From: Adhaeribacter swui
GTDB lineage: Bacteria > Bacteroidota > Bacteroidia > Cytophagales > Hymenobacteraceae
DNA: 64,000 nt
Direction of reading: 5' to 3'
Assembly: GCF_014217805.1 (NCBI RefSeq)
Contig: NZ_CP055156.1
Span: 3,044,585-3,108,584, forward strand
The notes below the pieces were generated by a model. It was not told where the DNA came from. It did no database searches and was given only the letters and a program-made list of their open reading frames with translations. Every line of letters begins with the position of its first letter. Within the stretch, counting starts at the first letter, position 1. Below, piece after piece: positions 1-64,000 of this stretch. The translations under genes and the position numbers were made by a program.

Positions 1-187
1 CCCGGAAAAAAGAATTGGGATCTGAAAGTAAACCTGCATTTTCGTTTTGCGCCTGAATTATTCCGTTGGGTAAACAAACAAAAATAATGGTTTCGGGAGC
101 GGTTAATGCGGTAGCTATTGCCAACACCTGTTCGGCAAGGGCAACGGTGTCAGCTAAAGGGGTAATTTGATTATCTTTGGTCGGCAT
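1..187 (-). CDS. N-terminal fragment of an unidentified protein, cut by the window edge
   Basis: An open frame runs from an ATG at 187 off the left edge, giving 62 residues that begin MPTKDNQITPLADTVALAEQ. It has no signal peptide or membrane segment and carries a short hydrophobic strand (TIIFVCLPNGIIQAQNE) of the kind seen at the start of PAS-like or enzyme domains. It is divergent from the glycosyltransferase gene with about 170 bp between them. I do not recognise the family from this fragment. The codon use matches neighbouring genes, so I think it is real. Confidence 0.5.
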   Translation of the reverse strand, partial: MPTKDNQITPLADTVALAEQVLAIATALTAPETIIFVCLPNGIIQAQNENAGLLSDPNSFFR

Positions 188-357
188 GAGCAACAAAAAA
201 TAAGCCTGTGTTTTATTCGCAACGTAGTTAGAGCAAATAAGGTGCTTCGAAATAAATAATAATTTAGGAAAATAAATTTAACTTTCTAGGCGGTACCATT
301 AATATTAGTGTATTACGTGCATAAAACTTAGAAATGTATTGTACTTAGCTAAGATTG

Positions 358-1464
358 ATGAAAAAAATTTTTTTGGCAGTAACCACCGACCTGAATTATG
401 ACCAACGCATGCAACGCATTTGTACTACGCTGGCACAAGCGGATTATCAGGTTTTACTAATGGGCCGTACCTGGCCGGAGTCGCTGCCACTGCTGCCGCG
501 AACGTATAAACAACATCGTTTAAATTGCTTTTTTAACAAGGGTAAGTTGTTTTATTTAGAATACTCTATCCGGCTGTTTTGTTACCTGTTGTTTAAAGCT
601 TTCGACGCGTTTGTAGCTATAGATTTAGATACAGCCGTGCCGCTTTATGTAAAAGCAAGGCTTAGTAAGAAAGCCTTTGTATACGATGCGCACGAATATT
701 TTACCGAAGTAGTAGAGGTAGTTAACCGGCCAATAATTCAAAAAACTTGGTTAGCCATCGAACGGTTTATTTTATCCCGCACCCGTTTTGCTTACACCGT
801 AAATGATTCGCTGGCCCGTTTGTTTTACAACCGTTACCAGGTACCGTTTGCCGTAATTCGTAATTGCCCCATTCTGGAGCCTGATTTAACTTTACCCGCT
901 CCTAACTCCCGCGATTACTTACTTTACCAGGGAGCGCTGAACGAAGGCCGGGGATTAGAGCAATTACTACAGGCAATGGTATTGGTAGATAAAAAGCTGG
1001 TACTCTGCGGGAAGGGCGATAAATACGACTATTTAAAAAAGTTAAGCAAAGACCTGGGGCTGCAGGATAAAGTTATTTTTAAAAATTACGTGCGGCCAGA
1101 AGAGTTAAAGCAAATTACCCGGAATGCTTTTTTAGGTATAAATTTGCTGGAAAACTGGGGATTGAACTATTATTACTCTTTAGGAAATAAGTTTTTTGAT
1201 TATTTGCACGCCGGGGTTCCGCAATTAGTGGTTGACTTTCCGGAATACCAGCAATTAAATAACCAGTGGGAGGTAGCCAAAATAGTTATTCTTGACCCCG
1301 AAACCATTGCCACGGCGATAAATCAGTTAATTCACGATGCGGCTTATTACGATAAACTGGTACAAAATTGTTTAATAGCCCGACAGCACTGGAATTGGCA
1401 AAACGAAGAAAAAAAGCTTTTAGATTTTTATAAAACCATATGGGGCCCAGCACCGAAAATTTAA
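358..1464 (+). CDS. Glycosyltransferase family 4-like protein
   Basis: Predicted cytosolic glycosyltransferase of 368 residues with the GT-B fold. The N-terminal half has a Rossmann-like start (KKIFLAVTTDLNYDQRMQR) and a DAHEYFTE segment near residue 110. The C-terminal nucleotide-sugar half has YQGALNEGRGLEQLL (about 190-205), LVLCGKGD (216-222) and SLGNKFFDYLHAGVPQL (275-291), the usual donor-binding region of GT4 enzymes. An in-frame TTG sits at 355, but the ATG at 358 is preferred. Sugar donor and acceptor cannot be told from sequence; a role in surface polysaccharide or glycolipid synthesis is inference. The 3' end overlaps miaA by 25 bp, which suggests co-transcription. Confidence 0.8.
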   Translation: MKKIFLAVTTDLNYDQRMQRICTTLAQADYQVLLMGRTWPESLPLLPRTYKQHRLNCFFNKGKLFYLEYSIRLFCYLLFKAFDAFVAIDLDTAVPLYVKARLSKKAFVYDAHEYFTEVVEVVNRPIIQKTWLAIERFILSRTRFAYTVNDSLARLFYNRYQVPFAVIRNCPILEPDLTLPAPNSRDYLLYQGALNEGRGLEQLLQAMVLVDKKLVLCGKGDKYDYLKKLSKDLGLQDKVIFKNYVRPEELKQITRNAFLGINLLENWGLNYYYSLGNKFFDYLHAGVPQLVVDFPEYQQLNNQWEVAKIVILDPETIATAINQLIHDAAYYDKLVQNCLIARQHWNWQNEEKKLLDFYKTIWGPAPKI

Positions 1465-2369
1465 AAAAAAACATTTTAATTGTTCTGGTTGGCCCCACGG
1501 CAGTAGGTAAAACAGAATTAAGCATCCGGTTAGCCCAGCATTTGCAAACGGTAATCATTTCGGCCGATTCCCGGCAGTTTTACCGCGAAATGAATATCGG
1601 AACGGCTAAACCTACACCGGCCGAAATGCAAGGGGTGACGCATTATTTTATTGATTCGCATGCGATAACCCAGGAGTATAATGCCGGCGCCTACGAGCAA
1701 GATGTACTGGCATTATTAGATACCTTATTTGAAGAACATCGCTGTGTAATCCTTACGGGAGGTTCGGGGTTGTATGTACGGGCAATTACCGACGGCATGG
1801 ACGAAATGCCGGAAGTGCCGGCACACATTCGGGAAGAACTCAACCAGCAAAAACAAGTCCACGGGTTAGCGCCTTTATTGCAGCAACTACAGCAACTGGA
1901 TCCGGTTTATTACAACCAGGTAGACCGGGCAAATTCCCAACGGGTTATCCGGGCTTTAGAAGTCTCATTAGCTACTGGCCAGCCCTACTCTGCCTTTCGA
2001 ACGAAGCAACCCGTAGACCGGCCTTTTAAAATTTTAAAAATCGGGTTAACCCGCGAACGGGCCGAGTTATACCACCGCATTGATACCCGCGTAGACCACA
2101 TGCTAGCCGCCGGTTTGTTGCAGGAAGTAGAACAGTTAAAACCGTATCAAGGGCATAATGCTTTACAAACTGTAGGTTACCAGGAGATTTTTTCTTATTT
2201 AAACGGGGAGTACGATTGGGAAGAAGCCATACGCTTATTAAAGCGAAACAGTAGGCGTTACGCCAAACGCCAGCTTACCTGGTTTACCAAAAACAACGAT
2301 TATACCTGGTTCCACCCGCAGGCTTGGGATGCTATTCTGGCTTATATCGAGCAGGAGTTGAATGGTTGA
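1440..2369 (+). CDS. miaA: tRNA dimethylallyltransferase MiaA
   Basis: Transfers a dimethylallyl group to N6 of adenosine 37 in tRNAs that read codons beginning with U; acts in the cytosol. Seen: P-loop GPTAVGKT (18-25), SADSRQFYREMNIGTAKP (41-58), the GGSGLYVRA segment and the C-terminal TWFTKN region. At 309 residues it has normal family length. The first ATG lies inside the end of the upstream glycosyltransferase gene, so the two are probably one transcription unit. It is convergent with pfkA. Confidence 0.95.
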   Translation: MGPSTENLKKNILIVLVGPTAVGKTELSIRLAQHLQTVIISADSRQFYREMNIGTAKPTPAEMQGVTHYFIDSHAITQEYNAGAYEQDVLALLDTLFEEHRCVILTGGSGLYVRAITDGMDEMPEVPAHIREELNQQKQVHGLAPLLQQLQQLDPVYYNQVDRANSQRVIRALEVSLATGQPYSAFRTKQPVDRPFKILKIGLTRERAELYHRIDTRVDHMLAAGLLQEVEQLKPYQGHNALQTVGYQEIFSYLNGEYDWEEAIRLLKRNSRRYAKRQLTWFTKNNDYTWFHPQAWDAILAYIEQELNG

Positions 2370-2555
2370 AAAGTTGGAAGGTTTAAAAGTTGGTAATACT
2401 TCAAATTCAATTCTGTGTTGGTGCTTCTGGAAGTAATTTTTAAACTTCTGTTAAAATACATTCAAAATATTTAACTTATAGAATTTCAGAAAATTAACGT
2501 TTCAACTTTCCAACTTATCAACCTTCCAACTTTTAAACTTCCCAACCTTTCAACT
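2366..2555. repeat. Inverted short-period repeat between convergent genes
   Basis: Just after miaA the plus strand reads GTTGAAAAGTTGGAAGG followed by more GTT-purine units. From about 2501 to 2555 the complementary version appears (TTCCAACTT, AACCTTCCAAC, CCCAACCTTTCAAC). The two blocks form an imperfect inverted repeat with about 105 bp between the arms, placed between the convergent ends of miaA and pfkA. It may act as a bidirectional terminator. The same unit type recurs near 12.8, 17.2, 32.3 and 34.1 kb. Confidence 0.7.
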
Positions 2556-2561
2556 AACAAA

Positions 2562-3533
2562 TTACACACTTAAAATCTCGACCATGCGCACGAAGCGTTG
2601 GTTTATTATTTTTTTCTTGGTGATGGTGTCTTTAAAAGGCGTGTATACCAAACGATTGTTTACAAAGCCAGCCATCACGTCTTTTTTGCCATTAAGTAAG
2701 CCTTCCACGCAGGCAATGCCTATCTGGCTGGCCAATAACCGGTCTGCGGCGGTAGGAGGTCCACCCCGTTGTACGTGACCCAGAATAGTAACCCGGGCAT
2801 CCATTTGCGGAATAGCTTCTTTTACGCGGGCAGCAATTTCGGTGGCATTGCCTTCTTCGTCGCCTTCGGCCACCACAATAATAAACGAGGTTTTTGAGCG
2901 GCTCCAGCCATTTTGTAACGTAGAAATTACATCCGGAATCGTGGTTTTGGTTTCCGGAATCAGCACTATTTCGGCCCCGCCGCCAATGGCGCAGGGCATG
3001 GCTATATAACCCGAGTCGCGGCCCATTACCTCCACAAAAAATACCCGCTCGTGGCTATCGGCCGTATCCCGGATTTTATCAATGGCATCCAGGGCGGTAT
3101 TTACCGCGGTGTCGTAGCCGATGGTATAATCGGTGCCGTATAAATCGTTATCAATGGTGCCGGGCGCTCCTACAATCGGAATTCCAAATTCTTCGTGAAA
3201 TAAGGTAGCACCGGTAAATGTACCATTCCCACCAATGGTCACTAAACCTTCAATTTCAAATTTTTGAAGTTGTTCGTAGGCCTCCTGACGGCCTTCTTTT
3301 GTCATGAATGTCTGGCTGCGGGCCGATTTTAGAATGGTACCGCCTTTTTGAATGGTATTACTAACCGAGGCAGAATCCATTTTAATTATTTCGCCTTTAA
3401 TCAGGCCATTATATCCTTTACGAATACCGTAAACCTCTACCCCGTAGTAAATAGCCGTTCGGACAACTGCCCGGATACAAGCGTTCATACCAGGTGAATC
3501 GCCCCCGGAAGTTAGTACTGCAATACGTTTCAT
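2562..3533 (-). CDS. pfkA: 6-phosphofructokinase PfkA
   Basis: Phosphorylates fructose 6-phosphate to fructose 1,6-bisphosphate, the committed step of glycolysis. Seen: GGDSPGMN (10-17), the catalytic PGTIDND motif (125-131), EVMGRDSGYIA (168-178) and GHVQRGG. At 323 residues it is a typical bacterial PfkA. One odd point: the nucleotide/Mg motif that reads GGDGS in Escherichia coli reads GGNGT here, with Asn at position 103. The codon is AAT, read directly from the sequence. No partner gene is adjacent. The stop lies beside the inverted short-period repeat. Confidence 0.93.
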   Translation of the reverse strand: MKRIAVLTSGGDSPGMNACIRAVVRTAIYYGVEVYGIRKGYNGLIKGEIIKMDSASVSNTIQKGGTILKSARSQTFMTKEGRQEAYEQLQKFEIEGLVTIGGNGTFTGATLFHEEFGIPIVGAPGTIDNDLYGTDYTIGYDTAVNTALDAIDKIRDTADSHERVFFVEVMGRDSGYIAMPCAIGGGAEIVLIPETKTTIPDVISTLQNGWSRSKTSFIIVVAEGDEEGNATEIAARVKEAIPQMDARVTILGHVQRGGPPTAADRLLASQIGIACVEGLLNGKKDVMAGFVNNRLVYTPFKDTITKKKIINQRFVRMVEILSV

Positions 3534-3864
3534 GGCTAATCTTGTTAAGGCGGCAAATTAACTAATTTAGTTTGTGAAAGCGTGTAAATGCCCAATAGTT
3601 TTTAAGTAAAATTTAACCAGATTTTACTTAGTTTATTGTAAATCAGTAAAATATAAGTAAAATTTTTAAAAATTTACTTTCTTGAAAATTAGTGCAAAAA
3701 GCTGCTACCAACTCCGGGTACTTGCGTATAGCTTTACAGGCCGCACCCAGGTGCGTCTGTTTTTAACTTAAAAAAATTAAGATGAAGCAGATAATTCCTG
3801 TCGGTTTTTCGTTAAATTAGTAATAGTGTAATTAAGCCCTGATCCCAAACCTATATTGTAAGAT
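3534..3864. other. AT-rich intergenic region between divergent genes
   Basis: About 330 bp between the starts of pfkA (minus) and the TerB-like gene (plus). It contains AT-rich runs, including the TTTTTAAAAATTTAC type of palindrome at about 3665-3680. I see no convincing ORF, hairpin terminator or RNA gene. It presumably carries both promoters. Confidence 0.5.
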
Positions 3865-4293
3865 ATGTTTAGCTTTTTTGAAAGTGAGGAAATTAAACGA
3901 GTGAAGAGTCACATTTTAAACCTGGGGGCTCTGGCTAAAATCGATGGCCACGTTGATTCGGCGGAGATGAACTATATTATTGCCATTGGCAAAAAAAATG
4001 GTTTAAGGCAAGAAGAAGTACGTTCTTTACTGGCCAACGCACAATCCATTAGCTTTGAGATGCCCCACAACGATTCCGAACGGTTTGATCAAATATACGA
4101 TTTGGTAGAAATGATGCTCGCCGATGGGATTGTGGATGACAACGAGATGGATTTCTGCGTAGAGATGGCCGAAAAACTAGGTTTTAAAAAAGCGATTGTG
4201 GGCGTGTTGGTCCGCAATATTTCTTTGGGCGTAAAAGACGGCCAATCGCGCGAACACATTAAACAAGAGTCCCAGGCATTTCTGGATTCCTGA
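3865..4293 (+). CDS. TerB-like (tellurite-resistance/DjlA N-terminal type) protein
   Basis: A soluble all-helical protein of 142 residues. The stretch ALAKIDGHVDSAEMNYIIAI (25-44) and the later DGIVDDNEMDFCVEMAEKLG segment are the repeated acidic helix pairs (DGxVxxxE) that define TerB-like domains, which are thought to bind metal. Exact function is unknown. No other ter genes are present, so a role in tellurite resistance should not be assumed. It stands alone between pfkA and the permease gene. Confidence 0.75.
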   Translation: MFSFFESEEIKRVKSHILNLGALAKIDGHVDSAEMNYIIAIGKKNGLRQEEVRSLLANAQSISFEMPHNDSERFDQIYDLVEMMLADGIVDDNEMDFCVEMAEKLGFKKAIVGVLVRNISLGVKDGQSREHIKQESQAFLDS

Positions 4294-4368
4294 TAATTTA
4301 ATTTTTTTAAAAATTTTACTTTGCCGGATTTTTTCTGTGTTGTTGTAGAATGGCTTAGGCGGTAAGTT

Positions 4369-6126
4369 TTATAAGGGCCAGAAAATAGGCACCATGGTTA
4401 AAATAATTACCACCAGCACCAAAGTTAAACCAGAACCTACGCGTATAAAATCGTTGAATTTGTATTTGCCGGGCCCGTAAACCAAAATACAAGAAGGCTC
4501 GAAGGGCGTAACCAAAGATACCGAAGCCGCCAGCATAATAGCAATGGCAAAAGACCGCGGATTGGCCCCCAAGGTAATAGCGGTTTGTAGCGCCACCGGC
4601 ACAATTACTAAAGCCGCGGCCGCATTCGACATGGGTTGCGTAAGAAATACCGTTAAAAATACAAAGCCCGCCAAAATACCCAGCTTACCAAAAGGCTCCA
4701 GGAGTGATACAATATTTTCGGCCAGATAAGCCGCCGCCCCGGAACGTTCCATCGCCGTACCAAACGCCGTCATGCCTCCAATTAAAATAAGTAAGCGCCA
4801 GTCAATAGCGCTGTAAGCTTTATCGGTGTTAATGCATTTAAGCAAAATACTAATAACTGCCGCGGTTAAAAAACTAATGGATAAGGGTAATAAATTAAGC
4901 GAACCTACCAGAATAGCCAGAATAAAACAGCTAATGGTAATGAGCCCTTTTTGTTTTTTAAATAAAACCGGGGTAAAAGCATCCAGAACGGCTAAGTGTT
5001 GATTAGAACTTAAATAACTGAGGCGCTGCGCCGAGCCTTGCACCAACAATAAATCGCCGAGTTTTAATCGCACCGCGCCAATTTTAGTGCGAATTGGTTC
5101 ACCTTGCCGCGAAATAGCCAGCACCACCAAACCATACCGCCGCTGAAAATCAACTTCTTTAATAGATTGCCGAATCATATCGGAGTGAGCGGTAATCAGG
5201 ATTTCGGCCAACCGGATTTCATCGCTTTGCAAAGCTTCCTCCAAAATCACATCGGCCATAATTTCTACGCCTTTGGTTTCTTTTATTTTTATCAAATCAT
5301 CTTTTTCGCCTTCTACCAGAATAATATCGTTGGCCCGAATGCGGGTGCGATGGTCGGGTAAAAACTTTTCTTTGTTCCGGATGATGTTTAAAATTTTAAA
5401 TTTTTGCTTTGCCAGGTCCGATGAATAAGCAATTTGGCCTACCAACGGCGATTCTTCCATTACCACTACTTCGGTAATGTATTTCTGGATTTTATATTCC
5501 TCGGTTAAACCATGATCCTGGTGGTCGGGCAGCATTTTCTTCCCGATGGTCATCATGTAAGTAATGCCAACCACAAAAATTACGATTCCAATGGGGGTAA
5601 TCTCGAATAAACCAACCGGGTTTAAACCTACTTTATCAATATAACCACTTACGGCCACGTTGGTAGATGTGCCAATTAAAGTGCAGGTGCCGCCCAAGAT
5701 GGAAGCATAGGCGAGGGGCATGAGTAATTTAGAACTGCTGGTTTTTATTTGCCGCGATAACGAAACCAGCGGACTTACAAACATGGCCGTTACAGTGGTA
5801 TTGTTCATAAAAGCCGAAATGCCGCCCGCAATTACCATTACCAGAAAAAGCATAAAGCCCGCGTTTTTGCCTGCTATCCGTACCAGCTTTACAATAACAA
5901 AGTCCAAAATACCAGTTTCTTCCAAAGCGGCGCTTAATACAAATACCGAAGCAATAATTACAATAAAATCGCTGCTAAAGCCGGCAAAAGCTTCTTCGGG
6001 CGTGATAATGCGAGTCGCACACAGAATGATCAGCATGATCAGTGTAACGATATCTACGGAGATTTTTTCGGTAGCAAACAGAATAATGGCAATCAGGAGT
6101 AAACCCAACACAATAACTATTTCCAT
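4369..6126 (-). CDS. SLC13-family permease with two TrkA-C (RCK_C) domains
   Basis: Inner-membrane transporter of 585 residues in the divalent anion:Na+ symporter group. Hydrophobic segments at about 1-200 and 395-585 flank a soluble middle. The middle holds two TrkA-C-like domains: about 218-288 (ILNIIRNKEKFLPDHRTRIR) and 305-378 (VVLAISRQGEPIRTKIGAVR), typical of family members annotated as sulfate or citrate/dicarboxylate carriers. The segments SAFMNNTTVTAMF and LIGTSTNVAVSG resemble the substrate/Na+ hairpins with SNT-like motifs. The substrate cannot be assigned. A perfect palindrome lies about 43 bp upstream of the start. Confidence 0.85.
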   Translation of the reverse strand: MEIVIVLGLLLIAIILFATEKISVDIVTLIMLIILCATRIITPEEAFAGFSSDFIVIIASVFVLSAALEETGILDFVIVKLVRIAGKNAGFMLFLVMVIAGGISAFMNNTTVTAMFVSPLVSLSRQIKTSSSKLLMPLAYASILGGTCTLIGTSTNVAVSGYIDKVGLNPVGLFEITPIGIVIFVVGITYMMTIGKKMLPDHQDHGLTEEYKIQKYITEVVVMEESPLVGQIAYSSDLAKQKFKILNIIRNKEKFLPDHRTRIRANDIILVEGEKDDLIKIKETKGVEIMADVILEEALQSDEIRLAEILITAHSDMIRQSIKEVDFQRRYGLVVLAISRQGEPIRTKIGAVRLKLGDLLLVQGSAQRLSYLSSNQHLAVLDAFTPVLFKKQKGLITISCFILAILVGSLNLLPLSISFLTAAVISILLKCINTDKAYSAIDWRLLILIGGMTAFGTAMERSGAAAYLAENIVSLLEPFGKLGILAGFVFLTVFLTQPMSNAAAALVIVPVALQTAITLGANPRSFAIAIMLAASVSLVTPFEPSCILVYGPGKYKFNDFIRVGSGLTLVLVVIILTMVPIFWPL

Positions 6127-6168
6127 AGAATAGAAGCCAAGGGGAAAGTTTCGGACAAATTAAGGTAA

Positions 6169-6205
6169 ACCCGGTAAATTTTAAATTATTTAAAATTTAC
6201 CGGGT
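6169..6205. terminator. Perfect 18-bp palindrome with one central base
   Basis: The left arm ACCCGGTAAATTTTAAAT (6169-6186) is followed by one base and its exact complement (6188-6205). It lies between the end of the aminotransferase gene and the start of the permease gene, both on the minus strand. It could be a terminator for the former or an operator for the latter; no clean T-run follows on the minus strand. Confidence 0.55.
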
Positions 6206-6407
6206 AAAAGGCGGCCCACCCTACCGAGTGAAACCTACCCTTTTACTGGAAATTTAGAAGATAGTTGGTGGATTACTTAAAATACTAGCAATAGATGTGA
6301 AATTTAAAAATTACCCGTTGCTGGTTAGGCATAGTGAGTTAAAAAGCAGAGTAAAACAACAGTGCTGCCGGCAAACCACTAATACTAGGCAGGAGTATTT
6401 TAAAATT

Positions 6408-7601
6408 TTAATCCGGAAAGACTTCGTTGATAGATTGAATAATGATTTGGCAGGCTTCTTTAATTTCTTCTTCCGAGATAGTTAAGGGTGGGGCCAACCG
6501 CATGGAATTATCGCAGAATAAAAACCAATCGGTGAGCACTCCGTTTTCGATAGCCCGGTCGATGATAGGTTTTAAAACCGCAAAAGATTCGAACTCTGCG
6601 GCCATTAATAAACCACAGTTGCGGATAGATTTTATGCGGGGATGAACCAGTAATTGCCGGAATAAATTAGCTTTTGCGGGTACTTGCGCGATTAAATCAC
6701 TGTTTTGTAGAATCTGTAAAGTAGCTAATGAAGCGGCGCAAGAAACCGGATGTCCGCCAAAAGTAGTAATATGCCCCAGCAAAGGATCATTTTTTAAACT
6801 ACCCATTACTTCCTGCGAAGCGATAAAAGCCCCAATGGGCATACCGCCACCCATGCCTTTCGCGCAAACCAGAATATCTGGCTTTATTCCAAACTGCTCG
6901 AAAGCCCAAAAAGTACCGGTTCGCCCAAAACCAGCCTGAATTTCGTCGAGAATCAGTAAGGTGCCGGTTTGGTTACAACGTTCGCGCAAGGCCGGTAAAT
7001 AGCCCGGTTCCGGTATTCGCACACCAGCTTCGCCCTGCACTGTTTCCAGAATAACGGCGGCGGTGCGCGTAGTGATATTTTCTAAACCCGGAAAGCTGTT
7101 ATGCTGAATCTGGCGCACGTCGGGCAATAATGGCCGAAACGCATTTTTAAAATTTTCGGAGCCATTAAGCGATAAAGAACCGTGGGTAGAGCCATGATAC
7201 GCGTTATTAAACGAAATAAGTTCGGTGCGGCCGGTATACCGTTTCGCTAATTTTAAAGCGCCTTCCACGGCTTCGGAACCCGAATTAACCAAGTACACGT
7301 TGTTTAAATGCGCTGGTAAAGTTTCCACTAGTTTGGCCGCTAATTGTACCTGCGGGCCTTGTACTACTTCGCCATAAACCATTAAGTGCAGGTATTTATC
7401 GAGTTGTTGTTGGATGGCCGCAATTACTTCGGGGTGCCGGTGGCCTACGTTACTCACGCCAATGCCGGAAATTAAATCCAAATAACGTTCGCCGTTAGGC
7501 CCGTACATGTAAACGCCTTCGGCTCGTTCTACTTCTAATAATAAAGGAAAATCGGTGGTTTGAGCCTGGTACTGTAAAAATAATTGCCTTTGTGAAAGCA
7601 T
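6408..7601 (-). CDS. Class III aminotransferase (acetylornithine/ornithine type)
   Basis: PLP-dependent enzyme of 397 residues that moves an omega-amino group to a keto acid. Seen: NSGSEAVEGALKLAKRYTGR for PLP phosphate binding (about 106-125), the LILDEIQAGFGRTG segment with the cofactor Asp (about 215-228), and CAKGMGGGMPIGAF with the Schiff-base lysine (about 247-260). HITTFGGHPVSCAA follows. No arginine or proline genes are adjacent, so the precise substrate is open. Family members are often annotated as aspartate aminotransferase family proteins. Confidence 0.85.
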   Translation of the reverse strand: MLSQRQLFLQYQAQTTDFPLLLEVERAEGVYMYGPNGERYLDLISGIGVSNVGHRHPEVIAAIQQQLDKYLHLMVYGEVVQGPQVQLAAKLVETLPAHLNNVYLVNSGSEAVEGALKLAKRYTGRTELISFNNAYHGSTHGSLSLNGSENFKNAFRPLLPDVRQIQHNSFPGLENITTRTAAVILETVQGEAGVRIPEPGYLPALRERCNQTGTLLILDEIQAGFGRTGTFWAFEQFGIKPDILVCAKGMGGGMPIGAFIASQEVMGSLKNDPLLGHITTFGGHPVSCAASLATLQILQNSDLIAQVPAKANLFRQLLVHPRIKSIRNCGLLMAAEFESFAVLKPIIDRAIENGVLTDWFLFCDNSMRLAPPLTISEEEIKEACQIIIQSINEVFPD

Positions 7602-7726
7602 GTTGTCAATAGTTTTTAGTCCATGGTCTACGGACTACGTTCATTTTTTAAATTTTTTAAATTTCATGAGCATTTAACTAAACAAGAAATGCCCATTACG
7701 CAAGTGTACGGCAAAGAACATAAAAA

Positions 7727-7753
7727 AGCCCGGCTTCTACTAAAAGCCGGGCT
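7727..7753 (-). terminator. Rho-independent terminator of the Spy-like gene
   Basis: Perfect 10-bp stem AGCCCGGCTT (7727-7736) / AAGCCGGGCT (7744-7753) with a 7-base loop. On the minus strand it is followed directly by six T. It lies 32 bp past the stop of the Spy-like gene and so ends the sigma-factor cluster. Confidence 0.85.
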
Positions 7754-7784
7754 AGTAATCAAAACAGAAAATAGGTATTTTAAG

Positions 7785-8264
7785 TTATCTTGAACCCATC
7801 GGGCGATGATTATCTAATTTTTTGAGTAGTACGCGGGTAAACTCCCGCTCGCTCCGGTACAGAGTAGCGAGTTGCTTCACCGAAATTACCTTCAGAAATT
7901 TGTCGACGTATTGTTTTTCTACGTTCAATTCGTTTTGGCGCACGTTGTGCATCTCGGTAATGGCTTCGCGTAATTGCGTATCCGACATGGTTTCCAGGTT
8001 TGCTTCTTTCATAAGCCGGGGCTTTACCCGGGCCTGGCGGCGTTCGGCTTCGTAGGCGTTGTATACGGGCCAGAACTTTTGCGCTTGCTCGGTAGTTAGC
8101 TGTAACTTGTCGGTGAGGTAAGCAATTTTGGCATTTTTAATTTTTTCCATCCGCTCCTGGCGTTGTTGGTCGGTTTGTTCTTTAAAACCCCGACTGGGCT
8201 GCGCCTGGGTAAGTGCGCTGGTAAAAATCAGGAACATCAGAAAAGCAAAATTTTTAAATTTCAT
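7785..8264 (-). CDS. Periplasmic Spy/CpxP-like helical protein
   Basis: A 159-residue protein with a signal peptide (MKFKNFAFLMFLIFTSALTQ, cleavage likely after AQA or near residue 22) and a charged, all-helical mature part. LTTEQAQKFWPVYNAYEAER (about 57-76) is the LTxEQ pattern found in Spy/CpxP-type and heavy-metal-sensor proteins. It is last in a minus-strand cluster: sigma factor, single-pass membrane protein, then this gene (8-bp spacing from the previous). In Bacteroidota such cassettes are taken to sense envelope stress; that role is inferred from family and context. Confidence 0.75.
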   Translation of the reverse strand: MKFKNFAFLMFLIFTSALTQAQPSRGFKEQTDQQRQERMEKIKNAKIAYLTDKLQLTTEQAQKFWPVYNAYEAERRQARVKPRLMKEANLETMSDTQLREAITEMHNVRQNELNVEKQYVDKFLKVISVKQLATLYRSEREFTRVLLKKLDNHRPMGSR

Positions 8265-8272
8265 TACTTTAG

Positions 8273-8704
8273 TTAATATATTTCTTCTAACTGTTGATCA
8301 TCCACGGTTTCCAGAATATCCCCGGACGTTACATGTATAAAATCCGCTGATACATCTGTATCGGCTAAGTTTAAGTCGGCTAACTCGCTGCTATTTATAT
8401 TATCCTGGGTTAAAAAATACTCCAGCGCTTCTTGTTGGTTAATACCCGACAGTCTTGCGCTAGAATTTTCCTGGTTTAAACCTGGCGAAAAATAGAAAGC
8501 TGCCACAAAACTTACTAAAATTAAAAAACTAGCTACACTGGTACGGTAAGCATAGGAAATGCCGCTCCACCAGGAATTAGCCGGCGTTTGTTGCGGGCCA
8601 GCTACCCGGTTCATTACTACTTGCGGCAGTTTCTGGAAATAATCATCCGGCACCCGGTACAGGTTTGCTTTCGGAATATCCTCCAGGTTAAAATTTTGTT
8701 TCAT
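8273..8704 (-). CDS. Single-pass membrane protein, probable anti-sigma partner
   Basis: 143 residues with a soluble N-terminal part of about 53 residues (EDIPKANLYRVPDDYFQKLP), one membrane span near 54-73 (TSVASFLILVSFVAAFYF) and an acidic periplasmic tail. This topology and its place directly after the sigma-factor gene (30-bp gap) fit an anti-sigma factor. I see no zinc-finger ZAS motif, so family membership is not proven. The tail is unusually acidic (EDNIN/ADLNLADTDVSAD). Confidence 0.6.
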   Translation of the reverse strand: MKQNFNLEDIPKANLYRVPDDYFQKLPQVVMNRVAGPQQTPANSWWSGISYAYRTSVASFLILVSFVAAFYFSPGLNQENSSARLSGINQQEALEYFLTQDNINSSELADLNLADTDVSADFIHVTSGDILETVDDQQLEEIY

Positions 8705-8734
8705 GCTTTTTAGATGATAGAAATGCCCAAAGGT

Positions 8735-9274
8735 TTAAGAGTTAGTCAGAAAATCTTCGATTTTTTTTACGGCGTGGTGGTACGATGCTTTTAGAGCCCC
8801 CACCGAGGTACCCAAAATTTCAGCTATTTCTTCGTATTTCAGTTCGTCGTAGTAGCGCATGTTAAACACCAGGCGTTGCTTGTCGGGTAGTTTTAACAAA
8901 GCTTTTTGCAGTTTTAATTGAATTTGGTCGGCATCCGGACCGGCATTGGCGTCTATCTTCTGAGATAACTCTTCTGAGATATCGTTGATGGGCAAAAAGA
9001 ACCGGCGCTTTTTAGATTTTAAAAAACTGAGACATTCGTTGGTGGCGATGCGGTAAATCCAGGTGTAGAGTTGGGCATCCTGGCGGAAGTCGGGGAGGTG
9101 CTTCCAGATTTTAATAAAAACTTCTTGGGTTAAATCATCGGCTTCGTCGTGGTCAATTACCATTTTCCGGACGTGCCAATACACTTTTTGCTGGTACTTG
9201 CGCACCAGCTGGTTAAAAGCCCAATTGCGGGAATCGGGATTTTTAAATTTTTCTACTATTTCCTGATCTTCCAA
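8735..9274 (-). CDS. ECF-type RNA polymerase sigma factor
   Basis: Directs RNA polymerase to a stress regulon. Region 2 is seen in NQLVRKYQQKVYWHVRKMV and DEADDLTQEVFIKIWKHLP; region 4 in LPDKQRLVFNMRYYDELKYE and EEIAEILGTSVGALKASYHH. There is no ATG at the 5' end. A TTG at 9349 would add 25 residues encoded by an intergenic inverted repeat, so I prefer the TTG at 9274 (LEDQEIVEKFKNP), which gives the usual length of about 180. It is followed by its membrane partner and the Spy-like gene. Confidence 0.88.
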   Translation of the reverse strand: MEDQEIVEKFKNPDSRNWAFNQLVRKYQQKVYWHVRKMVIDHDEADDLTQEVFIKIWKHLPDFRQDAQLYTWIYRIATNECLSFLKSKKRRFFLPINDISEELSQKIDANAGPDADQIQLKLQKALLKLPDKQRLVFNMRYYDELKYEEIAEILGTSVGALKASYHHAVKKIEDFLTNS

Positions 9275-9286
9275 AGAGGTTGTTAT

Positions 9287-9356
9287 CTGTTGTTTGTTAT
9301 TCGTTGTTCGAATAAAGCTATTACCCGAATAACGAATAACGCACAACAAACAACGA
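9287..9356. repeat. Inverted short-period repeat upstream of the sigma gene
   Basis: GTTGTTTGTTATTCGTTGTTCG-like sequence (split by one base step) is mirrored by CGAATAACGAATAACGCACA and ACAACAAACAACG. It fills the gap between the transketolase C-subunit stop and the sigma-factor start. It could form a long hairpin that separates the two transcription units. Confidence 0.6.
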
Positions 9357-9358
9357 AA

Positions 9359-10312
9359 CTACTTACGGGCCATTACGGTTTGCACGGCGTTTACTATGGC
9401 CGCTTCGTTTAAGCCGTACTTTTCCATTAGCTGGTCGGGCGTAGCACTTTCGCCAAAGGAGTCGTTTACACCTACCATTTCTATTGGTAACGGTATTTTC
9501 CGGGCCAATAATTGCGCGATGCTGTCGCCTAAACCACCATTTAATTGGTGCTCTTCGGCAGTTACTACGCAGCGGGTTTTACTCACCGATGCTAAGACAG
9601 CTTCTTCGTCTAAAGGTTTAATGGTGTGGATATTTATTATTTCGGCATCGATGCCTTGCTCGGCTAACAATTTACCCGCCAAAATAGCTTTCCAAACCAA
9701 GTGGCCGGTCGCAAAAATACTTACATCGGCGCCTTCGTTTAAAATAACAGCCTTACCAATTTCAAATTTCTGATCGGCAGGCGTAAAGTTGGGTACTACC
9801 GGGCGACCAAAACGCAGGTAAACCGGACCATCGTACTCGGCAATAGCAATAGTGGCGGCTTTGGTTTGATTAAAATCGCAAGGATTAATTACGGTCATGT
9901 GGGGTAACATGCGCATCATGCCCACGTCTTCCAGAATCTGGTGGGTGGCGCCATCTTCGCCTAAAGTTAAACCGGCGTGCGACGCGCAGATTTTTACGTT
10001 TTTACCGGAGTAAGCCACCGATTGCCGGATTTGATCGTACACCCGCCCAGTCGAAAAGTTAGCAAAAGTACCGGTAAACGGAATTTTACCGCCTATGGTC
10101 ATACCGGCGGCTAAACCAATCATGTTGGCTTCGGCGATACCTACCTGGAAGAAACGCTCCGGAAAATCTTTTTTAAAAGCGTCCATTTTTAAAGAACCCG
10201 TTAAATCGGCGCAAAGCGCTACCACGTTGGGGTTGGTTTTGCCTAATTCGTGTAATCCGGCACCGAAACCGGAGCGGGTGTCTTTAGATTCGGTGTAAGG
10301 AAAGTCTTTCAT
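9359..10312 (-). CDS. Transketolase, C-terminal subunit
   Basis: Pyrimidine-binding and C-terminal halves of a split transketolase (317 residues), which with the N-terminal subunit moves two-carbon units between pentose-phosphate sugars. Seen: GIAEANMIGLAAGM with the conserved Glu that activates TPP (about 58-71), THQILEDVGMMRMLPHMTV (about 122-141) and the C-terminal domain GHLVWKA...AEIINIHTIKPLD. It starts 6 bp after the VWA gene, so both are in one transcription unit with the N-subunit further upstream. Confidence 0.92.
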   Translation of the reverse strand: MKDFPYTESKDTRSGFGAGLHELGKTNPNVVALCADLTGSLKMDAFKKDFPERFFQVGIAEANMIGLAAGMTIGGKIPFTGTFANFSTGRVYDQIRQSVAYSGKNVKICASHAGLTLGEDGATHQILEDVGMMRMLPHMTVINPCDFNQTKAATIAIAEYDGPVYLRFGRPVVPNFTPADQKFEIGKAVILNEGADVSIFATGHLVWKAILAGKLLAEQGIDAEIINIHTIKPLDEEAVLASVSKTRCVVTAEEHQLNGGLGDSIAQLLARKIPLPIEMVGVNDSFGESATPDQLMEKYGLNEAAIVNAVQTVMARK

Positions 10313-10318
10313 TATTAT

Positions 10319-11716
10319 TTAGCGAAATAGTTTTATGGTTGTGGTTGCGGCAGATCTTATTTCAAAATTTTGTACATCGGTAAACTTACTGGCATTGGCC
10401 GTTTTGGTGCGATAAACCAAGCGGTATTGGCCGGGTTGTAAAGGTAAATTAGTGCGGCTGTTGCTCTCGGGTAAATTGTAAATCCAACGCTGGGTGCCAT
10501 CTTTTTCCAGCACGTACAAGCTGCCAAAGCCTTGTAGTTCTGTGGGAATATTTAATAAACCCGGCGGCGGAAAAGTAATAGTATTGGTCTGGCCTTGCTT
10601 AATTTCCACGTTGTTGAGGTAGATGCGGGGCAAAGTCAGTAGTTCTAAATCGTAAGTGCCAGCCAGTAGTTTTTGCCGGCTGCCGAAACGTAAGGCTATT
10701 AAGGTATTTTTAGAATTATTCTCCCGCACAATGGCCTCGGTTACGCCAAATGGCGATACGGCATCTTGCCGCAAATACAAAGTGCCCTGCGGCGTTTTAG
10801 CCGAAAATACATTGTGCTCGCCGGGTTTAATATCTAAATTTTTTAAAACCACGGGTGGTACCGTATTTACCACTAAATCGTAGCTCAGCAAAGCATCAAT
10901 ATCCAGCACATCGGTTTTGCCCGCTGCCGATAAATAATGTACGTAGTTGTACTCCGGTTCTTCGGTTACGTTATTAACAAACGTTAAATTTACGTTGCTC
11001 TCCACGGGTTTGCCTTGTTCGTCTTTTAACTCCACGGATACCGTAGTTTTGCTCAGGGCCATTTTTACCACATTATCCAGCACCTGCCGGAAAGAACTAA
11101 TATCGGCGGCATTAAAGTACTGCCCCATACAAGCCAACTCGGGTACAAATTGCTTTTCGATGCCAATACCAATCACAAATGGTTTTAAAAATATCCGTTT
11201 TTTCTGTAGCGCTTTTGCCGTAGCACATGGGTCACCGCCGCAGGATTCTAGGCCATCGGTAATCAAAATCAAAACGTTTCGCGCATTTTTATCCACCGGA
11301 AAATCTTTGGCCGCTTGTTCCAGGGAATACGTGATGGGCGTATTGCCGCGCGGTACAATTTGCTTCAGCCGGGTTTTAATTTGCTCTTCGTTGCCTTCTT
11401 TAAAAGCTACTTCCAACCGGGAGTCGGTACAGTTGTTCTTTTCTCTATCAAACTGATGGCCGTATACCCGCAAGGCAAGTTCCAGGTTTTCGTATTGCGC
11501 CAGCGAATCCACTAATTTAGAAAGTAACACTTTGGCAACTTTCATGCGGTCGCTGCTTTCCCATTTGGCCAGCATGCTGCCTGAGCCGTCGAGCAAGAAC
11601 AAGATGCGGGTTTTCTTTACCGGTTCGATTTTTTTAAGGGCAGTCTGGGCATAGCTCCCGGAGTAAACCGCCAGGAGTAAGCCAATGAGTAGTCCTATTT
11701 TAACCGTTACTTTCAA
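10319..11716 (-). CDS. Secreted VWA-domain protein between the transketolase halves
   Basis: Exported protein of about 465 residues. After a hydrophobic signal segment (VTVKIGLLIGLLLAVYSGSY) comes a von Willebrand A domain with the metal-binding MIDAS pattern DGSGSM, then a Thr, and LLITDGLESCGGDPC. The remainder is beta-rich and unassigned (PEGA-like or Ig-like). There is no ATG start: a TTG at 11716 puts the signal peptide at the N-terminus, whereas a TTG at 11788 would add 24 residues. Its position inside the transketolase operon is unusual and gives no clear functional hint. Confidence 0.8.
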   Translation of the reverse strand: MKVTVKIGLLIGLLLAVYSGSYAQTALKKIEPVKKTRILFLLDGSGSMLAKWESSDRMKVAKVLLSKLVDSLAQYENLELALRVYGHQFDREKNNCTDSRLEVAFKEGNEEQIKTRLKQIVPRGNTPITYSLEQAAKDFPVDKNARNVLILITDGLESCGGDPCATAKALQKKRIFLKPFVIGIGIEKQFVPELACMGQYFNAADISSFRQVLDNVVKMALSKTTVSVELKDEQGKPVESNVNLTFVNNVTEEPEYNYVHYLSAAGKTDVLDIDALLSYDLVVNTVPPVVLKNLDIKPGEHNVFSAKTPQGTLYLRQDAVSPFGVTEAIVRENNSKNTLIALRFGSRQKLLAGTYDLELLTLPRIYLNNVEIKQGQTNTITFPPPGLLNIPTELQGFGSLYVLEKDGTQRWIYNLPESNSRTNLPLQPGQYRLVYRTKTANASKFTDVQNFEIRSAATTTIKLFR

Positions 11717-11803
11717 CCGGAAAAAGCAAATTTTTAAAATTTTTAATAAATCAGAACCTAAAAGCCGAGCCAGGCAACTCGTAAACAACAGAAGAAATTA
11801 AAA

Positions 11804-11861
11804 TTCACTCGGAAGAAACTTCCTGATCTGCCGTATAAAAGAAGCTTCTTCTGAGTGAATC
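11804..11861. terminator. 15-bp inverted repeat after the transketolase N-subunit
   Basis: ATTCACTCGGAAGAA (11804-11818) pairs with TTCTTCTGAGTGAAT (11847-11861) with one G-T wobble and a 28-base loop. On the minus strand it lies just after the transketolase N-subunit stop and before the VWA gene. No strong T-run follows, so it may attenuate rather than end transcription. Confidence 0.5.
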
Positions 11862-11873
11862 AATTTTTATGAA

Positions 11874-12731
11874 TCAATAATCGTCTTGCGCTTCTTTTAA
11901 CTGCAACAAAGCTTCTTGTAATTGCGCATCGTTCGGCGCTACGCCATGCCATTTGTGCGAACCCATCATAAAGTCAACGCCAAATCCCATTTGGGTATTC
12001 ATTAAAATAATGATCGGTTGACCCTGACCAGTTAATGATTTGGCTTCTTCCAATACCGGCAGTAATTCGTCGAAATTATTTCCATCGGTACAGTTTAAAA
12101 CTTTCCAGCCGAAAGATTCCCACTTGGCCCGCAAGTTACCCAGGTTCATAATGGCATCGGTCGGGCCGTCAATTTGCTGGCCGTTGTAATCTACGGTGGC
12201 AATTAAGTTATCTACTTTGTGGTGCGGGGCGTACATGGCAGCTTCCCAAATCTGACCTTCGTCTAATTCACCGTCGCCCATGAGTACGTAAACCAGTTTA
12301 TCGTCGCCGTTTAACTTTTTAGCTTGCGCGGCGCCAATCGCTACCGATAAACCTTGGCCCAAAGAGCCGGAAGCAATCCGGATGCCGGGTAAATGCTCGT
12401 GCGTAGCCGGGTGGCCTTGCAGCCGCGAATTTAATTTCCGGAAAGTAGCTAGCTCGCTTACTTCAAAATAACCCGACCGGGCTAAAACGCTGTACCAAAC
12501 CGGCGAAATATGACCGTTGGATAAAAAGAAAATATCTTCGTTGGCGCCGCTCATGTTAAATTTTGGATCGTGATCCATTATTTTAAAATAAAGCGATACA
12601 AAAAACTCGGTACAACCCAAAGAGCCGCCCGGGTGCCCGGAATTTACCGCGTGCACCATCCGTAAAATATCCCGACGCACCTGCGCCGCAATGGTGGTTA
12701 ATTCTACTTTATTCTTGTTAAATGGGTTCAT
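11874..12731 (-). CDS. Transketolase, N-terminal (TPP-binding) subunit
   Basis: 285 residues forming the pyrophosphate-binding half of a split transketolase. Seen: NSGHPGGSLGCTE (about 30-42), SGSLGQGLSVAIGAAQAKK (about 123-141), and the TPP/Mg motif GDGELDEGQIWEA ending with the VDYNGQQIDGP segment. The C-terminal subunit lies downstream on the same strand but separated by a 1.4-kb VWA gene, whereas the halves are normally adjacent. Confidence 0.92.
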   Translation of the reverse strand: MNPFNKNKVELTTIAAQVRRDILRMVHAVNSGHPGGSLGCTEFFVSLYFKIMDHDPKFNMSGANEDIFFLSNGHISPVWYSVLARSGYFEVSELATFRKLNSRLQGHPATHEHLPGIRIASGSLGQGLSVAIGAAQAKKLNGDDKLVYVLMGDGELDEGQIWEAAMYAPHHKVDNLIATVDYNGQQIDGPTDAIMNLGNLRAKWESFGWKVLNCTDGNNFDELLPVLEEAKSLTGQGQPIIILMNTQMGFGVDFMMGSHKWHGVAPNDAQLQEALLQLKEAQDDY

Positions 12732-12735
12732 TATA

Positions 12736-12895
12736 AGAGTTAAGAGTTGAAAGTTATGAGTTGTTGGTTTGAAGGTTGAAAAGTTAAAAGGTTGAAAAGT
12801 TAGAAGGTTAAAAGTTGGTAAAGCTTATTTGAATGCGATTTACTCTCTCTAAGGTGTTTACCAACTCATAACTTATAACTCTTAACTTTTAACTA
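12736..12895. repeat. Inverted short-period repeat between tkt-N and bcp
   Basis: Plus-strand units such as GAGTTAAGAGTTGAAAG, GTTGAAAAGTTAAAAGG and GTTGAAAAGTTAGAAGG (12738-12815) are mirrored by CCAACTCATAACTTATAAC and CTCTTAACTTTTAACT (12860-12893). It is the same repeat type as between miaA and pfkA. The right arm touches the bcp stop codon. Confidence 0.7.
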
Positions 12896-13342
12896 GCCAA
12901 CAAGTTGGCTCGCGTGGTCTTTGGTATCTACTTTGGTGATGATGTCTTGAATGATGCCTTTTTCGTCGATGATGAAGGTATAACGCATGGTGCCCATGTA
13001 TTTGCGGCCGTACATGCTTTTTTCCTGCCATACGCCGTAAGCTTCTACCATTTTCTTGTCGATATCGGATAGAAGCGTGAAAGGCAATTCAAATTTTTTA
13101 ATAAACTTCTGGTGCGACTTTTCACTGTCTACGCTCACGCCAATTACTTCATAACCTTTCTGGCGCAGGTCGTAATAATTGTCGCGGAGGTTGCAGGCCT
13201 GGGCGGTGCAGCCGGGGGTATCGTCTTTGGGGTAAAAGTAAATAACCAGTTTGCGGCCCTGATAATCGGATAGTTTATGCACAATGCCGTCCTGATCAGG
13301 AATGGCAAAATCCGGGGCTTCGTCGCCGATTTGTAAATTCAT
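12893..13342 (-). CDS. bcp: Thioredoxin-dependent thiol peroxidase (BCP/PrxQ)
   Basis: Reduces hydrogen peroxide and organic peroxides using a peroxidatic cysteine; cytosolic. Seen: thioredoxin-like fold with DFAIPDQDG, then FYPKDDTPGCTAQACNLRD (about 37-55). This contains both the peroxidatic Cys and the nearby resolving Cys, spaced CxxxxC as in PrxQ. R and W/Y contacts follow (YMGTMRYTFIIDEKG). 149 residues is normal. It stands alone on the minus strand. Confidence 0.93.
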   Translation of the reverse strand: MNLQIGDEAPDFAIPDQDGIVHKLSDYQGRKLVIYFYPKDDTPGCTAQACNLRDNYYDLRQKGYEVIGVSVDSEKSHQKFIKKFELPFTLLSDIDKKMVEAYGVWQEKSMYGRKYMGTMRYTFIIDEKGIIQDIITKVDTKDHASQLVG

Positions 13343-13422
13343 AGTTTTTGGATAAAATACTTATTGTATTTTTTACAATAATACAGATATAATTACTTCT
13401 TTTATAAGGAAATGATAAATTT

Positions 13423-15321
13423 TTAAATTTTTGTTTTAAAGATAGTTTCGTGACCCACTGCGTCTTTCACCCACACCGTTAGATCGCCTTTTAAGGGTAC
13501 CGATTTATCTAATTTTTCGGAGTACAGCATGGCCGCTTTGTGTTCGTACTTTAATAACAAAAACTGCCCGTTAATCTCGGCCCGGTAAGAAGCTAAGCCC
13601 GATAAATCATCGCCCACTTTAAAGCGCACCATGGCCGGAGATTTAGAAATCAAACGCACGGTAGGCGGTTTGGTATCGTTCATGATGGTGTACTTGCCCA
13701 AATTTCGGGTAGTAAAAGTAAACTGATCGTCTTTCCAGACGCCGTTAATGAAAGCCCGGCTTTTGCCCCAACCCAGCCAAACCGCTCCGGCGGTGGTTTT
13801 ATCAGTTATTGGCACTTCGGGCTTTATCGTTACTCGTAATGGTTGAAACAGGGGAGTAGTAACATCGTTTATCGTCCAGACACCATTCTCGTAGTTCGAG
13901 CGTAAATATAGGGTATCGAACAAAGTAAAAGGGTAAAATTGCAGCGCTAAGTTATTATCGGCGTAAGAATAATCGGTATTATTGGGTATGGCCTGCCGGA
14001 AATTAAATTTTTGAGTAGTGCCGTTGTAAATAATGGAATCAGGTAAACCACCGCGCAAATCATACAAATACACCGACGTAGATTGCACCGTGTAGCTCGG
14101 AATTAAATCGTAGCGCTTGTTCCGGATAAACAAATTAATGTTTTTGGGCGTGCTACCCGTATCCGCTGCCGAAATTTTTAAAATATCTTCGGCTACTTCT
14201 ACATTAATTTTTTTCTTTTTAACAAGATCCGCAAATGTATGATTGCTTACGGGTTGTTCTCCTTGAATAACAAATTGCAGCGTGGTTGTATTGTTGTAAG
14301 AATCTTTAAACAACATGGTAATGGGGTAACTGGCGCCCGGGTTAATTTTTAATTTCCCTTTGTGCGCGCCGGTATTATACAGAGGCAAGGTGTTGCCATC
14401 GTCGATGTAGCATTTCTGGAAGCTTTTACCGGTTAATTTTAAATTTTCGTAGTTTACGTGCCACGATACCATGCGCTGGTAATCAAACGGAATGTTATCA
14501 AGTAGATGGGTGTAATGCGGTTTGCCACCTACTAAAACATCTACCTGCTGCACGCCGTTTTTATTCCAGGCGCCGGTGTACCGGTCGAAGGCGTTAAATT
14601 CTAAACCTAATAAGCCATTCGCCCGAATAGTATCTTTTAAAGTATACGCATTGGGCCCGGTTTTTAAAACGGCAAATTCCTGGCGGCCAAACAATTGATT
14701 AATGCGGGCATCAATACTCATGGTTTTTAAAGCCACGGCTTGTACTTCGGGCGCTACATCGTCCTGAATTTCTTTAAAGCCGTATTTTAACGGGTTTTGC
14801 AGGTTATTTTTGGCATCGCGTACTTCGAAGTGCAAATGCGGCCCCGCCGAACCTCCCGTATTGCCCGATTTCGCAATCACATCGCCGCGTTTAAAAACAA
14901 ACTGATCTTTGGCCGGCGTTAGTTTTACATCGAAAGATTGCTTGGCGTATTGCATTTCCAGAACATACTGGGCAATGGCCGGGGCAAAACTTTCGAGGTG
15001 GGCGTAGGTGGTGGTTAAACCATTGGGGTGGGTAAGGTACAACATGTACCCGTAGCCATAACTCGAAACCTCGATTTTAGAAATGTACCCGTCGGCGGCA
15101 GCGTAAACCGGTAAGCCGGTTACCTGATCGGTTTTAATATCAATGCCCCCGTGAAAATGGTTGGGCCGGATTTCGCCCATGCTGCCGGATAAAAAATTCT
15201 GACGGCCCGGGTGAATCGGAAATAAAAAGTAACCTTCCGCTTCTTCGGGGTTTTGGGCAGAAGCACCCGAAAAAAACAAACTAGTAAAGGTACTGAAAAG
15301 AAAAAACTTACTTAATCTCAA
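13423..15321 (-). CDS. Secreted M23-family peptidase (LytM-like) with beta-rich C-terminus
   Basis: Exported zinc peptidase of 632 residues expected to cut peptidoglycan cross-links. A signal peptide (about 1-22, ending ASAQ) is followed by an N-terminal M23 domain: HFHGGID supplies H57 and D61-type zinc ligands, and GPHLHFEVRD supplies the last HxH. The remaining ~430 residues are beta-rich with no recognised domain. It overlaps the upstream FAH-family gene by 14 bp, so they are co-transcribed. Having the peptidase domain at the N-terminus, not the C-terminus, is common in Bacteroidota versions. Confidence 0.85.
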   Translation of the reverse strand: MRLSKFFLFSTFTSLFFSGASAQNPEEAEGYFLFPIHPGRQNFLSGSMGEIRPNHFHGGIDIKTDQVTGLPVYAAADGYISKIEVSSYGYGYMLYLTHPNGLTTTYAHLESFAPAIAQYVLEMQYAKQSFDVKLTPAKDQFVFKRGDVIAKSGNTGGSAGPHLHFEVRDAKNNLQNPLKYGFKEIQDDVAPEVQAVALKTMSIDARINQLFGRQEFAVLKTGPNAYTLKDTIRANGLLGLEFNAFDRYTGAWNKNGVQQVDVLVGGKPHYTHLLDNIPFDYQRMVSWHVNYENLKLTGKSFQKCYIDDGNTLPLYNTGAHKGKLKINPGASYPITMLFKDSYNNTTTLQFVIQGEQPVSNHTFADLVKKKKINVEVAEDILKISAADTGSTPKNINLFIRNKRYDLIPSYTVQSTSVYLYDLRGGLPDSIIYNGTTQKFNFRQAIPNNTDYSYADNNLALQFYPFTLFDTLYLRSNYENGVWTINDVTTPLFQPLRVTIKPEVPITDKTTAGAVWLGWGKSRAFINGVWKDDQFTFTTRNLGKYTIMNDTKPPTVRLISKSPAMVRFKVGDDLSGLASYRAEINGQFLLLKYEHKAAMLYSEKLDKSVPLKGDLTVWVKDAVGHETIFKTKI

Positions 15322-15919
15322 AATCTAAAACTTTTTTGTCTTCTAAAAATCCTTCCAAGCGGTCGCCCACTTGCACCGGACCAACTCCTTTGGGGGTACC
15401 AGTAAAAATAATATCGCCCTTCTTTAAAAGAATAAACTGCGAAATATAACTGATTATATTTTCGAACGGATGCAACATAAAACTGGTATTGCCCTGTTGT
15501 TTTATTTCCTGATTTAAGCGCAAAGTAAAGTTTATGTTTTTTAAATCCGGGTAATCGGCTAAAGGTAAAAATTCAGATACGGGGGCGGAACCGTTAAACC
15601 CTTTGGCCAAATCCCAGGGTAAGCCTTTGCTTTTGGCTTTACTTTGCAAATCGCGGGCAGTAAAATCAATACCCAGACCAATGGCATCGAAATAATTTTT
15701 GGCAAATTGGGGCTGAATGTTTTTGCCTTCTTTGCTGATGCGCAAAATAATTTCCAGTTCGTGATGTATATCCTGCGTAAAATCCGGATAATAAAAAGGG
15801 TCGTTATTTTTGAGTAAGGCCGTGTCGGGTTTTAAAAAAATAACGGGTTCGTCGGGTACTTCGTTATGCAATTCAGCAATGTGGTCGGCGTAATTTCGGC
15901 CAATGCAAAGTATTTTCAT
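15308..15919 (-). CDS. Fumarylacetoacetate hydrolase (FAH) family protein
   Basis: 203-residue cytosolic metal-dependent enzyme. The ATG at 15919 is chosen because the family start KILCIGRNYADHIAEL follows at once; an upstream start would add only seven residues. Seen: EPVIFLKPDTAL (about 25-36), HHELEIILRI with the metal-binding His/Glu pair, GLGIDFTARDLQ and the C-terminal GDIIFTGTPKGVGPV. Relatives act as acylpyruvate hydrolases or oxaloacetate decarboxylases, so the substrate here is uncertain. Confidence 0.85.
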   Translation of the reverse strand: MKILCIGRNYADHIAELHNEVPDEPVIFLKPDTALLKNNDPFYYPDFTQDIHHELEIILRISKEGKNIQPQFAKNYFDAIGLGIDFTARDLQSKAKSKGLPWDLAKGFNGSAPVSEFLPLADYPDLKNINFTLRLNQEIKQQGNTSFMLHPFENIISYISQFILLKKGDIIFTGTPKGVGPVQVGDRLEGFLEDKKVLDFEIK

Positions 15920-16213
15920 GCGGCAAGTAGTTTTACTCAAAATTAGCTGAATAATTTTTTTAGAGAAGTTTCCGGCGAAAAAAACCGGATAGTTTTACTC
16001 TAAAATGCCGAGCGGCACTGAGAAAAAGTAAATTTGCGGGCTAAGAAAAAGCTAAAATAAAACCAGAACAAAGGCAGAACATTTCGGGCTTACCCCGACG
16101 TATAAAGCCAACTGGCATGTATTATGCTTATTTTAAAAAAACGGTTTATGTATTTGCGTTAGCAGATACATCGTTGTAACACCAAAAAAGATTACCTATA
16201 ATTCGCTAAGTGT

Positions 16214-17008
16214 ATGTTAAAAAAAATATTTCTTTACAGCAGTTTTTTACTGGTACTGGGTTGCGCTACCGTGCCAATTACCGGCCGTCGGCAACTATCT
16301 TTAGTGCCCTCCGCTGAAATGCAGCAAATGAGTTATGCATCGTACAAACAGGTGCTGGATACAGCAAAGGTTGTTAATAGTTCGCAGAATACCGCCATGG
16401 TAAAACGGGTGGGTGGCCGTATTCAAAGAGCCGTGGAGCAATACATGGCGCAGAATAATTTAAGTGATCAACTGGCCGGTTACGCCTGGGAATTTAATTT
16501 AATTCAGGATCCGCAGGTAAATGCCTGGTGTATGCCGGGTGGTAAAGTGGCTGTTTATACCGGCATTCTTCCGGTTACCCGCGACGAAACTGGTTTAGCC
16601 GTAGTTATGGGGCACGAAATTGCCCACGCCATTGCCAAGCACGGTGATGAGCGCATGAGTCAGGGGTTATTGCAGCAGTTGGGCGGCGCAACTTTGCAAG
16701 CGGCTATGGGCTCTAACCCGAGTTTAACCAATAACTTGTTTTTAACCGCTTACGGCGCCGGTTCGCAACTAGGTTTATTAGCTTATGGCCGGAAGCAGGA
16801 ATCGGAAGCGGATGAGTTGGGATTGATTTTTATGGCGATGGCGGGTTATGATCCGCAGCAAGCCGTGCCTTTCTGGGAAAGAATGGCGGCCGGTAAAGGC
16901 GGACAAGCTCCACCGGAATTTTTATCTACCCACCCTTCTGACCAAACCCGGATTGCCGATATTCAAAGGCATTTACCGGATGCCATGAAGTATTATAAAA
17001 AACAATAA
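16214..17008 (+). CDS. M48-family metallopeptidase lipoprotein
   Basis: 264-residue zinc peptidase anchored as a lipoprotein: the lipobox LVLGC puts the lipidated Cys at 17. It has the catalytic motif HEIAH in VMGHEIAHAIAKHGDERMSQ (about 133-152) and the third ligand in QESEADELGLIFMAMAGYDP. Family members (LoiP/YcaL-like) trim misfolded outer-membrane or periplasmic proteins. It stands alone and ends in a clear terminator. Confidence 0.9.
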   Translation: MLKKIFLYSSFLLVLGCATVPITGRRQLSLVPSAEMQQMSYASYKQVLDTAKVVNSSQNTAMVKRVGGRIQRAVEQYMAQNNLSDQLAGYAWEFNLIQDPQVNAWCMPGGKVAVYTGILPVTRDETGLAVVMGHEIAHAIAKHGDERMSQGLLQQLGGATLQAAMGSNPSLTNNLFLTAYGAGSQLGLLAYGRKQESEADELGLIFMAMAGYDPQQAVPFWERMAAGKGGQAPPEFLSTHPSDQTRIADIQRHLPDAMKYYKKQ

Positions 17009-17028
17009 CAGCTTACGTGTATAAATAC

Positions 17029-17063
17029 AAAGCCTGGTTGCGTATAAACAACCAGGCTTTTTT
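17029..17063 (+). terminator. Rho-independent terminator of the M48 gene
   Basis: 12-bp perfect stem AAAGCCTGGTTG (17029-17040) / CAACCAGGCTTT (17049-17060) with an 8-base loop and a run of T running to 17063. It lies 20 bp past the M48 stop. Confidence 0.9.
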
Positions 17064-17077
17064 AATTTTTAAAATTT

Positions 17078-17149
17078 ATGAAAAAGAAATTGTTTTGGAT
17101 TGCCGCACTTACGCTGGCCTTGGTGTTGAAATCAGATAAAGCGAAATAG
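17078..17149 (+). CDS. Possible 23-residue membrane micropeptide
   Basis: ATG at 17078 opens a 23-codon frame beginning MKKKLFWIAALTLALVLKSD and ending in a TAG at 17147. The pattern is a positively charged start, one hydrophobic stretch and a charged end (DKAK). It begins 15 bp after the M48 terminator and its stop runs into an inverted repeat. It may be a real micropeptide or the remnant of a longer exported protein cut by the repeat. Confidence 0.35.
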   Translation: MKKKLFWIAALTLALVLKSDKAK

Positions 17150-17296
17150 TTGAAAGGTTGGAAAGTTGAAAAGTTTTGATCTAATACACTTTAAAATTTG
17201 AATTTATAAGTTTCTGATTCAATTATTTAAATCAATTTTTAGAAATCCAACTTTCTAAACTTTTCAACCTTCCAACTTTTAAACCTTTTAACTAAC
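17148..17296. repeat. Inverted short-period repeat between convergent units
   Basis: AGTTGAAAGGTTGGAAAG and GTTGAAAAGTTTTG (17148-17178) are mirrored by CCAACTTTCTAAACTTTTC and AACCTTCCAACTTTTAAACC (17248-17292). It lies between the plus-strand M48 region and the minus-strand exonuclease, like the miaA/pfkA copy. Confidence 0.7.
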
Positions 17297-17297
17297 C

Positions 17298-18116
17298 TCA
17301 CCCAATCTTAAAGCTGCCTTTAAAGCTGCGGAGTTTAATGCGGGTGAACACTTTTTTGGTTTGCAGCGGAAAATCGCCTTTCATGAGCCAATCGTAATAA
17401 TGCGGATCTTTGGCAAAAATTTCTTCCACGGGTACGTTTTTATGCTTGCCAAAATTAAATACTTCCTGACCAGCCGCATTAAATAAAATCCTACCCGATA
17501 AATCGGCGGTGTTCTGAAAAGTAAACTTATGCAGCTTCGGAATATCGTTAGTTACGGGGTGTTCTTCTTTGCAATCGGGCGTGGTAACGGTTACATGTTC
17601 GTACCTATCCAGTTGCGCTTTTAAAATATCGTAAGTGGCAATAGTATCGGCTTCGGCGGTATGCGCGTGTTCCAGTGGTTTGTTGCAGTAAAACTTGTAA
17701 GCGGCCGATAAAGTACGCTGCTCCATCTGGTGGAAAATCCGGCAAACATCTACAATAGAGCGGTTGGTTATGTCAAAATCAATATCTACCCGTAAAAACT
17801 CTTCGGCCAGTACCGGAATATCAAATTTTATTAAATTATAACCCGCTAAATCGCAGCCTTTTAAAAAAGCATCTACTTGGTGTGCCACTTTGGCGAAAGT
17901 AGGGGCGTCTTTTACGTCGTCGTCGTAAATGTTATGAATTAAACTGGATTCCAGCGGAATAGGAATGGTTGGGTTAATCCGCATGGTACGAATTATTTCT
18001 TCGCCGGAAGGCATTATTTTTAACAGGCAAATTTCCACGATGCGGTCGCGGCAAATATCTACCCCGGTAGTTTCCAGATCAAAGAAAACAAGTGGTTTAC
18101 GCAGGTTCAGTTTCAT
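17298..18116 (-). CDS. DEDD-type 3'-5' exonuclease (Pol III epsilon-like)
   Basis: 272-residue nuclease. The DnaQ-like fold shows Exo I FFDLETTG (D13, E15), Exo II NLIKFDIPVLAEEF and Exo III AHTAEADTIATYDIL (about 149-163). The C-terminal ~80 residues hold a short segment (GKHKNVPVEEIFAKDPHYYD) seen in Bacteroidota relatives. It may proofread or trim DNA or RNA. The gene starts 7 bp after the end of mpl, so the two are co-transcribed. Confidence 0.85.
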   Translation of the reverse strand: MKLNLRKPLVFFDLETTGVDICRDRIVEICLLKIMPSGEEIIRTMRINPTIPIPLESSLIHNIYDDDVKDAPTFAKVAHQVDAFLKGCDLAGYNLIKFDIPVLAEEFLRVDIDFDITNRSIVDVCRIFHQMEQRTLSAAYKFYCNKPLEHAHTAEADTIATYDILKAQLDRYEHVTVTTPDCKEEHPVTNDIPKLHKFTFQNTADLSGRILFNAAGQEVFNFGKHKNVPVEEIFAKDPHYYDWLMKGDFPLQTKKVFTRIKLRSFKGSFKIG

Positions 18117-18123
18117 AGTCGGG

Positions 18124-19503
18124 TTATTGCTGGCAGATGTGGGTCGTAAGCGCTTGCAGGTCCAGGTTGTCGTAAGTACCCGAACTCATTAATAGTAAAT
18201 TCTGGTTGGTCCAGTTAAGCGATTTTAAATAATCCGTTAATTGCTGGCTGTCGTTAAAAACCTGAATGTCTTGGTTGCCGAAGGCTTGCTTGATATCTTC
18301 GGGCAGCAAGGCAGGCATGCGTTTATGCTCCAGGGTTTTGGGGTTGAAATAAACAATAGGTACATCGGCCCGGCCAAAAGCGCCTTTGTATTGCGGTAAA
18401 AATTCTTTGTTTAAGCTGCTAAAAGTATGCAATTCCAGGCAGGCTACCAGTTTGCGGTTCGGGAACTGATTTTTCAAAGCCTCGGTGGTAGCCTTTACTT
18501 TAGATGGAGCGTGGGCAAAATCTTTATACACCCGGGCACTATGATTGCCGCCTAAAAATTCGAGCCGCCGCGCTGCTCCTTTAAATGTTTTTAAAGCTTC
18601 GTAAAAAGATTGCGGTTTAATGCCTAATTGTTTGCAAACTTCTTTGGCCGCTGAAATATTCCGTAAGTTGTGCTCCCCGAAAATCTGTAATGGAACATCG
18701 TCTTTTTTGGTTTGCAGGTAAGTTATGCCATTGTGTACCTGATGCTCGTGTACGGTGTAGCCAATGTATTTTACTACTTCGCTACGCGGCACGGCCACGT
18801 GCAGTACTTGTTCGTCGTCTTGGTTGTAAATAAGCGTACCAGCTTTAGGAGTCATTTCGGCAAAAATCCGGAACTGTTCGCGGTACATCTTCGGGTCCGG
18901 AAACACATTGATGTGATCCCAGCTAATGCCGCTGATTACCCCAATGTGGTGATGGTATAAATGAAACTTAGGTACCCGTTGAATTGGGGAAGCTAAATAC
19001 TCGTCGCCCTCGATAATAATAATGGGCGCCTCTTCGGTTAACTTCACCATTAAATCAAAGCCTTCCAGTTGCGCGCCCACGGCATAGTCAAATAACCGGT
19101 TGTGGTATTTTAGTACGTGCAGGATAATGGCGGTAATAGAAGTTTTGCCGTGGCTGCCCCCAATAACAATACGTTGTTTGTTGATGGATTGCTGGTAAAT
19201 AAACTCCGGGAAAGAATAAATTGGAATGTTTAATTCCTGGGCACGAAGCAATTCCGGGTTATCGGCGCGGGCGTGCATACCCAGAATAACGGCATCTAAC
19301 TCGGGCGTAATTTTCTCGGGAAACCAGCCCATTTCGGCGGGTAATATTCGGGCTGCCTGCAAGCGGTCGTGGGCCGGATTAAAAATTTCGTCGTCGGAAC
19401 CACTAATATCGAGTCCTTTCTGGTGAAGCGCCAGCGCGAGATTATGCATAATGCTGCCGCCTACAGCTATTAAATGAATGCGTTGCAATTGCGTTGTTTG
19501 CAT
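18124..19503 (-). CDS. mpl: UDP-N-acetylmuramate:tripeptide ligase Mpl (peptidoglycan recycling)
   Basis: ATP-dependent ligase that rejoins L-Ala-gamma-D-Glu-meso-diaminopimelate to UDP-MurNAc. The start is the ATG at 19503 because HLIAVGGSIMHNLALALHQ follows within ten residues; an upstream start would add 11 unlikely residues. Seen: the nucleotide segment GSDDEIFNP, the P-loop GGSHGKTSITA, IIIEGDEY and HNLRNISAAKEV. At 459 residues it is a normal Mur ligase. MurC is the alternative, but the sequence GSIMHNLALAL and the lack of other mur genes favour Mpl. Confidence 0.85.
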   Translation of the reverse strand: MQTTQLQRIHLIAVGGSIMHNLALALHQKGLDISGSDDEIFNPAHDRLQAARILPAEMGWFPEKITPELDAVILGMHARADNPELLRAQELNIPIYSFPEFIYQQSINKQRIVIGGSHGKTSITAIILHVLKYHNRLFDYAVGAQLEGFDLMVKLTEEAPIIIIEGDEYLASPIQRVPKFHLYHHHIGVISGISWDHINVFPDPKMYREQFRIFAEMTPKAGTLIYNQDDEQVLHVAVPRSEVVKYIGYTVHEHQVHNGITYLQTKKDDVPLQIFGEHNLRNISAAKEVCKQLGIKPQSFYEALKTFKGAARRLEFLGGNHSARVYKDFAHAPSKVKATTEALKNQFPNRKLVACLELHTFSSLNKEFLPQYKGAFGRADVPIVYFNPKTLEHKRMPALLPEDIKQAFGNQDIQVFNDSQQLTDYLKSLNWTNQNLLLMSSGTYDNLDLQALTTHICQQ

Positions 19504-19702
19504 GTAATCGGGGTAAGTCAGAAAACAAATGTACAAATTTTTTTCAGTCTCGCTTCTTTAGAAAAATCCGGGAAATAAGCGGTTGGTTTAAGATGAATTT
19601 TTAAAAAATTATTATTCGTTCAGTACCAGCCTCCAAAGCTTTGTGGACGAAAACGTTTATAAATTGTTAATAAGCCAATCGAGAACTTTGTTAGATTTGT
19701 GT

Positions 19703-21283
19703 ATGGAGGAAAGTAAAGTAAAGTTTTCGCGCGATGGGAAAACCGCCCGTTGGAATGGAAATAGCAATGGCAAAAGTGGCTTTGCTGTTGGTTTAGGCAA
19801 AGTGCCGCCGCAATCTTTGGATTTAGAGGAAGCCGTATTGGGGGCTTTAATGCTCGAGAAAGACGCTTTAACCACGGTTATTGATATTTTAAAGCCCCAA
19901 AGCTTTTACAAAGATGCGCACCAGAAAATTTTTAAAGCTATTCTGGCGCTTTTTGATAAATCAGAACCGATTGATATTTTAACGGTAACGCAGCAATTGC
20001 GCGAAGACGGGGAACTGGAGTTTGTGGGTGGCCCGTACTACGTCATGAACTTAACTACCCGGATTAACTCGGCGGCCAACGTAGAATTTCACGCCCGGAT
20101 TATTACCGAGAACTCCATTAAACGCGACTTAATTTCGATTTCCAGCGAAGTAGAAAAACGCGCTTTCGAAGATACCACCGACGTGTTTGACTTGCTCGAT
20201 TACGCCGAAAAATCGTTGTTTGAAGTATCAGAAGCCAACATCCGCAAAAACTTCGACGATATGCGTTCTTTAATGCACAAAGCCATTAAGGAACTCGAAG
20301 AAAAGAAAAACCAGAAAGAAGGTTTAACCGGCGTACCCAGTGGCTTTACTGCTTTGGACCGGGTAACTTCGGGCTGGCAACCTTCGGATTTAGTAATTTT
20401 GGCCGCCCGCCCCGCGATGGGTAAAACGGCGTTCGTAGTATCGGCGATGCGTAATGCGGCCGTGGATTTTAGTAAACCGGTAGCTATTTTTTCCCTAGAG
20501 ATGTCGTCTTTGCAGTTGGTAAACCGATTAATTTCGGCGGAAGCGGAGCTGGAAAGTGAAAAAATTAAAAAAGGGAACCTGGCTGATTACGAATGGGCGC
20601 AGCTCAATCATAAAATTTCCAAACTTTCCGAAGCGCCTATTTTTATCGACGATACCCCGGGTTTATCTATCCGGGAATTGCGTACCAAATGCCGCCGCTT
20701 AAAAGCCCAGCACGACATCCAGATGATTATCATTGACTACTTGCAGTTGATGACCGGGAACGAAGGCAAAGGCGGTGGTGGTAACCGGGAGCAGGAAATT
20801 GCTTCGATTTCGCGGGCTTTAAAAATGCTAGCCAAAGAACTAAGCGTACCAGTTATTGCACTCTCGCAGCTAAGCCGGGCCGTGGAAACCCGCGGCGGCG
20901 ATAAAAAACCGCAGCTTTCCGACTTACGGGAATCCGGGTCTATTGAGCAGGACGCCGATATGGTAATTTTCTTGTACCGTCCTGAATATTACGGTATTAC
21001 CGAAGATGAATTAGGTAACCCAACCCAAGGTGTGGGCGAAGTAATTATTGCCAAGCACCGGAATGGTTCTTTGGCTACAGTGCCGCTTAAATTTATCGGT
21101 AAGTTTACCAAGTTCGGTGATTTAGAAGGCGATTTTGGCGCGGATCCGTTTGGGGGCAATGCTTTACCACCGAGCAATTTTGATGATCCGTTTGGCGGCG
21201 GCAACGCCGTGCGCTTACCCAGCAAAATGAACGGCGACTCCTTACCAAAATCCAGCTTCGACACCGAAGAGCCACCATTCTAG
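19703..21283 (+). CDS. dnaB: Replicative DNA helicase DnaB
   Basis: Hexameric helicase that unwinds the fork in the 5'-3' direction. The ATG at 19703 is preferred to a GTG at 19643. N-terminal helical domain: LDLEEAVLGALMLEKDAL. Linker helix and RecA-like domain: Walker A ARPAMGKTAFVVSA, Walker B IIIDYLQLMTG, and ESGSIEQDADMVIFLYRPEY. The glycine/acid-rich tail (GGNALPPSNFDDPFGGG) is of a kind seen in Bacteroidota. No intein is present. Confidence 0.95.
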   Translation: MEESKVKFSRDGKTARWNGNSNGKSGFAVGLGKVPPQSLDLEEAVLGALMLEKDALTTVIDILKPQSFYKDAHQKIFKAILALFDKSEPIDILTVTQQLREDGELEFVGGPYYVMNLTTRINSAANVEFHARIITENSIKRDLISISSEVEKRAFEDTTDVFDLLDYAEKSLFEVSEANIRKNFDDMRSLMHKAIKELEEKKNQKEGLTGVPSGFTALDRVTSGWQPSDLVILAARPAMGKTAFVVSAMRNAAVDFSKPVAIFSLEMSSLQLVNRLISAEAELESEKIKKGNLADYEWAQLNHKISKLSEAPIFIDDTPGLSIRELRTKCRRLKAQHDIQMIIIDYLQLMTGNEGKGGGGNREQEIASISRALKMLAKELSVPVIALSQLSRAVETRGGDKKPQLSDLRESGSIEQDADMVIFLYRPEYYGITEDELGNPTQGVGEVIIAKHRNGSLATVPLKFIGKFTKFGDLEGDFGADPFGGNALPPSNFDDPFGGGNAVRLPSKMNGDSLPKSSFDTEEPPF

Positions 21284-21410
21284 GTTGTATGTTACAAGTT
21301 GCAGGTTGAAAATTTAAAATTTTAAAAATTGTTATTTAAAGGGCTATAGCTTTAAGAGTTAATTAGCTGAGAAAAAGCGCCGCTTTAATTAAAGTAAAAC
21401 GCTTATCGTG

Positions 21411-21436
21411 CAAAAGCCTCCCGTGGGAGGCTTTTG
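21411..21436 (+). terminator. Hairpin terminator after dnaB
   Basis: Perfect 11-bp stem CAAAAGCCTCC (21411-21421) / GGAGGCTTTTG (21426-21436) with a CGTG loop, followed by TATTTTC. It lies about 130 bp past dnaB, in a 354-bp gap that otherwise holds short AT-rich sequence and the susC promoter. Confidence 0.75.
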
Positions 21437-21536
21437 TATTTTCTGCCCCAGAGTAAATATCTGAGGTCTCCCACAAAACAATTTTTTAAAAATTCTGAAA
21501 TAAAAAGTCCTGATCGACAAGAAGAAAACGTTTGTT

Positions 21537-21566
21537 TTTGTTTAAAACGCAAAAAAACTAAGTTTT
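21537..21566 (+). promoter_or_regulatory. Candidate Bacteroidota-type promoter of the SusC gene
   Basis: TTTG at 21537-21540, 18 bases, then TAAGTTTT (21559-21566), close to the TTTG / TAnnTTTG pair used by the major sigma factor of Bacteroidota. It is about 70 bp before the SusC ATG. This is pattern matching only. Confidence 0.4.
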
Positions 21567-21637
21567 CCGGTTATCAAAATTTAAAATGGGCGTATACAGG
21601 AGGTATAAAATATCTGTTTCCATCTTAAAACAATAGT

Positions 21638-24604
21638 ATGAAAAAATACCTTTTACTGTTATTTTATCTGTTTAGTGTTCCATTGCTTTATGCCCAAGAT
21701 GCTGCGCCTATTTCGGGTCGGGTTACTGATGCCAAAACGGGCGAAGCTTTAATTGCGGTAAGCGTTTTAGTGAAAGGAACCACTTCTGGCGCTCAAACAG
21801 ATGTAGACGGTAACTTTACCGTAAATGCCCCTGCCAATGCCACTCTCGTATTTAGCTACATTGGTTACCAGCAACAAGAAGTACCGGTTAATAACCGCAC
21901 CACCATTAACGTTCAGTTAGCCACCGATGCTACCCAATTAAACGAAGTAGTAGTAGTGGGTTATGGTACCCAGCAAAAGCGCGATGTAACGGGCTCTATT
22001 GCCTCGGTAAAAAGCGAGGAAATTGTGCGGCAATCGTCGCAAAACCCGGTGAGCTCTTTACAGGGGCGGGTTGCTGGGGTGCAAATTACTAACTCCGGTG
22101 CGCCCGGAGCTTCGCCGCAAATCCGGATCCGGGGAGCTGGCTCGGCCCAAGGTGGGGTAGAGCCGCTATATGTAGTAGATGGTACTTTCGTATCGGATTT
22201 AAGTTTTTTAAACCCGGCCGATATTGAATCCATGGAAATCCTGAAAGATGCTTCCAGCGCTTCTATCTACGGTTTACGGGCCGCTAACGGGGTAGTGCTC
22301 GTTACCACCAAAAGAGGTAAAGCAGGTCAGGTTACTTTAAATTATAACGGCTTTGCCGGTATTCAAAAAGTGACTAACAAACTCGAAATGACGAACTCGC
22401 AGGATTATGCCACTTTAGTAAACGAAAAAACCGGTGCCAATACAGTGCCGCTTAATTTACCCACTACTGATTGGTACGACCAGGTTTTACGGACGGCGCA
22501 AATCCACAACCACCAGGCAACCGTTTCGGGCGGTTCAGAACGGGTAACCTTTAGCGTTAGCGGAGGTTATTTAAACCAGCAAGGTATTGTAAAAGGCAAT
22601 GATTACGAAAGAATTACCGCCCGTTTACAAACCGATGTAAAATTGAGTAACCGCATTAAAGTAGGTTATAACGCCATTTTTAATAATTATAAGTCTAAAG
22701 ATATTCCGGGTGATATTTTTTACCAGGCTTTTGTGGCCCCACCCGTGCTCCAGGTGCGGCGGGCTGATGGTAATTACGGCGATCCGGCCGATGTAGGTTT
22801 AGGTAACTTTTCTAACCCGCAAGCTTCTTTGGATTGGTTTAACCAAAAATCAAATGGCCAGCGGTTAACCAGTAACGTTTTCGGGGAATGGAATTTTTTT
22901 AAAAATTTTACTTTCCGGACTAGCCTGGGTTTAAACTATGGCATGAATGAGTACCGGAATTATTTATCCAAAGACTCTTTAACCACAACCCAAATTGCCC
23001 GCCGCAGCCGCTTAGAAAAATTCCGGAGCAAATTTACCAGTTGGCTTTGGGAAAATACCTTAACCTACCAGCGTACTTTTGGCGATCACGACGTGACTGC
23101 TTTATTAGGTACTTCGTCGCAGGAAGACCGTTCAGAAGTTTTTACCGGTTCGGTAAACGACGTGGTTTATGAAACCGAAGCGAATCTTTATTTAGGCCTA
23201 GGTGATCCGGAAACCTATAATATTGTAAATACCGGCGATCGGTCTACTTTTAATTCTTATTTTGGTAGGATTAACTACACGTTTAAAAACCGTTATCTAT
23301 TAACGGCTACGTTGCGCTACGATGGTTCCTCTAAGTTCCCGAGGGGCGACCGGCGCGATTACTTTCCATCGGCGGGTTTAGGCTGGATTGTTTCGGAAGA
23401 ATCTTTCATGAAAGAACAGCAAATCTTTGATTATTTTAAGCTTAGAGCCAGTTGGGGAAAATTAGGTAACAACAACATTCCGTCTAACATTTACACGCAA
23501 ACCGTAAACCGCGATCCGCGTTATACCGCTTTCTACGGAGGCATACCTTACGTGGGGGCCAGTATTACTACCGTAGTGCCGCCCACCTTATTGTGGGAAG
23601 TAGTAAAAGAAACCGACTTAGGTGCTGAATTTGCTTTCCTGGATAACCGCTTAAACGTGGAAGCCGATTGGTACGATAAGAAAACAGAAAACGCCATTTT
23701 TGAAGTGCCAATTCTGGGTTCGCAAGGAACCTCCAGCAGTACTACTTTAGGCAACTACGCTACTTTCCGTAACCGGGGTTTTGAGTTTGCTGCCCGCTGG
23801 AACGACGAAGTAGGATCAGAATTCCGGTATAATGTAGGTTTCAATTTTTCCAGAAACAAAAACCAGGTAGTAAGTCTGGCTACGGGCAACTCGGTATTGT
23901 ACAATGGTAACTTGCCGGTGGGCGGCTACCAAGTAACCATTTCGCGGGTAGGCGATCCGATTGGTTCTTATTACGGCTACGTAGTTGATGGTATTTTCCA
24001 GAACGAGCAAGAAGTAGCAGCCTCGGCACAAACCGGTGCTAAACCAGGTTCGTTCCGTTACCGCGATTTAAACGGTGATAATAAGATAGACGCTAATGAT
24101 AAAACCATTATTGGTAATCCTAATCCTGGTTTTATTTATGGTATTACCACTGGTTTTTCGTACAAAAGCTTCGATTTACAACTAGATATTCAAGGGGTAG
24201 CTGATGTAGATTTATATAACGGTAACCGCAACGTGCGGTACGGAAACGAAAACTACTCACAGGATTTCTTCGAAAACCGTTGGCACGGACCAGGTACTTC
24301 CACCAATTATCCTTCCGCCGATTTAACCGGTACGAACTTAGATCCTAACAGTTTTTACGTGGAAAAAGGCGATTATGTCCGGATCCGGAACTTACAGTTA
24401 GGATATAATTTACCTGCCGGCTTAATGAAGCAATGGAAAGTGCAAGCCTTACGTATTTTCTTAAACTCCCAAAATCCGGTTACCATCTTTAAGTACAATG
24501 GTTTCTCGCCCGAAGTAGGTGGAACGCCGATTAGTGCCGGTATCGATCGCAACGTGTATCCGCTATCAGCTACCTATAACTTAGGTGTTAATGTTACTTT
24601 TTAA
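21638..24604 (+). CDS. SusC/RagA-type TonB-dependent outer-membrane transporter
   Basis: 988-residue outer-membrane porter that imports oligosaccharides using TonB energy. Signal peptide 1-19 (ends YAQ), carboxypeptidase-regulatory-like domain about 24-105 (GRVTDAKTGEALIAVSVLVK), TonB/SusC signature LNEVVVVGYGTQQKRDVTGS (about 101-120), plug with YVVDGTFVSDLSFLNPADIE, and a barrel ending in VNVTF. SusD follows after 18 bp. The downstream GH144 and GH3 genes point to beta-1,2-glucan oligosaccharides as cargo (inference). Confidence 0.93.
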   Translation: MKKYLLLLFYLFSVPLLYAQDAAPISGRVTDAKTGEALIAVSVLVKGTTSGAQTDVDGNFTVNAPANATLVFSYIGYQQQEVPVNNRTTINVQLATDATQLNEVVVVGYGTQQKRDVTGSIASVKSEEIVRQSSQNPVSSLQGRVAGVQITNSGAPGASPQIRIRGAGSAQGGVEPLYVVDGTFVSDLSFLNPADIESMEILKDASSASIYGLRAANGVVLVTTKRGKAGQVTLNYNGFAGIQKVTNKLEMTNSQDYATLVNEKTGANTVPLNLPTTDWYDQVLRTAQIHNHQATVSGGSERVTFSVSGGYLNQQGIVKGNDYERITARLQTDVKLSNRIKVGYNAIFNNYKSKDIPGDIFYQAFVAPPVLQVRRADGNYGDPADVGLGNFSNPQASLDWFNQKSNGQRLTSNVFGEWNFFKNFTFRTSLGLNYGMNEYRNYLSKDSLTTTQIARRSRLEKFRSKFTSWLWENTLTYQRTFGDHDVTALLGTSSQEDRSEVFTGSVNDVVYETEANLYLGLGDPETYNIVNTGDRSTFNSYFGRINYTFKNRYLLTATLRYDGSSKFPRGDRRDYFPSAGLGWIVSEESFMKEQQIFDYFKLRASWGKLGNNNIPSNIYTQTVNRDPRYTAFYGGIPYVGASITTVVPPTLLWEVVKETDLGAEFAFLDNRLNVEADWYDKKTENAIFEVPILGSQGTSSSTTLGNYATFRNRGFEFAARWNDEVGSEFRYNVGFNFSRNKNQVVSLATGNSVLYNGNLPVGGYQVTISRVGDPIGSYYGYVVDGIFQNEQEVAASAQTGAKPGSFRYRDLNGDNKIDANDKTIIGNPNPGFIYGITTGFSYKSFDLQLDIQGVADVDLYNGNRNVRYGNENYSQDFFENRWHGPGTSTNYPSADLTGTNLDPNSFYVEKGDYVRIRNLQLGYNLPAGLMKQWKVQALRIFLNSQNPVTIFKYNGFSPEVGGTPISAGIDRNVYPLSATYNLGVNVTF

Positions 24605-24622
24605 TTATTAGGAAACCTGTTT

Positions 24623-26089
24623 ATGAAAAATATATTTTATAATACAAAACGTAAATCATTTATTTTAATCAGTGCGCTTACCGTTGGAGGATTATATTCT
24701 TGTAAAGAATCTTTTCTGGATGTTCCCCCCGAAGGTCAAGCCGTTACGGAAACATTCTTCATCACGCAGGAGCACGCCTTGCAATCGGTTAATGCTATTT
24801 ATGGCAATTTGCGCGAATGGAATGTAATAGCCTTTGCCCATTTGGCGGTAACTACCATTAGCTCCGACGATGCTGAGAAAGGCAGCGTACCCGGGGATGC
24901 TGGTTTCTTAGATTTATACGATAACTTAACTTTTACTTCCACCGAAGGTACTCTCAATGGGTATTGGTCGGGGCAGTACCAAGGCATTAACTTGTGTAAC
25001 CAAACCCTGAATAAAATACCGGCCATTTCCATGGACGAAAATCTAAAAACCCGTCTGTTGGCCGAAGCTAGATTTATCCGGGCTTATCATTACTTTAATC
25101 TGGTGCGGACTTTTGGTGGCGTACCTTTAGTTACCAAAGAACCCGAAACAGCCGAAGAATTAAATCCGGTGCGTGCCTCCAAAGAAGAAGTTTATGCTTT
25201 TATCACGGAAGATTTAACCCAGGCTTCTCAGGTTTTGCCGGCCACCTACGATGCTGCAAACCGCGGCCGTGCTACCAAAGGCGCTGCCTTAGCTATGTTG
25301 GCCAAAGTAAAACTATACCAGGGTGCCTGGGCCGATGTCGTAAACCTGACAGAACAAGTGCAAGGTTTAGGCTATTCGTTAACACCGGATTTTAACCAGA
25401 TATTTAGAATTTCCGGCGAAAACAACAGCGAGTCTATTTTTGAAATTCAATCGCAGACTTTAGCCGGAAATTGCGGTGCCGCCAATAGCCAGTGGGCCGA
25501 AGTACAAGGCGTAAGAGAGCAATTTGGCTGGGGATTCTCTATCCCGACCGAAGATCTAGAAAAAGCCTTTGAACCAGGCGATGTAAGAAAAGACGCTACC
25601 ATTCTTTACCGGGGTGAGTTAACCCCCGAAGGAGACCAGATTAAAGCAACGGCTCCAAACCCGCGATACAACCAAAAAGCTTACGTGCCCAGCACCGTAA
25701 CCCAGGATTGCGGTTATGGCCGAGACCAGAACGTACGGATACTTCGTTTAGCTGATGTTTTGTTAATGCACGCCGAAGCTGCCAACGAACTAGGTCAAAC
25801 CGATAAAGCGCTAAATTCCTTAAACCAAGTGCGGCAAAGAGCCAAGTTAGATCCGGTAACCTTTACTACCAAAGAAGATTTAAGAGAAAAAATCTGGCAT
25901 GAGCGCCGGGTAGAATTAGCCCTCGAAAACGGCGACCGCTTTTTTGATATAGTGCGTGAAGGCAAAGCTCAACAGGTTTTCCAAAACATCGGAAAAACTT
26001 TTGTGCCGGGTAAAAACGAGTTATTTCCGATTCCGCAAACCCAAATTACTTTAAGCGGCGGTACCCTTACTCAAAACCCAGGTTACTAG
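24623..26089 (+). CDS. SusD/RagB-type surface glycan-binding lipoprotein
   Basis: 488-residue lipoprotein (lipobox around GLYSC, Cys27) that forms the lid of the SusC transporter and binds glycan outside the cell. Seen: CKESFLDVPPEG, the TPR-rich core (RFIRAYHYFNLVRTFGGVPL, about 147-166), VRQRAKLDPV and the C-terminal ELFPIPQTQI. It forms a transcription unit with SusC and is closed by a terminator. Confidence 0.93.
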   Translation: MKNIFYNTKRKSFILISALTVGGLYSCKESFLDVPPEGQAVTETFFITQEHALQSVNAIYGNLREWNVIAFAHLAVTTISSDDAEKGSVPGDAGFLDLYDNLTFTSTEGTLNGYWSGQYQGINLCNQTLNKIPAISMDENLKTRLLAEARFIRAYHYFNLVRTFGGVPLVTKEPETAEELNPVRASKEEVYAFITEDLTQASQVLPATYDAANRGRATKGAALAMLAKVKLYQGAWADVVNLTEQVQGLGYSLTPDFNQIFRISGENNSESIFEIQSQTLAGNCGAANSQWAEVQGVREQFGWGFSIPTEDLEKAFEPGDVRKDATILYRGELTPEGDQIKATAPNPRYNQKAYVPSTVTQDCGYGRDQNVRILRLADVLLMHAEAANELGQTDKALNSLNQVRQRAKLDPVTFTTKEDLREKIWHERRVELALENGDRFFDIVREGKAQQVFQNIGKTFVPGKNELFPIPQTQITLSGGTLTQNPGY

Positions 26090-26113
26090 AATTCTAAAAT
26101 TTTAAAAATTTAA

Positions 26114-26150
26114 AAAATCAGGAAGTCAATCTATTTGGCTTCCTGATTTT
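26114..26150 (+). terminator. Terminator after the SusD gene
   Basis: 12-bp stem AAAATCAGGAAG (26114-26125) / CTTCCTGATTTT (26139-26150), loop 13, with the T-run built into the 3' arm and continuing. It separates susCD from the hydrolase genes, which may be read by leak-through or from their own promoter. Confidence 0.8.
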
Positions 26151-26179
26151 TATTCTAAAAGCCCTTATACCAGTAAAGA

Positions 26180-27799
26180 ATGACTTACTCCCGCTTGCCT
26201 TATTTATACCTGTTATTCATAATTACCTTAATTTCCTGCAAGGCAAAGGAAGAAGAAGTTGTAACTCTGCCCGTGTTACCCCCGGTGGTAACTCCGACTA
26301 CCCCGGATAAAGAAATACTGGACAAGGTACAACAAGCTACCCTGCAATATTTTTGGGAATACGCGCACCCGGTATCGGGCATGGCCCGCGAACGCACCGG
26401 TTCTGGTGATTTAGTTACCAGTGGCGGCACCGGGTTTGGCATTTCGGCTTTAATTGTAGGGGTAAACCGCGGTTGGATTAATCGTGCGGAAGCCGTAGAT
26501 CGCCTCACTAAAATGTGCGAATTTTTAAAAAATGCTGACCGTTTTCATGGCGCTTGGAGCCATTGGTTGGATGGCAGTACCGGAAAAGCAATTGCTTTTA
26601 GCCCCAAAGATAACGGGGGCGATTTAGTAGAGACATCTTTTTTAATCAATGGCTTATTAACGGCCCGGGCTTACTTTAACGGGGCCGATGCGAAAGAAAC
26701 AGAACTGCGCCAAAAGATTACCCAACTGTGGGAAACCGTAGAATGGGATTGGTACGCTTCGCGTGGCGACGGCCAATTATACTGGCACTGGAGTCCGGAA
26801 TACAACTGGGAGATGAACCTGCCCATCCGGGGCTGGAACGAATGTTTGATTACCTACATCCTGGCTTTAAGTTCTCCTACGCACGCCATTTCGCCGGCCG
26901 TTTATCAAAATACTTTTCAAGGATCAGGTTTTGTCAACAGCCAGGTATATCAGGGTTATGCGTTAAATATCGGCACCAGTTATGGCGGACCTTTATTTTT
27001 CGCGCATTATTCATTTTTAGGATTAGACCCACGCCAGATGCAGGACCAGTACACCAACTATTGGCAGCACAATGTAAAGCATACGCTCATTAATCGCGCT
27101 TATTGTTTATACGAAGCGCCAAAGGCTTACGGTTATCAAGCTGGTCTATGGGGACTCACGGCTTCCGACGACCCAGAGGGGTACAAAGCACATCAGCCGA
27201 TGGATGATAATGGTACTGTTTCCCCAACAGCGGCTATCAGTTCTATGCCTTACACACCCTATTATTCCATGCAGGTGCTGCGCTATATGTACACCACTTT
27301 AAATAACCAGGTTTATGGCAAATACGGCTTTTACGATGCTTATAACAAACCCCGGGGCTGGGTCGCCAAAGATTATCTGGCCATTGACCAGGGGCCAATT
27401 GTGATAATGATTGAAAATTACCGGAGCGGATTACTCTGGGATTTATTTCATCAAATACCCGAAATACAAACCGGTTTAACAAAAGCCAACATAAAGCAAC
27501 CAAATTCCGAGACCGGCTTTTATCTGGCCATTCCGGAAATCAGATCCGGTGTATACGACTTGTTAAAACACCCCGACCAAAACCAATACCCGATAGATGT
27601 AGCAATACAAGCAGCCGGAAACTTTACTTTAACTTTAGAAAAAGAAGATGGCTCAATGGCGGAAACAATCTGGCAAACAGAACAAAAAGGCCCCGGTTTA
27701 TACCCCGTTAATTTTGGCGAAAACGTACCGGCCGGAAAATATACTTTAAAACTCAGTAGTGCGGCCGGCGAGAAAATATTAGCCGTTTACCTGCACTAA
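26180..27799 (+). CDS. GH144-like endo-beta-1,2-glucanase lipoprotein (glucoamylase-family)
   Basis: 539-residue lipoprotein (TLISC, Cys20) with an (alpha/alpha)6-type domain of the 'glucoamylase family protein' group. The order of conserved stretches is: GMARERTGSGD, GTGFGISALIVGVNRGWI, FHGAWSHWLDGSTGKAI, GGDLVETSFLI, IRGWNECLITYI, YGGPLFFAHYSFLGLDP, GLTASDDPEGY. Characterised relatives in Bacteroidota (GH144) cut beta-1,2-glucan. The C-terminal ~80 residues form an extra beta domain (NFTLTLEKEDGS onward) that the next gene lacks. Specificity is inferred from family and the neighbouring GH3. Confidence 0.82.
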   Translation: MTYSRLPYLYLLFIITLISCKAKEEEVVTLPVLPPVVTPTTPDKEILDKVQQATLQYFWEYAHPVSGMARERTGSGDLVTSGGTGFGISALIVGVNRGWINRAEAVDRLTKMCEFLKNADRFHGAWSHWLDGSTGKAIAFSPKDNGGDLVETSFLINGLLTARAYFNGADAKETELRQKITQLWETVEWDWYASRGDGQLYWHWSPEYNWEMNLPIRGWNECLITYILALSSPTHAISPAVYQNTFQGSGFVNSQVYQGYALNIGTSYGGPLFFAHYSFLGLDPRQMQDQYTNYWQHNVKHTLINRAYCLYEAPKAYGYQAGLWGLTASDDPEGYKAHQPMDDNGTVSPTAAISSMPYTPYYSMQVLRYMYTTLNNQVYGKYGFYDAYNKPRGWVAKDYLAIDQGPIVIMIENYRSGLLWDLFHQIPEIQTGLTKANIKQPNSETGFYLAIPEIRSGVYDLLKHPDQNQYPIDVAIQAAGNFTLTLEKEDGSMAETIWQTEQKGPGLYPVNFGENVPAGKYTLKLSSAAGEKILAVYLH

Positions 27800-27825
27800 A
27801 TTTTAAAAATTTAAAAAATCAGTTT

Positions 27826-29175
27826 ATGAAAAACGTTTTTCTAGTTCTAATCTGTTTTTTAACAATGCCGGGCTTGCTCCTGGCGCAAAAAAATAAATCT
27901 AAAAATACAACCAATATTTTCGACAGCTCCCGACCTAAAAACCTATCGGATGAGCAATTACTGGATATAGTGCAGAAACAAACTTTTGCTTATTTCTGGG
28001 ATTTTGCGCACCCGGTAAGCGGCATGGCCCGCGAACGCAGCAATAAATCTTTTGATTACGGCGACGAAGTAGTAACCACCGGCGGAACGGGCTTCGGGTT
28101 AATGGCGATTATTGTGGCTGCCGAGCGGGGCTGGATTACGCGCCAGCAAGCCGCCGAACGTACTTTAAAAATAGTAAATTTTCTCTGGAAAGCCGATCAA
28201 TTTCACGGCGTGTTTCCGCATTGGCTCGATGGGGCTACTGGCAAAGTAATTCGGTTTAGCCAGAAAGATGATGGGGGCGATTTAGTAGAAACGTCGTTTT
28301 TATTCCAAGGCCTCATTTGCGCCCGCCAGTACTTCACCCAAAATAACCCCACCGAAAGCCAACTGCGCAATAAAATTCTGTGGATGTGGGAAGGCGTAGA
28401 ATGGAACTGGCACACGCAGGGCGGACAGAATGTGTTGTATTGGCACTGGAGCCCCAACCAGGGCTGGAGCATGAACCACCAGATCCGGGGCTGGAACGAA
28501 TGTTTAATTACCTACGTGTTGGCGGCTTCGTCTCCTAAGTACCCCATCGATCCAAAAGTTTACCACCAGGGTTGGACGAGCAGTAATTTCTTCCGCAACG
28601 ACCGGGAGTTTCTGGGTATTAAACTGCCACTCGGCTTTGATTACGGCGGGCCATTGTTCTTTACACATTATTCATTTCTGGGACTCAACCCGAAAGGATT
28701 AAAAGATCAATACGCCGATTACTGGCAGCAAAATTTAAATCATACCTTAATTAACCGGGCCTATTGCCTCGAGAACCCGAAAAAGTTTAAAGGCTACGGC
28801 CCCAACAGTTGGGGTTTAACCGCCAGCGACAACCATCAAGGCTACGGAGCGCATTCGCCTACCGAAGATTTAGGCGTAATAACGCCTACCGCTGCGCTTT
28901 CAGCTTTCCCGTACACGCCGGAGTATTCCATGCAGGCGCTCAAACATTTTTACAACGATTTAGGCGATAAAATCTGGAGCAAATACGGCTTTGTGGATGC
29001 TTTTAACGAAACCGAAAATTGGTACGCCAAATCGCACTTAGCTATTGATCAGGGCCCCATTATCGTGATGATTGAAAACTACCGCACCGGTTTAATCTGG
29101 AAATTATTTATGAGTTCGCCGGATGTGCAGCAAGGTCTGAAAAAGTTAGGTTTTCAAAGTCCGGAGTTGAAGTAA
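27826..29175 (+). CDS. Second GH144-like endo-beta-1,2-glucanase, secreted
   Basis: 449-residue paralogue of the preceding gene, 26 bp downstream. It has a classical signal peptide (LTMPGLLLAQ, cleavage near residue 21) in place of a lipobox and no C-terminal beta domain. The same motif series is kept (GMARERSNKS, GTGFGLMAIIV, FHGVFPHWLDGATGKVI, GDLVETSFLF, YGGPLFFTHYSFLGL, GLTASDNHQGY). This suggests tandem duplication, then divergence into a surface-anchored and a periplasmic form. The split of location is inference. Confidence 0.82.
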   Translation: MKNVFLVLICFLTMPGLLLAQKNKSKNTTNIFDSSRPKNLSDEQLLDIVQKQTFAYFWDFAHPVSGMARERSNKSFDYGDEVVTTGGTGFGLMAIIVAAERGWITRQQAAERTLKIVNFLWKADQFHGVFPHWLDGATGKVIRFSQKDDGGDLVETSFLFQGLICARQYFTQNNPTESQLRNKILWMWEGVEWNWHTQGGQNVLYWHWSPNQGWSMNHQIRGWNECLITYVLAASSPKYPIDPKVYHQGWTSSNFFRNDREFLGIKLPLGFDYGGPLFFTHYSFLGLNPKGLKDQYADYWQQNLNHTLINRAYCLENPKKFKGYGPNSWGLTASDNHQGYGAHSPTEDLGVITPTAALSAFPYTPEYSMQALKHFYNDLGDKIWSKYGFVDAFNETENWYAKSHLAIDQGPIIVMIENYRTGLIWKLFMSSPDVQQGLKKLGFQSPELK

Positions 29176-29233
29176 GATTAGAAAAAAAATAGCAGCACCT
29201 TATTTTTAACAGGACAAATAGCTAATTAAATGG

Positions 29234-29833
29234 ATGTTTATGATAGTGATAAAAATATTTGAATTACAACAATTCTATGAAAGGTGGAATGAAAAACTTA
29301 ATTCATATACAACTCAAAATCTTAATGATGTATTTGATAAGTTTTTCTCACTTTTTGTTATTTATAATAGAGTTTACAATGTAGTAGAAGTTATTCTCAA
29401 TGAAGAAGGAAAGCTTGTTGAATTAAAAAGTCTCGGGCTAATCGATAAAAAAAGAAAAAAAGTTTTGGATAATCAAGCAGCAACTATATGCATTGCTTAT
29501 TATTTGAAAGATTAAACTGAATTGATAATCAATGATTTGAAATTAGAGATAAACACTTTTAAGAGTATTATTAAAGAAGAAAAATTTTATATTGATTTAT
29601 ATTATGGAGAACCACAAAGAGCAAAAGATTTAGATTTATTATATGGCCTAAATTCTTTTGATGCTTTTGAACAACTTAAATCCTTACTAATTATTTTATA
29701 TAATTTACGTTGTAATTTGTTCCATGGAGAGAAAGGTTATCATCCAAACCAAATAGAAATACTTCAGCCTGCAATCAATAGTTTGGTAATAATAAATTCA
29801 AGATTGATGAACAAACTAAATTCAGATTATTAA
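29234..29833 (+). pseudogene. AT-rich HEPN-like gene split by an in-frame TAA
   Basis: Two same-frame pieces: 29234-29515 (93 codons, ends YYLKD) and a continuation that stays open to 29833 after a single TAA at 29513-29515, reading TELIINDLKLEI onward. The second piece contains NLRCNLFHGEKGY, an R-x4-H pattern with the LFHG context of HEPN (Apea/abortive-infection-like) RNase domains. The DNA is far more AT-rich than the GH144 genes before it, suggesting transfer. It may be a nonsense-killed toxin-like gene, or two cistrons if the TTG at 29522 starts translation. Confidence 0.6.
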
Positions 29834-30005
29834 AATATTCATTGCCCAATATTGCATTTTTTGTTCATAAGTTAAATTTCCATGCTATCCCTTTAAGCAG
29901 CAAATAGTTTATATACATTTTTGTCTAAATCTCGAAATATAATCCAATTCATATAAGGTTTAAGCCTTAAAACGTTGGTAAATTATTAAATTAGTAAATT
30001 TTGGT

Positions 30006-32318
30006 ATGTCCGTATTTTTAAAATTTAAAAAATATATCGCGCCTAAGTCTTTTTTTGCGGTGATAATAGCCCTAAGTTTTTGGGGAAACGGCTGTTCTTC
30101 GGGTAGTAAAGATTCAGTTACTAAAAGCCAGGCAACGCCCGAGCCGCCGTTCGAGCGTGTGGTGGTAGATAAAGATCCGCCGGTAGCTCCGTTGTCGCCG
30201 GAAGAAAGCATGAAAAAAGTACAGTTGCCGCCCGGTTATAGCTTGGAATTAGTGGCGAGTGAACCGATGGTGCAGGAGCCGGTAGCCATGGCCTGGGACG
30301 GAAACGGCCGCTTGTACGTGGCCGAAATGAATACGTACATGAAGGACGCTCTGGGCTCTGGGCAGTACGATCGTACCAGCCGTATCAAACGCCTGGAAGA
30401 TACCGACGGCGACGGCAAAATGGATAAATATACCATCTTTATTGATAGTCTGCTTTTGCCCCGGGTAGTACTGCCAATTGGCGATCAGTTGCTGGTGCAG
30501 GAAACCAACGTGCAGCACATCTGGAGTTACCGCGACACCAATAATGATGGCAAAGCCGATGAAAAGAAAATGGTTTTCCGGAATGATGTACAAGACGTGC
30601 GGAACCTGGAACACCAAAATGGAGGCTTGCTCTGGAACCTCGACAACTGGATTTACCCCACCCGCGACAATTTGCGTTACAAGTACCAGAACGGAAAGTT
30701 AATCGCCGATACCCTGGTAGATAACATGATTGGCCAATGGGGACTTACCGCCGATAATTATGGACGTTTGTTTTACTCCGAAGCCGGACCAGGTTTACCC
30801 GCCGTGCAAATTCAACAAATGCCGGCGTATGGCGCGTTAAATTTTAAAGATCAATATACGCCTGAATTTGCGATTCCGTGGCCGATTATTGGTACGGTAG
30901 ATGCGCAAGGCGGAAAAGAAGCCTTGCGGCCCGAAGATAATACGCTTAACCATTTTACCTCCGGTTGCGGCCAATCTATTTTCCGGGGCGATCGTTTACC
31001 CGCCGACATGCAAGGCGATTACTTTATCCCGGAACCGGTAGGCCGGGTAATTAAACGCGGTAAAGTATCGAACAAAGAGGGTAAGATTTACATCAAAGAT
31101 GCCTACGAGAAAAAAGATTGGCTGGCTTCCGCCGATATGAATTTTCGACCGGTTAATACCAATACGGGTCCGGATGGTTGTTTTTATATTGTAGATATGT
31201 ACCACGGCATTATTCAGGAAAGCGAGTGGTCGGGTCCTGGGTCTTACTTAGGTGGTGTAATTGCCGAAAAAGGCTTAGATAAAAACCGGGGCATGGGCCG
31301 CATTTACCGCGTGGTACACAAAGATTTTAAACCCGATACCAACCTGCCGAAAATGTTAAACGAACCGAGTAGCCAACTGGTAAAATACTTAAATCACCCG
31401 AACGGTTGGTGGCGCGATAATGCGCAGATTTCATTGATTGTGCGCAACGATCAATCGGTAGTACCGGCTTTAAAGAAAATGGCCTCGGCTAAAGAACAAT
31501 CCAACCACCTGGCCCGCATTCATGCCCTGTGGACGTTAGAAGGTTTAAATGCGATAGATAAAGCCACATTGTTTCAGGCTTTGGCCGACGAAGAACCGCA
31601 GGTAAGAAAAGCTGCCGTTTGGATCAGTGAGAAATTCCTGGCGAAAAACGATCCGGAAGTAATTCAAAAATTAAGCACCCTGAAAGACGACCCCAGCGCT
31701 GATGTCCGGATTCAACTGGCCTTATCCCTGCGGACAAATAAAACTGAAGCGGCGCAAACTACGGTTAAAAATTTAATTGCGGCTAACCCGAACAACGAGT
31801 TAATGCAATATTCCTACACCACTTTTATGGAGTCGCAGAAATCCATAGCCGCCGAAAAAGCCAGGTCTAAAAACTTGAGCCCCGCAGACCGGCAATTAGT
31901 AGCCAAAGGCTCGGTAATTTTCAAACAACTTTGCTCCAGTTGCCACGGTCCGGATGGTAAAGGCCGGTCTTTGGGTGGCGGCCAAATGCCCGCTCCGCCA
32001 TTAGCGGGTTCACCGCGGGTAAAAGGCGATAAAATTCTGCTGATTCAATTATTATTAAACGGCTTAAAAGGGCCGGTAGACGGCAAAACCTATCCGGACA
32101 TTATGCCGGCCATGGGCCATAACGACGACGAATGGATTGCCTCGGTGCTGAGCTACGTGCGGAACAGTGGCGAAATCGGGAATAATGCCTCCGTCGTAAC
32201 CGCCGAAGAAGTGAAAAAAGTGCGCGCCAACACCCCCAAAATTCCCGAAGGCATGACCCTGCAAATGCTCGAAATCTTTAAACTAGGCCGCAACGAAAAC
32301 ACCAACTGGGCGAAGTAG
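30006..32318 (+). CDS. Dehydrogenase-like beta-propeller lipoprotein with C-terminal cytochrome c
   Basis: 770-residue exported protein. A hydrophobic start ends in a lipobox-like WGNGC (about Cys30). Residues about 75-430 resemble the PQQ-type/'membrane-bound dehydrogenase' beta-propeller (PGYSLELVASEPMVQEPVAM, GPDGCFYIVDMYHGI). Then come HEAT-like helices (LARIHALWTLEGLNAIDKAT), and a cytochrome c domain with the haem motif C643-S-S-C-H647. Such proteins are common beside sugar-degradation genes in Bacteroidota and Planctomycetota; the substrate is not established. An oxidising role on glucans or their 3-keto derivatives fits the DUF1080 neighbour (inference). Confidence 0.75.
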   Translation: MSVFLKFKKYIAPKSFFAVIIALSFWGNGCSSGSKDSVTKSQATPEPPFERVVVDKDPPVAPLSPEESMKKVQLPPGYSLELVASEPMVQEPVAMAWDGNGRLYVAEMNTYMKDALGSGQYDRTSRIKRLEDTDGDGKMDKYTIFIDSLLLPRVVLPIGDQLLVQETNVQHIWSYRDTNNDGKADEKKMVFRNDVQDVRNLEHQNGGLLWNLDNWIYPTRDNLRYKYQNGKLIADTLVDNMIGQWGLTADNYGRLFYSEAGPGLPAVQIQQMPAYGALNFKDQYTPEFAIPWPIIGTVDAQGGKEALRPEDNTLNHFTSGCGQSIFRGDRLPADMQGDYFIPEPVGRVIKRGKVSNKEGKIYIKDAYEKKDWLASADMNFRPVNTNTGPDGCFYIVDMYHGIIQESEWSGPGSYLGGVIAEKGLDKNRGMGRIYRVVHKDFKPDTNLPKMLNEPSSQLVKYLNHPNGWWRDNAQISLIVRNDQSVVPALKKMASAKEQSNHLARIHALWTLEGLNAIDKATLFQALADEEPQVRKAAVWISEKFLAKNDPEVIQKLSTLKDDPSADVRIQLALSLRTNKTEAAQTTVKNLIAANPNNELMQYSYTTFMESQKSIAAEKARSKNLSPADRQLVAKGSVIFKQLCSSCHGPDGKGRSLGGGQMPAPPLAGSPRVKGDKILLIQLLLNGLKGPVDGKTYPDIMPAMGHNDDEWIASVLSYVRNSGEIGNNASVVTAEEVKKVRANTPKIPEGMTLQMLEIFKLGRNENTNWAK

Positions 32319-32400
32319 GAGTTGCAGGCTACAGGTTGCAAGTTGCAAGTTGCAAGTTGTAGGTTATGGGTTTTGAGTTGTAGGTTTTAGGTTGTTGGGA
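32319..32400. repeat. Short-period GTTGCAAGTT-type tandem repeat
   Basis: Directly after the dehydrogenase stop: GTTGCAGGCTACAGGTTGC followed by three AAGTTGC units and GTTGTAGGTT variants. It belongs to the same degenerate unit family as the inverted repeats near 2.4, 12.8 and 17.2 kb, but no mirrored arm is close by. Confidence 0.6.
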
Positions 32401-32486
32401 AAAGGCAAAGGTTTATTATCCCGAATCCAATTTTTAAATTTCAAAAAATGAATGTGTGGTAATTCAAGCTCCAAAGCTATTTCGCC

Positions 32487-32559
32487 CTGGTTAGTGTCTT
32501 CACTAACCAGCAAGTAGTCCGACTTAAAAGCATGGCTGGTTGGTGAAGACACCAACCAG
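32487..32559. repeat. CTGGTTGGTG/CACCAACCAG hairpin repeat
   Basis: At 32536-32559 CTGGTTGGTG-AAGA-CACCAACCAG forms a perfect 10-bp hairpin. A degenerate reversed copy (CCCTGGTTAGTGTCTTCAC, TAACCAG) lies at 32487-32513. The same hairpin occurs exactly at 45188-45211, and a decayed one near 51978-52000. Confidence 0.7.
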
Positions 32560-32690
32560 GGCAAGGGAGCTAGCTAATTTATTTTTAAGATTCTAAACAG
32601 CACTAGACCTGAAAGGAGATGGTAATAGTTAAGTCTGTAGCACTTTGTAAAATTTAATAATTAATTATATCGAAAGTAATAGTAATTAAA

Positions 32691-33045
32691 AGCTGTAGCT
32701 AAGTGCAACCGACACCAGTTTGGCTATTGAGGGCCTTCTAAGGTTCCGGTGTGGCGCAAAGCCACATTCCGCAGACGGAGTCGAGGAAAGGAAGCTTAGA
32801 CCGCCCGAAAGAGCCAAACGAGGCCCGCCGGCCACGAGGCAAAACTTGTATCCAGCAAGTTAGATAGCACCTAAGCCTGGAGACTTGAAAAGGCTCTAAG
32901 TAATAAAGGTAAAAGACTGAATTTTTAAAAAATTACTTTTCGCAGCTTGCTTAAGCCGATGCGGGTTCCGGCTAAAGCCGGAGTAAAGTCACAGACTTTA
33001 CATTATAGGTAGGCCCAAGTTTAAAAACTTGCGCCAGTGAATAAC
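32691..33045 (+). repeat. Composite hairpin repeat, copy A (modules 1 and 2)
   Basis: Module 1 (32691-32905) shares most of its length with copies at 50201, 58330 (reverse) and 58768. It includes the long-range stem GTTTGGCT (32718-32725)/AGCCAAAC (32812-32819) and the hairpin TGTGGC-GCAAA-GCCACA (32750-32766). Module 2 (32936-33045) has three hairpins in a row: TCCGGCT/AGCCGGA (32967-32982), GTAAAGTC/GACTTTAC (32983-33001) and CAAGTTT/AAACTTG (33016-33031). Module 2 recurs only in copy B. I see no gene in 32319-33189. Confidence 0.8.
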
Positions 33046-33189
33046 AGTGAATCAAAGGAAAGCAAATTAGATAGTACTGTATCCGGGAACTTGACAAATG
33101 CTCCGAGTAAAATAGAGAAAAGTCAACCACCCCTGCCCCTCCTAATCCTAGGAGGGGAGCTTAGAGTTAAATCATTTTAAAAATTACAA

Positions 33190-34044
33190 ATGCGTTGTCT
33201 TACTTCATCAATCAAATCTAACTTCTTAATCAAACCGGTAATTAAAGTTGGTTTAATCCTTCTCTTGTTACCAATAAAACTCCTGGCCCAACCCGCTACT
33301 TTCACGAATAAGTTCGGAATGGAGTTCGTGTTGATAAAGCCGGGCAGTATGGTAGTGGGTAAGTTTCAGCCGGGAGTAGGGGAGCCGCCTAAAGAGAAAT
33401 TAAACCGCCCGACCTTGCCACCAAGCGCGTATAAAACAGCCGCCGAAATGTCGCAAAAAGCAGCAATGCCGGGCTTTACGGTTCAGCTAAATAAGCCTTA
33501 TTACATCGGTAAGTTTGAAGTAACCCAAGAGCAATGGCAGAAAATAATGGGCAGTAACCCGGCTTTTTTTAAAAAAGATAAAGTAAAAGATGATGCCGCC
33601 AGGCACCCCGTCGAAAACATTACCTGGCAGGATGCTCAGGCATTCGTTAAAAAATTAAATGCTTTGGATAAGCAGCACACCTACCGCTTGCCCACCGAAT
33701 TTGAATGGGAATACGCCGCACGAGCCGGAGCTGAAGAAGATATTGCCTGGTCCGATATTAACCAACTAGCGGTTTTAGGCGGTACCACCACCAGCCCGAT
33801 TGGGCAGAAAAAGCCAAATGCCTGGGGAGTTTACGACATGCTCGGCAACGTGTGGGAGTGGGTGCAGGATTACTACAACGAGAAAATATTTGCCGACCCA
33901 GTACCTCCTAAGTCCGGAAAAGAACACGTTTTGAAAGGCGCCTCTTTTACCGGCGATGTTAAAAACGCCACGTACATGACCCATGCCGCCGGACCCGGCA
34001 ATGGTTTTGACGTAGGAGTGCGGTTGGTAATGGAAAAACGTTGA
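33190..34044 (+). CDS. Secreted SUMF1/FGE-fold protein without catalytic cysteines
   Basis: 284 residues with an N-terminal signal peptide (hydrophobic 17-33, ends LLAQ) and one formylglycine-generating-enzyme-fold domain: FGMEFVLIKPGSM, YYIGKFEVTQEQW, RLPTEFEWEYAARAG, YDMLGNVWEWVQDYY. The only cysteine is Cys3 in the signal peptide, so sulfatase-activating chemistry is not possible; relatives act as ligand-binding or maturation factors (gliding GldJ/GldK-like or PvdO-like). It is between a cytochrome-linked dehydrogenase and the DUF1080 gene, so a role in the glycan locus is likely but unknown. Confidence 0.78.
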   Translation: MRCLTSSIKSNFLIKPVIKVGLILLLLPIKLLAQPATFTNKFGMEFVLIKPGSMVVGKFQPGVGEPPKEKLNRPTLPPSAYKTAAEMSQKAAMPGFTVQLNKPYYIGKFEVTQEQWQKIMGSNPAFFKKDKVKDDAARHPVENITWQDAQAFVKKLNALDKQHTYRLPTEFEWEYAARAGAEEDIAWSDINQLAVLGGTTTSPIGQKKPNAWGVYDMLGNVWEWVQDYYNEKIFADPVPPKSGKEHVLKGASFTGDVKNATYMTHAAGPGNGFDVGVRLVMEKR

Positions 34045-34104
34045 TGAGTTAAGAGTTATGAGTTAAAAGTTATGAGTTAAAAGTTATAAGTTAAAAGTTT
34101 GGAA
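34041..34104. repeat. GTTATGAGTTAAAA short-period tandem repeat
   Basis: Starting at the stop of the SUMF1-like gene: TTAAGAGTTATGAGTTAAAA then GTTATGAGTTAAAAGTTATA and AAGTTAAAAGTT. It is a degenerate array of GTTA(T/A)(G/A)A units. The rest of the 34045-34340 gap holds only the next hairpin and AT-rich sequence. Confidence 0.6.
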
Positions 34105-34189
34105 TTACTGAATGTTTGGACTAAGGATTAAGTGGGAGTATTGGCGTCTTACATTTAAAATTTTTAAAATATTAATTTATCTGACTTTC

Positions 34190-34251
34190 TCTGGCGCCAG
34201 TTTAGCGGAGCGTAACTGGTGTCTACATATAGTTGCCAGTTTGTAACTGGC
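34190..34251. repeat. GCCAGTT/AACTGGC hairpin element
   Basis: GCCAGTT (34235-34241)-TGT-AACTGGC (34245-34251) is a perfect hairpin. Before it lies the related imperfect pair GGCGCCAGTTTAGCGGAGCG and TAACTGGTGTC. It is a small interspersed element of unknown role. Confidence 0.5.
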
Positions 34252-34340
34252 GGAAGTTGCTGATAGATTTCCACAAAACATTCATTCTGATTCTATTCTG
34301 AAGCAATATTTTAAGTTTCTAAAACTGTACTAAATAAATC

Positions 34341-35048
34341 ATGCAAATAAAAAGTATCCTAATCCTGGTTTTAACAACTTTTCTAATGCCGGATAGCTGG
34401 GCGCAAGTACCAGCGGGTTATAAGTCTATCTTTAACGGGAAAGACTTACAAGGCTGGCATATCAGTCGCACCACGCACCAGGGCACTACCCCTGATATAC
34501 GGGTAGAAGAAGGCGCAATTGTAATCCGGCAGAATCCGTATGGGCAGGGCGGCGTGTTGCTCTCCGATAAAAAATTTAAAAATTTTGATTTGTACCTCGA
34601 AGCTAAGATTGATTCGTTTACCAATGGGGGCATTTTTATCCGTTCTTCCGAAAGCGGAATTGCCTACCAGATTGAGCTAGACGAAAGCGCTGGCAGCACC
34701 GGTAATTTGCTCGGCGAGCGTATGCCGGTTAGTCGCGGAGCAAAAACTGCCGGACGCGAAAAAGTATGGCGGGCCAATGACTGGAACTCGTTCCGGATCC
34801 GGATGGTAGGGGAGGTGCCGCATATTACTTTGTGGATTAATGGCGTGCAAATGTGGGACGTTACCCAACCTAAAAATGATTTTATTGCCGGCGCTACGCA
34901 GGGAATGATTGGGCTACAATCGCACTGGACCGCCTTGTATTCGTCTACGGTAGTTGGTTGGAATATTTTGGATTCCTGGGCACCGGGCGCTACCCACCGC
35001 TTCCGCAACATTGCCATTAAAGAACTGCCCGATAATCTAAAAGAATAA
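34341..35048 (+). CDS. Secreted DUF1080 / 3-keto-glycoside hydrolase-like protein
   Basis: 235 residues with a signal peptide (about 1-22, ends SWAQ) and the concanavalin-like DUF1080 domain: YKSIFNGKDLQGWHISR at the start, NGGIFIRSSES in the middle, NSFRIRMVGEVPHITLWING, and FRNIAIKEL at the end. DUF1080 proteins characterised in Bacteroidota hydrolyse 3-keto-disaccharides/glycosides. Here it lies between the glucanases and the GH3 gene, suggesting a 3-keto branch of glucan breakdown. No Gfo/Idh-type 3-dehydrogenase is in the window, so the source of the 3-keto sugar is open. Confidence 0.8.
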   Translation: MQIKSILILVLTTFLMPDSWAQVPAGYKSIFNGKDLQGWHISRTTHQGTTPDIRVEEGAIVIRQNPYGQGGVLLSDKKFKNFDLYLEAKIDSFTNGGIFIRSSESGIAYQIELDESAGSTGNLLGERMPVSRGAKTAGREKVWRANDWNSFRIRMVGEVPHITLWINGVQMWDVTQPKNDFIAGATQGMIGLQSHWTALYSSTVVGWNILDSWAPGATHRFRNIAIKELPDNLKE

Positions 35049-35114
35049 ATCAGCAAATCCATACCATAAAAACAAAAGCCGCATAACCTCCGCCAGTTTA
35101 AAATCGGTATAAAG

Positions 35115-35135
35115 AATACCGGTTTAACCGGTATT
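35115..35135. promoter_or_regulatory. Perfect AATACCGGTT palindrome before the GH3 gene
   Basis: AATACCGGTT-T-AACCGGTATT, a 10-bp perfect inverted repeat ending 23 bp before the GH3 ATG. It is too close to the start for a terminator of the previous gene alone and could be an operator or a translation-control hairpin. Confidence 0.5.
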
Positions 35136-35158
35136 TCTATTATTTAAATGTGCGGCTT

Positions 35159-37468
35159 ATGAAACTGTCTTTTTCGTTTCTTCTATTATCCTGTATCCTT
35201 CTCGTTTTTTCTGCTGAAGCCCAGAAAAAGAAACCAACCACCGCTGCTAACCCGGAACAGGCCATGAATGCCTTTGTGCGCGATTTAATGGCCAAAATGA
35301 CGCTGGAAGAAAAAATTGGCCAACTCAATTTAGTTTCGGTGGGTTTTGATGTAACCGGGCCGATTGTGAGCCAGAACGTAGAAGAAAATATCCGGAAAGG
35401 TTTAGTGGGCGGCGTTTTTAATACGTTTACCCCGGTCGCGGTGCGTAAACTGCAGGAACTGGCCGTTAAGCAAACCCGCTTGCACATTCCCCTTTTGTTT
35501 GGTTACGATGTGGTGCACGGCCATAAAACCATATTGCCCATTCCGCTGGGTTTAGCGGCTACCTGGGATATGGCAGCCATTGAGCGCAGTGCCCGCATAG
35601 CCGCCGAAGAATCCAGTGCCGACGGTTTAAACTGGGTATACTCGCCCATGGTAGATATTGCCCGCGATCCGCGCTGGGGCCGCATTGCCGAAGGTTCCGG
35701 CGAAGATACCTGGTACGGCGCACAAGTCGCCAAAGCCATGGTAAAAGGTTACCAGGAAAACGATTTAGCCCGCGATAATACCGTAATGGCCTGCGTGAAA
35801 CATTTTGCTTTGTACGGTGCCGCCGAAGCAGGCCGCGATTATAACACCGTAGATATGAGTTTGCAACGCATGTTTCAGGAATATTTGCCGCCCTACAAAG
35901 CGGCCATTGATGCCGGCGTAGGTAGCGTTATGACTTCTTTTAACGAAATAAACGGCGTGCCCGCTACCGCAAACCCCTGGCTGTTAAATGACTTGCTCCG
36001 CAAACAATGGGGTTTTAAGGGCTTGGTAGTAACAGATTATACCGCCATTAACGAATTGGTAGCGCACGGCATTGGTAAAAACGAATACGAAGTGGGGCAA
36101 CAAGCCCTAGCTGCTGGTTCTGATATGGATATGGTGGGCGAGGTGTACCTGAAAAACTTGGGCAAACTGGTAAAAGACGGTAAGCTAAGTACTGCGCAAA
36201 TAGATGCGGCTTGTCAGCGGGTTTTAGAAGCTAAGTACAAGTTGGGTTTATTTACCGACCCGTATCGCTACGCCAATGAGAAACGCGCAAAAGCGACAAT
36301 TTTAAAAAAGGCGTTTATCTCGGATGCCCGCGACATTGCCCGTAAGAGTATGGTTTTACTTAAAAACGAAAAGAACGTATTGCCCCTGAAAAAATCCGGC
36401 ACTATTGCCCTGATTGGACCATTAGCCCGGAACCAGCGCGATATGATTGGTAACTGGAGCGCTGCCGGCGACTGGAAAAGAGCCGTTTCGGTAGAGCAAG
36501 GCATTAAAACTGTAACCGGCGGCAAAGTGAACATCGCCTATGCCAAAGGCGCTAACTTTACCGACGATACCTTACTTATCCGGCGGTTGAATGCCCACGG
36601 GGGCGAGTTGAAAATAGATAAACGAGCACCGGAGGAAATGATTCAGGAAGCCGTAAAAGTGGCCCTTACTGCCGATGTGGTAGTAGCCGTAGTGGGCGAA
36701 TCGCAGGGCATGACCGGCGAAGCCGCGAGCCGCGCCGATATAGGTTTACCCGGTCGGCAACTCGATTTATTAAAAGCATTAAAACAAACCGGTAAACCCT
36801 TGGTAGTGGTTCTGATGAACGGTCGGCCATTAACTCTGCCCTGGGAACAAAATAATGCCGATGCTATTCTGGAAACCTGGTTTGCCGGCACCGAAGCCGG
36901 CAATGCCATTGCCGATGTTCTTTTTGGTGACTACAATCCTTCCGGAAAAATTACGGCTACTTTTCCGCAAGTAGTAGGGCAGGTGCCTATTTACTACAGC
37001 CATAAAACCACCGGGCGGCCTTACGGTGGGGAGCTATTGGATAAATACAAATCCCGGTACCTGGATGTATCTAACGAACCGTTGTTCCCCTTTGGTTTTG
37101 GCTTGAGTTATACCACTTTTAATTATTCCAAACCGCAACTAAATAAAACAACCTTTCGGCCCAATGAGCCTGTGGAGGTAAAAGTTGATGTTAAAAATAC
37201 CGGCAATTTCGACGGGGAAGAAGTGGTGCAATTATACATTCAGGATTTGGTTGGCTCGGTAACCCGTCCGGTAAAAGAATTAAAAAACTTTCAGAAAATA
37301 TTCCTCAAAAAAGGCGAAACCCGTACCGTTACTTTCAAAATTACCAGCGAAGATCTTAAGTTTTACAACAATCAACTGCAGTACGGGTATGAACCCGGCG
37401 ATTTTAAAGTTTTTGTCGGCACCAACTCCCGCGACGTGCAGGAAGTTGGTTTTACCTTAACAGAGTAA
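35159..37468 (+). CDS. GH3-family beta-glucosidase (BglX-like), exported
   Basis: 769 residues from the ATG at 35159; an in-frame GTG at 35150 is less likely. Signal peptide (ends AEAQ), GH3 N-domain with KMTLEEKIGQLN, YGYDVVHGH-like GYDVVHGHKTILPIPLGLA, SPMVDIARDPRWGRIAEGSG, KHFALYGAAEAGRDY, and the nucleophile Asp293 in VVTDYTAIN. The GH3 C-domain has DIGLPGRQLDLLKAL and the Fn3-like tail has NTGNFDGEEVVQLYIQD. GH3 enzymes next to GH144 in Bacteroidota act on beta-1,2-glucooligosaccharides (sophorose type), which is my reading here. Confidence 0.88.
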   Translation: MKLSFSFLLLSCILLVFSAEAQKKKPTTAANPEQAMNAFVRDLMAKMTLEEKIGQLNLVSVGFDVTGPIVSQNVEENIRKGLVGGVFNTFTPVAVRKLQELAVKQTRLHIPLLFGYDVVHGHKTILPIPLGLAATWDMAAIERSARIAAEESSADGLNWVYSPMVDIARDPRWGRIAEGSGEDTWYGAQVAKAMVKGYQENDLARDNTVMACVKHFALYGAAEAGRDYNTVDMSLQRMFQEYLPPYKAAIDAGVGSVMTSFNEINGVPATANPWLLNDLLRKQWGFKGLVVTDYTAINELVAHGIGKNEYEVGQQALAAGSDMDMVGEVYLKNLGKLVKDGKLSTAQIDAACQRVLEAKYKLGLFTDPYRYANEKRAKATILKKAFISDARDIARKSMVLLKNEKNVLPLKKSGTIALIGPLARNQRDMIGNWSAAGDWKRAVSVEQGIKTVTGGKVNIAYAKGANFTDDTLLIRRLNAHGGELKIDKRAPEEMIQEAVKVALTADVVVAVVGESQGMTGEAASRADIGLPGRQLDLLKALKQTGKPLVVVLMNGRPLTLPWEQNNADAILETWFAGTEAGNAIADVLFGDYNPSGKITATFPQVVGQVPIYYSHKTTGRPYGGELLDKYKSRYLDVSNEPLFPFGFGLSYTTFNYSKPQLNKTTFRPNEPVEVKVDVKNTGNFDGEEVVQLYIQDLVGSVTRPVKELKNFQKIFLKKGETRTVTFKITSEDLKFYNNQLQYGYEPGDFKVFVGTNSRDVQEVGFTLTE

Positions 37469-37561
37469 TATTTTCCGATTCTGACGTAAGCGGTGATAAA
37501 ATGGGAAAAAGTTTATGATTACTGGTTAGTGAAATTAGAAGAAGACCAACCTAACAGTGAA

Positions 37562-37606
37562 GGAAAAGAAAGTTTCCATGTTTTTTTTGTGGGAAGCTTT
37601 CTTTCC
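37562..37606. terminator. Bidirectional terminator-like hairpin
   Basis: GGAAAAGAAAGTTTCC (37562-37577) pairs imperfectly with GGGAAGCTTTCTTTCC (37591-37606). The loop holds a run of eight T. It sits between the convergent GH3 and carbonic anhydrase genes. Confidence 0.5.
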
Positions 37607-37656
37607 CCCAGCCAGGTTTTAGGTAAGTAATCAGCCAAACACGTTTCCGTTCTATT

Positions 37657-38283
37657 TTAATCGAGATGATAAATTTCCTTTATGTTTTCTAATAGCTTTA
37701 TAAAGTCAATGCGCAAGTCGATCAATTTTCCCGAATGGACATCAAAAACCCAGCCGTGAACCGTAAGATCACGATCCCGTCGAGCTCTTTGTACTTCGGC
37801 CGTTTTGAGGATATTGATACATTGTTCTTCAACATTCAGTTCTACTAATCTTTTATAGCGTAGTTCTTCGTCTTCAATCCCGTTTAATTCATCCTTATGC
37901 ATTCGGTATACGTCCCGAATATTTCGCAACCAGGGATTTAATATCCCCAAATCTTCTGATTTCATAGCAGCTTGAACGCCTCCACAATAATAATGACCGC
38001 AAACCACTATATGGTCTACCTGCAGGTGTAACACGGCATAGTTCACCACGGACATGACCCCGAGATCTGTATTGGGAACCATATTCGCGATGTTTCTAAG
38101 CACAAATACTTCCCCCGGTGAAACCCCCATCAGTTCTTCGGCAGTTACCCGGCTATCGGAACAGCCAATGTAAAGGATACCGGGCTTTTGTCCTTTGGAG
38201 AGATCCCGGAAGTAATTGGGCTCGGTGCTAAGCTTTGTTTGCACCCATTTTTCATTGTTTTTAAAAATTTGTTTAATATCCAT
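37657..38283 (-). CDS. Beta-class carbonic anhydrase
   Basis: Interconverts CO2 and bicarbonate; cytosolic zinc enzyme of 208 residues. Zinc ligands are visible: Cys41 in YIGCSDSR (with catalytic Asp43/Arg45), His97 and Cys100 in VVCGHYYCGG. Also seen are VLRNIANMVP and the C-terminal VHGWVFDVHSGKLIDL. It stands alone on the minus strand opposite the glycan locus. Confidence 0.93.
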   Translation of the reverse strand: MDIKQIFKNNEKWVQTKLSTEPNYFRDLSKGQKPGILYIGCSDSRVTAEELMGVSPGEVFVLRNIANMVPNTDLGVMSVVNYAVLHLQVDHIVVCGHYYCGGVQAAMKSEDLGILNPWLRNIRDVYRMHKDELNGIEDEELRYKRLVELNVEEQCINILKTAEVQRARRDRDLTVHGWVFDVHSGKLIDLRIDFIKLLENIKEIYHLD

Positions 38284-38724
38284 CTTATTAAATATTTTTT
38301 GAATAGAATGTTTTAACCCACTACATACTTAAAATTAGGTATCGATTTGCCCCTTATCACACCCGTATAGTTGGGGTCTATACGCTGGAAAAAACAGTAC
38401 TGTTTTGAAGCAGTGTTGCTGCTGCGCTTGAACTTCGGCTAGTTGCCGTTTTATTTAATGGGGATCTTCGAGTAGCGTCATATGCAAAGATATTTTTGGT
38501 CGATAATACTTCAATAACCGGATTTTGTAGTACCAGCAATTCCATCTTTGCAAGATGGATCCCGAAACCTAATGCTACTGAATAGATTGCTGAAGGGTTT
38601 ACTAAAGATTTTAATATTCTCTGTACAGAAATCTTTATCCTAAGACCTAATCAAATTAATAATTCACATTAACTACTTACTTTTCCTAAACCCACAATGT
38701 TTATCAAATTGTGTGCAAATAAAA
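38284..38724. other. Intergenic region without recognised gene
   Basis: About 440 bp between the carbonic anhydrase start and the tRNA terminator. It contains one short hairpin (CATCTT-TGC-AAGATG at about 38546-38561) and AT-rich stretches. There is no ORF of note. It presumably holds the carbonic anhydrase promoter. Confidence 0.4.
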
Positions 38725-38757
38725 AAGCACTTACCAGATTTCTCTGTGTAAGTGCTT
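38725..38757 (-). terminator. Terminator of the tRNA gene
   Basis: Perfect 10-bp stem AAGCACTTAC (38725-38734) / GTAAGTGCTT (38748-38757). On the minus strand it runs into TTTTATTTG. It lies 10 bp past the tRNA 3' end. Confidence 0.85.
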
Positions 38758-38767
38758 GATACTGAAG

Positions 38768-38841
38768 TGGGCCCACCTGGAATCGAACCAGGCACCTACT
38801 GATTATGAGTCAGTTGCTCTAACCGAATGAGCTATAGGCCC
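38768..38841 (-). tRNA. tRNA with CAT anticodon (tRNA-Met, or Ile2)
   Basis: 74 nt without encoded CCA. Acceptor GGGCCTA pairs with TGGGCCC (one G-T); D-arm TAGCTCATTCGGTTAGAGC; anticodon stem ACTGA/TCAGT with loop CTCATAA giving CAT; T-arm CCTGG-TTCGATT-CCAGG; discriminator A. The body lacks the C1-A72 mismatch and the three G-C pairs of initiator tRNA, so it is elongator Met or lysidine-modified Ile2. Those two cannot be told apart by eye; Met is more likely. Confidence 0.93.
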
Positions 38842-38930
38842 GTCAAAAAGAGTTTTGCTACTTTTTGATTTTGGGAGTGCAATTTTACATATTTGCAGCG
38901 CATTTTCCAAATAGTATTAAAAAAAATCCC

Positions 38931-39560
38931 GTGGATTTATCGCGCATAAAAAATATTATTTTCGACCTGGGTGGCGTTATCATCAACCTGGCTTTTCAAA
39001 ATTCAGTAGAGGCTTTGCGCTTATTAAGCATAGAGCAACGCGCCATTGATTTTACGCCCAAGGTGCAATCCGAGTTTTTTGACTTATACGAAACCGGACA
39101 AATAACTTCCGAAGCATTCCGGCAAGGATTACGCGACACCTACGGCATTGTGGGCGAAGACCAGGCCCTGGACGAAGCCTGGAATGCCATGCTGCTGGAT
39201 ATTCCGGCCGAACGGATTGAGCTGCTGCAAAAACTAAGTACGAAATACCGGTTATTTTTACTCAGTAATACCAATGCCATTCATGCCGAGCGGTTTAACA
39301 AAACCGTACAGGAAGTTTCGGGTTTGCCTAGCCTCGATAGTTTATTTGAAAAAACGTATTACTCGCATTTGGTAGGTTTGCGCAAACCGCACGCCCCTGT
39401 ATTTGAACGGATTTTAAAAGAAAACAACCTGGTGGCCGACGAAACTTTATTTATCGACGATAGTATTCAGCACATTGAAGGTGCCCAGAAGGTGGGCCTG
39501 CAAACGCTGCACCTGCAGCCACCGCTTACGATCAACGAATTTTTCCGGAATGCACGCTAG
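38931..39560 (+). CDS. HAD-superfamily hydrolase (YihX-like)
   Basis: 209-residue cytosolic phosphatase-like enzyme. The GTG at 38931 is taken as start because the HAD motif I IKNIIFDLGGVIINL follows within ten residues; TTG at 38865 would add 22 residues of an unlikely kind. Motif II LFLLSNTNAIH, motif III lysine in LVGLRKPHAPVFERI, motif IV ETLFIDDS. It is probably a sugar-phosphate or nucleotide phosphatase. It overlaps the protease gene by 11 bp. Confidence 0.85.
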   Translation: MDLSRIKNIIFDLGGVIINLAFQNSVEALRLLSIEQRAIDFTPKVQSEFFDLYETGQITSEAFRQGLRDTYGIVGEDQALDEAWNAMLLDIPAERIELLQKLSTKYRLFLLSNTNAIHAERFNKTVQEVSGLPSLDSLFEKTYYSHLVGLRKPHAPVFERILKENNLVADETLFIDDSIQHIEGAQKVGLQTLHLQPPLTINEFFRNAR

Positions 39561-40695
39561 CCCAACTATCAGGGAATACCTGTTTCATTTTGTTTTATTT
39601 TGCTTTGCTTTAATTACCACTACCATTGCGGGGGCCGAATGGATGGCCGCTAAACCTTTGCTGGTAGTTACCACCGATTGGCAAGTTATTCGGCTACTCA
39701 CCAAACCGCAGGTTTTAAGCGGTTTATATTACTCGCTGCCGTTTTTAGGCGTATTAACAGCCCACGAATTCGGGCATTATTTTGTGGCGCGTTATTACCG
39801 CATCCGGGTTACGCTGCCGTACTACATTCCGTTTTGGTTTCCGTTGCTGCCCACCATTGGCACCATGGGCGCCGTAATAAAAATCCGGGACCGTATTTTT
39901 TCAAAAAAAGAATATTTTGATGTGGGCATTGCCGGGCCATTGGCAGGTTTTGTGGTGGCTATTCCGTTGCTTTGGTACGGTTTTACGCATTTACCCGCTC
40001 CCGAACATATTTTTACCATTCACCCGGAGTACAAAAAACTGGGCCTCGACTACGCCAAAACTGCTTATGCCAATCCGGAGGGTTCTATGGCTTTAGGCAA
40101 GAACCTGTTATTTTTATTTTTTGAAAAATTTGTGGCGCCAGACCCGGCTTTAGTACCCAACCGCTACGAACTAATGCACTACCCGTTTTTGTTTGCGGGG
40201 TTTTTATCATTGTTTTTTACCGCCATGAACCTGCTGCCCATCGGGCAATTAGATGGCGGGCATATTTTGTACGGCTTAATTGGCTATCGTAATTTTAACC
40301 GGCTTTCGCCTGTATTTTTTGTGGGCTTTATTTTTTACGCGGGTTTAGGCATTATCGGCCCACATACCCCCCCCGATGAACGCTATTGGCAATATTTGTT
40401 GTACGCGGGTTATTTGTTCGTAGTCTTCGAAAAAGTATTGCCCAGCCCCCGCATGGCTCTGGGCTTAGCCGCAATTGTTTTTTGCATACACCTGGGCCTG
40501 GCTTATCTGATTCCGGGAATAAAAGGCTACCCGGGCTGGTTGGTATTTGGCTTGCTTTTGTCGCGTTTATTAGGCGTGTTTCACCCGCCGGCGCCCAACG
40601 AAGCGCCTCTTTCTACGGGCCGCAAAGTTCTGGGCTGGATTACCGTAGTTATTTTTATTCTTAGTTTTAGTCCGGCCCCGTTTTTATACGAGTAG
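39550..40695 (+). CDS. Site-2-protease-type (M50) membrane peptidase
   Basis: 381-residue multi-pass inner-membrane zinc protease. ATG at 39550 lies inside the end of the HAD gene. Motif HEFGH in TAHEFGHYFVARYYRI (metal ligands His and His), and LLPIGQLDGGHILY carries the third ligand Asp equivalent to the NPDG motif. There are about 7-9 hydrophobic spans; no PDZ domain is seen. Family members cut membrane-bound regulators; a target is unknown. Confidence 0.87.
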   Translation: MHASPTIREYLFHFVLFCFALITTTIAGAEWMAAKPLLVVTTDWQVIRLLTKPQVLSGLYYSLPFLGVLTAHEFGHYFVARYYRIRVTLPYYIPFWFPLLPTIGTMGAVIKIRDRIFSKKEYFDVGIAGPLAGFVVAIPLLWYGFTHLPAPEHIFTIHPEYKKLGLDYAKTAYANPEGSMALGKNLLFLFFEKFVAPDPALVPNRYELMHYPFLFAGFLSLFFTAMNLLPIGQLDGGHILYGLIGYRNFNRLSPVFFVGFIFYAGLGIIGPHTPPDERYWQYLLYAGYLFVVFEKVLPSPRMALGLAAIVFCIHLGLAYLIPGIKGYPGWLVFGLLLSRLLGVFHPPAPNEAPLSTGRKVLGWITVVIFILSFSPAPFLYE

Positions 40696-40803
40696 GTTAC
40701 CGGCTGCTTCCCGGTTCTGCTGGTGCTCCTTTATTAACTTTGTATTTCTAATTTAGTATAAGGGTTTGGTAGGTCGTGAATGGTTTAAAACAGATAAGGG
40801 GGC

Positions 40804-41592
40804 ATGAAGCGGTTTGTAATGTCGGATAGTCACGGGGGATATAAGGCTATTTTGCAGTGCCTGGAGCGGTGCAAATTTAACCCGGCGCAAGATCAACTGT
40901 TTTTTATCGGCGATGTGGTAGATGGCTGGTCAGAAACCAAGGCAAGTATTGCTTATTTATTAACTATCCCGAACTTAGTTTATTTACTGGGCAACCACGA
41001 TCAATGGGCAATTAAATACTACACCGGCGAATTTTACGAGACAGATTCGGAATACGAAACAGAGCTGGATGCCTGGCTTTTTCAAGGCGGACTTGCTACG
41101 TTAAAATCGTACGGGGTGCAAACCGACATGCCGCCCGAGCATTTGCAGTTTTTGTTAAAAGCCAAACCGTACCACATTACCCCGGACAATATTTTGCTGG
41201 TGCATGCCGGTTTTGATCCGGAAACTCCCATCCAGAATACCAATACCGAATACTTAATCTGGAACCGCAATTTTATTCAGAAACAATACGCCGCTTACCA
41301 TAAAAACAAAAGCCAATTGTTCGCGAAAGAGCTAGCTCCGGTGCCTCATTACAAAGAAGTGTACGTGGGGCATACCCCAACCATCAGTTTAAATAAAAAA
41401 CAAACTTTGCCTTTAGTAATGGGTAATTTAATTTTGATGGATACCGGAGCGGCTTTTACGGGTTGCCTTTCTGTAATGGATATGGATACCAAGGAAGTTT
41501 GGCAATCCGATAAATTAATGCAACTATACCCGGACGAACTGGGAAGGAACGGAGCGAGCTGGAATGGTTTAAAAGGCGGAGGGAGTTGGTAG
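40804..41592 (+). CDS. Calcineurin-like metallophosphoesterase
   Basis: 262-residue soluble protein with the dinuclear metal motif set: D8-x-H10 (MSDSHGG), GDVVDGW (D37, D40), GNHD (64-66) and later LVHAGFDPE and VGHTPT. It resembles the PPP-type serine/threonine phosphatases and diadenosine tetraphosphatases of bacteria. Substrate unknown; no neighbour helps. Confidence 0.87.
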   Translation: MKRFVMSDSHGGYKAILQCLERCKFNPAQDQLFFIGDVVDGWSETKASIAYLLTIPNLVYLLGNHDQWAIKYYTGEFYETDSEYETELDAWLFQGGLATLKSYGVQTDMPPEHLQFLLKAKPYHITPDNILLVHAGFDPETPIQNTNTEYLIWNRNFIQKQYAAYHKNKSQLFAKELAPVPHYKEVYVGHTPTISLNKKQTLPLVMGNLILMDTGAAFTGCLSVMDMDTKEVWQSDKLMQLYPDELGRNGASWNGLKGGGSW

Positions 41593-41689
41593 GCGAGAAA
41601 TTCTGATTTTTAAAAATTTTGCATTTACCCCGCCCGCTTGTCAGGTACCGGCAAGCACATACAGATGAAAGTTGATAGATACGGGAAGT

Positions 41690-42094
41690 TTAACTTAGCA
41701 ACCAGGCTTCGGCTTCTACGTCGTTCTTAAAAGTTTCTATTTGCAGGTAATCCTGAGCCAGATCGTAAAATTTTTGAAAAGAACGCTGGCCGTAAATGCC
41801 CGGCGCTAATACATGCGCGAAATGAACTACGCCTAACATATTGGCCTCCAGCACCCATTTGCCCCCCATAAATAAAGCGCCGTCGTCCCAGGGGCCAATG
41901 AGTTCTTTGTTGCTGTTCAGAATAGCCGGACACGGATTTTGCCGCAGAATACTTAAAATTTGGTTGGCACCCAGCATAATGGTTTCGAGCGACTGAATAC
42001 CAATCCAGTTAACATAAATAAAAGAATTAGCAGCTTTTCGTTCTGCTTCAAAAAACAGATCACCGTTGGCTTTTTTTAATTCTTTTTTATCCAT
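41690..42094 (-). CDS. Small STAS/SpoIIAA-like protein (function unknown)
   Basis: 134-residue soluble protein with no signal or membrane span. Alternating alpha/beta pattern: ANSFIYVNWIGIQSLETIML, CPAILNSNKELIGPWDD, WVLEANMLGVVHFAHVLAPG. Similar short proteins in Bacteroidota are annotated as hypothetical or STAS/SEC14-like. It is 45 bp downstream of the RsbQ-like hydrolase gene on the same strand, so the pair may be a signalling unit. Confidence 0.65.
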   Translation of the reverse strand: MDKKELKKANGDLFFEAERKAANSFIYVNWIGIQSLETIMLGANQILSILRQNPCPAILNSNKELIGPWDDGALFMGGKWVLEANMLGVVHFAHVLAPGIYGQRSFQKFYDLAQDYLQIETFKNDVEAEAWLLS

Positions 42095-42139
42095 GTAGTG
42101 GTATGGTACGCAGCGTAAAAAACGGGCTATACTTATTGT

Positions 42140-42949
42140 TTAAAGATTTACCGTATCATCGGCAAGAAAATTCTTAATGGCTTTAATGGTTTGGTCGGGG
42201 GCGCTTAGATTAGGGCAATGCCCCGTGGCATTTAAAGTTACCAGCGTGCTTCCGGAAAGATTGTCGTGCATATACTGGCCCACTTCTAAAGGGGCAATAA
42301 CGTCTTCCTGGCATTGCAAAATCAAGGATTTTTTTAAAAGTTTTTTTAAATCGGCCCGGTTATCCGACCGGAAAGTAAGATGGGCAAAATTCCGGGCTAT
42401 TTCCTGGTTGCTTTGGCAAAAGCTTTTTACCAGTTCTGCGCCTAGTTCCGGCCGATCGGCATTGCCCATAATCACGGGCGCTATGGCCGCCGCCCAGGTC
42501 AGGTAATTACTATCCAGCGAGTCCAGCAGGCCATTGATATCGGCTTCGGCAAAACCACCCGTATAACCCGGCTCGTTGATGTAGCACGGCGAAGGCGTAA
42601 TTAAGATTAAATTCTGGAACAGATCCGGAGCCTTAATGGCGGCCAGTATGCCCAGCATGGCGCTTACCGAGTGGCCCACAAATACCACATCTTGCAGGTG
42701 CAGGGCAGCGCAAATCTCCAGTATATCGTCGGCGTAGGCCTGAAGCGACTGGTATCTGGCCGGCGTATACCCCGAAACATCGGACTGGCCAAACCCAACG
42801 TGATCAAAAAGAATAATCTGGTAATCGTTAATAAACGCCGGCGTAATGTACCGCCACATGTTTTGGTCGCAGCCGTAGCCATGCGCCAGGAGCATAGGCG
42901 TTTTGCCCTGACCAATTACTTTAACATTATTTCTTTTTAAAACATCCAT
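42140..42949 (-). CDS. RsbQ-like alpha/beta hydrolase
   Basis: 269-residue alpha/beta hydrolase. LAHGYGCDQNMWRYI gives the oxyanion region, nucleophile Ser94 in VGHSVSAM, acid Asp216 in QCQEDVIAP, base His244 in TGHCPNLS. These spacings match Bacillus RsbQ (Ser96/Asp219/His247) and plant KAI2/D14. RsbQ serves as a stress-signal partner of the PP2C phosphatase RsbP; no RsbP is in the window. The small STAS-like gene follows. A signalling role is inferred from the family. Confidence 0.82.
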   Translation of the reverse strand: MDVLKRNNVKVIGQGKTPMLLAHGYGCDQNMWRYITPAFINDYQIILFDHVGFGQSDVSGYTPARYQSLQAYADDILEICAALHLQDVVFVGHSVSAMLGILAAIKAPDLFQNLILITPSPCYINEPGYTGGFAEADINGLLDSLDSNYLTWAAAIAPVIMGNADRPELGAELVKSFCQSNQEIARNFAHLTFRSDNRADLKKLLKKSLILQCQEDVIAPLEVGQYMHDNLSGSTLVTLNATGHCPNLSAPDQTIKAIKNFLADDTVNL

Positions 42950-43268
42950 CTACTTTTATACAATACAGGTAAAACGTACATTAATAACCGTATGCGGAAA
43001 ATGCTTTTAAGCTTTTAGGTACAAAATCCGCGTTGCCCAACCTGGATTCCGGGGTTAAAATTTTTTGTTTTTTATTTTAAAATCAAGCGCAATAGCTGAT
43101 TGCTTGGAATTTTATAATTTTAAAAGTTTTAAATGTAGTAATTAATCAAGCAAATTATTAAAGCTTTTATTTAAAACTTTCTAAAATTAATCCAGCATAC
43201 TGGCCTTTAAGGTTGCCTTTGTTTGGGAAATCAGGAATTTAAAACAGCCTGCTTTTTTATAAAAAAGA

Positions 43269-43297
43269 ACAGCCCCGGTAAAAGTTGCTGGGGCTGT
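43269..43297 (-). terminator. Terminator-like hairpin beside a MITE
   Basis: ACAGCCCC (43269-43276) / GGGGCTGT (43290-43297), 13-base loop. On the minus strand it is followed by TTCTTTTTT. The nearest minus-strand gene is the CDF transporter, ending at 43755; the MITE at 43312-43525 lies between them. This suggests that the element was inserted between gene and terminator. Confidence 0.7.
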
Positions 43298-43311
43298 TTT
43301 ATAATTATAAT

Positions 43312-43525
43312 AACGTGAGTTCGACATAAGCGATTCTTATTCAAGCAGCCGGCAGGAGTACTCCGAATAACAGTGAAACTATGATTTTGCAGTTTTTTGC
43401 TGTCTATCAGAGTCATCCCGAAGGGATCTAACCAGCAGGTAATGGATTAGATCCCTCCGGGATGACGGAAATAGAAGAAGAAGGCTTTCTTTTTATTTTT
43501 TCCATCCTTATGTCGAACTCACGTT
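43312..43525. mobile_element. 214-bp MITE-like element with 19-bp TIRs and ATAAT target duplication
   Basis: The left end AACGTGAGTTCGACATAAG (43312-43330) is repeated exactly inverted at 43507-43525. ATAAT flanks both sides (43307-43311 and 43526-43530), which fits a 5-bp target site duplication. No transposase is encoded. Inside lies a second inverted pair, TCATCCCGAAGGGATCTAA (43413-43431) against 43447-43465 with one mismatch. The remaining parts of the 42950-43754 gap have AT-rich palindromes and no gene. Confidence 0.88.
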
Positions 43526-43754
43526 ATAATAAGTAAGTGATTGGCAAGTATAGCGCTAAAAATCAGAGAGATGTAAATTTTTAAAATATTTTAAAATCCG
43601 GAAGGAGAAGTTAGAAACTATTCTCCGGAATTTATTTTATGTCTACCGAAAAAAATTGTTTGTTTTAGCGATTGGGGGAGAAGCGTATTTTTTTCTGACG
43701 TCAGAATTTATTTTTTTAAAAATTTACTTTTTTAGCTGCCGCAAAAATAACGCA

Positions 43755-44657
43755 TCAATCATCTATTTGGGGTTCGATGTATAGTTGGGTAATGTTGGGT
43801 AACTGACTTTGGATGGATTGGCGGATATCTTTGATGGCAACGGTAATTTCCCGGCTCAAAATATCTTCCTGAAAGGTAAGTGGTACTAACACAATGATTT
43901 CTTCGGGCCCCATGTGCATGGAAAGCGGTTTATCTACCCGCACTACTGCCGGATTTTCCAGGGCGAGTTGCACTACTTGCGCCAGTAAAGTTTCGTCGGC
44001 CGTTTCGCCCATCAGTAAACTGCGGCTTTCGCGAAGCAACAAAGCCGAAATGGTGGTAAGTATAAGGCCAATAATAATGGAAGCCATGGCATCGAAGTAC
44101 GGGTTTTGGTAATAATGGCCCAAAAAAACGCCCAGGAAAGCTACGGTTAAACCTAGTAAATCGGCGGCATCTTCAAACAAAACCACGAAAGTTGATGGAT
44201 CTTTACTCTGCCGCACGGCTCGCCAGAAAGGAGTGCCGGCACGTTGCCGGGTAAATTCGCGTTGCGCGGTAATGTACGAAGCGCCATCGAACAAAAAGGC
44301 AAAACCCAGTACAATGTAATTCCATTTGGGGTCTTCAATTAAATTGGGGTGTTGCAGGTGCGAAATACCTTCGTAAAAAGAAATGCCCCCACCAATACCA
44401 AAAATTAAAATAGAAACAATAAAGGCCCAGAAGTACAATTCTTTGCCGTAGCCGAACGGCCGGCGAGCATCGGCGGGTTTATTGCTCCGGTGAATACCAT
44501 AGAGCAGCAGTACTTCGTTGGCGGTATCTACTACCGAATGAATGCCTTCCGAAATCATGGCAGAACTGCCCGTTACACCGGCCGCAATAAACTTCGTAAT
44601 TGCAATTGCCAAATTAGCCGCTAGGGCACTATATAAAGGAACTTTAGAAGCCGCCAT
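43755..44657 (-). CDS. Cation diffusion facilitator (CDF) family transporter
   Basis: 300-residue inner-membrane metal/proton antiporter with six expected spans and a C-terminal cytosolic domain. Metal site residues: ISEGIHSVVDTANE in TM2 (HxxxD) and LFEDAADLLGL in TM5 (ExxxD, not the usual HxxxD of zinc members), so the metal may differ (Mn, Fe or Co). The tail has SMHMGPEEIIVLVPL. Its terminator seems displaced by a MITE. Confidence 0.87.
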   Translation of the reverse strand: MAASKVPLYSALAANLAIAITKFIAAGVTGSSAMISEGIHSVVDTANEVLLLYGIHRSNKPADARRPFGYGKELYFWAFIVSILIFGIGGGISFYEGISHLQHPNLIEDPKWNYIVLGFAFLFDGASYITAQREFTRQRAGTPFWRAVRQSKDPSTFVVLFEDAADLLGLTVAFLGVFLGHYYQNPYFDAMASIIIGLILTTISALLLRESRSLLMGETADETLLAQVVQLALENPAVVRVDKPLSMHMGPEEIIVLVPLTFQEDILSREITVAIKDIRQSIQSQLPNITQLYIEPQIDD

Positions 44658-44861
44658 AATGCAGGAATAAGTTTTCGGTACGAATACCTACTGCATTTTA
44701 CCTGAATGGTTGACGGGTTGGGTATTTTTTTATTACGGATTAATCTAAAATGCCCGTTTTAAAACAGCAATAACCAATAATGAAGTACCTGGAGTTGGCG
44801 TTTAGTAAGCCCGAGCCATAAATTTCAGCTGAACTTTTAAAAATTTCAAATTTGGTAAAAG

Positions 44862-45029
44862 TTAAGACGGGGTATTTTCCTTTACCTTAGTTTCTTCCTC
44901 AAATAAAATACGGACAGAAGGTGTATAATCGTCGTCGTACTGTCCGGACCGTACTGCCCAGATAAAAGAACCCAAAAACAATACCGCCACCGTTAAGCTA
45001 ATCCCGATTAAAAGAAATATAATAGTCAT
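44862..45029 (-). CDS. ccoS: Cbb3-type cytochrome oxidase assembly protein CcoS
   Basis: A 55-residue protein, too short for most ORF callers. One N-terminal membrane helix (FLLIGISLTVAVLFLGSFIW) is followed by AVRSGQYDDDYTPSVRILFE, the hallmark of CcoS. It is needed for cofactor insertion into cbb3 oxidase, an oxygen-scavenging terminal oxidase. The copper ATPase gene ccoI lies upstream on the same strand but is 530 bp away, with repeats and a terminator between. Confidence 0.92.
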   Translation of the reverse strand: MTIIFLLIGISLTVAVLFLGSFIWAVRSGQYDDDYTPSVRILFEEETKVKENTPS

Positions 45030-45063
45030 GATTGAAAGAGATAAAAATTTAAAATTTTTAAAA

Positions 45064-45083
45064 AATCAGCCTGCGGGCTGATT
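45064..45083 (-). terminator. Hairpin between ccoI and ccoS
   Basis: AATCAGCC (45064-45071)-TGCG-GGCTGATT (45076-45083), with a T-run (TTTTT plus AT-rich) next on the minus strand. It lies 34 bp upstream of ccoS and could end the ccoI message or attenuate ccoS. Confidence 0.65.
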
Positions 45084-45187
45084 CCAGTAAACCCAAAAGC
45101 TACTTCGTATTATTCATTTAAGAAATATGGTATGCCGTTTTTCTTCCTGTATGCTTCCAACAGCAAGCCGTCAGACTTGGAACATAG

Positions 45188-45211
45188 CTGGTTGGTGAAG
45201 ACACCAACCAG
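45188..45211. repeat. CTGGTTGGTG/CACCAACCAG hairpin repeat, second copy
   Basis: Identical in all 24 bases to the hairpin at 32536-32559, with flanking resemblance (CAACCAGGGC on the right). It lies in the 45030-45558 gap between ccoS and ccoI, which is repeat-filled and has no gene. Confidence 0.75.
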
Positions 45212-45296
45212 GGCGATAATAGAACTAAACTAATTCCCACACAAGCTATGCAACAAACAACAGTAGCCAAGTGCAGTAAACTAACCTCATGTATGC

Positions 45297-45510
45297 TATG
45301 CAACAGAAAGCGTTAGCCAGGTGCAAGCATTGACGCTAAACTGTCCGAGCGTTCAGCGAGTTTTTAGCGTCTTGACTTTTTTGGTTCTTTTTGTGTCAAG
45401 ACAAAAAGAACAAGACCTGAGCAATGAAACAACTTCACTAAACAACCAAAGCTAAAACAGAAGCTATGCGAACGAGAATTTGCAAGTCACGGAAGTAAAT
45501 CCGCGCCATA
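45297..45510 (+). repeat. About 210-bp hairpin-rich repeat E
   Basis: It contains GACGCTAAACTGTCCGAGCG, TTTTTAGCGTCTTGAC, then TTGGTTCTTTTTGTGTCAAG and ACAAAAAGAAC. GACGCTAAA/TTTAGCGTC and CTTGAC/GTCAAG form overlapping hairpins. An inverted copy lies at 54466-54693. The pair brackets the ccoI-to-hybrid-kinase region. Confidence 0.75.
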
Positions 45511-45558
45511 GTAGAAGCCATAGTACAAAAAACAAAACAGCTAGTTACATCAAAAAAA

Positions 45559-47994
45559 TTATTCAGAACCCCGGTTCAACCCCATCCGCCACGCCACTAA
45601 CCTTACACCCAACACCGAACACAGAATCACACTCAACGAACTGATTGGCATAAGAATAGCCGACGCTACCGGCGAAAACTGACCCATGACGGCCAGCGAC
45701 AAGCCAATAATATTGTACCCGAACGACACCCCAAAAGAACCCAGAATAACGTAAAGGCTGTAACGCGAAAATTTTAAAAATTTAGCCAGTTGCGTAAAAC
45801 TACCGGCATCCAGAATGGCATCACAACCCGGCGAAAAGTTGTTGACGGAATTGGTTACCGATATACCGGCATCGCTCATTTTTAAAGCACCCGCATCGTT
45901 GAGGCCGTCGCCCACCATAATAACGCGGTGGCCTTGTTGTTTTAAACCTGCTACGTACGCCAGTTTATCTGCCGGCGATTGATTAAACCGGAGTTCGGCG
46001 GCTTTGCCAAAATACTGGTGCAGGTTTTCTTTTTCTGAGGCATTATCGCCGGATAATACCGCTAATTTTTTGCCTTGCTGTTGCAGTTCGGTGAGTAAAG
46101 GTTTCAGACCCTCGCGGTAATGGTTTTGGAAAGTAAAATAGCCGTATTGCTTTTGGCCTAACTGCACGTACACCCGGGTAGCCAACGTTTCGATGGTATG
46201 GGCGCTGGCAATGCCCGTAAACTCCGCCGAGCCAATGCGGATTAGCTCGCCAGCCACCAATCCTTGCACGCCTTTCCCGGATAATTCCTGAAATTGCGTA
46301 ACCGCTTGTACCGGAGCAATTATCGATTGATACAAGCTTTGGCTGAGCGGGTGGGTAGAGTGCTGCAACACCGATTTAATTTTACTTTCATCTTCGGCAC
46401 TCAACGCTGAACCCTGGTAGGTAATATCCGTCTGGGCGCTTTCGGTTAAGGTGCCGGTTTTGTCAAAAACAAGGGTGTCGGCTTTGGCTAAAGTTTCGGC
46501 TACGTCGCCGTTTTTTAAATAAAATTTATGTTTCCCGAATATTTTAAGCGTGTTGGATAAGGTAAACGGTGTACTCAACGACAAAGCACAAGGGCAGGCA
46601 ATTACCAGCACCGAAGTAAAAGCTTTTATGGCCATGTCGGTGTCGCGCGGAACCCAGTACACCAGCGAGCCCAGGGCAATGAGTAAGGTAACTGTAATAA
46701 AGTAACTGCCTACCTTATCGGCGTAGGTGCCCACCCCAAAATAACTTTTTTCTTTCTCGAAAACGGTATTGTTCCACAATTGCGTGAGGTAGCTTTGCGA
46801 TACATCTTTTACTACTTCCAGCTCAATGCTTTCGCCCATCTGGCGGCCTCCGGCGTATATAATTTCGCCGGCAACTTTAGGTACCGGCACCGATTCGCCG
46901 GAAACAAACGAATAATCTATAAAAGCTTCACCGCGCAGCAAAATTGCATCGGCCGGAATGAGTTCCTGGTTGCGGATGCGGATGCGCTGGGTGGGCACCA
47001 GTTCTTTCACAGCTATTACCCGTTCCTGGCCTTTTTCCAGCACGGTAACCGAAATAGGAAAATACGCTTTGTAATCGCGGTCGAAGGTTAACGCATAGTA
47101 AGTGGTTTGCTGCACGTATTTGCCAATCAGCATGAAAAACACCAAACCGGTAAACGAATCGAGGTAGCCGGGACCGGATCCGGTTAAAATATCGAACAAA
47201 CTCAAGCCAAACAACGACAGTAGACCCAGACTAATGGGCGTATCCAGGTTAATGTGCCGTTGTTTTAACGATTGCCACGCCGAAGTAAAAAAGCCGCGGG
47301 CGCTGTACAAAAATACCGGCAAAGCCAGCGCAATGCTCAGGTAACCGAAAAAAGAGCCAAATTCTTGTTTAATCTCGTCGGTAAAGGCAAAATACTCCGG
47401 GAAACTCAGCAGCATGGTATTGCCGAAGCAAAAACCCGCCAGACCTAATTTTAAATTTATACCAAAGCTCCGCTTCGATTTCTCCTTCGTTAAATTCTCC
47501 AGATTAAGCGTAGGGCCGTAGCCGATTTTATGGAGCAGGGTAACCACAGCGCTTAGCTTGGTTTTTGACGGATGGTACGAAATGGTTACTTCTTTCCTCG
47601 GAAAGTTTACCCGTGACTCCAATATACCCTGGTCGAGTTTAAACAAATTTTCGAGCAGCCAGATGCAGGAACTGCAGTGCATATTAGGTATCCGGAATAA
47701 AACTTTATCCCGTGTTTCGCTCTGGAACTGGAGCAATTGATTTTTAAATTCCGGCTGATCGAGGTACGTAAACTGACCCGCTTGCACCTCTTCGGCTTTT
47801 TGGGTTAGGCCCGGTTTCTCAGTAGCATCGAGGTTATAATAGGTACATAAGTTGTTGGCATACAACAATTCGTACACCGATTTGCAACCAGTACAGCAAA
47901 AAACTTTTTCGTCGGCATAAATGGGCGTCCGGGTACAATCGTCGCCGCAGTGGTAACACTGTTCTTTTACCAGGGGATGTGCGGTTTCCAGCAT
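45559..47994 (-). CDS. ccoI: Copper-translocating P1B-ATPase CcoI (FixI) for cbb3 oxidase
   Basis: 811-residue inner-membrane pump that supplies copper for cbb3 oxidase. N-terminal cysteine cluster (QCYHCGDDC, VFCCTGCKSVYELL, 12-46), HMA domain with MHCSSCIWLLENL, transmembrane metal motif VIACPCALSLSTPF, phosphorylation site DKTGTLTES and hinge GDGLNDAGALKMSDAG. The Cys-rich ~80-residue N-terminus is the FixI/CcoI type, not CopA. With ccoS nearby this is a strong assignment. The structural ccoNOP genes are outside the window. Confidence 0.92.
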   Translation of the reverse strand: MLETAHPLVKEQCYHCGDDCTRTPIYADEKVFCCTGCKSVYELLYANNLCTYYNLDATEKPGLTQKAEEVQAGQFTYLDQPEFKNQLLQFQSETRDKVLFRIPNMHCSSCIWLLENLFKLDQGILESRVNFPRKEVTISYHPSKTKLSAVVTLLHKIGYGPTLNLENLTKEKSKRSFGINLKLGLAGFCFGNTMLLSFPEYFAFTDEIKQEFGSFFGYLSIALALPVFLYSARGFFTSAWQSLKQRHINLDTPISLGLLSLFGLSLFDILTGSGPGYLDSFTGLVFFMLIGKYVQQTTYYALTFDRDYKAYFPISVTVLEKGQERVIAVKELVPTQRIRIRNQELIPADAILLRGEAFIDYSFVSGESVPVPKVAGEIIYAGGRQMGESIELEVVKDVSQSYLTQLWNNTVFEKEKSYFGVGTYADKVGSYFITVTLLIALGSLVYWVPRDTDMAIKAFTSVLVIACPCALSLSTPFTLSNTLKIFGKHKFYLKNGDVAETLAKADTLVFDKTGTLTESAQTDITYQGSALSAEDESKIKSVLQHSTHPLSQSLYQSIIAPVQAVTQFQELSGKGVQGLVAGELIRIGSAEFTGIASAHTIETLATRVYVQLGQKQYGYFTFQNHYREGLKPLLTELQQQGKKLAVLSGDNASEKENLHQYFGKAAELRFNQSPADKLAYVAGLKQQGHRVIMVGDGLNDAGALKMSDAGISVTNSVNNFSPGCDAILDAGSFTQLAKFLKFSRYSLYVILGSFGVSFGYNIIGLSLAVMGQFSPVASAILMPISSLSVILCSVLGVRLVAWRMGLNRGSE

Positions 47995-48066
47995 GGTAGG
48001 TTCTTCTGTTAGTCTTTTACAAAATTATCTGCTGGCAGGAGCGTTACAGATGATAGAAGTCATGGG

Positions 48067-48089
48067 CCGCATTGATTTATCTCATGCGG
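48067..48089. promoter_or_regulatory. Candidate Crp/Fnr-type site between ccoI and haemoglobin genes
   Basis: TTGA-TTTATC-TCAT (48072-48085) lies inside a palindrome CCGCAT...ATGCGG (48067-48089). It matches 11 of 14 positions of the site before hemA (read as ATGATTTTTGTCAT). It is about 79 bp before ccoI and 140 bp before the divergent truncated-haemoglobin gene. Confidence 0.45.
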
Positions 48090-48224
48090 ATTAAAAAGCC
48101 AGGACTACATATTTGTGCCGGTCAATAAATCTACTAAGTCGGATTTAACCCGCAGGCAAGCTAAAAACTAAAAAAATGGCCGGGTTGCTGACCAATCTAA
48201 CCAAACCTTATTAGTACTACTGTT

Positions 48225-48596
48225 ATGAAAACTTTAAAAAACGATATAGTTACCACCCAAGATATTAACGAACTGGTAGAAGCCTTTTATCAGAAAATAA
48301 AAGCTCAGCCTTATTTGTGCGCTTTGTTCGATCAGCTAAGTCCTAGAGATTGGACCCAACACCTTTTTCAGATGAAAAACTTCTGGAATTCGGTGTTGCT
48401 CAAATCTGCTTCTTTTACCGGGCACCCGCTTATTTTGCACGCCTTTTTACCCGCCGAGCAAGCGCAGGTAAAAGAATGGATTTACCTGTTTCACGAAACC
48501 GTAGAAGAACATTTTACCGGACCTACCGCCAATGTAGCGCAATCCTTGGCCGATAAAATCCGGCGGATTTTTACCTATACCGCGCCCGAATTGTAG
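48225..48596 (+). CDS. Group III truncated haemoglobin
   Basis: 123-residue haem protein with the 2-on-2 globin fold. LVEAFYQKIKAQPYLCALFD (helix A-B region), WTQHLFQMKNFWNSVLL, then PLILHAFLPA with the proximal His in the group III form, and a C-terminal HFTGPTANVAQSLADKI. It binds oxygen or nitric oxide; in Campylobacter and others group III forms act in NO or oxygen responses. It is divergent from ccoI with the candidate Fnr-type site between. A paralogue lies 1 kb downstream. Confidence 0.87.
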   Translation: MKTLKNDIVTTQDINELVEAFYQKIKAQPYLCALFDQLSPRDWTQHLFQMKNFWNSVLLKSASFTGHPLILHAFLPAEQAQVKEWIYLFHETVEEHFTGPTANVAQSLADKIRRIFTYTAPEL

Positions 48597-48683
48597 AATA
48601 GGCTTAAATTTCAGAGATAATGGAAGCGCAGCTTTCGGTTTAGTTATATAGCAATAAAAAAAGCTCGAACCAAATGTTTGACT

Positions 48684-48731
48684 TTCAGGAGGAAGCTATT
48701 TGGCTACGTACCTGAATAGTTTCCTCCTGAA
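48684..48731. repeat. 17-bp hairpin between two haem-protein genes
   Basis: TTCAGGAGGAAGCTATT (48684-48700) pairs with AATAGTTTCCTCCTGAA (48715-48731) with one wobble and a 14-base loop. No T-run follows, so it is not a standard terminator. The arm sequence contains an AGGAGGA Shine-Dalgarno-like core. Confidence 0.6.
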
Positions 48732-48829
48732 TAACCTCTGTGAAAATGTTAGGGATAAAAAAAGGTTTTTGCAGTGTTTGCAAAGGAATGTAAGCAGATC
48801 AATTTTTAAAAAAATAAATTTTTAAAGCC

Positions 48830-49324
48830 ATGAATCGCACTTTACGGAATGATGTGGATCTTCGGTTTAACCAGTTAAGTTTGTTTGCCCTTTTACTGTG
48901 GGCCGGCATGGTAGCGGGTATTTCGTTTCTGGAAGCGCCGCTAAAGTTTACCGCGCCGCAAGTAACTCTGGCGATTGGTTTAGGTATTGGCCGTTTAGTG
49001 TTTAGCTGGCTGAATAAGGTGGAACTGGTTTTGGGAGCCTTAGTGGTATTTGGGTTGTTTTTTAATCGCCCACCATTCCGGATTTGGTTGCCGGTACTAC
49101 TGTTGTTGGGTGTTTTAATGCTGCAAACCACCTGGCTTTTACCCGCTCTGGATGCGCGGGCGTTGCAGATAATGGCCGGTAGAATACCGCAACCAAGTTA
49201 CTTTCACCTGGTGTACGTAACCCTCGAAATTTTTAAATTAGGACTGCTCCTCGGCGCAGCTTCGGCGGTTTACCATTACCAATTTGTACCTGCACCCGCC
49301 CGAAGACAAGCCGTAATGAACTAG
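48830..49324 (+). CDS. Four-helix membrane protein (DUF4149-like)
   Basis: 164-residue integral membrane protein with four hydrophobic spans (LSLFALLLWAGMVAGISFLE, VELVLGALVVFGLFF, IWLPVLLLLGVLMLQTTWLL, YVTLEIFKLGLLLGAASAVY). The EAPLKFTAP and WLNKVELVLG stretches are conserved in a family annotated as hypothetical or DUF4149 and often placed near respiratory genes. No cofactor motif is clear apart from scattered histidines. It lies between two truncated haemoglobin genes on the same strand. Confidence 0.65.
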   Translation: MNRTLRNDVDLRFNQLSLFALLLWAGMVAGISFLEAPLKFTAPQVTLAIGLGIGRLVFSWLNKVELVLGALVVFGLFFNRPPFRIWLPVLLLLGVLMLQTTWLLPALDARALQIMAGRIPQPSYFHLVYVTLEIFKLGLLLGAASAVYHYQFVPAPARRQAVMN

Positions 49325-49569
49325 GGTTTTTTGTAATTAGAAATTAGGCATTAATTTAACTTGGCAACTTCATGAAAATTTACCCATAAAATTAGTTTTG
49401 GAGACTGCTGAAAATGTGAATTTTTAAAAAATCCTGTTATAGAAGCATTTATAGCTGGATAAGTTTGTTAATCAATCAAGTAAGTCGAGAATTTAACTTT
49501 TATACAAAGGAAATAACAGGAACGGGAGTAAGGTCGTAATACCAAACCGTTTCGCAAATTTTAAAAATA

Positions 49570-49986
49570 ATGCAAAAAGCTTTAGTTGATATTACTACCG
49601 AGGACGATATTAAAACCCTCGTCGATCGCTTTTACGAAAAGGTAAACCAGGATGCTATGCTGTCGCCTATCTTTAACGATTTTGCAAAAGTTGACTGGGA
49701 AAAACATTTACCCAAAATGTACCAGTTTTGGAGTTCTATTTTGTTAGGCACCTTTACCTACGCCGGACAACCTTTTCCGAAGCACGCTTTTTTGCCGGTA
49801 AACCCCACGCATTTTGCCCAGTGGCTGCACTTGTTTTACCAAACCGTAAACGAGAACTTCAGTGGCCCTATCGCCGACGAGGCCAAAATACGCGCCGCCA
49901 ACATCGCCCGTATTTTCTCCAACAAAATCGAAATCATCCAAGGCCGTCAACCCGCCATCCCCACTGTTAAAAGCCAGGAAGATTAA
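49570..49986 (+). CDS. Second group III truncated haemoglobin
   Basis: 138-residue paralogue of the globin at 48225 with the same skeleton: LVDRFYEKVNQDAMLSPIFN, DWEKHLPKMYQFWSSILLG, PFPKHAFLPVNPTHFAQWLH and NFSGPIADEAKIRAANIARI. The proximal His is in KHAFLPV. It has its own 245-bp upstream gap, which holds AT-rich palindromes and no clear Fnr-type site. Two class III globins side by side suggest division of tasks (for example oxygen versus NO), which is inference. Confidence 0.87.
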   Translation: MQKALVDITTEDDIKTLVDRFYEKVNQDAMLSPIFNDFAKVDWEKHLPKMYQFWSSILLGTFTYAGQPFPKHAFLPVNPTHFAQWLHLFYQTVNENFSGPIADEAKIRAANIARIFSNKIEIIQGRQPAIPTVKSQED

Positions 49987-50082
49987 TTTATAATCACTGT
50001 ATTTCTTAGTCTGCTAAACCTAATTTTATATATAATAAGCCTTAAAAATTTTAAGATAAAAATTAATTATAGGGCGGAAGTT

Positions 50083-50156
50083 ACTTCCGTGCCTTTTTTT
50101 GCTTATAATTTTACTCGAGGAAAGTTGAAGTTTAAGTCTCGGAAGTAACTTCCGCG
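50083..50156. repeat. GGAAGTTACTTCCG palindromic repeat
   Basis: CGGAAGTTACTTCCGTGCC (about 50083-50101) is mirrored by CTCGGAAGTAACTTCCGCGCC ending near 50156 (quoted here in two parts: CTCGGAAGTAAC and TTCCGCGCC). Related single arms occur in repeat E (near 45483) and repeat F (near 54472). Confidence 0.55.
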
Positions 50157-50200
50157 CCATAGCTCCTGTGCCATAATTCAAGATTGATAGCAAAATGAAT

Positions 50201-50550
50201 AGCAGTAGCTAAACGCGATTGATACCAGTTTGGCTATTGAGCACCTGCTAGGGTTCTGGTTTTGCACAGCAAAATTCCGCAGCGGAGCGAGGAAAGGAAG
50301 CTTAGACCGTCCGAAAGAGCTAAACGAGGCCTGCCGGCCATGAGGCAAAACTTGAAATCTCAAACTAGATAGCACCAAAGCCTGGAGACTTGAAAAGGCT
50401 CCAAGTAAGTACAGTAAATTACTAAATTTTTAAAAATTTACTTTTTAGCAGCTTGCTTCAGCCGATGCAGGTTCCGGCTGAAAGCCGGAGTAAAGTCACA
50501 GACTTTACCATATTGGTAGGCACAAGTTAAAAAACTTGCGCCAGAGAATG
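50201..50550 (+). repeat. Composite hairpin repeat, copy B (modules 1 and 2)
   Basis: Same order as copy A. Module 1: long-range stem GTTTGGCT (50228-50235)/AGCTAAAC (50318-50325, one G-T), hairpin TTTTGC-ACA-GCAAAA (50260-50274), GC-GGA-GC (50282-50288). Module 2: TCCGGCT/AGCCGGA (50473-50489), GTAAAGTC/GACTTTAC (50490-50508), CAAGTT/AACTTG (50523-50538). It fills the gap between the second globin and hemA. Confidence 0.8.
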
Positions 50551-50614
50551 AGCATAGAGATAGAAACAGGCTCTACAGAATGGCTGTGAATTGACAACGT
50601 TTTTTATTAAAAAA

Positions 50615-51877
50615 CTACGCTTCTTGCTTCTCCAAACCAAACAACGCCGTCAAACCCGAAAGTAAAGCATCGGATTCTCCCCGCTGACAGGCTGCTTTTA
50701 ATTCCAGAACCGGCAGTTTTACAATCTTATTCAGAATATTCTGAGTAATAGCCTCCACAAGTTGCTGTTCATCGGAATTCAGTTTTTTTACATACCGCGC
50801 GACTTCCTGCTGCCGGATTTGCTCTAGTTGGTTTTTAAACTGCTGAATAGCGGGAGAAATAGCGGTTTCGCGCCGCCAGTTTTTAAATTCCTGCTGGGCT
50901 TCGGCCACCATAGCTTGTACTTGGGGGATAGCTGCCAGTCGTTTGGTTAAAGCCTCGGTAGCCCGGTTATTAATCGTATCAATATTATAAACTTCTACGC
51001 CCGGTATAGTAGCTATCGTATCATCTACGCTACGTGGCATTGATAAATCGACGAAATACTTGTGCCGGATGGGACCCAGGCTGCCCACCTCTTTTTGGCT
51101 GATGTAAAAACAATCGCCCGGCACCGAGGAGATAACTACATCGGCAGTTGATATGGCCGCAGGTAGGTCTTCCCAGGCAACTGCCTCAAACTGGGTGCGC
51201 TCGGCTAGTTCTATGGCCTTTTGTGGCGTGCGGTTGGCGATCACCAGGTTATTGATTTTAGATTTTTTAAAATTGAGGCACACATTGGCTCCCATTTCGC
51301 CGAGCCCAATCAGAAGTACCCGCGGATTTTTGATAAACTGGGTAATTTCTTCTACCAATTCCACGGTAGCGTACGCTACCGAAGCTGCTCCATCGCGAAA
51401 AGTTGTTTCGTTGGTTACTCGTTTATTCGTGAAGAAAATGGTGTGCAGCAAGCGGTGCAAAAATGGACCAGCCATTTCGGCGTCGGCGGACCATTGATAC
51501 GCATTTTTTACCTGGTTTAAAATCTGGAAATCGCCGATTACCTGCGATTCTAAGCCTAAAGCTACGTGAAACAAGTGCTGTATGGCTTGGTCTGGTTCTG
51601 GTAACCGGGTAAAATAAGGCTCGATTTCTTTGGCGGCAATAAATCCTTTCTCGATGGCGAGCAGTTTAATAATATCCTGGGCTACCTCCTGATCGGCCGT
51701 ATAATACACCTCCGTGCGGTTGCAGGTAGAAAGCACCAAGGCTTCGGAAACCGGTGTGTATTCTTTTATTTTCTGCAGTAGATTTTTACAAGCCATCTCG
51801 TTTAAAGCCACCATCTCCCGGATGGCAATGGGTGCATTTTTGTAGGATAAAGAAATGGCTCGAAACTGGTTTGGCAT
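50615..51877 (-). CDS. hemA: Glutamyl-tRNA reductase HemA
   Basis: First committed enzyme of the C5 haem pathway: NADPH-dependent reduction of Glu-tRNA to glutamate 1-semialdehyde. The ATG at 51877 (MPNQFRAISLSYKN) gives 420 residues; an upstream start would add 33 unlikely residues that include the operator. Catalytic Cys52 in LSTCNRTEVY, LLIGLGEMG in the NADPH domain, and the C-terminal dimerisation helix. The Crp/Fnr-type palindrome about 50 bp upstream suggests that haem supply is tied to oxygen or NO sensing. No other hem genes are adjacent. Confidence 0.93.
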   Translation of the reverse strand: MPNQFRAISLSYKNAPIAIREMVALNEMACKNLLQKIKEYTPVSEALVLSTCNRTEVYYTADQEVAQDIIKLLAIEKGFIAAKEIEPYFTRLPEPDQAIQHLFHVALGLESQVIGDFQILNQVKNAYQWSADAEMAGPFLHRLLHTIFFTNKRVTNETTFRDGAASVAYATVELVEEITQFIKNPRVLLIGLGEMGANVCLNFKKSKINNLVIANRTPQKAIELAERTQFEAVAWEDLPAAISTADVVISSVPGDCFYISQKEVGSLGPIRHKYFVDLSMPRSVDDTIATIPGVEVYNIDTINNRATEALTKRLAAIPQVQAMVAEAQQEFKNWRRETAISPAIQQFKNQLEQIRQQEVARYVKKLNSDEQQLVEAITQNILNKIVKLPVLELKAACQRGESDALLSGLTALFGLEKQEA

Positions 51878-51925
51878 AGCGGTAAGTTTACTATGCAAAA
51901 TTCCGGAATAGTTGCGGCTCTCAAT

Positions 51926-51939
51926 ATGACAAAAATCAT
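51926..51939. promoter_or_regulatory. Candidate Crp/Fnr-type operator of hemA
   Basis: ATGACAAAAATCAT, an ATGA-N6-TCAT palindrome centred about 55 bp before the hemA start. It differs at one base of 14 from the complement of the usp site. Recognition by the REC-Crp protein encoded next door is inference. Confidence 0.6.
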
Positions 51940-52134
51940 CCTTTCCGGAGATTGTTATCACCCAGATAGAAGCCACATTGCTGGTAGTGAAGACACCACC
52001 AAAAGCGCCTGAATAATTAATTCCGTCGTATTCTGAAATTTTAAAAATTTAAATTACGAAAATGCTTCACCGTTATGGTATCCAGTAGCTAAAGTCTAGT
52101 GTCTAAAGTCTAGCGTCTAGCATCTCGTAACTAC

Positions 52135-53196
52135 TTAATTACGCATGCGGGCCAGCTTATCGGAGTTTACAATGGTAATTTTGCCGCCGTTAATGTCAAT
52201 CAGTTTTTCGTCTTTAAAATCCGACAAGGTGCGGATCACGGTTTCTTTGGAGGCACCCACAATATTGGCCAGATCTTCGCGCGACATGGTTACCTGGTAG
52301 TTTTTGCCTTTGTCTTTTTGGTATTGTTTCTCGACCAGCAATAAGGCTTCGGCTACCCGCTTGCGCACGGAGTTATAGGCCAGCTTCAGTAAACGTTCTT
52401 CGCGGTCGGCCAGGTTATCCGATAAAATTTTTATGAATTTATTCGCTACATCGCGGTTGTGGTACAACAACGAAAAAAACTCTTCTTTGTGAATCAAACA
52501 AACCTCCGCATCTTCCAGGGCCTCTGCCGATTCGCGGTAGGTTTTATCTTCGAGTAAATCCAGGTAACCGATAAAATCGCCTTCTTTGTACAGGTTGGTG
52601 ATGTACTCGCGGCCTTCTTCGTTGGTTTTGTAGGTCTTTATTTTACCTTTATTTAAAAAATACAAAGCCTGCGGGTACTGGCCTTCAGTAAACAATTGCT
52701 GTTTTTTCTGGTAATGGGTAAGCTTGCGCTCGTTGGCGATTAAGTTATTGAGCTCCTGCAAACCTTTTGCTTCCTGAATAAAATCCTGCAAGCCTTCAGC
52801 GTTTTTCTGGAATTCGGCTTTTACAATGCTATTCTTTTTCAGGCGCATTTCCACGGCGTCCAGCAGCTCTAAATCGTCGAAAGGTTTGATTAAGTAATCA
52901 TCGGCGCCTAAATTCATGCCTTTCCGGAAATCTTCTTTCTCGGATTTGGCCGTTAAAAATATAAACGGAATGCCCGAGGTGGCCGGGTTTTTACTTAACA
53001 GGTGCAGTACGCCGTAGCCATCCAGTTGCGGCATCATGATATCGCAAATAATTAAATCGGGTTTTTCGGTTTGGGCCAGCACTACGCCGGCCTTGCCGTG
53101 CTCGGCTTGTACTACTTCATAATCGGCCAGCGCTAAAATTTCGGCTATGTTTTCCCGGATCTCCGGATTGTCTTCTATCAGTAAAATTTTCTTCAT
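52135..53196 (-). CDS. Fusion of receiver, cNMP-binding and Crp-type HTH domains (REC-Crp)
   Basis: 353-residue transcription factor. Receiver domain 1-120 with phospho-Asp52 (ICDIMMPQLDG) and Lys in DYLIKPF; linker helix; cyclic-nucleotide-binding-like beta barrel (FTEGQYPQALYFLNKGKIK, EGDFIGYLDLLED); C-terminal HTH_Crp (TMSREDLANIVGASKETVIR). The Fnr cysteine cluster is absent, so it does not sense oxygen by Fe-S. Its ATG overlaps the stop of the hybrid kinase gene by 4 bp (ATGA), so they are translationally coupled. It combines FixJ-like and FixK-like functions in one chain (inference). Confidence 0.88.
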   Translation of the reverse strand: MKKILLIEDNPEIRENIAEILALADYEVVQAEHGKAGVVLAQTEKPDLIICDIMMPQLDGYGVLHLLSKNPATSGIPFIFLTAKSEKEDFRKGMNLGADDYLIKPFDDLELLDAVEMRLKKNSIVKAEFQKNAEGLQDFIQEAKGLQELNNLIANERKLTHYQKKQQLFTEGQYPQALYFLNKGKIKTYKTNEEGREYITNLYKEGDFIGYLDLLEDKTYRESAEALEDAEVCLIHKEEFFSLLYHNRDVANKFIKILSDNLADREERLLKLAYNSVRKRVAEALLLVEKQYQKDKGKNYQVTMSREDLANIVGASKETVIRTLSDFKDEKLIDINGGKITIVNSDKLARMRN

Positions 53197-54425
53197 CGTG
53201 TTGTGTTTCTCCCAAATTGAACGGTAAATGTGGTGCCCACTTGCAAAATACTTTCGTAGGTCAAAGTGCCTTGCATGATGTCTACGTAGCGTTTTACGAT
53301 ATTCAACCCTAAACCGGTACCCTCGTAATTGGTAGCGTTCTGCGCCCGGAAAAACGGCGTAAATAAATGCGTTTGATCTGCTTCCGGAATACCAATGCCT
53401 TCGTCCTGCACCCGCAAAATAATAGTTTCCGGAGTTATAGTGGTAGTTAAATAAATGTTTTTGCCTTCGGCGGAATATTTGCTGGCGTTGGAGAGCAGGT
53501 TGAGCAATATGTTTTTGAGTAATTGCTTGTCCAGCGTTACCTGGTCGGGCTGGCCCTGGTGCTGAAAGTGGATTTGCTGGCCCACCTTCAGGTATCCTTG
53601 CATTTCTTCTACAATGCCGGCGGCAAAAGGCTCTAAAGCAAAACTGGTAGGTACGTTGTAAATCTTGCCTTCTTCGATGCGGCTCAGCGACAGGAAATCG
53701 TTTAAAATACCCGTTAAATTACTGACCGCTGATTTGATCCGGTTCACGTGTTTCTGGCGTTTCTCATCGTCTTCGGTAAGTTTGTATTTACCAATCAGCG
53801 AGGCCGATGATAACACGGTACTCAGTGGCGTGCGGAACTCGTGGGAGGCAATGGTAACGAACCGGGATTTGAGTTCGTTGAGTTCTTTTTCTTTTTGCAG
53901 CGCTTTTTTAATTTCCTGCTGGGCCTCAAATAAGCTTTTGTTGGTTTCTTCCAGTTTGATCACGGCCTCGGCCAGTTCCTGGGTGCGCACCATTACCCGT
54001 TGCTCTAGTTCGGTATTTAGCTTTTGAATTTCGGCCAAATTTTTAGCGTGCTCCAGGCTGTACCGTACGGAGCGTTCCAGGTCGAAAGGAGTGAAGGTGC
54101 CTTTTACCAGATAATCCGAAGCGCCAATGTGCATGGCTTTTTCGTCGGTTTCGCGGTTGCTCTGGCCAGTTAGTAAAATAAATGGAGCCAGACTCCCGCT
54201 TTGTATCGCCATGGCAATTAACTCTAATCCGTCGTGGGCTCCGAGGCGGTAGTCTACTAGATATACTTGGTGTTTTTGCTCTTGAATCAACGTTAACGCT
54301 TCAGTAAAAGAAGCGGTCCAGTCGAGGTGGTAGGGGTTGCCGGGAATATCGTTTATGATATCCTGGGTGATGATAAAGTCGTCTTCATCGTCGTCTACCA
54401 GTAATATTTTTATTTTTTCAGACAT
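53193..54425 (-). CDS. Hybrid REC-histidine kinase coupled to the REC-Crp gene
   Basis: 410-residue soluble protein: receiver 1-125 with phospho-Asp58 (YLVDYRLGAHDG), coiled coil about 130-185, HisKA with His195 in TIASHEFRTPLSTVL, and HATPase (QLLKNILLNLLSNASKYS, VQDEGIGIPEADQTHLF, EGTGLGLNIVKRYV). No membrane span or sensor domain is seen, so it works as an intermediate or is driven through its receiver. It is directly upstream of and coupled to the REC-Crp gene, and is its likely phosphodonor. Confidence 0.87.
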   Translation of the reverse strand: MSEKIKILLVDDDEDDFIITQDIINDIPGNPYHLDWTASFTEALTLIQEQKHQVYLVDYRLGAHDGLELIAMAIQSGSLAPFILLTGQSNRETDEKAMHIGASDYLVKGTFTPFDLERSVRYSLEHAKNLAEIQKLNTELEQRVMVRTQELAEAVIKLEETNKSLFEAQQEIKKALQKEKELNELKSRFVTIASHEFRTPLSTVLSSASLIGKYKLTEDDEKRQKHVNRIKSAVSNLTGILNDFLSLSRIEEGKIYNVPTSFALEPFAAGIVEEMQGYLKVGQQIHFQHQGQPDQVTLDKQLLKNILLNLLSNASKYSAEGKNIYLTTTITPETIILRVQDEGIGIPEADQTHLFTPFFRAQNATNYEGTGLGLNIVKRYVDIMQGTLTYESILQVGTTFTVQFGRNTTR

Positions 54426-54465
54426 CTGTTAAGGTAAAACTGAAAAATTACTATTCGCTTAATTT

Positions 54466-54693
54466 GCGTGGATTTACTTCCGTGCCTTTCGAATCAAGTT
54501 AACTTAAAAAGTTCTCGTTTGCATAGCTACGATTTTAGTTGTAATATCTAAGTGGAGTTGTTTCATTGCTGAAGTTCTGTTCTTTTTGTCTTGACACAAA
54601 AAGAACCAAAAAAGTCAAGACGCTAAAAACTCGCTGACCGCTCAAACAGTTTAGCGTCACTTTCTGCACCTGGAACGGCTACTTGTTGCATAG
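54466..54693 (-). repeat. Hairpin-rich repeat F, inverted copy of E
   Basis: On the minus strand it reads as the repeat at 45297-45510 (GACGCTAAACTGTTTGAGCG, TTAGCGTCTTGACTTTTTTG, GTGTCAAGACAAAAAGAAC). It keeps both outer parts (GCAAACGAGAA and CACGGAAGTAAATCC). It occupies the gap upstream of the hybrid kinase gene. Confidence 0.75.
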
Positions 54694-54747
54694 TATAATT
54701 TCAGAATTTAAAATTTTTAAAAATTTCTTTGTGTTAATTTATGCTGG

Positions 54748-54887
54748 CGCGAGCGTCTCGCTCGTGTCTACTATCTGCTAGGCCTCTGGCCGGGCAAACC
54801 AATCAACTTTTCCTTAAAAGCTAATCAGCAACAAATTCCAACCGGCCAGAGGCCGGACGATAATCATCACGAGCGTGGACGCTCGCG
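54748..54887. repeat. 140-bp nested palindrome
   Basis: The outer arms CGCGAGCGTCTCGCTCGTG (54748-54766) and CACGAGCGTGGACGCTCGCG (54868-54887) match except for one small difference; inner arms GGCCTCTGGCCGG (54781-54793) and CCGGCCAGAGGCC (54842-54854) match perfectly. The first 16 bases of the outer arm region also flank the IS4-type element at 61597-61612. It carries no gene. Confidence 0.7.
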
Positions 54888-54956
54888 AGAGTTCGAAACA
54901 GGTTAAGAATATAAAGTCCATCTTTGGAGGGGGGAGGATCAATCTCCCCCGAAAAT

Positions 54957-55103
54957 ATTATGGTCATTGGTACTTGGTAAATGGTAATTGGAAAAAGCTC
55001 CCCGCCTTGGATAAGGAGGGGTTGGGGGTGGTTGATTTTTTTAATGCACCATCTTCATTAACTTATAACCAAAAACCATCAACGAATAACCAACAACCAG
55101 CAA
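54957..55103. repeat. Mirrored simple repeats at the 3' side of the response regulator gene
   Basis: TTATGGTCATTGGTACTTGG and TAAATGGTAATTGG (54957-54990) are roughly mirrored by AACTTATAACCAAAAACCAT and AACCAACAACCAGCAAC (55061-55105). They are related to the other short-period arrays at gene ends in this window. Confidence 0.45.
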
Positions 55104-55556
55104 CTACTTAATCACCGGCAGCTCCACGATATCAAACCAGTATTGCGTCAGCTTTTTCATAGTATCTACCAGGGAGTTAAACGTGACAGGTTTGGTGATG
55201 AAAGAACTGACGCCTAAATCGTAAGTGTTCAGGATGTCTTCTTCGGCTTTCGAAGTGGTTAATACCACCACCGGGATGCAGCGCAAATGGGCATCTTCTT
55301 TTATTTCTTTTAAAGCTTCGCGACCGTCTTTTTTGGGCATGTTTAAGTCCAGTAAAATCAAGCCGGGCGTGGTATACTGGTCTTTGTCGGTGTATTTGCC
55401 GCGGTTATGCAGGTAGTCCATTAATTCTTCGCCATTTTCTACGAACTGCATGGTGTTCTTCAACCGGTTTTCTTCTAAGGCTTCTTTCAGCAACATCCGG
55501 TCTTCGGCATCATCGTCGGCAATTAAAATAACAATACTTTTTTTGCGGGCGCTCAT
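55104..55556 (-). CDS. Single-domain response regulator (CheY-like)
   Basis: 150-residue receiver domain with the acidic pair IADDDAEDRM, phospho-Asp in LLDLNMPKKDG (about residue 72), Thr in VVLTTSKAEEDI and Lys in FITKPVTF. There is no output domain. It starts 10 bp after the dual-PAS kinase stop, so the two form an operon. It may pass phosphate on to a separate output protein, such as the hybrid kinase or REC-Crp protein encoded 0.7-3 kb away. Confidence 0.88.
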   Translation of the reverse strand: MSARKKSIVILIADDDAEDRMLLKEALEENRLKNTMQFVENGEELMDYLHNRGKYTDKDQYTTPGLILLDLNMPKKDGREALKEIKEDAHLRCIPVVVLTTSKAEEDILNTYDLGVSSFITKPVTFNSLVDTMKKLTQYWFDIVELPVIK

Positions 55557-55566
55557 CGTCTAATTT

Positions 55567-57090
55567 TTATTCCTGAGGTTGTTTAGTGGCTAGAGTAATA
55601 ATAAAACGGGTGCCAACCCCCACCTGGCTGCGGGCGGTAATGTCGCCGCCGTGCCGGATGGCAATTTTACGGCAAATGGCTAAACCAATGCCGGAACCTT
55701 CGTATTTCTGGCCTTCCAGGCGCTGAAAAATATTAAAAATCCGGTCGAGGTACTTTTCGTCGAACCCAATGCCGTTGTCTTCAATCGAAATTTCTACTTG
55801 TTCGTCGCCGGGCGTAGCGGTTAAATGGGCCTGCCGTTGCAACGAGCGCCAATATATTTTTACCACCGGCTGCGTGTTCTCTTTCCGGAATTTAATGGCG
55901 TTGCTGATTAAATTTTGAAACAATTGCCGCATTTGCGTGGGTTCAGCTTCAATTTCGGGTAACGCGGTTCTTTGAATGTCGGTGTTTGTTTGCTCAATCG
56001 TTATTTCTAAATCCGACAGTACTTCGGTTACAATTTTATCCAGACTTACCCGCACAAAAGGTTTGCTTTTGGTGGTAACCCGCGAAAAAGCCAGCAAATC
56101 GTTAATTAAGTTTTGCATGCGCGAGGCGGCATTGAGCATGCGTTCCAGGTAATCTTTGCCCTGGTCGCTGAGGTTGGCGTGCTCGCGAGTAAGCAAGCGG
56201 TCGCCGAAGGCCTGAATTTTACGCAAAGGTTCCTGCAAGTCGTGAGACGAAACGTAGGCAAAATCCTGGAGTTCCAGGTTGCTGCGCTCCAGCTCGGCGG
56301 CGTACCGGCGCAGTTTTTCTTCGTTGAGTTTTTGCTGGGTAATGTCGTGAATAAAGCCGGTGTATACTTTGCGGTCGGCTAGTTCTACTTCGCTGATGCT
56401 TAAGTAAAAAGGAAAGGTGGTGCCGTCTTTGCGTAAACCGGTTACTTCGCGACCAATCCCAATGATTTTTTTGCGGCCGGTTGTGTGGTAATTGTGCATG
56501 TAGCCGTCGTGGCGGGAATGGTCGGGTTCCGGCATGAGCACGTTAATGCTTTTCCCCAGCAACTCCTGGGCTTCGTAGCCAAACAAGCGGGCCGCCGAAG
56601 GGTTTACCATTTCGATCATGCCCCGGATATCAATGGTGATAATGCCATCTACCGCCGCCTGAATTATAGAGGTGATTTTGTTTTCGCTTTCGCGCAGGGC
56701 AGCTTCGGCTTTTTTTAAATTACTGATGTCGTGAATAATGCCCGTAAAAATTTGCTTATCCTGGAGGTTTACTTCACTGATGCTGAGTAAAAACGGAAAC
56801 ACGGTGCCGTCTTTGCGGCGGCCCAGTACTTCGCGGCCTTTTCCTATTATTTGAGCTATTCCGGTGTGGTGGTAGTTTTCAAGGTAACTATCGTGCTGGC
56901 TGCGGTCGGGTTCCGGCATCAGCATTTTTACATTTTGCCCGATTATTTCGGATGGTTCGTACCCAAAAATACGCGCTGCCGCCGGGTTTACAGTTTCTAT
57001 GATGCCGCGGCGGTCGATGGTAATAATGCCATCGATGGCCGTGTTGATAATAGCTTGCAACCGCGTTTTATCATCTATGTTTTGCTCCAA
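55567..57090 (-). CDS. Soluble histidine kinase with two FixL-type haem-PAS domains
   Basis: 507-residue cytosolic kinase: PAS1 about 10-125, PAS2 about 135-252, HisKA with His283 in YVSSHDLQEPLRKIQAF, HATPase (LFQNLISNAIKFRKEN, SIEDNGIGFDEKYLDRIF, GSGIGLAICRKIAIRHGG). Each PAS keeps the FixL signature LMPEPD-x2-x-HD followed by IIG-x-GREV: His66/Arg86 and His194/Arg214, the same 20-residue spacing as haem ligand His200 and distal Arg220 of Bradyrhizobium FixL. This predicts two oxygen-binding haems; Arg206 and His214 of FixL are not kept. An oxygen-sensing role is strong inference. Confidence 0.87.
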   Translation of the reverse strand: MEQNIDDKTRLQAIINTAIDGIITIDRRGIIETVNPAAARIFGYEPSEIIGQNVKMLMPEPDRSQHDSYLENYHHTGIAQIIGKGREVLGRRKDGTVFPFLLSISEVNLQDKQIFTGIIHDISNLKKAEAALRESENKITSIIQAAVDGIITIDIRGMIEMVNPSAARLFGYEAQELLGKSINVLMPEPDHSRHDGYMHNYHTTGRKKIIGIGREVTGLRKDGTTFPFYLSISEVELADRKVYTGFIHDITQQKLNEEKLRRYAAELERSNLELQDFAYVSSHDLQEPLRKIQAFGDRLLTREHANLSDQGKDYLERMLNAASRMQNLINDLLAFSRVTTKSKPFVRVSLDKIVTEVLSDLEITIEQTNTDIQRTALPEIEAEPTQMRQLFQNLISNAIKFRKENTQPVVKIYWRSLQRQAHLTATPGDEQVEISIEDNGIGFDEKYLDRIFNIFQRLEGQKYEGSGIGLAICRKIAIRHGGDITARSQVGVGTRFIITLATKQPQE

Positions 57091-57294
57091 AGTTCAGGTT
57101 TTTAGCAAGAGTTCTTATGTACAAAGATAAACACCTTGCTTTTACGTTTTCAATAAAAAGGTGGTAGTAAAAAGCCTTTATTGGCTTTAAAATTTAAAAA
57201 TTAGCCACCTGTTAGTGATCGTTACTTAATTAATATGGGTTAAAAGTACCAGCACTTCTCCGAAAGGATAACTTAAGAGATTACTCCGGCCATG

Positions 57295-58146
57295 CTAGGC
57301 GGGGTTAGTTACGGGTATCCGATACGGTTTTGCCGGCAGGCTTAGTAGCGGCAAGGAAGTTTGATGCAATAATTGTTTGGTAAGACTTTTATGAAATAAT
57401 TTTTCCAGAAAAGGACGTTCCTGCATAGCCACGGCTAAAACATCGGCCTGCGTTTCCTGTATAAATTCCTGAATACCTGCTTTAATGTTGTTTTGTTTTT
57501 TCTGTGCCACGCAAAAAGCATTTGTCGGGAATTGTTTTTGAATTTCTTTAATTATTTGCGCATCATCTACCAGATCTAACTGGCGCTCTGATTTAATGTT
57601 TACGATAGATACTTGCGCTTGAAAAGTTGCGGCTACCCCAAATAGTTGTTGCAGGTAATTTTTTTCGGTGTTTTCGAAGCTGGAGGCATAGGCAATGTTT
57701 TTAATGCCCTTATAAGTTACTCCCATGGGGATTGCTAAAACCGGGCAGTGCGCTTCCTGCATAAACCCGAAGGTATTGGTGCCAATTAAATTGGTGACAA
57801 AATCGCCGGCATCTTTAGTGCCCATTATAACTAAATCTACCTGGTTAACTTTCACCAGCTCGTTCAGGTCCGTGAACAGGTAACCGTGCTGGCAAATGGT
57901 AGTAATGTTGATCCCTGGGTATTGTTTTTTTAAATTTTCGGAAATTTGGTTTAACTCAGCGGTATAATCTTCCGGCAGGTTCCAGTCTACGGGCATGGTG
58001 AGGTTGCCATCCAGGGGCGTTATGGGCCGGGCAATGACGTGCGCCAAAATTATTTTTCCGGCGAGTTCCTGCGCTAAACCAGCAGCGTATTGTAAAGCGT
58101 GTTGGGCGTTTTCAGAAAAGTCGGTTGGTACCAGAATTGTTTTCAT
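57295..58146 (-). CDS. Tandem universal stress protein (UspA type)
   Basis: 283-residue soluble protein with two Usp domains. Domain 1 starts MKTILVPTDFSENAQHAL and has the ATP-binding-like motif GTKDAGDFVTNLIGTNT (about 122-138). Domain 2 starts near 147 (KNIAYASSFENTEK) and lacks a clear G-x2-G-x9-G motif. A perfect Crp/Fnr-type palindrome lies about 125 bp upstream. Usp proteins of anaerobic or microaerobic regulons in other bacteria are Fnr-controlled, so this fits the local oxygen theme. Confidence 0.87.
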   Translation of the reverse strand: MKTILVPTDFSENAQHALQYAAGLAQELAGKIILAHVIARPITPLDGNLTMPVDWNLPEDYTAELNQISENLKKQYPGINITTICQHGYLFTDLNELVKVNQVDLVIMGTKDAGDFVTNLIGTNTFGFMQEAHCPVLAIPMGVTYKGIKNIAYASSFENTEKNYLQQLFGVAATFQAQVSIVNIKSERQLDLVDDAQIIKEIQKQFPTNAFCVAQKKQNNIKAGIQEFIQETQADVLAVAMQERPFLEKLFHKSLTKQLLHQTSLPLLSLPAKPYRIPVTNPA

Positions 58147-58220
58147 CGCTTTATCAGTTAAGTGAATTTTTAAAATTTTAAAAAAACTGGAAAGCTGTAA
58201 CTGCTTTTACCGGTTAGTTA

Positions 58221-58228
58221 CAAAACTA
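58221..58228 (-). promoter_or_regulatory. Candidate -7 box of the usp promoter
   Basis: On the minus strand TAGTTTTG fits TAnnTTTG. If it is used, the operator at 58271-58288 would be centred about 60 bp upstream of the transcription start, a typical activator position for Crp-type proteins. Pattern match only. Confidence 0.4.
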
Positions 58229-58270
58229 AATTCGGCGGTATGTTTTATATATGATACGAATCTTTTGGGA

Positions 58271-58288
58271 ACATGATTTTTATCATGT
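58271..58288. promoter_or_regulatory. Perfect Crp/Fnr-type palindrome upstream of usp
   Basis: ACATGAT-TTTT-ATCATGT, perfect over 7+7 bases. Its core ATGATAAAAATCAT (minus strand) differs at one base from the hemA site. It is the strongest of the three sites. Confidence 0.7.
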
Positions 58289-58329
58289 TTTTGTTTCGGA
58301 TAGTTTTATGTAGTTGGCGGGTTGTTGTT

Positions 58330-58523
58330 TGGAGCCTTTTCAGGGCTCCAGGCTCAGGTGCTATCTAGTTTGAGATTTCAAGTTTTGCCTCATGGCCGGC
58401 GGGCCTCATTTGGCTCTCTCGCACTTGCTAGCCTTCCTTTCCTCGCTCCGCTGCGGAATTTTGCTGCGCAAAACCAGAACCCTAGCAGGTGCTCAATAGC
58501 CAAACTGGTGTCTTTGCGCTTAG
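58330..58523 (-). repeat. Hairpin repeat module 1, copy C (inverted)
   Basis: Reverse complement of module 1: hairpin TTTTGC/GCAAAA (58459-58473), long-range stem AGCCAAAC (58498-58505) with ATTTGGCT (58408-58415), and the GCGGAGC form. It faces copy D across 58524-58767, which holds no gene. Confidence 0.8.
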
Positions 58524-58767
58524 CATTGGAAATTCTACCATTTTACTAACTTATTTTTCTAGAACATCGTGTCTTTTCGAGTCTGACGAGAAATCCAAAG
58601 CATACTGCCTTGATTTATCGGGCCTATAAAATGGTATGTATTAGGTGTTTCGACAGGCTCAACAGGACTTTTTAATTATTGAGCAATAGGTTGGTCCAAT
58701 CGTAAACATTAAAAACTTCAGTCATAAATCTTAACAGATTATTAATCTAAACTATTGTGCGCCCTAA

Positions 58768-58975
58768 AAACGGTAACTAAGCGCCACTGACACCAGTTTG
58801 GCTGTTGAGCACCTGCTAGGGTTCTGGTTTTGCGCAGCAAAATTCCGCAGACGGAGTCGAGGAAAGGAAGGCTAGCAAGTGCGAGAGAGCCAAACGAGGC
58901 CCGCCGGCCACGAGGCAAAACTTGAAATCTCAAACTAGATAGCACCTGAGCCTGGAGCCCTGAAAAGGCTCCAAA
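58768..58975 (+). repeat. Hairpin repeat module 1, copy D
   Basis: GTTTGGCT (58796-58803)/AGCCAAAC (58888-58895), TTTTGC-GCA-GCAAAA (58828-58842), GAC-GGA-GTC (58850-58858), and a 3' hairpin TGGAGCC-CTGAAAA-GGCTCCA. Module 2 is absent. With C it makes a long inverted repeat between usp and the S9 peptidase gene. Confidence 0.8.
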
Positions 58976-59176
58976 GAATAACGTTTAACAAGTTTATGCT
59001 TATAAATAAAAGAAGATAATATCTCATCAAGAGAAATAGCTCTTACAGGAAATGGTAAGGCAAATTGAAAAATCAATAACTAGATAAATTTTATTCTGTT
59101 GCCTGTAACCTGCTAGAAAGTAGCTCCGTATAAACATAGTGTAAACGAACTAAGGTAGAAATGCTTTAGTAAAAAG

Positions 59177-59205
59177 AAAAGCCAGACTTAAAACGCCTGG
59201 CTTTT
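59177..59205 (-). terminator. Bidirectional terminator after the S9 peptidase gene
   Basis: AAAAGCCAG (59177-59185) / CTGGCTTTT (59197-59205), 11-base loop, with T-rich sequence on both sides (CTTTTTACT on the minus strand). It lies 47 bp after the S9 peptidase stop. Confidence 0.8.
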
Positions 59206-59251
59206 TTGTTTCTATCTCCGACAAATCAAAATTTTTAAATTTTTCTCTTTT

Positions 59252-61453
59252 TTACCTTCCCCCCGGCGGACAATGTTGTTTTAAATAATTGGTGTACAAC
59301 GTAGATAAATGTTCCTGGGTGCCGATACCTTCCGAAATGCTGTGCGAGCGGTTGGGGTAGGGCATCACCTGAAATTGCTTGTTGTGTTTAATCAGCTCGT
59401 TAATCAGTTGCTCGGCGTTGTTGTAATGCACGTTGTCGTCACCGGTACCGTGGATGTAAAGTAAATTGCCGCGCAGGTTTTTGGCGTAAGTTATGGGGGA
59501 GCCTTTTACAAAATCTTCTTTGTTTTCCTGGGGCAAGCCCATGTAACGTTCCTGGTAAATATTGTCGTAGGTAAGCTGGTTACCCACGGCGGCTACTGCT
59601 ATGCCGGTTTTATAAATCTGCGGGTACTGGAATAACAAGTTTAACGTAGCCGAGCCACCGCCGCTCCAACCCCAAACCGCCACCCGCGAGGTATCCACAA
59701 ACGGCATTTTCAAAATTTCTTTTGCCGCCAGGGCTTGGTCTTTAATGTTGATTAAGCCAATTTTGCGGTAAACGCTTTTGCGCCATTCCCGGCCTTTGGG
59801 CACCGGTGTACCGCGGTTATCCATACCTACATACACGTAGCCGTCCTGGGCCATATTGCCACGGTACAAACGGTTGCTGCCAATGCCGTACTCGTCTTTC
59901 ACAATCTGGCCCCAAGGTTCGGTGTACACGTAAAATATTACCGGGTATTTTTTAGTTTTATCCAGATTAGCGGGTTTAAGCATCCAGGCATCCATTTCTA
60001 CGCCTTCGCTGGTTTTAATTTTTAAAAATTCCAGGTTGGTTTTTGCTTTGTCAGCTTTGGCCAAGGCATCGGCTACGGCGCTGGTTTTATCCAGCGGTTT
60101 ATGGTCGGGCAGGCTTACCCATTCGGTAGCCAAAGGCGTGTAGTAGTTGCTAAGCTGGTGCCGGGCAAATTGGGCGTTGGGTGATAACACGTAGTCGTGC
60201 GTACCGGGTTGGGTAGCGGGCGAGAGGCGTTGGGCCTGGCCTTTACCGTTCAGGCGGGTACGGTACAAATACGCTTGCGTGGCATTTTCGGGCGAAGCCA
60301 TAAAATACACCATTCCCTCGGGCTCCGCTATTTTTACAATTTCCATAACGTCGTAATTGCCCCGGGTAACCAGGGTTTCTTTTTTACCATCGCGACTGAT
60401 CCGGTACAAGTGGCGCCAGCCGTCTTTCTCGCTGGCCCACAAAAACTCCTGGCCTTTACTGAGCCAATCCCAACCGCCGGTGGCGTATTTCTGATCCCAG
60501 GAAGGTAAAATATCAATCCAGGCGGCATCGTGTTCCTCGTAAATTGGAGTAACCTTGCCGGTGCCAGCCTGACCAATAAACAAACGACTGGTGTTTTGTT
60601 TGCGATTGAGTTGCTGCAAAATAACCTCGTTCGGGTTAGCGGTCCATTCCAGGCGCGGCACGTAATGCTGGCGCGGGTCGCCGGGGATTTGCAGCCAGGT
60701 GGTTTTGGACGAGGCTACGTCTACAATCCCAATTTTGTAAGGGGACGGCGCTTCGCCGGCAACGGGGTATTCCACGGGCTGGATCTGGGAGTACACCGAA
60801 TCCGTGAGGTTGAACATAAAGTAATCTTTTACCTGGTTGGCATCGATTTGCCAGTAAGCAATCTTTTTCCCATCGGGACTCCACCGGAAACCATTGCGGC
60901 AGAAAAACTCTTCTTCGTAGGCCCAATCAAAAGTACCGTTAATCAACTTACGGGTGCCATCGGTAGTAAGAGCCTTGGTAGTTTTGGCGGATAAATCTTC
61001 CACGTAGATGTTGTGCTGACTCACGTAGGCTACTAGGTTGCCATCAGGCGAAAACTGCGCGAACATTAAACTGGCCGTTGGCTGGTTTTTACCTACTTGC
61101 GCTAAGCTTTGGTTTTTTAAATCATACACCCAGTAATCGCCCCGGGTATGTGCCCGCCACACTTTGCGGGTATTGGTAAAAAGCAAAATCTTCTGCTCAT
61201 CCGGCGAAAAAGAAAAGCTGCGGAAAGCCAGGGGAGTAGTTTGGCCCGTCGGGATTAACTTTTCTTTTGCTAGCATTACCTGTTTTTCGCGCGCCGGCAA
61301 CGTAAATTTTACCAGATTCCCTTCTTCCTGCTGCACAAAAGCGTTCCCGGATTTCAACCAGATTAGAGCTCCGCTGTTTTGCGCTAAAGCCGGATTTATT
61401 TGGCAAGTGATAGCCAGTAGAACAAGCCAAAATTTTAAAAATTTAAAATTCAT
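59252..61453 (-). CDS. S9-family prolyl oligopeptidase (dipeptidyl-peptidase IV type)
   Basis: 733-residue exported serine peptidase. A signal peptide (VLLAITCQINPALAQ, about 1-25) is followed by the DPP-IV N-terminal beta-propeller (FRWSPDGKKIAYWQIDANQV) and the alpha/beta hydrolase domain with nucleophile Ser597 in VWGWSGGGSATL, Asp in HGTGDDNVHY and His in NRSHSISEG. It should remove X-Pro/X-Ala dipeptides in the periplasm. The Glu pair of DPP-IV appears in YEEEFF, supporting the dipeptidyl type. Confidence 0.9.
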   Translation of the reverse strand: MNFKFLKFWLVLLAITCQINPALAQNSGALIWLKSGNAFVQQEEGNLVKFTLPAREKQVMLAKEKLIPTGQTTPLAFRSFSFSPDEQKILLFTNTRKVWRAHTRGDYWVYDLKNQSLAQVGKNQPTASLMFAQFSPDGNLVAYVSQHNIYVEDLSAKTTKALTTDGTRKLINGTFDWAYEEEFFCRNGFRWSPDGKKIAYWQIDANQVKDYFMFNLTDSVYSQIQPVEYPVAGEAPSPYKIGIVDVASSKTTWLQIPGDPRQHYVPRLEWTANPNEVILQQLNRKQNTSRLFIGQAGTGKVTPIYEEHDAAWIDILPSWDQKYATGGWDWLSKGQEFLWASEKDGWRHLYRISRDGKKETLVTRGNYDVMEIVKIAEPEGMVYFMASPENATQAYLYRTRLNGKGQAQRLSPATQPGTHDYVLSPNAQFARHQLSNYYTPLATEWVSLPDHKPLDKTSAVADALAKADKAKTNLEFLKIKTSEGVEMDAWMLKPANLDKTKKYPVIFYVYTEPWGQIVKDEYGIGSNRLYRGNMAQDGYVYVGMDNRGTPVPKGREWRKSVYRKIGLINIKDQALAAKEILKMPFVDTSRVAVWGWSGGGSATLNLLFQYPQIYKTGIAVAAVGNQLTYDNIYQERYMGLPQENKEDFVKGSPITYAKNLRGNLLYIHGTGDDNVHYNNAEQLINELIKHNKQFQVMPYPNRSHSISEGIGTQEHLSTLYTNYLKQHCPPGGR

Positions 61454-61615
61454 GAAGTAAAATTAAGAATGATGTATTTAGTGGCAAGTAATAGTATTAT
61501 GGGCTAAGTTTAAGACTTTACCCTGGTTTTTTCAGTAGTGGGGACACTAAATCCAGCAGAAATTTAAAAATTTAAACTTATTCCTGTTGGTTCTCCGCTG
61601 GCGCGAGCGTCTTCG

Positions 61616-62719
61616 CCTTATCTTGTTCCATAAAAAACGTAGAAACAAAGAAAGCAGAAAGAAAGCTAGAAATATGGAAGAGAGTTGGGGTAGCAGAGAG
61701 TTCCAAGATTGTGCCGTGGAAGATAGAAGAGAAGCCCACAGCCTGTCTTTGTTAGCCGATCGGTTGCTAGCGCATCCCGAGCTGGCTTTTAGCAGTGCGG
61801 CCGGTAGTAATTTGCGCCGGGCCGCCTGGCGCATCTTCTCCAAAGAGGAGGTAGACCTCAGTTGTGGCCATTACCGGCAAACGGCGCAACGCTGTGCCCA
61901 GCAGCAGGTGGTGCTGGTTTCCGACAGCGAGTCGGACTTCTACGAGTATCTATCCGCCCCCCGGTCGGCCAACGTGGAGTTGCTGTATCGGGTGCACCAC
62001 CTGCAGCGGTATGTTTATTACCAAGCAGAGCGCCTGCCACTGGGGCAGGTAAGTTGTCGTAATGCGGTTAGCCGGTCTGTTTTGTTACCTGCAACCAAGC
62101 AGCGGCAGGAGCGCACTGCCCAGTTGCAGGTGAGTTGGGGCGAGTTGGTTTGCCCGCCCTCCTGGGATAAAAAAGGAGCAGCAATAGTGCTGTGGCTAGT
62201 GAAGGCGATCGAAGTAGCCCCGCCACCGGGAGAGGAGCCGGTGGCCTGGTATCTGCTCACCACCAGTAACGTAGGGGATGAAGCCACGGCGCTACTATTG
62301 CTCGACTACTACCGCAAACGGTGGATTATTGAGCGCTGGCACTTGGTTTTAAAGGACGGACTACAGGTGGAGCGGCTGCAGTTTAACACCTTTCAACGCC
62401 TGTCCCAGGCTATTGCCCTGCTCTCGATTGTTGCCTGGCAGTTGCTGTGGCTCAAGCAACTGGCGGGGCAAAGCCCGGACATGAAGGCCGAGCAAGTCTT
62501 TGAGCCCTTGCAAGTGGAGCTATTGGAAAAGCAAACAGCCCAAAAGAAACTTTCCGTGAAGGTAGCTCTGATCACCATTGCGGCTCTGGCGGGGTTTACT
62601 CCCTCTAAAAAGCAGCCATTACCCGGAGAAAAAACCATCTGGAGAGCTTGGCATATTTTCACCAGCATGTGTCACGGGTATAAACTCGCTCAACAGAAAA
62701 CTTATGGTACAGGATAAGG
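61616..62719 (+). mobile_element. IS4-type insertion element with internally deleted transposase
   Basis: The inner ends CCTTATCTTGTTCCATAA (61616-61633) and TTATGGTACAGGATAAGG (62702-62719) are inverted repeats matching at 16 of 18 bases, and the transposase stop lies inside the right one. The exact outer tips and target duplication are unclear. The left flank is a 16-bp piece of the nested-palindrome repeat at 54743, so insertion into such a repeat is likely. Confidence 0.7.
61674..62717 (+). pseudogene. IS4-family transposase lacking its first catalytic Asp
   Basis: 347 residues from ATG 61674 (MEESWGSREF). N-terminal DNA-binding part (LLADRLLAHPELAFSSAAGS), then QQVVLVSDSESDFYEYL with the second catalytic Asp (Tn5 D188 equivalent) and the YREK region YYRKRWIIERWHLVLKDG with the catalytic Glu. 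Between QQQVVLV and SDSESD about 80 residues that in relatives hold the first Asp (DTT motif, Tn5 D97) are missing. The frame is intact, consistent with recombination across VVLV/VVVV-like repeats. It should be inactive for transposition. Confidence 0.75.
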
Positions 62720-62734
62720 TTTGCAGCTCGTACC

Positions 62735-63391
62735 CTATTTGCCCCGATAACCAAAACCGAACAAAGTATGCAGGGCAATGTTGGGCACTGTAGCGGTGCC
62801 GCCATCCAGCAAAGGCATGCGGGCCCAGGCGGCAGTGAGTTTTACTTCGGGCCGGAAGAACCAATGCTCGGCTACGCTTAAAGGCGGACCAACTGCCGCT
62901 TGCACGCATATACCAGAAATATGATAACCGCCACCCAAAAAGCTTTTAACCGGGTTAATGGCCTGGCCGCGGATGCGTCCTTCGGGGTGCCCAATCACTA
63001 GGCCCAAACCTACCCGAAATATACTGGGTGAGTTTCTAAAAGGTAAAGTGTGGCTAATTATGGCTAGATTGTAGCCGTGCGATACTTCAAAATGCTGGAT
63101 GTCGGGGGTGGGATTTTGCAGATACACTTTGTGGTGCACCAGTTCGGCGCTCCATTTTTGGTAACCTACCCGGTAGGCATAATACGGCGAGCCGTGCCAG
63201 GGGCGGGTATGGTAGCGGGCCCGCAACCGGATCGCGTCCTGGCCGGGTTGTTCGATGCGCAACGGGGTAGGCAAGCTCCAGGAAGTACCGGCAAACACCT
63301 CGGCGGTTAAGCCTTGCCCAATAGCTGAAACACGACTAATTGCTACCAGCAGGAAAGCAAATAAGAAGCGATAACTTACCTTAAGTTTCAC
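62735..63391 (-). CDS. Predicted outer-membrane or exported beta-rich protein
   Basis: 218 residues with a signal peptide (FLFAFLLVAISRVSAIGQ) and alternating hydrophobic/polar strands ending in an aromatic segment (LFGFGYRGK), as in small outer-membrane barrels. Aromatic stretches such as HTRPWHGSPYYAYRVGYQ and FEVSHGYNLAIISH recur. No family is recognised. The stop is only about 15 bp from the right inverted repeat of the IS4-type element, but the C-terminus looks complete. Confidence 0.65.
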   Translation of the reverse strand: MKLKVSYRFLFAFLLVAISRVSAIGQGLTAEVFAGTSWSLPTPLRIEQPGQDAIRLRARYHTRPWHGSPYYAYRVGYQKWSAELVHHKVYLQNPTPDIQHFEVSHGYNLAIISHTLPFRNSPSIFRVGLGLVIGHPEGRIRGQAINPVKSFLGGGYHISGICVQAAVGPPLSVAEHWFFRPEVKLTAAWARMPLLDGGTATVPNIALHTLFGFGYRGK

Positions 63392-63825
63392 GTTTGCCCG
63401 ATGTAACGATGGATTTATTGTAACTCATCTAAGAATTTAACGGACGAATGCTCCGGGAGTTGAGGCGGTAAATACGGGTTTAATCCGGGTAAATAGCGGG
63501 ATGTACCTTATTGGGCGAAGGGGAACTTGATTGAAAAAACAGGATTAAATCCTTTTAATTTCCGTTTCGGGCTAAGCTAAAAGGGCATTCTACTGCAAAA
63601 TTCGATAGCCTTTCAGGCAGATCCATTGCAAAAAAGATAGAAGCATTTTGGTAATGGCAAATTTGTATTTAGTAAATATATTTTTGTATTATCATTTATA
63701 ATTATCTATTTTTAAAGACTCTTCTTTCGGGCCAGCGGAATTCAAGTGCCATTTACCTTTAAATATTCCGTTGCCACAATCCTTTCTTCCATTTTGTTGA
63801 TCAAACAATTTAAAATCCAAGAATT
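63392..63825. other. Intergenic region without recognised gene
   Basis: About 430 bp between divergent genes. It is AT-rich near 63660-63715 and shows no clear hairpin, ORF or operator. Promoters for both flanking genes are expected here. Confidence 0.4.
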
Positions 63826-64000
63826 ATGTATTTACGATTACATCGTTTTTACCGGAGCTATTTATGCTGGAACCGGAAGCAAAGTTGGCGTTGCTTCTTT
63901 GTTAGCTTGCTTCTTCAAGGAGTTTTGCCGGTAGCTATTTTTGCTCAAACTAAATTATGGGATAAGACTATTGGGAGCGATAGTTACGACGATTTATACT
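63826..64000 (+). CDS. Start of a secreted protein, cut by the window edge
   Basis: ATG at 63826 opens a frame that runs off the right edge (58 codons). A basic start (LRLHRFYRSY) is followed by a hydrophobic region and a cleavage-like VAIFAQ, then LWDKTIGSDSYDDLY. The WDK-T-GG/S-D-LY stretch is typical of the first repeat of large secreted Bacteroidota proteins with 'DGGYILGG'-type beta-propeller repeats, often sent by the type IX system. The rest is outside the window, so the family is tentative. Confidence 0.6.
   Translation, partial: MYLRLHRFYRSYLCWNRKQSWRCFFVSLLLQGVLPVAIFAQTKLWDKTIGSDSYDDLY

Follow-up and report, generated by a model that had tools for sequence, protein, structure and literature searches.

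Fe-S regulators of the FNR/FnrL kind act on anaerobic or microaerobic targets through TGA-N6-TCA-like dyads in the class II position; in FixL, a PAS histidine serves as haem ligand and a PAS arginine as the distal residue. In the rhizobial FixL-FixJ-FixK system, described in part in PMC7888657 and PMC9104804, a haem-PAS kinase stands at the top, a Crp/Fnr-family activator at the bottom, and cbb3 oxidase genes are targets. A variant outlined in PMC7888657, hFixL-FxkR-FixK of Rhizobium leguminosarum, connects the haem kinase to FixK via FxkR, not FixJ. For NmpRSTU of Myxococcus xanthus, PMC11841059 describes an oxygen-sensing kinase, a REC-only protein, a REC-HisKA-CA kinase and then a response regulator, with targets that include cbb3, a universal stress protein, HemN and hemerythrin; its sensor is of the protoglobin type (Anaeromyxobacter homolog), two receivers make up the REC-only protein, and the relay ends in an NtrC-like regulator.

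Our window is a stretch of 64,000 nucleotides of the Adhaeribacter swui genome, for which a preliminary description had listed ten genes of an oxygen- or NO-responsive island; all of these were found where it had placed them, with domain matches. On the minus strand are ccoS (FixS, cbb3 maturation; 44862..45029; PF03597, E 4e-21) and ccoI (FixI-type copper P-ATPase; 45559..47994; ATPase-cat_bd, HMA, E1-E2_ATPase, Hydrolase). The plus strand carries truncated haemoglobin 1 (trHb1; 48225..48596; PF01152, E 3.6e-4, barely above the cut-off) and truncated haemoglobin 2 (49570..49986; PF01152, E 6.2e-10), and between them the gene of a small protein (48830..49324), membrane-like by eye, that gave no match to Pfam or NCBIfam profiles and has an ortholog at the equivalent place in loci L088 and L095. 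The remaining genes are on the minus strand: hemA (glutamyl-tRNA reductase; 50615..51877, likely ATG start at 51877; GlutR_N, Shikimate_DH, GlutR_dimer), a REC-CNB-HTH_Crp regulator (REC-Crp; 52135..53196; PF00072, PF00027, PF13545), a REC-HisKA-HATPase kinase recognised by its domains (RRHK; 53193..54425, overlapping REC-Crp by 4 bp), a single-domain receiver (Rcp1/CheY-like; 55104..55556), a FixL-like PAS-PAS-HisKA-HATPase kinase with two haem-type PAS domains (55567..57090; phmmer to FixL), and a universal stress protein (usp; 57295..58146; weak Usp matches, best E 1.1e-4). The island holds the cbb3 assembly genes ccoS and ccoI; the oxidase genes proper (a ccoNO fusion, ccoP and ccoG) lie 9-15 kb beyond the window end, at G000:C3:3117858-3124007.

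The FixL-like kinase matches FixL chain 8js5 (phmmer E 1.9e-38) with His and Arg aligned in PAS-B. PAS-A has H66 and R86 each in 26 of 27 rows and PAS-B has H194 and R214 in all 27, counting one genome twice since L102 and L151 are one stretch (this doubling also affects the other residue and locus rows, the PAS-kinase motif count, the tree/CxxC set and the ortholog promoter scores; L161/L162 and L193/L194 are near-identical pairs). Both FixL hallmarks, the haem-ligand histidine and the distal arginine, are thus in place, and haem binding itself is predicted. Against the NCBIfam FixL equivalog NF041777, the kinase scores 325 bits, below the cut-off of 850. D58, T86, K108 and H195 of RRHK are invariant in 28 aligned rows; in domains and active-site residues it corresponds to the REC-HisKA-CA kinase of NmpRSTU, and it may occupy a similar place in the phosphate path. 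The lone receiver keeps its phospho-acceptor D70 in all 31 rows; domain search found PF00072 only and no DNA-binding domain, where FixJ would have a receiver plus a LuxR-type HTH.

A haem-type PAS kinase neighbourhood recurs. The neighbour is a PAS kinase for 55 of 102 REC-Crp genes and a receiver-kinase for 31; for the other 16, no PAS- or REC-type kinase was found just upstream. Alignment to PAS-B showed the FixL haem histidine in 53 of the 55 adjoining PAS kinases, while the place of the distal arginine is taken by Leu, Met, Phe, Asn or Ile in 25 of them. A strict motif for haem-type PAS had given an undercount (15/55) and was replaced by this alignment. The kinases could serve other targets.

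The three ATGAN6TCAT palindromes noted in the preliminary description are the only ones in the window, and all are inside the island (0.53 expected; 0 of 100 shuffles reached three). They do precede members of the group, but each is a single member of a tandem pair, an arrangement not reported there; the hemA palindrome lies within the longest ORF, yet upstream of the likely ATG. The tandem pattern is TGAN6TCA-N10-TGAN6TCA, with dyad centres 22 bp apart, and in tandem promoters a Bacteroidota -7 box, TAnnTTTG, follows 23 bp past the proximal dyad. The pair TGATAGAAGTCA-N10-TGATTTATCTCA (48051..48084), a perfect match, is common to ccoI on the minus strand and trHb1 on the plus strand, and the pairs of hemA (51927..51960) and usp (58252..58285) have one mismatch each. 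The ccoI -7 box TAATTTTG (48020..48027, minus), 23 bp from the proximal dyad, has no mismatch to our 65-bp promoter model; trHb1 has the -7-like box CATATTTG (48108..48115, plus; one mismatch to the model), hemA the -7-like box GAATTTTG (51896..51903, minus; two mismatches over the whole promoter), and usp the -7 box TAGTTTTG (58221..58228, minus; placed by the model).

Genome-wide, the perfect tandem pattern occurs at three places (ccoI, ccoN and ccoG), and five further places, including hemA and usp, have one mismatch; a reversed tandem control gave 13 places at up to one mismatch, none perfect. With the -7 box added and up to two mismatches allowed, the 6.2-Mb genome yields six matches, ccoI, trHb1, hemA, usp, ccoN and ccoG, all within 30 kb, against a chance expectation of about 0.26 by uniform base counting. 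Three other one-mismatch tandem places (C3:2355980, 3041740, 5225966) were set aside, having no -7 box at two mismatches in total. The single 14-mer palindrome ATGAYNNNNRTCAT was rejected as a regulon marker, with 15 places genome-wide versus 26 for its reversed-pattern control. Single-site places elsewhere, named by eye, include genes for an acyl-CoA desaturase (L015), a short-chain dehydrogenase (L014), an isopropylmalate dehydrogenase (L002) and an EboA-like protein (L004).

The architecture extends to other genomes. Eighty loci, chosen solely for similarity to the REC-Crp protein, contain 48 dyad pairs with a spacing of 22 bp and seven with 23 bp (0.41 expected per distance). Of 175 oriented sites, 31 have TAnnTTTG beginning 23 bp beyond the proximal dyad, and no other offset has more than three; where only one flank has a gene, 16/65 sites carry the box at offset 22-24 towards that gene, versus 2/65 towards the gene-less flank. 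According to PMC9723704, TAnnTTTG spans -12 to -5 in Flavobacterium, which with the 23-bp phasing would put the proximal dyad centre at -41.5. The dyads are thus predicted at -41.5 and -63.5, the placement of a class II activator. Upstream regions scoring at least 15 of 18 were found for ccoI (4/4 orthologs), trHb1 (3/3), ccoG (5/5), hemA (20/22), ccoN (3/4) and usp (14/21); those of REC-Crp, RRHK, receiver, ccoP and ccoS orthologs score at most 12. In a target census, none of 19 reference proteins matched a neighbour at 57 of 129 sites, part of which are probably chance occurrences; since the loci were partly chosen for holding sites, such proportions are not unbiased.

REC-Crp, tandem sites and the PAS kinase recur together in many Bacteroidota. 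In 118 genomes (own included), 328 tandem sites fall in the 81 with REC-Crp and 17 in the 37 without. At least two sites are present in 68/81 versus 3/37 of these genomes (Fisher 1.4e-15) and, in a phylum draw compared within class, in 33/50 versus 4/38 (1e-7), values that overstate independence because the genomes are related and the two samples overlap. In the organism's own family, REC-Crp is present in 54/54 ccoN genomes and absent from 10/18 ccoN-less ones. The other eight have a REC-Crp match without ccoN; seven of these matches show just 42-49% identity, and the remaining genome has a completeness of 78%; yet ccoN-bearing genomes also include REC-Crp proteins with 44-48% identity, so identity does not explain the eight. 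The genus also has a 49-51% identical paralog, so the match threshold mixes types. No perfect tandem site was found in four of the 81 REC-Crp genomes (G005, G019, G058, G101) or in 12 of the 50 within-class REC-Crp genomes from the phylum draw. Outside the family, 15 ccoN genomes lack REC-Crp. Some REC-less genomes have many sites (G264 six, G382 seven, G417 nine), which shows that the motif also exists without the fusion.

REC-Crp belongs to the CRP/FNR superfamily (PF00027, E 4.5e-20; PF13545, E 5.6e-17), and D9, D52, T82, K104, E318 and R322 are invariant in 11 aligned proteins. It scores 82.4 bits against the NCBIfam FixK model NF050806 (cut-off 300). An invariant tyrosine, Y211, may stand at the place of the cAMP-binding Glu72 of CRP. 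An AlphaFold model of REC-Crp had a mean pLDDT of 65 and pTM of 0.34 and was set aside. None of the 102 REC-Crp proteins has the CxxC of Fe-S FNR before its Crp part, whereas 27 of 28 stand-alone relatives have one N-terminally. Crp proteins were read in eight exceptions among 13 genomes, G116 being outside the sample. Seven of these eight REC-less but site-bearing genomes encode a stand-alone relative whose N-terminus carries an FNR-like CxxC; for G417 the examined protein, L244, lacks it, and a likelier candidate is outside the sample.

In our tree, the Crp part of REC-Crp falls beside stand-alone CxxC FNR-like proteins of Bacteroidota. A single fusion origin is possible but needs two label changes, and with open forks, unsettled bootstrap and long outgroup branches the tree is no proof. 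The suggestion that the circuit was separately built can therefore stand for its wiring only, given this placement and the homology of the PAS domains to FixL. We put at about even the chances that in Bacteroidota an Fe-S FNR-like regulator, perhaps once, swapped its oxygen-sensing N-terminus for a receiver wired to haem-PAS kinases and kept the -41.5/-63.5 operator and the microaerobic targets, with phosphorylation driving paired-dimer binding and a sharp oxygen threshold.

Likeness to a one-locus FixL-FixJ-FixK circuit, as first proposed, holds for the haem-type PAS kinase, the two-component parts and a Crp/Fnr output, all tied to cbb3, haem and globin genes by position, by common promoter sites and by co-occurrence, the cbb3 genes being predicted targets. 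It fails for the middle: a FixJ-like gene is absent, as is a free FixK, since receiver and Crp/Fnr DNA-binding part form one protein, which leaves no transcriptional step between receiver and FixK. The locus further differs in its two haem-type PAS domains, extra REC-kinase, lone receiver and tandem operators. In hFixL-FxkR-FixK, FxkR is a protein apart from FixK. Of the described relays we found, the nearest is NmpUTS of Myxococcus rather than FixLJ: both have a sensor kinase, a REC-only protein, a REC-HisKA-HATPase kinase and a final regulator, with cbb3 and usp as targets that are predicted in our case, but here the sensor has haem-type PAS, the REC-only protein one receiver, and the output is Crp/Fnr, not NtrC-like. 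With Fe-S FNR/FnrL, REC-Crp shares the superfamily and would use similar dyads at microaerobic targets; it has a receiver instead of the CxxC, and its activity should depend on phosphorylation. Among the literature matches listed, no paper describes a receiver-fused Crp/Fnr regulator in Bacteroidota.

We think it likely that the island works as a self-contained unit for control by low oxygen, and possibly also by NO, running from a haem-PAS kinase relay through REC-Crp to the six tandem-site promoters. The soluble kinase, with its two FixL-type haem PAS domains, would pass or withhold phosphate, which would travel via the RRHK receiver domain and the single-domain receiver to REC-Crp; the sign of this flow is part of the proposal. 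Phosphorylated REC-Crp, an FNR-like regulator with a receiver in place of the oxygen-labile Fe-S N-terminus, would bind as two adjacent dimers to the dyads at -41.5 and -63.5 and activate the Bacteroidota housekeeping RNA polymerase at ccoI, trHb1, hemA, usp, ccoN and ccoG. Scarce oxygen would thereby bring a supply of cbb3 oxidase, its copper and assembly factors, haem and globins.

A possible objection is that a low-oxygen or redox regulon does exist, but REC-Crp gets its input from RRHK alone, which would sense by its own receiver or some other partner, the FixL-like kinase and lone receiver being devoted to a different output. Their pair lies 678 bp from the RRHK/REC-Crp pair, and the kinase core also matches bacteriophytochrome kinases, which are often paired with lone receivers. 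We nevertheless find this unlikely: the FixL-like kinase and lone receiver are retained in 30 of 31 receiver-type kinase loci, other lineages carry haem-type PAS on a kinase directly adjoining REC-Crp, the type-2 paralog pair overlaps by 4 bp, and FixL-like kinase upstream regions score at least 15 of 18 in 10 of 25 orthologs. The signal would be oxygen or NO. That NO or another redox cue replaces oxygen, with targets mainly in NO defence, is a minor but real possibility, since tandem sites in relatives precede genes for a NorB-type NO reductase, a NorC-like cytochrome and a DUF2249-ScdA_N-hemerythrin protein, and one globin is among the predicted window targets; the core targets ccoN, ccoI, ccoG and hemA are, however, microaerobic genes, and class II ribonucleotide reductase is a further possible target.

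It is very improbable that another regulator, such as a stand-alone FNR-like protein, binds the tandem sites and that REC-Crp is there by chance. In site-bearing genomes that lack REC-Crp, FNR-like stand-alone proteins with CxxC do adjoin tandem sites or cbb3 genes (L241, L242, L245) and so probably bind the motif there, and some genomes, e.g. G063, carry both kinds. In A. swui, however, a search with the HTH_Crp_2 model, which would miss a Crp whose HTH escapes it, matched three proteins: REC-Crp; L254, a distantly related 215-aa Crp encoded in a sulfur gene cluster and lacking the N-terminal CxxC; and L255, which we rejected as GntR-like by eye. The same-genus genome G006 lacks both REC-Crp and sites, though it also lacks ccoN. 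To ordinary clustering of unrelated genes with chance palindromes we give almost no credence: the single 14-bp palindrome is not enriched genome-wide, but spacing, -7 phasing, ortholog promoters and phylogenetic association all contradict this reading.

How the high-affinity cbb3 oxidase is switched on in Bacteroidota, a major phylum whose members are found in soil, in the sea and in association with hosts, is little described in the literature matches listed. The control unit proposed here yields a candidate regulator, a precise operator whose spacing and promoter phase are fixed, and a predicted target list, and the phylum offers natural species pairs in which an Fe-S-type or a receiver input would act on the same kind of operator. 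Together these make a testable question of how a conserved regulon changes its sensor.

The window (C3:3044585-3108584) lies within the 6.2-Mb genome of A. swui (G000). From low to high coordinates, the island runs through ccoS and ccoI on the minus strand, a globin, a small protein and a second globin on the plus strand, and then, all on the minus strand, hemA, a fused receiver-CNB-HTH_Crp regulator (REC-Crp, 52135-53196), a REC-HisKA-HATPase kinase (RRHK, 53193-54425), a lone receiver (55104-55556), a FixL-like PAS-PAS-HisKA-HATPase kinase with haem-type PAS-A and PAS-B (55567-57090), and usp. The REC-Crp and RRHK genes share a 4-bp overlap. Beyond the window end (stretch L016) follow a fused ccoNO, whose product is the NCBIfam 'bifunctional cbb3 subunit I/II', ccoP, ccoG, a ccoH-like gene, a sulfite-exporter-like gene and a second usp, these names being given partly by eye. 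A 164-aa protein (48830-49324) has no Pfam or NCBIfam match; it is retained between both globins in the fetched stretches L088 and L095 and lies close to cbb3 genes in L158 and L170. Long direct and inverted repeats, 62-184 nt in length and 81-98% alike, occupy intergenic positions among the island genes (50198-50437, 58321-58512 and 58766-59007; 45317-45481 and 54509-54673); they are either REP-like or mobile repeats that have decayed. At 41690-42949 an RsbQ-like alpha/beta hydrolase stands beside a small SpoIIAA/STAS-like protein (both by eye).

A search for TGAN6TCA found two dyads spaced 22 bp upstream of ccoI, ccoN and ccoG, and these are the only three places in the whole genome where the 34-bp tandem pattern (TGAN6TCA-N10-TGAN6TCA) occurs without mismatch. 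One mismatch adds 5 further places, two of them hemA and usp; the reversed control pattern matches at 13 places when one mismatch is allowed, none of them perfect, so the tandem pattern by itself is unspecific at one mismatch. The three ATGA-N6-TCAT palindromes reported in the preliminary description of the island are present, but they do not stand alone: each is one member of a tandem pair. Read in gene orientation at ccoI, ccoN, ccoG, hemA and usp, the distal dyad approximates TGANAACAATCA and the proximal dyad TGAYNNNNRTCA; as the two differ, they may be bound with unequal affinity. Elsewhere in the genome (L015, G000:C3:5720067), a single ATGATTTTAATCAT without tandem partner lies 145 bp upstream of a gene that, by eye, looks like an oxygen-using enzyme, an acyl-CoA desaturase.

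Similarity to the REC-Crp protein was the sole criterion for fetching 80 loci, which span 1.40 Mb and contain 759 dyads. In these, 48 dyad pairs were found at 22 bp and 7 at 23 bp, against an expectation of 0.41, with 0 to 3 pairs at every other distance up to 80 bp. The control ACTN6AGT (211 dyads in these loci) gave no pairs at 22 bp and one at 23 bp. A smaller locus set, partly picked for its sites and including the pairs from which the idea arose, gave 13 pairs at 22 bp. For 120 of 129 distinct tandem sites in the fetched loci, a CDS-like ORF starts no more than 300 bp downstream, on one side or the other; 5 sit within an ORF and have no such start nearby. The box TAnnTTTG starts 23 bp past the proximal dyad in 31 of 175 site-gene orientations, and at any other offset in at most 3. 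Where a gene lies on one side only (65 sites), the box is at offset 22-24 on the gene side in 16 cases and on the opposite side in 2. Flavobacterium psychrophilum carries TAnnTTTG at -12 to -5, according to PMC9723704, and from this position the tandem dyads are predicted to be centred at -41.5 and -63.5. A promoter model joining tandem site and box has six matches in the A. swui genome at up to two mismatches, namely ccoI (0), trHb1, usp, ccoN and ccoG (1 each) and hemA (2), where uniform base counting gives about 0.26 expected; the trHb1 match uses the ccoI dyad pair read in the opposite direction. Allowing three mismatches brings 7 additional matches, with 4.3 expected at up to three and 6 found for the reversed model.

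We scored ortholog upstream regions (from the window, L016, L088-L102 and L148-L157, one stretch, L102/L151, being counted twice) by their best match to the 18 specified bases of the model. Scores were 18, 18, 17 and 16 for ccoI; 17, 17 and 16 for trHb1; 17 four times and 15 for ccoG; 17, 17, 17 and 11 for ccoN; and, for hemA, 16 in sixteen regions, 15 in four, and 14 and 11 in one each. At least 15 was reached in 14 of 21 regions for usp1 and in 10 of 25 for the FixL-like kinase; usp2 scored 17 in one of 8 and at most 13 in the rest. Operon-internal genes were at background, all at most 12: REC-Crp (24 regions), RRHK (25), the lone receiver (24), ccoP (5) and ccoS (4). Single-base shuffles, 20 per region, averaged 10.9-11.9 and reached 16 once or more. 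When the ccoN promoters of six genomes are aligned, the half-sites of the dyads and the TTTG are invariant and the flanks have diverged. Within the window no promoter-model match was seen before REC-Crp or the FixL-like kinase; tandem sites directly upstream of one or other of these genes in L213, L216 and L102/L151 (a single stretch) suggest autoregulation in those relatives.

Perfect tandem sites number 345 in 118 genomes, A. swui included, versus 15 for the reversed pattern. Taking a match at E < 1e-60 as presence of REC-Crp, the 81 genomes that have it hold 328 sites (68 have at least two, 4 none), and the 37 that lack it hold 17 (3 with at least two). Drawing 345 genomes from the phylum gave a second sample, which partly overlaps the first, all genomes being related; within the class it held 170 sites in 50 genomes with REC-Crp (33 with at least two, 12 with none) and 22 in 38 without (4 with at least two); the 257 genomes of the remaining classes held 136 sites and no REC-Crp at this threshold. 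In the A. swui family (Hymenobacteraceae), 54 of 54 ccoN genomes carry REC-Crp (ccoN-less genomes: present in 8 of 18, absent from 10); in other families it is present in 17 of 32 ccoN genomes and 2 of 14 ccoN-less ones. Further possible targets in relatives, labelled by testing 10 chosen proteins, are a NorB-type NO reductase, a class II ribonucleotide reductase, a DUF2249-ScdA_N-hemerythrin protein, a NorC-like cytochrome, a NapC/NirT cytochrome, an Rrf2 regulator and a flavodoxin_5 protein, which we take to be HemG-like.

Site-bearing genomes without the fusion were among thirteen searched for Crp-HTH proteins, and such proteins were read from eight (G264, G134, G384, G225, G382, G417, G112 and G115). 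In seven of the eight genomes there is a stand-alone Crp, 235-244 aa long, that carries a CxxC at its N-terminus; the protein read from G417 lacks this motif. A stand-alone CxxC Crp lies near ccoI and tandem sites in L241 and L245, and adjoins a tandem site in L242. The L241 protein matches the NCBIfam models Fnr (2e-25) and FnrL (1e-22), both below cut-off. In a wider set of 28 stand-alone proteins, selected by similarity to the Crp part of REC-Crp, 27 have the N-terminal CxxC, versus none of 102 fused proteins; in a tree whose root is uncertain, the fused proteins come close to a single group, placed next to the stand-alone CxxC proteins. These site-associated CxxC proteins and their tree neighbours suggest that the regulon retained its operator while the input module was exchanged, and we infer that the exchange ran from Fe-S to receiver. 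Some Bacteroidota CRP/FNR proteins have been assigned to MalR in PMC8510549; a receiver-Crp/Fnr fusion in Bacteroidota appears in no paper among the matches listed from the open PMC literature, outside which subscription papers mostly fall.

The kinase directly upstream of REC-Crp, surveyed for 102 REC-Crp ORFs (105 loci examined), is receiver-type in 31 cases, PAS-type in 55 and of another kind in 4, with none found in 12. Aligned to PAS-B, 53 of the 55 PAS kinases have His at the FixL haem-ligand position; the distal residue is Arg in 28 and different in 25. Both FixL-like kinase and lone receiver are present in 30 of the 31 receiver-type loci, the exception being a 5.8-kb contig that starts near the kinase. 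A haem-type PAS thus adjoins REC-Crp on its own or a neighbouring kinase. Key receiver, kinase and PAS residues are kept in orthologs (28, 31 and 27 aligned rows, which include the window's own protein, possibly twice), apart from one E for D at an acidic residue of a receiver and, in PAS-A, a gap in one row and a single Q; PAS-B aligns to FixL 8js5 at E 1.9e-38. A type-2 REC-Crp (L253 of G001 and L251 of G005; 51% and 49% identical to that of the window) has a 4-bp overlap with a 395-aa FixL-like kinase bearing one haem-type PAS. Its recognition helix is NETISR, like that of FNR, which points to a protein that may recognise a different site; G005 lacks both ccoN and perfect tandem sites.

NmpU-T-S-R of Myxococcus has a four-part order similar to that of the island's putative relay genes. 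As set out in PMC11841059, NmpU, predicted to be active with oxygen, phosphorylates the NmpS receiver and so silences NmpS; at low oxygen NmpS is freed and phosphorylates NmpR, which controls cbb3, usp, hemN and hemerythrin genes. The rise of cbb3 and haem synthesis in F. psychrophilum at low oxygen (PMC9723704, where the words Crp and Fnr are absent from the main text) agrees with the target set of the island. By analogy, the NmpU-T-S-R topology would be expected in the island, with haem PAS as sensor and REC-Crp as output; in those lineages where the neighbour of REC-Crp is a PAS kinase, the relay would shorten to two steps, as in a FixL-like system.
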